The translations under genes and the position numbers were made by a program. Shown in pieces: positions 1-37,769 of a stretch of DNA of 37,769 nt; within the stretch, counting starts at the first letter, position 1; each line of letters opens with the position of its first letter. The notes below the pieces were generated by a model. The model did no database searches. It saw nothing but the letters and a program-made list of their open reading frames with translations, and was not told the origin of the DNA. Source of the stretch: Candidatus Omnitrophota bacterium (GTDB lineage: Bacteria > Omnitrophota > Gorgyraeia > Gygaellales > Profunditerraquicolaceae); assembly GCA_018825985.1 (NCBI GenBank), contig JAHKAP010000005.1:1-37769 (forward strand), written 5' to 3'.

Positions 1-3000
1 ATCCTTTCCGTATTACTGCTATTAAACCGGAATATTATAAATTTAACCCAGCCGTTAACTATTCTTTCCGTGGCAGGAATAGTAGTTACGGCTATTGTTG
101 TTTTTGGAGGCCTCGAGCTCCCAACCTCCGGGGAAATGACCCGCTCGGGGCTTCCAGAACAACAAATTATTAAAGAAAGGGGTGCAAAATGTTTGAACAA
201 CTTATTGAAAGCGTTAGGGGCAACACCGTTTACGGCACCATTCGCGATGGGGAACAAATCAAAACTTATTTCATTAACCAGGGAACTGGCAGGGTGGTTG
301 AATTCTACCAGCACAAATGGATACGGTTTAGCCGGGTCCTCACCGGTCATGACCGCGATAGCATTATCGCCCGCTACATCGCCGCTAAGAATAGCGGAGT
401 TCCGGCTTACAAGGTCAACTAAATCAGCGGTTAGCAGCCCTGCTGCCGCTGATTTAGCTTCCTCTAGTTCAGCGGTAAACAAAAATTGGATTTTTGGTGT
501 AATTTTAGGATTAACTTTGGCAATAATGTCTAAGGCAGGTTTTGCGCTTGATTTAGCCAAATTACCTTACGATCCTGCTATAAATAAGGCTATAGCTTAT
601 ATCCATAATAATGACATTCCGGATATAAATACTATTATTGACAAATTATCCGGCAGAGTAGATATATCAATAGACAATACTATCCCGGCGATAGGCATAA
701 GTTCGAACGGTCCGGAACATGCTTTGTTAAAGGAAATTTTTGGTAACCCATATATTAAAATCAACTTAAAAGGCATTAAGGAAACAGCCAGAGTCCTGGG
801 AAAAGATCCGCAGGAGAGAGAATTATTGGAGGTGGCTTTATTTAGAGCGGCGATAGCCCATGAAATTAAGCATATTAAAGAAAGCGGAATTTTAAAAAGC
901 GAAAACCGTATAATTTCGGCAGTATATGCTCACCTTGGCGAGTATGAACAGGCATTTAGATATGAAGAAGCGGATATATTCAATGAAAGAAAAGATATAA
1001 TCGAACTTATCCTTAGAAAGTCAGGAATTAACCCCGCCATTGTAGGCCGTATTCATAAAAATCAAAATAGCCTGGGCTATAAGTCATCTTACATGGAATA
1101 CGCCATTATGTCCAGGATCGCGGTTATTCTTGAGACTATCTGGGTTTTAGCTGTGCTTGTTTTCTCGGGTTACGGTATATACCGCTTAGTCAGGCGGTTA
1201 TTATCTGGCAAGAAACACAATAGGTCTATGTACAGATATGATTCAAATTGGAGAGATTTGAATAAAAGAAACCGCAGAAGGCGTTCCTCCAGCCCGGTTT
1301 CCCAGGTTGAGATCAAACAAAAATTAACAGAGATATTAGCCGCGTTAAAGATCGGCCAGGAACCAGTAATTGATATTCTTGACGAGGTGATGTTAAGAGG
1401 CGGGAGAGATTATTATCCGGATGGATTACGTAAAGATAGTGTTGCGTATTTAGAGTGGGTATCGCGGGCAGTGAGTTTTCTTGGCGCGGAAAAAAGATTA
1501 GAATCCGTGTTTAACGCGCTTATCAGATCGCTTTATCCGGAGTTTGACCTGGCAAAGATATCCAGCCAGAATAAATATGCCTGCCCCGCTCATGCCCTGA
1601 TCGGATATATATACCTGGCTCTTAAATTTGTACCCGGTAATATTGCCGCCGTTATCTACTATAATAAAGATAAATATTATCATATTGCCGTGGGCGCAAA
1701 ACTTCAAGAAGGCAAAATTTCCATTTTAGATCTAACTACTTTTGCAAAGGAACGAGTTAAACCGTTTGCATTAGTTGAATTGAGCCAGGCAGACAAAGGC
1801 AATCTTCCTTCTAAATCAATTTTCAACTTAACTTCCGCTAAGAAAATTAACGACGCTGATAAAACGGCCGTTGTTTTATTCCAAGGCCCGGCGGTCGAAG
1901 CAATATTAAAATACCTGGAATTTAATATAGGGTCTGCCTCCAGCCCGATGTCTGATATGGGCTATACGGAATTAAAAGAAGCATTTATATCAGACATTCA
2001 AAGATCTCTGGCTAAATATTTTGGAGTTAGTGAATCAGAAATTTCAATACCGAGGGAGCGCGTAGAAATTAAAAATTTCGGAGACGGTATAGAAGAACGG
2101 ATAGTCTGTCAGGTATTTACAAAGAAAAGGCCTTATTTTGTAAAAACCTCCAGGTTAGGAGACCAAGAGGTTCCCGGCTCAGATGCCTTAAGAGCGCTTC
2201 ATTTGCCCAATCCAAACACTAAATTCATAACAGGTTATGTATACAATTATTATTTATATGAATGGATAGGCAATTTGAACCTGAATGAACTTCCAACCGC
2301 CAATCTTAGCTTTAAGAATTTCAGGTATTCATACGCCTGTGAACTTGGCAGAGCAGCGGCAGCCGCGTTTATGATAGGTTTAGCAGATAGAAGCGCTACC
2401 AATCTCGTAGCCAGTTTCGCGTATGGCGATAGAATTACCACAATTGTTAATATTGATTTAACCGCCTCATTCGCGTATTTACGTAAAGAACCGAAGGATG
2501 CGCTCGAAGAACAAACAGCTTTGCTAAAAGGAGCGATCGCTAAAATAATAGAGAACGGCGGCTCCGGCGAATACGCGCATAAATTTAGAGATGATTTCCT
2601 GGAATGTTTCGAGGAGCAGATTTATGAAACTCGGCGTTTATTAGCTTTTAAAAGAAATGACGTTTTAAAGGCGCTATCAGAAGCAACTAACAAGAAAAAT
2701 ACGGCTGATATTATAAAGCGCATTGAATCTGCCAATGAACAGTTAAAATCGTTAACCCAGAAAATATCTGATGGCGTAGCCTCAAGCCTTACATCCTCCA
2801 GCCCGGTTGTGCGGATTCTCGTGGTAGATGATGAATTTAACCAGAGAGAGATACTTAGAATGATATTTGAAGGTAAAGGCTATGAGGTGGAGGAAGCTAA
2901 AACCGCCGAGGAGGCTCTAAATAGATTACAGGAAACAAGGTTTGATTTAATGACAGTAGATAACCGTATGGGCCAGGGCATGCTCGGTACAGAATTGATC

Positions 3001-6000
3001 GAAAGGGTGGTTGTAATCAATAGCTCCTTGCCGATTATCTTTATCAGTGGCACAGAGCGGGTAATCGAGACCGAATTGGTGAAGAATTGTCCTAAGCCGT
3101 ATAAGATTGAAGGGCTTATTCAAATTACGGTAAGCTTATTGAATGCAGCTAAATCTTCCTCCAGCCCGGCAGGCCGTACCAATGGAGCAGTTAAAGATAT
3201 AGCTTCAGGGTTAAGGTCTTATCACTTTAAAGATAATAAAGGGGAAGAATATAAGCTAATTACCGCTGATTGGCCATTGTCAGAAGAAGATATAAGTTTG
3301 GAATTATTTATTCTGGGAGAAAGAGAGCAAGAAATAAACAACGCCATAGGGAAATTGACCCTGAGCCTGCAGCGTAATCTTATCGGCATAGGCGATGTTA
3401 ATATTTACGAACATAGAGGAGAAGGGTTATTTACTCTTATTTTAGAGAGGCTGAAAGAACTGGCGTTGGTGGGCACAGAATTGAAGCTTTACGAGGTAAG
3501 ACACCCCAAGACATTAATCGTAATCAACGGGCTCCTTCCTGACGAATATATAGTTAAGTTGGATGGTTTCTTATTGGAGTTAGTCCGGGAAAATCCGGCA
3601 ATAGAGCTCCCCTTTAGCATCGTAGATGAGCTTCATAACAACATATCGCAGGCTATAGCGTTTGGAGTAATGATTGATACGGAGGAATTACAGCAGGACG
3701 CGCCCCTTATCCGGGCACTATATAAATCCGGATGGGATAAAATTAGGCTTGCCACTGAACGGAGCAAGAACTATCTTGGACGCGAAGGTAACATCGTGGT
3801 GATTAAGGCGGTTAAGTCCTCCAGCCCGGTTAAACTTGGCGCAGCAGTGAACACAAGATTGGATATTTCCTCTAGCGCCGTTTTAAGCGTAATTACCTCC
3901 GCCGAGCCGCAGGGATCTTTTGTGGGCTATGTGTTACCGAAAGGCAGAAAGGCGCTCACAGATTTAATCCTTAAAATGGACGGGTCCCTTGCTCGGCTTG
4001 CCGAGATCGAAGGTATAACTTATCCTCTAAATGAGATTAATACCAAGCTATCAGCTTTATTAAATACCTGGAAAACAATAAATACAATTGCCGAAGATAA
4101 AGATATAGGCGAAGCCTATTTGATAGCCAAGGGACAACTGGAAGAATTAGGATTCAAGGATTTGATTTCAGACGTTTGTACTAAAGATACCAAACTGGAA
4201 ATCATTGCTCGGATCAGAGAAGAGATTAATATATTACGCCAAGAAAAGGGAAAGTTAGAGAATGAGGTTAAGCGGTTCAAGATAGAAGAGCCGATTAACT
4301 CGCAAGAATTGCTTACCTACAACGTCTTCCGCGGTTATTCCAAATGGCTAAAAGGGTATGTTGCTTATTACCACCAGATGCCTTCTCAGCAGGAGCGCAG
4401 AAGAGAAGTACTCAATATGATATCCGAATATTTACAGGAAGAGATATTATCTTACCAGGGCCTTGATGTCCATGGAATTCATAATCTTGATTTTTCTGAA
4501 GAAGAGGCAAAATCTTTGGCAGGAGAGATTCTCACGGACAAAGCCTATGTTGGATTACTGGAATCTTTAGGAATTATAATTGATAATTCCAGAGAAGAAT
4601 TACGCCTGATCATAGAAGGAGTTGTATCTTATTTAGGTTTGAAAGTAGCCTTAATAAAATTAGGGCGGATCCAATATCATTATGGCAAGAGCATCCATCC
4701 TGCGAAGATTAGGGAATTAGAGGTCAAGCTGTCAATGTATCGGGATATGCGCTTTGAGTCCCAAGATGAAGACAGTTTTATAAAAGAGACCGCTCGGTTA
4801 GAAAATGAAATAAACAGTTTAAAGAAGGCGAACCGCATCTATATTGAACAAGCTCGGAAGGGGGAAATTTTCGAACAATCTTACCGGGCCGCCAATAAGA
4901 TAATATGGGAATTATTCCCCGCAGTCCGCGTTATTTCCGGTAAATCATTCAGACTTTCGTTTGCAAACGCAGGCCTGATTATCTTGGGGGTTTCTTTAGC
5001 GTCTTTTGGGATATTCACTGCCATTGCAAACGCTTCGGATTTAACCACACATAATAACTATTCCGTTAATCCGGGGGATACTCTATGGAAGATTTGGGAT
5101 ATGGATAAAAACATTCCCTGGAGTGATTTCAGGGAGATTGTCAAGACGGCAAACAGCCTGGATGATGATTATACTATATATGCCGGTAAGGCAATAAAAT
5201 TACCTAATGATACTCAATATTTCCCTGAAGACGAGAATGGTATTTCTAAAAAAACAGCCGGTTATGAATATCAAAGACTAATTTCCCGCATCTTAGCCTC
5301 TGGCAATGGTAAAAACATGCCCGAAGGCCGCATAAATGCTGGTTTAGCCCAAGCCTTTGCCGATAGATTAAATGCGGTTTACTATGAGGTTCCCGCAGGG
5401 ATTAAAGGAAACGACTATTTTAATAGAATCGTAGAAGACATCCGCAGCAGATATCACGATGCCGTAATAATAGAGGTCCACGCAAATTCTCACCCCGGAG
5501 TAATATTATTTTCCCGAGATGCCAAGGGGAAATTAACGGTAATGAAAGTTGAATCCCAGAAGGTTAAAAAAGTTAATTATAAAGGCGAAGGTATTATTTC
5601 GCATATCTTAGACCATCCCAACATTGCCTTGTTGGAATTTGACCAGGCTAAAGGAATATTAAATTTGACTCCGGAAAGATTTGAAGATTTAATGGCCCAG
5701 GCAGAAAAATTGGCCCGGGTCTATGCCGGAGATTCAAAAGATAGGCAGATAATTATTGTTCCCGGACACGGAGGGGTTAACTATAAGACATCTTATTATA
5801 TAAATGAAAAAGGAGAGAAATCCACCGGTCCAGAAGTTAAATTGGCCGCTAAACAAATAGCAGCTTTAAAGGCCAACGTACGGACGCCGCCAGTTCTTAA
5901 AATAGAACCAGCTTCTAAATACACAAAACAAGTTTCCCGGTTAGAAAAGCAAGTTATGCCGGGCACAGAGGCGCAACTCCAGGCCGACGCCGCCGTAGAG

Positions 6001-9000
6001 AAATATATAAAAGCTGAAACCGAGCGCATGGCCCAAGAAGAAGCTGCCCGCCAGGCCGCAGAGGAAAAGGCGAAACTTGAAGCAAGGCGCATAGCCGCTG
6101 AAAAGGAAGCTCGTCGTCTGGCAAAAGCTTCGAAGAAAGCCGAGGAGGTTCTTGCACAGCCACTGGTTGTCAGAAAGAAGATTGAACCTGCGCAACCGCA
6201 GAAAAAAGAAACTACGGAAGAAGCGCTAAGGCGCGTTTTTAAGGGCCAGAAGCCGGTAGCCAAAGAAAGATTACAGGTTGAGGTGCCGAAGGTAGTAGAG
6301 AAAAAGGCCGCAGAAGAAACAGTTATTCCTCAAACGGCAGCCATAAAGCCCGTTTCTGAACAAAAGCCAGCCAAGCCTGTTGAAGTTGTCCAGGCAGAGG
6401 CCGTTAAGCAGAAAACGCAAGAACAGATTGACCGCGCAAGAGAAGCAGAAATCAGGAGCCGGCCGGACCCGTTTGCTGTACCTGAGAAGTATAAGAGGCC
6501 GGCGGCAGAAGAATATGTTGTGAAGAAAGGGGATAACTTCTGGAAGATATGGAAGAAAGAAGGCTATTCTGCGCGTTTTGTATGGAGCGAGTTTAAGAGT
6601 TTGATTGAAAAGAGTAATCCATCCATTGTAAATATTAACAAGATTTATCCCGGCCAGAAAATATTGCTGCTACCTATATCAGGCCAGAGCGATAAAGAGA
6701 AAAATCAGATTCCTCCCGCCCAAAAGATAGACAAACAAGAAAAAACAGGGAATAAGGCGTATAGGAAAGCGGATATCGTTCCTGATCTTCAAGTAAATAA
6801 GGCGACAATACAGGCCAAAGAAGATAAATCCAAGAAACCCGTTGAGCTTAATCCTCTTGCCGGACCAGCTCCCCCGGTAATTACTCATTCTCTTCAGAAA
6901 GAAAAAGACGATATAAAGCCTGCCTTCTCCGTTCCTACTGCTTTAAGGAATTTTTTCGGATTATTAACTAACTTTTTACATAACGCAAAGTTAGATTTAT
7001 CTAAAAGCAATGATTTTGCAAAGAAAATTACTGAGGCCAAGGAACAATCTGATCCTAAGGAGATCAAACTTAGGAAGCAATTAGATATTCAGGCTAACCT
7101 TATGGCTTTAAGAGAAATATATCGTCAGATCCAGAAGGCCAATGTTGAGTCTAAGGATTGGCTGGAAGAGAAGAAATTAACCGGCGAAAACGCTAAATCC
7201 TATGCCAGCCGCGAAGACGAGAAAACAGCCTATCTGCTCTCATATTTATTAAGCAAGCGCGTTGAACAGGATAAATTACTCGAACAAATGAGAGCTATGG
7301 TAAAGCATAACCCTGATCCGGATATTCTTTCTGTGATTGTGGATTGGGCAAAGAAAGACCGGGATAGCAAAGAAATTTACCTCAGGGAATCAGAGAGCAA
7401 TTTCGCGGCCCTGGAAAGGACTTTAGGGCTGGAAAAACAAAAAGCCCTGCCATTGCAGGAAGAAATCAGGTCATTGACTAATAATATTAAGTATCAGAGA
7501 GCTAAGGTTGAGGATGCCCGGGAAGACTGGAAAGAAGCGGAAGAGTATTTAACCAAAATCGGCGCTTTCCGGGATGATGACTTCACTAGAAAAACCCTGA
7601 ATATGAAGTTAATGCCTTTTGGCTATATAGCTGATGTTATGAGATTTAAAGAATTAATGGAAAAAGAATTAAGAAAAGCCGACAGGTTTAATACTCTGAC
7701 TAAAGAAGATGTTCCTTTAAGATTACGGATCAACGAATTTATGCAGGCCGTGGTTTATCATCATTTGTTATGGTTGGAGAAGGAGAGCGGTAAAGATGTA
7801 AAACAGGCGATGGAGAAGAATCAGCAGTTATTGGAGGAATTCGTCAAGTCAGGGCTTCCTGAAATGCCTAAGACAGAAGAGAAGCTGCCCAGATTAAAAA
7901 TAGGGACATTAGTAGAGGAATTAATCCGGGATTTGAATAATAATATTTCTTTCCAGAAGATCCAGCAGAGATTTAAGGATATATTATCTGATCTCAAATC
8001 ATTCACCACCCAGGAGGATAATTTAGACAAGGTACTAGAAATTATCGCTAATCCCAGAAAGGCATCGGAATCCACTAAGCCCTCAGACGCCCAGGAATTA
8101 AATGCAAGTGTTGATATGCCCGGGTCAGGAGCTGATTTAGCGACAGAACAAAACAGGGCTATTAAGCTTGAGCAAGTTATCGGACTGGGCATAGAACAAA
8201 CTAAGAAACACGGCGGGAAGATAGATGTCCTGAAGAGAAAATTAGAGATTGCCCAGGCAGCTAAAGAACTCGGTTGGAAAGATATATTACCCAATCTTTT
8301 GATTGATATTACTTCGCGCTTTAACCAGCTCGGACATGACGCGACATCACTTTCTTTTAAACCGATATTCTTAATTGACCTGGCAAAGATAAAGTCATCC
8401 GATTTTAACCAGAAAGCTATTGATGAATTGGAGAATCAGGTAAAGATCGCCATAGAGTATTCGACCCGCGCAGAGCTGGTAAAAGCCTACATATCCTTAT
8501 ATAAGACGGAAAAAGAAGAGGCCGCTTATAATAAGTTGATAGGAATTTTAAACACAATTTCCGAAGTAGTTAAAAACAGGGTTAATGAAGGCAGTGCCGT
8601 GGATACGGATTACATTATAATCGAGAAGATGACCGAACAGCTAAAAGCGGCATTAGCGGATTCCCGGAGAATAAATAAGTCCGCCCAGGAGAAAATAAAG
8701 TTTATGACCGGAGATAATAGCAAAGATAATTTTATAACCGGAATCAATTCCCTGGAAGAAATGGACAAAGTTATCAGCTCCATAAGGATTGAAGAATTTA
8801 ACTTGAATTTAATTGCCAGCAACCTGGCTTTAGAGAAACAAAACATAACGACCATTATTAAGAAGTCGGAATTCCTGCCCTGGGTTACTGCCGGAGCGGA
8901 TATCCCCATATTAAGCTCTAATGGTAACAATACCCTTACTTTCGGCTGGGGTATTAATATATACCTATGGAATCCTGAAGGGCTGAATAAGTACCGGACC

Positions 9001-12000
9001 GAAAAATCCGAATTAAGGATTCAACAGGAACAGAGCCGGCAGCTGCGTATGGATTTAGCCCAGGCCCAGAAAGACAAGGAGGGAGAATTAAAGGAAGCCA
9101 GGGAGGTTTTATTTGAGAATGGCCTGGTAGGCAAGAATATAAAAGAAAGCGCCGAATTGTTGAGTGTGAAGATAAATGACTATGCGTATTATTTAGCTTC
9201 GATAAGGGACATAGCCGATGAATTCAATAAGCTAAAGAAATCTATCCTGGTTATGGAGAATAACAGAGAAACAAAATATCTGAATGCCAAAATTGCTTTA
9301 GCTGAATTAGGCAAGGTGACTGCCGCAGATGATGCGTTGTTTAATTCTAAGCATGAATCAGTCACATCGTTGGATAGCCTGGCTAAGGCTATTGAGAAGA
9401 TTATTGAGCGTTCCGGTAAAGTTAAAAATGCCGATGAAGTTATGAATAAGGCAGAATCAACCAGTGAATCCAAAAGCAGCAGTTGGAAGGCCAATCTTAT
9501 TATCGGCCAGGATTTCGTGAATAACCTGGATATAAACGCGTTTACGGATTTAGTCAGCTTAAAGATAACTTATACAGAAAAAGGCCTGGAAAAGAAACAG
9601 GCAGAGATAATCTTGGCCAGGGGTAAGGACGATAAACAGATTGCGATTAATAATCTCCTGGAAGAAATCATGCAGGGCTTTATTACCCTTCAGGTGGTTG
9701 AGGATGTTTATAGCGCTAAAAAACGGGTAGCTGAAGGATTAAGGGAAAAGCGCGATTTCATCAAGAGCCAGTTTAATAAAGGTTTTGAATTAGAATCCAA
9801 ATATAGAGAATCAGAGAGGGACCTGGCTGCTGCTGAAATAGATTTAAGCGATAGCCGGCAACAAATTGAATCTATCAGCACCTATATTAACCGCCTCTTA
9901 GAGCAGAATTACAGCTTGCCTATTACCATCGGTAAGGAATACTCACGGGAAGAGATTATGAAGGAATTCAGCAGGGCTAATTCTTCCTGGCTTTTAGGTT
10001 TTGATTTTGCTCCTTTTGTCGGTTCCATAGAAAAGAAGGTAAAAATTGAGGATATTGAAGTAAAGATAACACAAAGAGGCAAAAGAGAAATAAGCGTGCG
10101 GTTAGCTCCGAATGTTATCAGCCTGGGGATAGAGTTTTTCAGGTTGTTCTATCAGTTGTTCAGGAATCCCAAAGTAGATTTGCTGGATGTGGTTAAGTCT
10201 AAAGAAATATACCTGAATAGCAAAGCTGATTTAGAGGAATTTTTGCGCAATGCCGAGATGGATAGGGTCAGTTTAAAAAGCGAGATCAAACTTAATGCCA
10301 AAGACTTAGAATTAGCTGAATGGATATTAGAGCAACGCAGGAAAGAATGGGATGCCGCGAGTTTTGAAAGAAAAATGGGTGCTCAGGATTCCGGGGTAGA
10401 GTCTCTGGATAAAGAGATTGAATACTGGAGGCAGAAAGAAATCACTGCCTGGAAGAGGTTGATTTATGTGCTGAAAGAGATAGGGGGATTAAAATATGGC
10501 TTAGATAAAGAAGAAGCCAAAGATATCCAGGGCTCGCCTAAAGAAACAATATCCCTGACCCCGGATTTATTAACCAGGGTAATTGATTCGCATTACAGCA
10601 TAAAGAGGGCAGAGAGTTTAATCAAAAATAAAGAAGAAAAGCTGGATATAGCCAAAAAAGCATTTACCCAGATATTAAAGGAAGACCCGGCTTATGCGGT
10701 AAAGTGGCTGGACCATAAGGGGATAACTATCCAGGTCGGCTTAGCCAAGAGAATAGATATCATAAGCCGCGCTGCCAGAATTAAAGAGGCTGAGAGCGAT
10801 TTATTGAAGGCTAGATATGGTTTAGGGGTAGCCAGGATGAAGATCAACCTGGAGTTGTTCGGAGACCTTGTAGCCTACACAATGCTGGAAAAGGAATTAA
10901 AATTATACAATCGTTTGTATGCGGAAAAGACCGAAGAAATATATAAAAAGGCTAAGGAATTAGCAGAATCATTGAAATATTATAACCGTGAAGATTTAAC
11001 CAGGGCTGAAAAAGAGCAAAAAGATATTGTTTATAGGCTCTTTAGCTTAAAAAGACAGTTAAATACCCTGTCTGAGCGCCTAAAGATCAAGCTTAATTTA
11101 CCTGAGAACGCCGAATTTGACACTAATAGCCTGTTAGACTGCGTAAACGGCAATACGATAATCAGCCCTAAGTTTATCGAAGAAATGAAAAATAAGATTA
11201 AATTAAACGATCCCCGCTTAATTGCTGCCCTTGCAGAGATAGAGAACAAGAAGTTAAATTGGGAATTGGAAGTCAAGAAGAGATGGAGCTTTAATATAGG
11301 AGCGGTGTTAACCGTTGATAAGGATTATTTCTTAGGTTTATTTATAAACTGGGAGCTGGATATATTCGGCAAGAAATCTTTACAGGAGAAAATCAAGAAA
11401 CTGGAATGGGAACAGGCTAAGGCTTTATCAGAAGAAGAGTTAAGAAATATCAGCCATGAAATTGAGCAGATGAAAATTAATTTATTTGGGGCAGCCAAGG
11501 CCATAGAGCCCAGTAGAATAGCTTATCAGAAAGCCGGTAAGGAATTGGAAGATAACATTAATTCATTTAATCTGGGCCTGCTTTCCATGGAAGACTTGCT
11601 AAAAACCATGGATGATTTTAGAGATAGCCAGGCTAAATATTTAGATAATGTAGGTATGTATAAAGCTTCCGAAGAAAGGTTAAAACAATACCTGGAATTG
11701 TACGGAATTGATGTGGAAAAATTAGCCGGGGATAATATTATAGGTCAGACAGAAAAGCCCGTTTTAAATAAAGACGCGAATGTTGACGCTGATAAAGCGG
11801 CCTGGATAGACCCAGCCCATGCTTTCCTGCGTAAATTATTGCGAACAACTATTAAATCCCAGGCTGATTTTCATCAGGAACATAGCCTGGAATATAAGAT
11901 TAAATTGATTAATTCAGAGCTTTGGTTAAGGGATATATTAGTCAAAGGTTTAAACAATCTGGATTCTTTGGATGATAATAAGTTGGTATACATAATTAAC

Positions 12001-15000
12001 TATCTGGATAAAGAAAGCCTATTGATAGAAGCCGAAAAAATAGAAGGAATTAATGCGGATGATATCCAGGCACTGAAAGGATTAATTACTCAAGAGAAAG
12101 AACTAATAGGGGCATCTAATGAAATCAGCAAGAATCAGTCAAGGGCTAACGCAATAGAAGAAAGAGAGTCTTTGTCTAAGGAATTGCAGGCAATAACCTC
12201 AAAGCTTGATAGCGTATCCGGCCAGGTGGAAATAAAATGGAGAACCTTAATTAATAATGGCTCAAAGGAAGCATTCAGGAACTTAGTTATTAACCATGCA
12301 CTTGAGGTAGTTAAAGCAGAGGCCGTTCAGCTTGAAAATGCAAGACAGTCTTTGGTTAATGAAAAAAGCTTAAGAGATACCCGGGTTAATAGGCTGGAGC
12401 CGGAATCTTTTATTGCTTATCAAAAATTACCCCTGGAAATCAATGCCAGAGCCAACCGAATCCATAATTTAATCCAGGATATTACCCAGGCCAGGCTTAG
12501 GGTAAAGGTGACCAAGGATAGGGTTTTACATAAACAGCAGCAAAAGGATTTAATTAAAGATATCTGGACAGATAATATTAGCGGTAAACGCCTGACTGTC
12601 CTATTAAAGGAAGAAATAGAAGGCCTGTTCAATGATTTAAAAGATAACCCTCAGGAATTAGAACGGATAAGCGCGGATATATTAAGCAGGTATAAAGTGG
12701 CTCAGCAGGCTGTACAAGCCCCGCCAGCGGAGAATGATGCTTTAAATAGGATGTCGCAGGAAGCCAGGAATAACCATCAGGACCAGGGGTTAATAAACAG
12801 TATCGATAATCTTAAGGACCTGACTTATCAGGCTAAGTATCTACTTGATCAGTTGGATACAATAAGAAAACAAATGAGCCGCACCCTGGTTAGCGATGAT
12901 ATCTTGGGTAAACCGGTCTTAGAGACTAATTTTATTGAAACAGGAAGAAAGCTTTTAGCAATATTCGGTAAACTTGAAATAGGAAGGCGGGAGCTGGTAC
13001 ATAAATTAATGGCCCAGCCGGAATTCTTAAGCAAAATACTTCCGGATTTATTAGGTGACGAGCTGAAAGCTCAGTTAAAAACCCTGGAAAAAGAATTTAC
13101 AGTTAACCAGAGGAAAGAAACAGTATATTTATCTACTTTAATATTAGATAAGCTTACTTCTATAATTAAAGATCCGAGAATGGAAGAAGACATTATAGAA
13201 TTAAAGGCCACTATTTCAGGATTAGAATTAGCAATGGCTAACCTTGAGATAGCTAATAGATTAAAGATGAATGAATCCAAACAGATTTTTTCTTTTGAAA
13301 ACCAGAAGTCTTTGATCCAGTTTATTAATGAGGCTAAAAAAGTTCAGAAAGAAGTCAATAGGTTAGAAACTAAAGTTAAGAGCCTCTGGGATGTTATATT
13401 TAATAGGCTTTCCCATGAAACAAAAGAATATTTGGTAAATTCTATCCGGATAGTCACCGAAGGCGGCGTTGTTATTATTGATAAAACTTCAGGCGATTTA
13501 ATTAAAGCCTTACCGGGATCAAAGGAAGTAATCGGGGCATTGGCTGAAATTTCCAAGCTTACCCTCTCTCAGCAGAGTAAGATAATAGCTAATAACTTCA
13601 ATTATGAAGGCGAATACGATGGAAAAACGGTTACTAAGAAGGTGGAATTCGGCAAAGAAGCTAAAGAATTAAGAAGGGAATTTAAAAATTTAATGCGCTG
13701 GAAGAAACAGATTGAACGGGCCAAGATAGTTCTTGATGACTTAAGAAAAGGCCCGCCATATTCGCATCTGGAATGGATGGTTTCTTTAAGACCGGTAAAA
13801 TACGATAGTAATGGTAATTTAGTGGTTGAGAAGACCAATATTATCACCGGATTTAAGACCATAGACCTATATACCTATGATGAAGACAGGGATGATTATC
13901 TTATTTCCAGAAAAGACCCGGAATATCAGGAGACTACTTATTTTGATTATAGCAAGGCCCGCGAGGGAGAGTGGCCGGTAGCTATAGTAGATGATACCGG
14001 AAAAACCGGAGAAACCCGCACAGTTCAGATAGGTATTTCTGATAGCGGCAAGCCCATTTATAAGACTTTGGATAACGTAGTCAGGATATTTGAAGTAAAA
14101 GAAGTTGGCGATAAGCGCGTAGTAAAAGAAATCGATTTGCGCGGTGCACCGGTAAAAGAAAAGATCTTTGATAGCGAAGACAGAATTATTCAAGAGAAGA
14201 TAGGTGATAAGTTAAGCTTGATTATCCGCGACGTAAATGGCAGAGAGGTAAGGACCGATACCTACGCTTTTAACGAAGTGACCGGCAAGTTTGATATATT
14301 AAGAAAAGTCGGCCAGGTAATCGATGTGGATTATAAATTGAGAAAAGTTTATAAGAAAGTCAAAGATATTAAATCCAGAGGCGATGTATTCGCCAAATTG
14401 ATAAAAGATGGCAAATATACGGAAATGATAGCTGAATTGATAAAAGATGGTAAATATACGGAATTGATAGAGACGTATGATTTAGTGCGCGGAGATATGA
14501 TAGGGAAGATCGGTTATCAGACAGAAACTACCCTGAAATATAACAAAGCAGGAGTAATGATCCATTCTGATATCCAGGTTATAGGTGAGGATAAAACCAT
14601 AATTTCTGGAGATTTAAATCTAACCGGGATTAAGATATACCCGGATGGAAAAGTTATCCATACTTATCAAGAAAAAGACCACAGGACCGGCGCAACCAGG
14701 GAAAAAGTTTATGATCCGCAAAAGTCTTTCGATGAGCCGATAAGTGAAAGTATTACTTACGACGCTTATGAGAATCGTAAAATTGGTCCTGTTACCGCAG
14801 ATACGGATTTTGAACGCAATGTTTACGGTATCATAATCGGCGGTGGGACGAGGATACGGGGAGAAAAGGATTATTTCTTTAGGCCTTCTAATATAAAGAT
14901 GGCCCCGGCCGGCACATTATTAGATAGATCAATATTAGCTGTGGCCGGAATACCCGGGGAGAGGATAGTAATAGCTTACGATTCAAATGATTACTCTAAT

Positions 15001-18000
15001 AGCTTTGGGGTAGGTGATATTGCCCTGCCTTCGACTAAATATATTGATTTACGCAATGACTTTGGACAGCCGTTTATTGACCGGACCTTTAATGCCCAGA
15101 CTGGAGTATATAATTTTAAAGTAAATTTATTGAATAAAGAAGGTATTTTGTATTCCAGGTTGGAAATGGTTTCAAAGAATGAAGACGGCAAAGATGCCCA
15201 GCCGATTTATTTAATACTATTAGATAAGCAGAACGAAAATCTGACCTATAGCTATCGTTATATACCGGTCGGCAAGCGTATCGGCGAAAAAGAAGAAATA
15301 TTCACCTTTAACTTCGCCAGCCCGCATCAGGGCCCGGCTGAACGTGAATATTCTGACGGCCTTTATGATTATATTACCAATATAATATATGGAAAATATT
15401 GGCATGAGGCTTCATCTTTCAAAAAAGAATTCCGCAAGTTAATGCCAACCAGTACTCAGTTAGTTGAAGAGAAGAGCTCGGAGATCGAAGACACTATTGA
15501 TTACAGGCAGGTCAGGGATATCAATGGAAGAGCGTTTACCGAGACTAGCAAAAACAGGATTGTTTATCTGGATAATGGTAATTCAATAATGCCTAAAGAG
15601 ATGTTTAGAGAGATATACTGCAACGAACTCATCAGATTAAGATTAAGCGAAGATTCAAAAATCCTAAGTTTAATTTATTACAATGAATATGGCAGAGAGA
15701 TCAAAAGCAGCACATTTGATTTAGCAAAGCATCTTACCCGCGAAGATACGAACAAAAAAGAAATTGAAAAAGAAACAGAGAAGATACGCGCAGCAATAGT
15801 AGCTTCTAAAGAAGAAAAGTCATTTGCGTCATTGGAAAAGATAGAGAGCTTAATCGGGCAATCCAAGATATTTCCTGTAAAAGAAATTAAAAATCAATAT
15901 CCTGGAGAAGATAATATCAATGGGGTAGCCAAGAATCCGCATCTGCCTACTATGCCGGACCAATATTGGGTTAAGAAAGAAGAAACATTAAGAAGCGCTT
16001 ATACCCGAGGCATATTGTATAAGAACACCCAGTGGTTAGATAAATTCAGTAATGTGATAGTAGATATTAGAGACGCCCAGGGCAAGTCTTTAAATAAGAA
16101 TAAGGATAATGACCGGGCATACTGGCTTTATTCGTACCAGACTCCAGGTTTAAAAGAATTTAATGTTATTTCAGCCTGGCAGTCTGTTAAGTTTACCTCG
16201 CTAAAAGATAAGTTAAATCTCTCAGGTTATGAATTTCTCTATTTCTATCTTGTTGAGCCTGTATCTGAAGAAGGGGCTGATTATTACCTGGCAATCAGGG
16301 ATAAAAATAATAGATTGGTTAAGATCAATAAAAATGATTTCTGGAAGCCGTCTTTGAGTAATCCGGATTATTATCCTGATAAAAGAGATGCGGATATGGC
16401 AACCCGCACCGTAATCCCGTTTGATGATACTAAGTATAATTTCGTTAGATTTATTTCTCTTAAGACTCTCGCTGAAAAAGGAATTGATATTAAAAATCTT
16501 AAAGATATCCATATCCAGTTTAAAACTGATAAAGCAGGCACCCGGATTTATATCAGTGAAATGGGCGTTTTAGGTGATGGTACAGCTAAGGCAGAAGATC
16601 AAAGAGGTATATCTGGCTGGATAAGCACTAATTGGGCTAGTATAAAAGCCTGGTTTAACGGTATATGGTTTGAACCTGCTCCGGAAGCAAAAATCATTGA
16701 GCAAAATATGACTTTGAAGAGTGTTATCGGCAAATATTTTAATGAGGATAACAAAGACGTTAAGATTAATTCTAATCTTGATATAGGCCGGGTAACTTCA
16801 GACAGTCGGGGTAATACCTATGTATTTGGAATGGAGGGCGGTGGTGAATCGGTAAGGGTCTTTGGCCCGAACAAGAGGATGTGGATGAAGAAATCAATTT
16901 ATAAATTTACTAATGAGAACGGTGTAGAGGTGGATTCTATAGTCAGGACTTATTATGATGTGGATGGGATGACTCCCATAGTAATGATTAATTTTGAGTC
17001 AGGGACAAGCCATACTATTCAATCCTTAACCGAGGTGAACGATGATAAAGACGGATATGTATTGGTTGACTTGTTCATGATAGACCCGGTTAACGGGCAT
17101 AAGACCGTAACCAGGTATAAGGCTAATTCAATCAAACCTGATCCGTTATGGAAAATAATCGGTGACCTTACGCTTTTACCTTACCTGCAGGAAGCGGATT
17201 TAATGGATTTAATCCGCAATAAAATTGAGAATAGAAGGTTTAATAATATTTTCAATACGCTAGCCAGGAAACTATTTGCTGGCGAGCCTAAACATATAAT
17301 TCAGCAGAAAATACCCGAATACCCTAAGATGAAAGTCAAAGAACGCCAGGCGATTTTTGATAGTTTCATCAATGTGCCTTATCACTCCTTGGACCGGGAA
17401 GTAAAAATCAGCTGGGACAAAGATTACGATATTGCCAAAGTCCTTACCCCGGCTGAAATAAATAATATGATTAAGGCCCAGGCTGAAAGAATCAAACTTT
17501 GGCATAAGCGCTATGCGGAAGGCAAAGTTTTAAAAACCAGACCCGGGGCTATGGAAGAGCACATAGATACAACCTTTGAGATGGGCATGTTACTTCCTCA
17601 GTTAGCTTTAACCGGGCATAAGGAGATGGCTAATAATCTGGCGTATTTCTTTAATGATGTAAAGAAAGACACCAATGGTTTATTCTACAACCACTATAAG
17701 AAAGATGGTAAGCCTATGAATTATGACCCCATGACCCAAGAGACCGGAAATATTAAGCATTTTGTGCGCACCGGACCAAATGCATTCTTAATAATGGGTT
17801 CGGTTAACTATTTTCTGATCAACGGCGATAAAATATTTTTACCCATCGCTTTTAATCTCCTGGATAATATGATCGAGAGCATCCAGCATAAAGAAACCGG
17901 AGGTTTTGTTTTGGGACCATTCTGGTATTCTAAACAAGTTTATTCTATCGAAGAAAATATTGATATGGCGGCTGTATTTAAATTTATTAATGAACACGAA

Positions 18001-21000
18001 GTTACGGAATGGTTTAAAAAATACTATGGCGAGGAGAAGTTCAATAAAAAATATAAGGGTTACAATGAGTCTAAGGATAAGCTTCGTAAGTTTATGGCCC
18101 AAAATGCTTTTGTCAAAGTTAAGAATAGTTTCCTTAAAGAAGAAAATCCCGATAAAAAATACGAATATCTCATTAAAAGAGGGGTATTTAAATTGGATAA
18201 AAATGGTAATCATGAGCCAGTTTTAGTTTCTGATCTTAATTATGCCGCTGATCCGTTTTTCTGGGGCATCAGCACATATTCAATTGAAGATATCCAGAAA
18301 TTCGGAATGAACCCGGATGCCTTATTTAATAAGGGCTTAGCCTTATTTGCTGTTGAAATAGAGATAGAAATTACAAATGATATGGCTGTGAAAACTGGTT
18401 TAAGCAAAGGCAAACTTAGAATTAAAGGTATAGATTTTAACCAGGCTATTGCTAGGGATGAAGGGGATGTTATATTCCCTGAACAGACTTATTACATGAT
18501 TAACGCGGCCAGAAAATTACTGGCTTATCATCAGCATCAGGCTGCTAATGAGGCTATTAACCCTGAGGTTAAAAAGAAGGTTAAAGATGATTTTGCCTTG
18601 GCGCATAAAGGAAAATATACCGAACCGGTTGAATATTACAGGAATGTTATTGAACAGTATTTTAATGATATGCAGAAATTAAAGAAATTATTTAAACCTA
18701 ATGTCAGAAAAAATGGTGAGAAGGATAACGAGATTCATGATGGCCTCTTGCCTTATGCTATAGCGGTGAAAGACGGAAAGATCATTACTGAAAATATAGC
18801 TACCGGACATTCATTTATGTCTCCTTATTCCAAAAATAGGGGGACTAATGAATACCGGGCTTTAATTATTGGAATAAACGAATTTTATGCCAGGGTAGGA
18901 TTCACGCCTAACCAGCCGTACGGAGGAGATAAATTCGAGAGATTAATTACAAAAAAGAACATTGCTATACCGGTTTCCAATATTGCCACAGATAGAAATA
19001 ATCCTGCTAATACAAATTTAATCCTGAATTCAGATACTCAGGGTGTTCAAAAGGGCCAGGCAGGCATGCCTATCAACTCGCTGATCTGGCTGGTCTCAGT
19101 ATTATCCGTAATTATTATCGGGGCTTTATTTCTTGGATGGCGCAAGATAATGAAAGGTAATCCGGTACAGCCGAGAGAAGACCTTTATCAATATCCCAAC
19201 CAAGCCAGCATGGATCGGGTCAAGAATATATATCAAGAAATGGGCATATCGGACCAGTTCTCAGGAGAAGAGCATCTTATTACCGCTGCTAAGATTTGGG
19301 CAAATGCTTTAGATGAAGGATTGATCAGCGAAGAGGCGATCAAATCTGAAATAGGCATAATCTTGCGTGATTATAAGGATGAAATAGAAAAATCCGGCAG
19401 AAAGAGCTTATTGACCCAGAAATTGCTCCTGGATGCCGCAGGGAGATCGTCCTTTGAACATAAAATAGCTGAATTGATCTCTAAAATTCCTTTAGGGCAG
19501 GAGACGCAGGAAATCAAGGACTTAAAAGATAGGATACTGATCCGCATTATGGAAAATCTGGTAATCAGCGATAAGATAATCCCGACCAGAAACCACGTGG
19601 TAGATATAACCCTTAATCAGATCGTTTGGGAAGAGGCTCAGTCATTCCAGGCTTGTAAAGAATACTTAAGAACCGGGAATAAGGGTGACGGATACCAAAG
19701 GGAGATCGGCGTTGAATATCCGTTCATCCAGTGGTTGGTTGGTAGATTAAAAGCTGAGATCGATAAATCTGACGAAGCAGTATCTCAGGAATGGGTTAAT
19801 ATTAAATCCGAAATCAAAAAATGGCAGATGTTTACTGATTTACTAATGTATCTTATGAACTTATTTATTACTAATAAAGTTAAATTTGAAGAAGGCGCTG
19901 ATGGTCTTTTGATATTAAAGAGTACAGAAGGCAAAGGGGAGTATGCCTGGGAAAATGTATTTAATGGCGGTATTGATGGAAAAATAGCTTTATATATAAA
20001 TGATCCAAAAGTCCAAAAAGAAATTCTGGATTTGTTAAAGGATAAAGAGGTAAAAAATAACTTAAAATACCTTTTTGGAGAAAATTCTGGGACAGGAAAA
20101 GGTAAAAGGTTATGGATAGCTAATTCATCTAAATTCCAACCGGATGAAGCGATAACTTATTATTTCCGTAATATTAGTGAAATAAATGGGGGAAAGAAAT
20201 CCGCCAGTCCGATAGACCGGGAAGATAGAAAGGCAGAAAATAATAAGCCAAACTTCAAGGATTACTTGGAATTCAGCGCTGGATTAATTAAGTCTAAGAC
20301 TAATTTTATAGGGATTTGGGCTGCCCAATGGCTGCCTTTGTTATGGGCAACAGGGATACTGACTTGTTTAATTAACTTTGGTCTTGACGCATTTTTTAAT
20401 ATGGCACATGCTTTAAGTTTTGGTAATGTTATGTTGTACATAACCGCGGGTAGCTTTATTATTATGCTGGTATTCAACCGGGTATTTAAACTTGATGTAT
20501 TCCAGGGTATAAAGAATTTCTGGACCAGGGGTATGGATACTGCTCAGGTGCGCACTGCCAAGAAAGTCGGATTAATTATTTTAACTATGTATTTGGCTTG
20601 GAATGTTATTTTATTGACCATGCTTAATGCTTATTTTATGGTGTTATTCAGTAAAATATTCGTGTCGGATGTCGGATTTGTAACTATCTCAACAGTAATA
20701 GCCGGGTTAATTTTATATCTATCTAATAAATTATCTCATAAAAAAGATGCGTCAACTGATTTAGCTAATAAAGCAGACAAAGGGAATAAAGAAACTAAAT
20801 CCATGATATCCAAAATATCCACCATTGCCGTGTTATTGCTTATTGGCACGGGCTATTTATATGTATTAGAATGGCTGTTTCTTCCTCTCTTCGGCGATAT
20901 TAATCTGGGAATATTCTATTTATCATTAGTTTTGTTTAATTCTCCGGTTCTTTTAGGGTTATATAAATTGGCCAACCGTATCTGGGATGGGCGCATAGTT

Positions 21001-24000
21001 ATTAGTAGAAACATGTTGCCAAAAATGACCAAAGGAATTATTTTGACATTAGCTGTACCTTTGGCTGCTATTATAGGTAATCATTTCGGGATAGTGACCG
21101 ATAATGTTGTATTTCTATTCAAGGCAATTGTAAGTGCTATATTTTTATTCCCCAACATTATCCTGGCTAAATGGCCTATCAGATACACTGTTGAGGCGAT
21201 CTATGTTTTAGGTGTCCATTTAAAGAGCCGCTTTATGTCCTTTATAAATAAAGGTGAAGCTAAAAAAGAGCTACCTCCTCCTGTTTGGTTGCCCGGTTTA
21301 AATATTTATATACCGCTTTATGAAGAGCCAATTTATTTGTCAAGCAGTGAATTTATGGATGATAATCCCTTGGTGGCAGCTTATAATCTGCTTAGCTATA
21401 GACCGAAGAAACTCCAGGAATTACTTAATAAAGTGGAGGTCGATAATGAGAACGATTTTAAAAATAAACCTGAATTAGCATGGCTGCGCGATAAGATCAT
21501 TACCGCAGCTAAAAAAGAAGGCTTATCAGCTTCAAACTGGGATTATTTAAGGTTCTGTTACCGCAAAGAATATAGAGAATTATTGATTAATTTAATCAAT
21601 GGTGGATTAATCTTTAAGGATAAAACCCTGTCTGATTTAGAATTGAAATCAAAATATAATGGCACTTTACAGCAAGTAGTTAAAGATTTGTTAGATGAAA
21701 ATAAATTCCAGGAAGTAAATAGTCTAATGGATGATTTAATCGTTACTTTGGTTAATACCTCAGATAAAGAAGATGCCAAGATAGCATTAGATAAGAAGGA
21801 ATTTAATGTCTTGCGAAAGCAGGATAATAACCCGGCTATTAAAGAACTGATTAAATTTGCTAATGAGTATGAGGTTACTATAGCTCCGACAATTGAAGCT
21901 GCAGTCAGGGTAAAGGATGCTTTGACAGAATATATGGCAGAGTATTTTGGTTTGGATTCTAATAATCAATTTATCCAAGATCAAGTAAGGCGAAAGCTTA
22001 ATATACTCGTAGTGTCTAATTTCAATCCAGGTTCCACGAATATAATAGGTTTAGAAAAGATAAAGCAAGCCCAGGCTCTTTGTGATGATAATGGCATTCA
22101 GTTTTACCGTGATGATACCACCAAGAGGAATAAAGCAGCGTCTCAAGCAGCTGTTGCGGCAAGAGGGCTGTTGCTTCCAATCTGGGTTAATTTTGATAAA
22201 GGGACTAGGATTGATAAAACCAATGCCAGAGGGTTTTTACGAATCATGGCTGAATTTATGAATCAGGATGTCTCCGTAGTATTTCCCAGAAGAGATATCG
22301 CTTCCTGGAAATATAGTCCTCATGCAGATGTCTCCCGTTTAGGGGAGATGATTTTCGGCGGAGTTGTCTTACAGTCGGAGATAAATGTTGCCCGGCCCGG
22401 CCATTATGGCTGGGGTTGTTTTATGCGTTCCGAGCCTACCATCAAATCTTCAGCTATGAGAAGGACGATTATCTCTGAAGACTTGATCATGGCTTTGATG
22501 GCTCAATTATCCGAAGCCCAATATGGTGGAGGAGAGGGAAGATACATTGAGGATGTGTTGTTTTTGAAACAGCGCGAAGTAGTTCCTGCCCAGGATGCTA
22601 ATGCAAAAGAAAGGTGGGCAGGTGGTTGGATAGGATTATTGAACACCAAATTTGTCCAGGACTGGGTATTCTCTAAATATTTCTCTTGGGCTGAAAAAGA
22701 CGCTCGTTTAGACAGGGGTAATTTCTACCCCAGGAAGATCCTGGGTATTTTTATAGCGTCTATTTTCCCGCTGGTTGCTTTACTTGGTTACAGCCCTTAT
22801 GTAGCTTTACCTTTTGCTGTGGTTTTTGCTTTGATCGGAAATTTTTTACCTCAGGCAATTAATATGCTGGCCTGGTCAGGCATGATCAAATGGGTAGGGT
22901 TATGGGAAGGGACAGGAAGATTTATTTTTAAGATATTCCCGAGGGCTGCGGTATATTATACTGGTCTGATTATGACCTATACCCGTTCTGCCTGGGATAA
23001 AATGCTGCACGGCGTCAGCACTGTATTTTCAACCAGCCCAGGAGAATCAATACGCCACTCCCTTACCTTCTTTAATAATATGCCCTGGGCCAAGGATTTT
23101 AATTTATTCTCCAAAAAGAATTGGAGGGGAAGAACAATTTTTGCCGTAGTCTCGGTTATGGCGATCGAGATAGCCATGCTTTCGTATAATATGAATATTA
23201 ATTCATTTTTATCCAGCGTCGCTGGTTTGGCAGTGGCTTTCGGTTCGTTTTTCATGGCGATATTATTTAATGCCCCCTTTGGTTTAACCCAAAGCAAGGC
23301 ATTAGATAAGTTATCTTGGTGGGTTGGAGGCATAATGGGGTTATTTATAAGCACGCTTTTATCGATTCAAATGATAATAAATATACCCCTGCCTTTGTTT
23401 GAGAACATAACCAATCTTGGGTCTTGGGCATATTATAGCCTGGTAGGAGTCATCACTTATGTTTTTGGTTTTCAACTCAAAGGATTAAGAGAGAAGCTAG
23501 GATATCCCGGGAATATGAAGGCGTTAAGATTAATTTCTAATGCCAGCAGGGGTTTCTGGTTAGGCCTAGCTCTGTCCTTGAGCGTATATCTTATTCCTTT
23601 GCCTTCAACATTATATAGCACAGGCGTGCATCAAATTGATTGGCCATTGGTAGCTAATATTACTTTAGGAATAATCAGCCTTGGTGCACTATTAACTCAA
23701 TTCAAAAACTGGATAGAGAAGAATAACTTAGTAAAAATAATTTCTATTATAACCTCTATAGTTATCGGTACTTATCTGTTTACTGTATTCACCGGGCCAT
23801 TTATCTCATTCTTATCTATTCAGGCGGGATTATCGATCTATAAGTTATTAACAATAACCGGATTGGCATTATTCACCATCTTTAGGATGATGTATATTCA
23901 TGATGAATTCAAAGCCACAGTTCAGAGGTGGAATGAATTAAGCAGAGAAGCTGAAAGAATTGTTAAAGCTCAGCCTTCAGCCCAATTTATCACCAATCCT

Positions 24001-27000
24001 GATTTACGTGATCTGCAGGATGCTTTGAGTAAACTGGATTTTGCCATTAATGATAAGGCTTACATATTAATGAGAAGAGCTTTAAAAAATGCTGAAGATG
24101 CTTATGTTAAATTGACATCATCCCCTATTAAGCCAGGCATGCCGGTTTCCAGCAGTCCTATCCTGATTTCAAATAGGTTTGAAAAATCAGTTTTATCCAG
24201 GAATCACTTTAGCTCTTTAAGAACCACTGGAGCTTTAATAAGGACTGAAGGCATATCCCAGAAAGTATTCAATGAAATAACCGGCATAGAAGCCCGCCGC
24301 GCCCAGGCTCCTCCGGCAATAACATCATCTCCTATCACCATCCCCGTCAAATCCTACATAAATGATGCCTCTTGGCTTGAGGATACCACAAGAATCCTCA
24401 AAAGCCTGGTATCAGAGCATGGCGAGAATATCTTTAAGGTCCTAGATTACCTAAACGAACACGCCCAGGCAGGCGCGCTCACCAGCCTTGAAGGCACTAC
24501 AGCCTATAATGAAATCATAAGAGAATACCCCAGCGAATCCCAGAAGTCCGCTTACAGAGAGTCTGTAAACAGGGGTGAATGGGCTCGGCTTATCCCTGCC
24601 GGAGGAGATGCTACTAGGCTTGGGTTAGGTATTGCTAAGATACTCTTAGATTTGAAAGGCCTCCTTAGTGAAGAATCTGCAACAGACATTGAAAAAGCCA
24701 TTGAAAAAGCATTAAGCAAAGACGAAATCACACCCCGCCAGATTGAAGAGATAAATGCCCTTAAAGCGGAAAGGGATAATTTAAAGAATATTTCTATATT
24801 GGGCCGGATATTGATCCAGGAATCCAGGATGTTCCCCAAAGATATCCTGAAGAAACAAACCTATATCTTCTGCTGTTCTTCAGGCGATGAGAATAATATA
24901 GCTGAAGAGTTAAAGAGATACTATGATAATTCCGAATATGGTTTTGAAAAGGAATGTTTCGTGCTCCAACCTCAAGGAAAGAACCAGATGTTTTCCGTTA
25001 AAGGAAGTGAGCTTTACATCAAAGAAGGCATGTTAAAAGCCGGCGGTAACGGCGTTCCTTTGATTGAGGCTTCTTTAAGAGGCAAAGGCTATATTATCTC
25101 CAAGGACGGTACTTTAGAGAAATTAGAAATATCTTCACTTGAATATGCCAAGTCCAGAGGTGTTAAGTATATACTTCAAGGCACAATCGGAGACCTAAGG
25201 GCCTGGGGGAAGGATCCGCGCAATGACAGGTTCGTCTCCAGGGTGTTTGATAAGCTGGCGAAAGGCGAGATATCCGCAGCAGCCGAATACGTCAAACAGA
25301 ACCCGGATTTGCCTCAAAAAGGCGGGACAGTGCTATATAATCCCCTAACCCGGGAATTAGTCTTTGTTGAAAAGCTTGCTATGGGTAGGCTGCTTCAGAA
25401 GGACGAGCAAGGGAAAGAAAAGATTAACTTCCTGCTCCAGCCTTTGGCTACTTTTAACCACTTATTCACCCTGGATGCTTTCCATGCGATCCGGGATAAT
25501 AATATACCGTTATATATCAGGAGCGAGAAAGATAAAGACGGGAATAACGTGTTTTTTACCGAGCTTGTCGGCGGCGACATCCTGACCATGCTACAGGCAA
25601 TGGGTTATAATATCGTCCATGTTGAACGTCCCATCCAGATAAAAGAACTTAAAGGCACTGCTTCTTTGATACCCACAATCAAAATTGCCCTTGAGCAGGA
25701 TAATGATAGGGGGTCCAGCTCGCCGGTGGGGGCGGTGGTGCGCATGTACAGCCAGGAGAGCCGGGGATATGCTGGCAGTCCGGTGGTTTGGAAAAGGGTC
25801 AAAGGGATTTTGTTTGATATGGACAAGACTCTTTATGACAGCTTCATGCTTCAGAAGGCTTATCGGGACGCCAGAGTTAAGTTTATTGCTTTAAGTAAAG
25901 GCTTATCAGGGACTAGCGCAGAGAAAGAATTTGACCGGGCCAGGGAGATATTATCGCAAGAGACCAAAAGATATGTGCCTAATTCTCAGATTATTCTTGC
26001 CTTGGGGCTTAATTTAGAAGACTGGGAAGAATTTAATATAAAGGAGGTTAATCCCAGGGATTATCTTGTTTCCGATAAGCGTTTGCAGGAGGTCCTATTA
26101 TTTCTTTCTAGGTCATACAAACTGGCTGTGTTGACTAATAACAGTGGAGTTCAAAGTCAGAGGACACTACAGGCTTTGGGAATAAGCGGTTTCTTTAATG
26201 TTAAGCTCAGCCGTTCTGATACCGGCACCTTTAAGCCTAATTTAAAAGCATTCTTAAAAGTTGCGGAGGAATTAGCATTATCTCCGGGGGATATCCTTTC
26301 AATAGGTGACAGGCAAGATATGGATATCTTACCTGCTATCCATATAGGCATGCAGGGTCTTCTCATTCGTTCTTTAGAAGATATCTACTCGCTTCCTAAT
26401 AGAATTGATTCTGATTCCAGTAGTCCGGTGGCTCCAGGTATTAAAGCCGGCCGTTTGAGTTTAGGTATTAGAGCCAGCAATACAAAGTTTGAGTTGGGGC
26501 TGGTTAATGATAATGGCAAGGTGGTAACTAATACTCCTGCGGAATACTGGATGGACTATATCGGAAAGGCCTATCCGGAGACTAACAGGGGGGTTATTGA
26601 TACGCTTAAGGTAAAGATCAGTGAGTTTCTCGAGTCGAGCGGTTTAAGCATCGCAGATGTTAGAAGGATATACGTTGCCTGGGGAGGGCCGGTAGATTAC
26701 GCAGAGGGATTGGTTACTTCTACTTTCCTGCCCGGTTTCAATAGGTATCCTTTAAGGAAAGAGTTAAGGGAGGCTTTTGGTAAGGATAATGTGATATTTG
26801 TTGATCATGATGTTGTTTCTCATCTGATCGGTGAAATGTATTCTAAAAAAGGCGTGTTATATGACCGTAGCGATGGGATGCTGATCAATATTGGTACCGG
26901 AATAGGCGGGGCTGTTTTAAGGGGTGGCAGAGTATTGAGGATATTGCCATATAACTATAAAGGTAAGCAAGGCGAGATTATTTGCGGCCTACAATTAGGC

Positions 27001-30000
27001 CGTTTTATGATTTTTAACGCAGAGGGAAAAGTAGATTTCAGGCCTACAAAAGACGGTGATTTTGCTCTTGTGCAGAAAGACGAAATGCGCGCTACAGAGA
27101 TTTTGGGCGGCCCTGCTTCTGCGCGGCGGGCTGTAGAAAAACAGGTTTTAACTTTATCTGACGATGCTAAGCTGGACATATTGGGGAAGCGGGATAATAT
27201 CATCGTAAGACAAGAGGAGTACATTTTAGACAGGATTAATAGGCTTAGTTCAATGGGGGATGCAAAAGCCGTCCATTTTATTCGGGAAAACGGGCTTTAT
27301 ATCGGGGAATTGCTTAACGTCTCCGTTGAGGCGCTGGGCAGGCCGGAGATTGTGGTTTTAGGCGGGTGGATAGGGGAACATTTTGGAAAAGGGGAGATTG
27401 ATGATCCATTAATTTCTTCGATAGCCGAGGTTTGTGATATTCCAGTAAAGCGCTCTACAGTAGCTATGCGCGAACTTATTGCTGCGGCATATGTAGAAGA
27501 GACAATATGGCGGGTTGCTAGCAGTCCGGTTGTGATCAGGTTAGGGAATGGGGCTTGGTGGGAGAAGCAGGAGAATAGGGTGATTTTCAGGCCTGAGGCA
27601 GAGGTCAAATACGCCAGGCTAAAGCGTTATCTTAAGGGGCTATTTGGCGATAAAGTTCAGGCAGGTTATATTAAAGAAATGGTGCATACTCAAGGGGTGA
27701 TAAGATACCAGCCTTATGTTAAGTCTCCTAAGAGCCTACAAGAAGAAGCTAATAAAGCTATTTACGCTATTTACGGAGATAATTTTATTAGTTCTTCCAG
27801 TTCGCCGGTTGAGCCGGTGAGTTGCGATAAAATCATTGAAGCGTTCAAAACTAATACTCTTTCTTGGCACGAGAATGAAACGCAGTTAATACGCCATAGT
27901 TATAAAATAGCTATGAAGAATTACCTTGATAAGCAATTTTCCGCGGAGGCCACTTATATCCAGCATGCTGCTTCAGTCGCATTGATAGTGGCTTCGCTGG
28001 GAGGGGACGCTTTAGATATAATAATATCATTATTGCATAAAGCGGAAACCCTCGGATTAAAAAGTGAATTAAAGGCTACCGGATTAATAAGCCAGGAGCA
28101 TCATATAGATGTGATTTTTAATACTATTGTAAAATTACAAACTATCAACCTGCCTTATTTAGGCAGGGGGATTAGTTTCCTGGGAGCGAATACTACTTTG
28201 AATAATTATCCGAAGTTTATTACGCAACTGGCTGGGGGGGATGACCGGATATTACTACATATTATAGCCGATTCGATGGAAGTAATTTCTAAAGCAAATA
28301 AAGAAGATATAGATGCTAAAGCCAGGGAATTACGGCATATCTATGCGCCATTTTCCAGGCGCTTAATGCCCGGTATTGACCTATATACGAAAATGTTCGA
28401 TCTCGCCTTTGAATTAAGCCAGCCGGAAGAATATGCCAGGACCAAAGAAAGCATAAATATACATCAGGCAGGCGACTACGATAATCTTGAGCAGACTAAA
28501 GAATTTATTGATCTTTATAATGGATTACTTAAGCGTATCAAAGCCGTGGACCCGGGCGTAATTGAGGAGCATAGAAAAAAAGGGCTATTTTCTATTTTTG
28601 AGAAAACTAAGAGGAAGCCAGAAGATTATCCTGTGCCAGAGGCGATAGAGGACCTTAATGGATTAATGGTAATTACAGAAAAGCCGGATGATGTCAATGG
28701 CGCTATCAGCGCTTATCTCAGCTCTAAGTATATCGGGTTTGACTTGGAATTTAAGCTTAGAAGAGATAAAGGTTACGCGGCAACCCATATTAATTTCTTT
28801 CATGATGCCACCGGTTCATGGGAAATAATGTTGTTCCCCAGTCAGAGAGATTACGAGTTGTATAGATTTGGAATACACGATAAGTTCATGGCTGTCGGGC
28901 GGCTAAGCATAAGCCATTGGCTATATAAATTAATAGAACGTTTAAAATCAGAAAAAATAAAGAATGAACAAATATTTGATACTGAAGAGGTAGCCTTTAA
29001 GGATAGTTTTCCGGTTAACTGCAGGAGGTTTTATGAAAGCCTGGATGATAAAATATATGTTATGGTCGTAGAGTTTACTCGCAAAGGCCCCTGCCTAAGC
29101 GTAATTGAGATGCCGGTAAAGGACAGATCAGCGTATCCGATAGATTTGGCGCTGCATCCTCAGGTAAACAAGAACGTTCATGATTATCGCGGTTTTTCTA
29201 CATTAACGTTTGATCCCTTCGCACCTAAAACATCCCAATTCAAAGTTACAGGTGATGTTTCAGACAACCTGCCTTTAACCAAAGGAATGATAGTAACATT
29301 TAAAAAGGATGTTCAAAGAGGCATATCGATCTGGAGACACAAACCAGCGGCAGAAGATACGCTTTCCTATCTCTATAGTATAGCGAACTTTACGCGCAGT
29401 AAGTTGTTATTAAAGATCGCTATGAGTAAAAAGAATATAAAGGCGTTAGCTGAAGAAGGCAGAAAAAAGATATCTGAAAAGATAAATTTATCCGAAGGAA
29501 ACCTCGAAATACTGGATAAACTTTCAAAATTAGCGGGACTGAATCTGGGGGTGGCAGAGGCTATTGGCGGGCGGGAAAAAGACAAGTCTGAGTTATATGC
29601 CGCAGTCGCTTTAAATTTAATAAGAGTAGAGGAGATAGAGGATTATTTTGCGATCTGCCCGTCAGGCATAAAGATCAAAATTTATACACTGAAAGATATT
29701 TTAGTTAAGATTATTAGTTTGTTAACGCATAAGGGATTTACAATCGGTAATATTCAGAATAAAATTCCCCTGGAAACAGAATGGGGTATAGTCGAACTTG
29801 ACAATTTGCTTTATCCTTGGCATATGACAGATGGCGATATACGGCAAATGTTTGGTTTAATAGAGGAGATAATCGCGATAGAGATATACAGGGGTTCCCC
29901 TGGAAATCCCGCGGCCGAAGGTTCACGCCTACCGGAAGGACAAGGTTCTGTTCCCGGCGTAAGTTCACCTATTGATGCTAATATTTGTCTTTCGCTTACC

Positions 30001-33000
30001 CATATTCCAGGCAGCGTTGGTAGCTTAATCAGGGGCCTTACTTCTCAAATATATAGTTTTGGCTCAAGTCCCATGTATTTATCCGAGTATATCGCCAGCA
30101 GCGGATTAATCCGGGCTGGTCCGAAATCAACAGATAATTTCCTCTTCTACTACAGAGGTTTACAAATATCCAGCTCGCCGTTAAATCTTGGCAAATCCCT
30201 GCCGCTTGCTATTTTTAGGGTTAAAGAAGGTAAAATTATTATTCCTACAGATTATCGTAAGTTATTTGACGGCAAGGCGCTTATAATAGAATCGAATGAT
30301 AAGAAGATACTTTTTCTTTTCGCCTGCGAAACTCATGATTTCCTCATCAACAAGGTAAAAAACCAAGATCACCGAATGGCCCGTATATTGGCGGGAAGAT
30401 TCAAATATATTAAGTTGACAAGTAATAGCGTTACTTTGCCCGCTGAATTTTATTCAGCCAAGCAGGTTATCTGGGTTGAAATAGAAGATAAAGAAATGCC
30501 GCGCTGTTACTCAATGGTCTTGGGTCCCAAGCTGACTTCGGACTCCAACAAGATCCGTGCACCTATTGAGCTCATTGACTCCAGGAGCCAGTCTTTAGTG
30601 TCTAGTTCACCGGTTGAGAAAGAATCCAACGACCCGATAACTAATATAGAACTATTTAAGAAGTTCAAGGAGTTAATGGAAAGGCGGACGCTTCTTTATT
30701 ACAGCAAAGATAAACATGATATCAGAAAAAAGTTGTGGAAGGCCGGGCTCGTTAGAGGAGAAGACCCGCTGTTTTATTTGGATGAACTTATTAAAAATAG
30801 GCCCGGCGAGTTTGACGAATTTAGAGTCCAACTCAATGAAATTGACGCAGAATTAAGAATGGTAGAAAAAGAAGCTGCCAGGGTATTTCTAATTTTATCC
30901 CAACAATTACCTGAACAGGATATTACTAGTTTAAGATGGAATTATTCCAGTTTCTTTAATGAAAAAGGCGGGTTTTCTAGTTATTTAGGAGGAGACATTA
31001 TAGCGGCGAGTTCGCCAATAAATAATATGAATAAAGATTTAGATTTAATTAACCAAGGAGGCACGAAATGCACAATTTACAGAAACTCGAGTTTACTGAG
31101 ATTCAACCTACAGCAGAAGGCATTTTTATCTCGGCAAAGTACCCCAATTGGTTTTCTGGCTATAGTTTCCTTCTCCAGCCCGGAGGCAAAGTCAAAGGAA
31201 GAAGCTCTTCCGGAATCTGGCTGGAGCTTAGCTCGGACTTCAGCTCATCTATTCGAAGTAAATTTCAGTCATTTCTTAAGGACCGTGATTCCGGCGGATA
31301 TGAGCCGGGGCTATAGGAAATTCCGGGGGATGTTTTTTGTTCCCATGGAGAAAGCGGTTTCAAGTTTATCTTTCTTGCCAGTAGGGGCGTTAGTGATTAA
31401 TAGGTTAAGTATTAATAGGCTGCTGCGGGAAGGTGATAACGCTCTTAACCTTCCGTGGCTGGCGGTGAGGGCTTCTCTTTCCGCGGCGGCTGATTATTCA
31501 TTTATTATCCCAGTTGAGACAATTGATATAAGACGGCAGGTAACTTTACCTACTGTTAGCTCGCCAATGGTAACAACCCAGTGTCCCGAACAAATCGGAA
31601 ACAGTTTCCCGCGTTTAGTTAGCCGGCTTAGCGCGACAGAAGTAGATACTTTAAGGATGTTTGTTAAGGCTCTTAACAGGCAGGAAGTTTATAATCAGAT
31701 AATAGCAAAGACAAAAGCCCGGAGGGAGAAGATTATAGCGGAAAGAATTTATTCTATTCGTAAAAAATTAATTGCTCTTTTCGAGGAGAAAGGCGAATCA
31801 GCCGATCTTAAGCTGGGCGAGATCGCTCCCCTTTTAAAAAATGCGCGCTGGCAGGGGTATGATTTAGGCGATGAGAAAAAGATTGACCAGGCTATTGAGC
31901 GGTGGGAACTGAACCTTACAAATAGAGAAATGCGGGACCTGAAATTAGCTGTTCAAAGGATCAATGAAGGTAAATTAGCTTTGGGTAGTCAGATAACTGA
32001 TACCTTGGCTTTAGTACGTAAAAAAATACCTTCAGCCAAGTCCGGCATTGCGGGTATTTTAGAAAAGGTAAGGGATACAGGCCACGACCTAGGTAATCTG
32101 AAAGAATTATCAATGGCGATTAAAAGATCCAAAGCTAAAGAATCTAATCCTTTGTATCCTACTCAGGTTAAAGTATTAGAGGCAGCGCTAAAGCTGGGAC
32201 TGAAAAGATTGAGAGTGCCGTCATATGAAGAGTTGAGGCAGTATTTAAATCTGGATTCAATTGAAACCGTTATGGGTATGATCAGCGATAAAGCCAGAGT
32301 TCATTTAGATATCGGAGTTTCTGTGAGTAAGCATGAAACTACAGTCCGGTGCGTGATAAAGGCCGCAGAGAACCGGCACATTGTATCGAGTGTTCAGGAA
32401 TTAGCGGCATTTAAATCCTTGTTCGCGGTCAAAATATTGCCTTATTATTTAAGGATATTGTTGATCATGCAGGCCTTAGGATTAAGCGCAAAAGAATTTT
32501 ATAATCTGGGAGCGCTTAAAAATGAAAAGCTGGTTGTTTCTTATAATTTTAAGATACGCTCGCTTCTAAAAGCATCGGGTATGACCATTGATGAGGTAGT
32601 AAGGCATTCCTTAAGGATTGAAGAGATCACTGAAAAGGATATCGTAAACGTGGCTATGCTCCTGGATGAAGAATTAATGTTACGAGGGACAAGGTATGCC
32701 CAAGATAAAGGATATTTACCTACATATGAGCTTCATCTAATGATAGATGGCTTTACGGCCGGCCAGAAAGCTGCATTTAAATCTCTATTTAATGTCAGGA
32801 CAACAGATTTTAATACCGACAACATTTATTATAGTACCCTTTTGGATATTATTGGTATTCCTGCTTGGTCACTTTATAAGCTTAGTTTCCCGGAACTGAT
32901 CCGCTTGTGGGGGATTTATGATCGTTATATAGGAATAACTCCTAAGAAAATGGAGATTAATTCAGGCTATAGCCATAAGTTGCAATCTAAAGCCTGCCTA

Positions 33001-36000
33001 TATATATACAGAAAGATAAACAGGAGGGAAGAAATAGCGGCCTTGCCAAAGGCAGAGGAGCTTTTAAAAAGAGTTAATCGCAGGCTTCCGGATAATTCAT
33101 TAAATAAGCGAAAATCCGTTAACCAGGAAGAAAAAGGGATTGGCCGAGGGATTAAAGAAACCGCCGGCAAACTACTCTTGGCTGAAGATTCAAAGATTAC
33201 ACCTAAACCGGTAAAGAAGATCATCGCGCGGCGAACCTTTCCTATGCCTAATCAGTTATCCGGGGTAAGAGATAATAAGACAATAGGGAATGTTATCCGC
33301 GAAATTGAACTGGTTTGTTCTTTAAAAAAACTTAGCCTTGATAAGATTATCGTATCGGCGAATCAACTGGTAGACGACAATTTAAGCGCAGCCGGCGAAA
33401 AAAGAGCAGTTTTGTCGTTAGCCTTGCTGGCAGTAGGGGATGAATCTGTAGATGGCGGATACCAGAATGCCCTGGATATTTTTAATCAGCATTATCCAGG
33501 CAGAAGCTTTTCTTCTTTAAGCCAGGTGGAATTAGATAATGTAAACGTTGAATTAGAAAAGATTGGTTGGGTATGCGTTGAGGATCCATTTTATGTGGAA
33601 ACTGCAAAACCAGGGTTATTTCCATTGGCAAAGTATTATTTGCGCGCAGCGGCTAAAAGATTGGATAAGGAAGCCGACAGCGGATTTTATGAATTTCGTT
33701 GTACTTTAAATAACAGCCGTCTTGTTTCAAGCATAAAAGCAAAGGTAAGACAGATAATAAATCTGTCGAATGGACCGATAAGCTCTTCCAGCCCTATCGC
33801 GGAAACTGTTTCCGAATACTCGCCGCTAACCCCGGAAGTCGTTCTTGAAATGGCTAAAAAGACAAGAGTTCTTTTGAAACAGGAGATGATTGGGGCTGTA
33901 TGCGCTTCTCATGCGGCATGGTTAACGTCTGTTTTGAGGTCGTTAGGAAACAAGGCTTATATGATGGAAAGAAAAGGCGCAGCCGGAGCCCATTACTACG
34001 TTTTATTGGAAGATGAATGGCTTTATGTTGATCCTTATCCGGAAGGTGCCGGTCTTGAGCGCTTGGCAGCTTCTTTTGGGGATACAGGCGCGGTCGTATT
34101 TTCTATCAACGCGCCAGAAGGTAATTTTTATCGAGAAGGTGTTCGCTTAAATGAGAGAGAGTATAATAGTATCCTTTCCTATGTTGTCGCAATCATACAA
34201 GATAATCAACTAAGGAAATTTGGTTTATCCGGCAGTCTAGCGAGTTCATCGTTGGTTAATAAATCGGATAAAATAAAAATTGTCAGAATTGCTTTTCCTA
34301 CACAGTGGCGGTATTCCCTGCAGGCGCTCGAAGATAGATTACTTACGCAAGGTTTTAAGATTATGCCACAGTTTGAGCATTGCTATTTAGACCAGGATAA
34401 GCTACAAAGGATTATATTGGTAGGTGGCCATTTGGATGCTTGCGTTGACTCAGTCTTGTTTTCTACTGCCGTAGTTACAGCTCATTTAGGTTACATAGCG
34501 CGTATTTATCTTCCTATTAATTTGCTTTATATGAGCCGATTCGATTTTAATGGTCAGGCTCAGCTTGCCCGCGAAACAAAGCTGGACTTTATTGTAAAAA
34601 GACAGGCTATTATGATTAATAAAGCTTTAGGAAGTGCGGTTTTTGGCATTTGGCTGGATGATAAACTGCTAGCCGGTATACAGAATGAAAATGTTCCAAT
34701 AATTATTCGTTATTGTAGTGAAACAGATGAATTATTGAAAGCTATACGCTCCAGCTCGCCGGCCGAACCAGCAGAGGTAGTCGTAAAACATTTAATAGAT
34801 AACCTTGTTCTAGATCAAAATATAAGCGGTAGATCCGCTGTTGTATTCCACTCAAAGGCTTGGGAATTTGCAAAACAACTGAATACGTATTCGCAGCGAA
34901 TAAATCAGCCTATACCTGCCAGTCGGTTCGACATCATTAATCATGTAAGTGGCAATATAAAGGGGATACAAGATGGGATCGAATTTGCTGTAGAGATGGG
35001 AGAGATAGTTGCTCCTGAGAGGCGGTTGATTATTCAACCTATCGCGATAAGAGAGCTAGGAAAAGATTTTAATTATAAGGAACTGGCGGATATGTTTTAT
35101 GGCTTAGCTATACAAACAGATGTGCTTAAAAATATATTTATAGTTATTTTTGAAAATAAAAATGATTATGATGGGTTTATCGAATCAGGATCAAAATTTA
35201 TTATTGATCTCGTGTTGGAAAATGGTAGATTTGATTTCTCTAGTGTTGCCAGCTCGCCGGTGGCAGGAAACAGCCGGCATAACTCCATAATAAATCAGTG
35301 GTTAAATCAAGGCAGGGTGGCGTTTTGGGGAACGTCTCAAGAGACCTCTTTTATTAAGTCCAGCAGTCCGGTTGAAAATAATTCACATGGGGCTATTACC
35401 GAAGAAGACGTAATTGAGTTTTTTCTGAACTGGTTCGAAGAGAGCGTTAAGAAACAGAGTAGGGTCATCAGCAGGGAATTCAGGCATACCCAGACCAGCT
35501 ACAGCGGTAACAGCTACGAATTGAAACTGCGCTGCCGGGGGTCTTTGGATAAGACAATGATTATAACCCTGCAGGGGTTAGGCAAGGGTGGCTTTAAGAG
35601 CGTTTGTTACAGGGCAGTGGCTTTTGGGGAGAGGATGTTTATTAAAATATCTACCATAAAGGACTTTGACAAATATACCGATACCTTGGCTAAAGACAGG
35701 ATGCTCTCGCGGGAGTTATCCAAAATAGGGGTTGATAACATTGTTTCTGATGTAAGGATGCTTCTCAACAAGATAGGTGTTGTCCTTCCGGAAAATGTCG
35801 AAACTGCCAAGAGGACGGTGCAGCAGTACCAGGAACTGTTGAAAATAAAAGGGTATTTTGTATTCTGCCTGCCGCTTCTGTCATCGGTCAAGTTCCTGGA
35901 TGAAATAATCAAGAATATCCACGGCCAGGAGGCCTTAGTAATGCTGATTGAGCAGGAGATAGCCGATAATGTAAATGCCTTTGATTCGCCCGGTGATTTA

Positions 36001-37769: not shown

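Follow-up and report, generated by a model that had tools for sequence, protein, structure and literature searches.

A recurrent SSP[VIMLA] motif marks boundaries between gene-sized modules in giant Omnitrophota open reading frames

Results

A giant open reading frame with a recurrent motif

A short motif, SSP followed by V, I, M, L or A, marks where shuffled modules of gene size meet in a giant open reading frame (ORF) of Omnitrophota; this signal is real, has a fixed direction and is conserved at the protein level. The stretch of DNA analysed here (the window, 37,769 nucleotides) is an entire contig (G000:C69) of a 1.77 Mb draft genome, and its nearest named relative is Ca. Omnitrophica bacterium UBA6253. 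One frame without a stop spans the whole contig (1..37767, + strand), encoding 12,589 aa and remaining open at both ends. Giant ORFs of Omnitrophota are already known from the portions of PMC10066038 considered here, and at 37.8 kb the window exceeds the >20 kb by which they are defined there. Gene-sized modules of unrelated function coexist in this single ORF, as in a polyprotein, and the window covers an interior part of a giant Omnitrophota protein made of shuffled modules of this kind. A simple hydropathy scan of ten motif-bearing giants, including the window, detected 254 hydrophobic segments as candidate transmembrane segments.

All 30 in-frame motif coordinates listed in an earlier sequence-only reading of the window translate exactly and lie in the same open frame. 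Strict SSP[VIMLA] accounts for 25 of them, while the other five are looser variants: SSSSAV, SSSAV, SASPI, GSPV and SSSLV, starting at 460, 3868, 20200, 25774 and 34243, respectively. Tandem copies a few residues apart occur occasionally. Composition shuffles of the window (n=2,000) gave a mean of 0.64 and a maximum of 4 strict copies, the other five frames contain 0-3 each, and the reversed motif [VIMLA]PSS is absent from the window. The background of the same genome, taken as ORFs of <2,500 aa from 20 other stretches, yielded 3 motifs per 108,645 aa, two of which belong to the tail of C57, another giant ORF; non-giant genes thus carry about one motif per 100,000 aa, and the density in unrelated proteins is far from equal to that of the window. 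Chance and composition were ruled out as the source of the motif by the shuffles and the same-genome background. A general trait of long bacterial ORFs was also ruled out, because several long ORFs from the same genomes lack the motif, including C61 (3,933 aa within the stretch read) and C6 of G028 (5,697 aa within the stretch read).

The second giant ORF of the genome, C57, contains 26 motifs in 7,253 aa and may encode the C-terminal end of the gene to which the window belongs, the two contigs being unjoined in the draft assembly. Both C57 and the motif-rich giant of genome G028 end in a real stop that is followed within ~500 nt by a PilZ-domain gene (L059:1833-2543 and L043:11789-12448, respectively), and a sugar ABC transporter also lies downstream of the G028 giant. 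The conserved PilZ neighbour suggests c-di-GMP control. A stop-free frame of 70,450 aa was observed in G032:C2 (L192-L202), but it contains masked N that make its length uncertain and was therefore left out of the motif argument.

Distribution of the motif among Omnitrophota giants

Ranking of k-mers placed the motif at the top in most of the motif-bearing Omnitrophota giants examined. SSP is the leading 3-mer in the window, C57, G011, G028 (57,099 aa, 123 SSP copies) and G004, as well as in G008, G058, G026, G039 and G082, and is second to SPL in G048. Other mixtures of Ser, Pro and Thr are not enriched in the same giants. The motif is absent or at chance level in the giants of G096, G120, G029, G063 and G080; the motif-poor ORF of G096 (35,009 aa) belongs to the same genus as the motif-rich G028, and k-mer ranking revealed no alternative boundary motif in it. 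The motif is therefore lineage-variable and is no requirement for a giant ORF.

Motifs coincide with module boundaries

The claim that the motif marks module boundaries was borne out by comparison with Pfam domains and between giants. None of 137 motifs falls inside a Pfam domain, against 12.3 expected (P=2e-6; 48,315 scanned residues), so that equal motif density within folded domains does not apply. Across all giants, 24 of 260 ends of homologous blocks lie <=5 aa from a motif, compared with a null mean of 7.8 and a maximum of 20 in 1,000 randomizations. Only 18 motifs lie inside homologous blocks where 124 were expected, a deficit that derives partly from the long motif-free core. A junction signal that is shared between modules and absent inside them, as these giants have, is a further trait of polyproteins.

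The window illustrates this arrangement (all features on the + strand, from in-frame translation and motif scan; all motifs strict except GSPV). Following SSPV (337..348) and SSPA (433..444), the first module (445..1284) has a signal-peptide-like N-terminus (NKNWIFGVILGLTLAIMSKAGFA) and then an HEIKH segment that resembles a metallopeptidase by eye. It is closed by SSSPV (1285..1299), after which come a 213-aa module (1300..1938) with a Cys/His/Asp pattern by eye and 63-64% identity to a G011 module, motif to motif, and SSPM (1939..1950). SSSPV (2794..2808) opens a receiver-domain module (2809..3153; PF00072, aa 939-1020) that is 48-50% identical to its G011 counterpart, followed by SSSSPA (3154..3171) and SSSPV (3817..3831). 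Residues 432-650, 927-1058 and 1038-1279 of the window protein match G011, and these matches end at motifs, or within 14 aa of them, on both sides; the motifs at 1285, 1939 and 3817 are block ends common to G011 and that at 2794 is a common block start. Three window modules thus match G011 from motif to motif, in a different order.

A long core without a strict motif (3832..24117; none between aa 1278 and 8039) contains LysM, many hydrophobic helices and a region whose glucan-synthase-like reading comes from weak homology to other giants. The LysM domain lies at 5059-5205, and a second LysM-like repeat was seen by eye near aa 2172 of the window protein. In the giant ORF G026:C177 (L145:9991-19590, - strand), residues 2055-2520 match 1,3-beta-glucan synthase (PF02364, E=6e-64), and this stretch has homologues in G004 and G058.

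Beyond the core, SSPI (24118..24129), SSSPI (24148..24162) and SSPI (24325..24336) precede a module that is nucleotidyltransferase-like by eye (24337..25713), with family relatives found only in long open frames. SSSPV (25714..25728) and the looser GSPV (25774..25785), directly before the domain, introduce a HAD-family hydrolase module (25786..26415; Pfam and alignment to solved HAD chains); SSSPV (26416..26430) introduces a ROK-family sugar kinase-like module (26431..27519; Pfam). SSPV (27520..27531) and SSSSSPV (27790..27810), the latter a block start common to G028, are followed by a RelA/SpoT-like module with HD_4 (27811..29961), homologous to a G028 module that also starts at a motif. A series of motifs then follows: SSPI (29962..29973), SSPM (30064..30075), SSSPL (30169..30183), SSSPV (30601..30615), SSPI (31009..31020), SSPM (31558..31569), SSSSPI (33781..33798), SSSPA (34750..34764), SSPV (35251..35262) and SSSPV (35359..35373). 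The last of these opens a protein-kinase-like module (35374..36861; Pfam match below cut-off), and SSPV (36862..36873) opens a NUDIX hydrolase module (36874..37767; Pfam) that runs to the contig end.

Of the domains proposed to start a few residues after a motif, the receiver begins 2 aa, ROK 10 aa and HAD 26 aa beyond the closest strict copy (HAD lies ~7 aa beyond the looser GSPV). An MraZ-like assignment has no Pfam support in the window at E<=0.01. Alignment of the HAD module to solved HAD chains begins at their residue 2, and residue 30 of the RelA/SpoT-like module falls opposite residue 27 of a solved RelA chain. Since both alignments start near the chain ends, the motif sits at what would be the native N-terminus, and the modules correspond to whole proteins.

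Signal-like segments downstream of motifs

Hydrophobic signal or transmembrane segments occur within <=60 aa after the motif in 33 of 236 modules and within the last 60 aa in 7 (P=4e-5); ordinary ORFs show the same N-terminal bias (29% vs 11%). Five RRxF[LI]-type signals were found in the giants, each of them 11-21 aa downstream of a motif, while residues within 25 aa downstream of a motif make up 3.4% of the set in which this was computed. Four of these five signals carry a lipobox-like Cys, with ISGC canonical, LGGC near-canonical and SVGC and LWGC approximate (canonical lipobox taken as [LVI][ASTVI][GAS]C after a hydrophobic segment), and each of the seven genomes checked has LspA. A Met directly before RR is kept in two of the five. 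TatC was not found above the cut-off in any of seven draft genomes, with a control positive in 11 of 14, and the twin-arginine-like signals may therefore be Sec-type or relics of captured genes. Functional Tat export of the modules that follow motifs, at first counted as strong evidence, was withdrawn because no TatC was found in the genomes checked.

A glycosidase-like module of G026 (fold by eye) starts after SSPV, has its own lipoprotein-like signal and is closed by SSPI. Its counterpart in G082, with 62% identity, is embedded, with the closest motif >1,500 aa away, and the residues examined immediately upstream of it contain no signal. Export-signal-like segments just downstream of motifs favour the presence of new N-termini at these sites.

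Motif profile, codon usage and alternative roles

The profile around the proline, [S/A/V/T]-[S/A/G]-S-P-[V/L/I/M/A], is tight from -3 to +1, and S, P, N, E, T and Q are slightly over-represented on either side. At the residue after P, V is enriched 5.9-fold, M, L and I 2.5-3.0-fold and A 1.7-fold, figures obtained with an anchor that itself demands one of V/I/M/L/A; for unanchored S-P, V is the next residue with 3.8-fold enrichment. Such an ordered profile resembles a recognition site more than it does a plain linker of Ser and Pro.

The same profile bears on whether the motif is a standard linker, an exposed flexible or kinked hinge that spaces gene-sized modules in one uncut chain. The position of motifs between domains and never in the scanned Pfam domains, and the composition of the flanks, agree with a linker, as does the presence of similar modules in giants without the motif, which implies that a chain lacking it is tolerated. 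However, a plain linker needs neither the fixed order nor the aliphatic residue after P, and it does not predict the absence of the reversed motif from the window or the lack of enrichment of other Ser/Pro/Thr mixes. It also leaves unexplained the modules' own export signals after motifs and the signal-less embedded G082 module, and we regard it as less likely than processing, though as its most serious competitor.

Short linear motifs often have Ser-Pro at their core, and the motif might instead be a docking or modification site that is bound, glycosylated or phosphorylated and positions or protects the inter-module regions of an uncut chain. The tight profile with weak flanks and the occasional tandem copies fit such a role, but no partner or modifying enzyme was identified and the signal-like N-termini after motifs would go unexplained, making it improbable.

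The 218 sites use 70 distinct codon words for SSP, with serines that mix TCN and AGY, and the most common motif 12-mer in C57 occurs once. A mild bias is superimposed: TCC encodes Ser-3 at 58% of motifs vs 16%, and CCG encodes Pro at 54% vs 32%, which may reflect copying of junctions. Since TCN and AGY are not single-step neighbours and the amino acids are fixed, selection on the motif most likely acts on the protein, and the protein-level conservation claimed earlier from varied codons is upheld. A DNA-level repeat was ruled out by this codon diversity, leaving the mild bias. In the G028 giant, a near-identical post-motif element, SSP[VL]..[IT]VGATVV, recurs at aa 44590, 46742, 49598 and 57010, and a second element (GALVGTRFEQQVARLMGVGSLSETLRGID) recurs at aa 14812 and 21806; these are recently copied junction pieces.

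The motif could also be a seam of gene capture, the translated scar or recombination joint of cassette insertion without a function in the protein. This would account for modules that break at motifs when shuffled, for the TCC and CCG bias and for the start Met that two captured genes seem to retain, but it is hard to reconcile with the many codon words encoding fixed amino acids or with a commonest C57 12-mer found once, and we judge it marginally less probable than docking. Internal translation starts, by which modules would be made separately through re-initiation near the motif (GTG/ATG/TTG after SSP), are very improbable: start codons might underlie the V, M and L that follow P, and an ATG stands just before RR in two signal-bearing modules, but Shine-Dalgarno-like words do not rise above background in the bins closest to the motif (0.11-0.16 vs 0.157 per 20 nt), ATG is under-represented across the first 10 codons counted from the motif, post-P codons are mixed with Ala frequent, and two signal-bearing modules lack any ATG/GTG/TTG in the interval from motif to RR.

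Discussion

Proposed processing of the giant at the motif

Proteolytic processing of the giant as a polyprotein at the boundary motif is favoured over an uncleaved linker, although we hold it tentatively, at somewhat less than an even chance. Cutting at or beside S-P-[V/I/L/M/A], either by a cellular protease or by one that the giant contains as a module, would make the giant a polyprotein, and every released module would gain its own N-terminus. The receiver, HAD, ROK, RelA/SpoT-like and NUDIX enzymes would remain in the cytosol, modules with a signal-peptide-like N-terminus would be exported through Sec, with lipoprotein-like ones processed through LspA, and the motif-free glucan-synthase-like core would remain a single chain. 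Cytosolic modules and modules with export signals lie side by side in one chain, which is easiest to understand if they are separated. We infer all three elements of this scheme: that the chain is cut, at which bond, and by what protease.

Several observations weigh against processing. Giants of the same family without the motif (G096, G120, G029, G063 and G080) imply that cutting at this site would not be a general feature. Whole genes that were fused and never cut would likewise leave signal-like N-termini after motifs, and the twin-arginine-like signals may be captured-gene relics given that TatC was not found in seven genomes. Neither a neo-N-terminus nor a processing protease was identified. 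Peptidase-like modules of relatives belong to S8 and Mx1, neither tied to the motif, and the candidates in the window (the HEIKH segment and the Cys/His/Asp module) were recognized by eye only. Assigning the protease through the fold of the module at 1300-1938 was dropped, as its model is of low confidence (pLDDT 53.5) and has no PDB match at E<=0.001. The sequence-only reading had proposed either a cleavage site or a standard linker; boundary marking and protein-level conservation stand, and between the two readings cleavage is preferred tentatively.

Relation to known systems

The giant protein of 'Ca. Velamenicoccus archaeovorus' (39,678 aa; from the portions of PMC10066038 considered) resembles the window in belonging to the same phylum and in having a very long stop-free ORF and many transmembrane helices. 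In those portions, each Omnitrophota giant is regarded as one protein that serves adhesion or attacks polysaccharides, with no reference to a processing site or to a motif between modules. A literature search yielded no report of the motif or of a bacterial polyprotein; the giant-gene papers Kizina 2022 and the West-Roberts 2023 preprint lay outside its scope.

In viral polyproteins of the picornavirus/flavivirus type, too, products that fold independently are encoded by a single long ORF and set apart by a short site that recurs, and the chain contains protease-like modules, whereas the window is bacterial and far longer, its module content and order are variable, and its cleavage and protease are putative. 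The fbcH cytochrome b/c1 precursor shows that more than one protein can derive from one bacterial ORF through separation after translation. Precursors of this type give few products and are processed by signal peptidase, whereas the modules of the giants number in the dozens and share a motif that does not resemble a signal peptidase site. Ser/Pro/Thr-rich linkers of multidomain enzymes also lie between folded domains, but the motif of the giants has a fixed order of 4-5 residues with an aliphatic residue after Pro.

Omnitrophota giant ORFs rank among the longest predicted proteins, and their folding, sorting and function as single chains are in question. The boundary signal provides a rule for parsing the giants into modules, which makes domain prediction tractable piecewise, and it renders the single-protein question directly testable at S-P-V. 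The giants may be true bacterial polyproteins, in which dozens of unrelated enzymes and envelope proteins are translated as a chain tens of thousands of residues long that is cut at one kind of short site, SSP[VIMLA], between copies of which gene cassettes were shuffled in evolution, a wider proposal to which we give slightly less credence than to processing itself. If the chain is cut, this would be a mode of gene expression for which we know of no bacterial counterpart at this scale.
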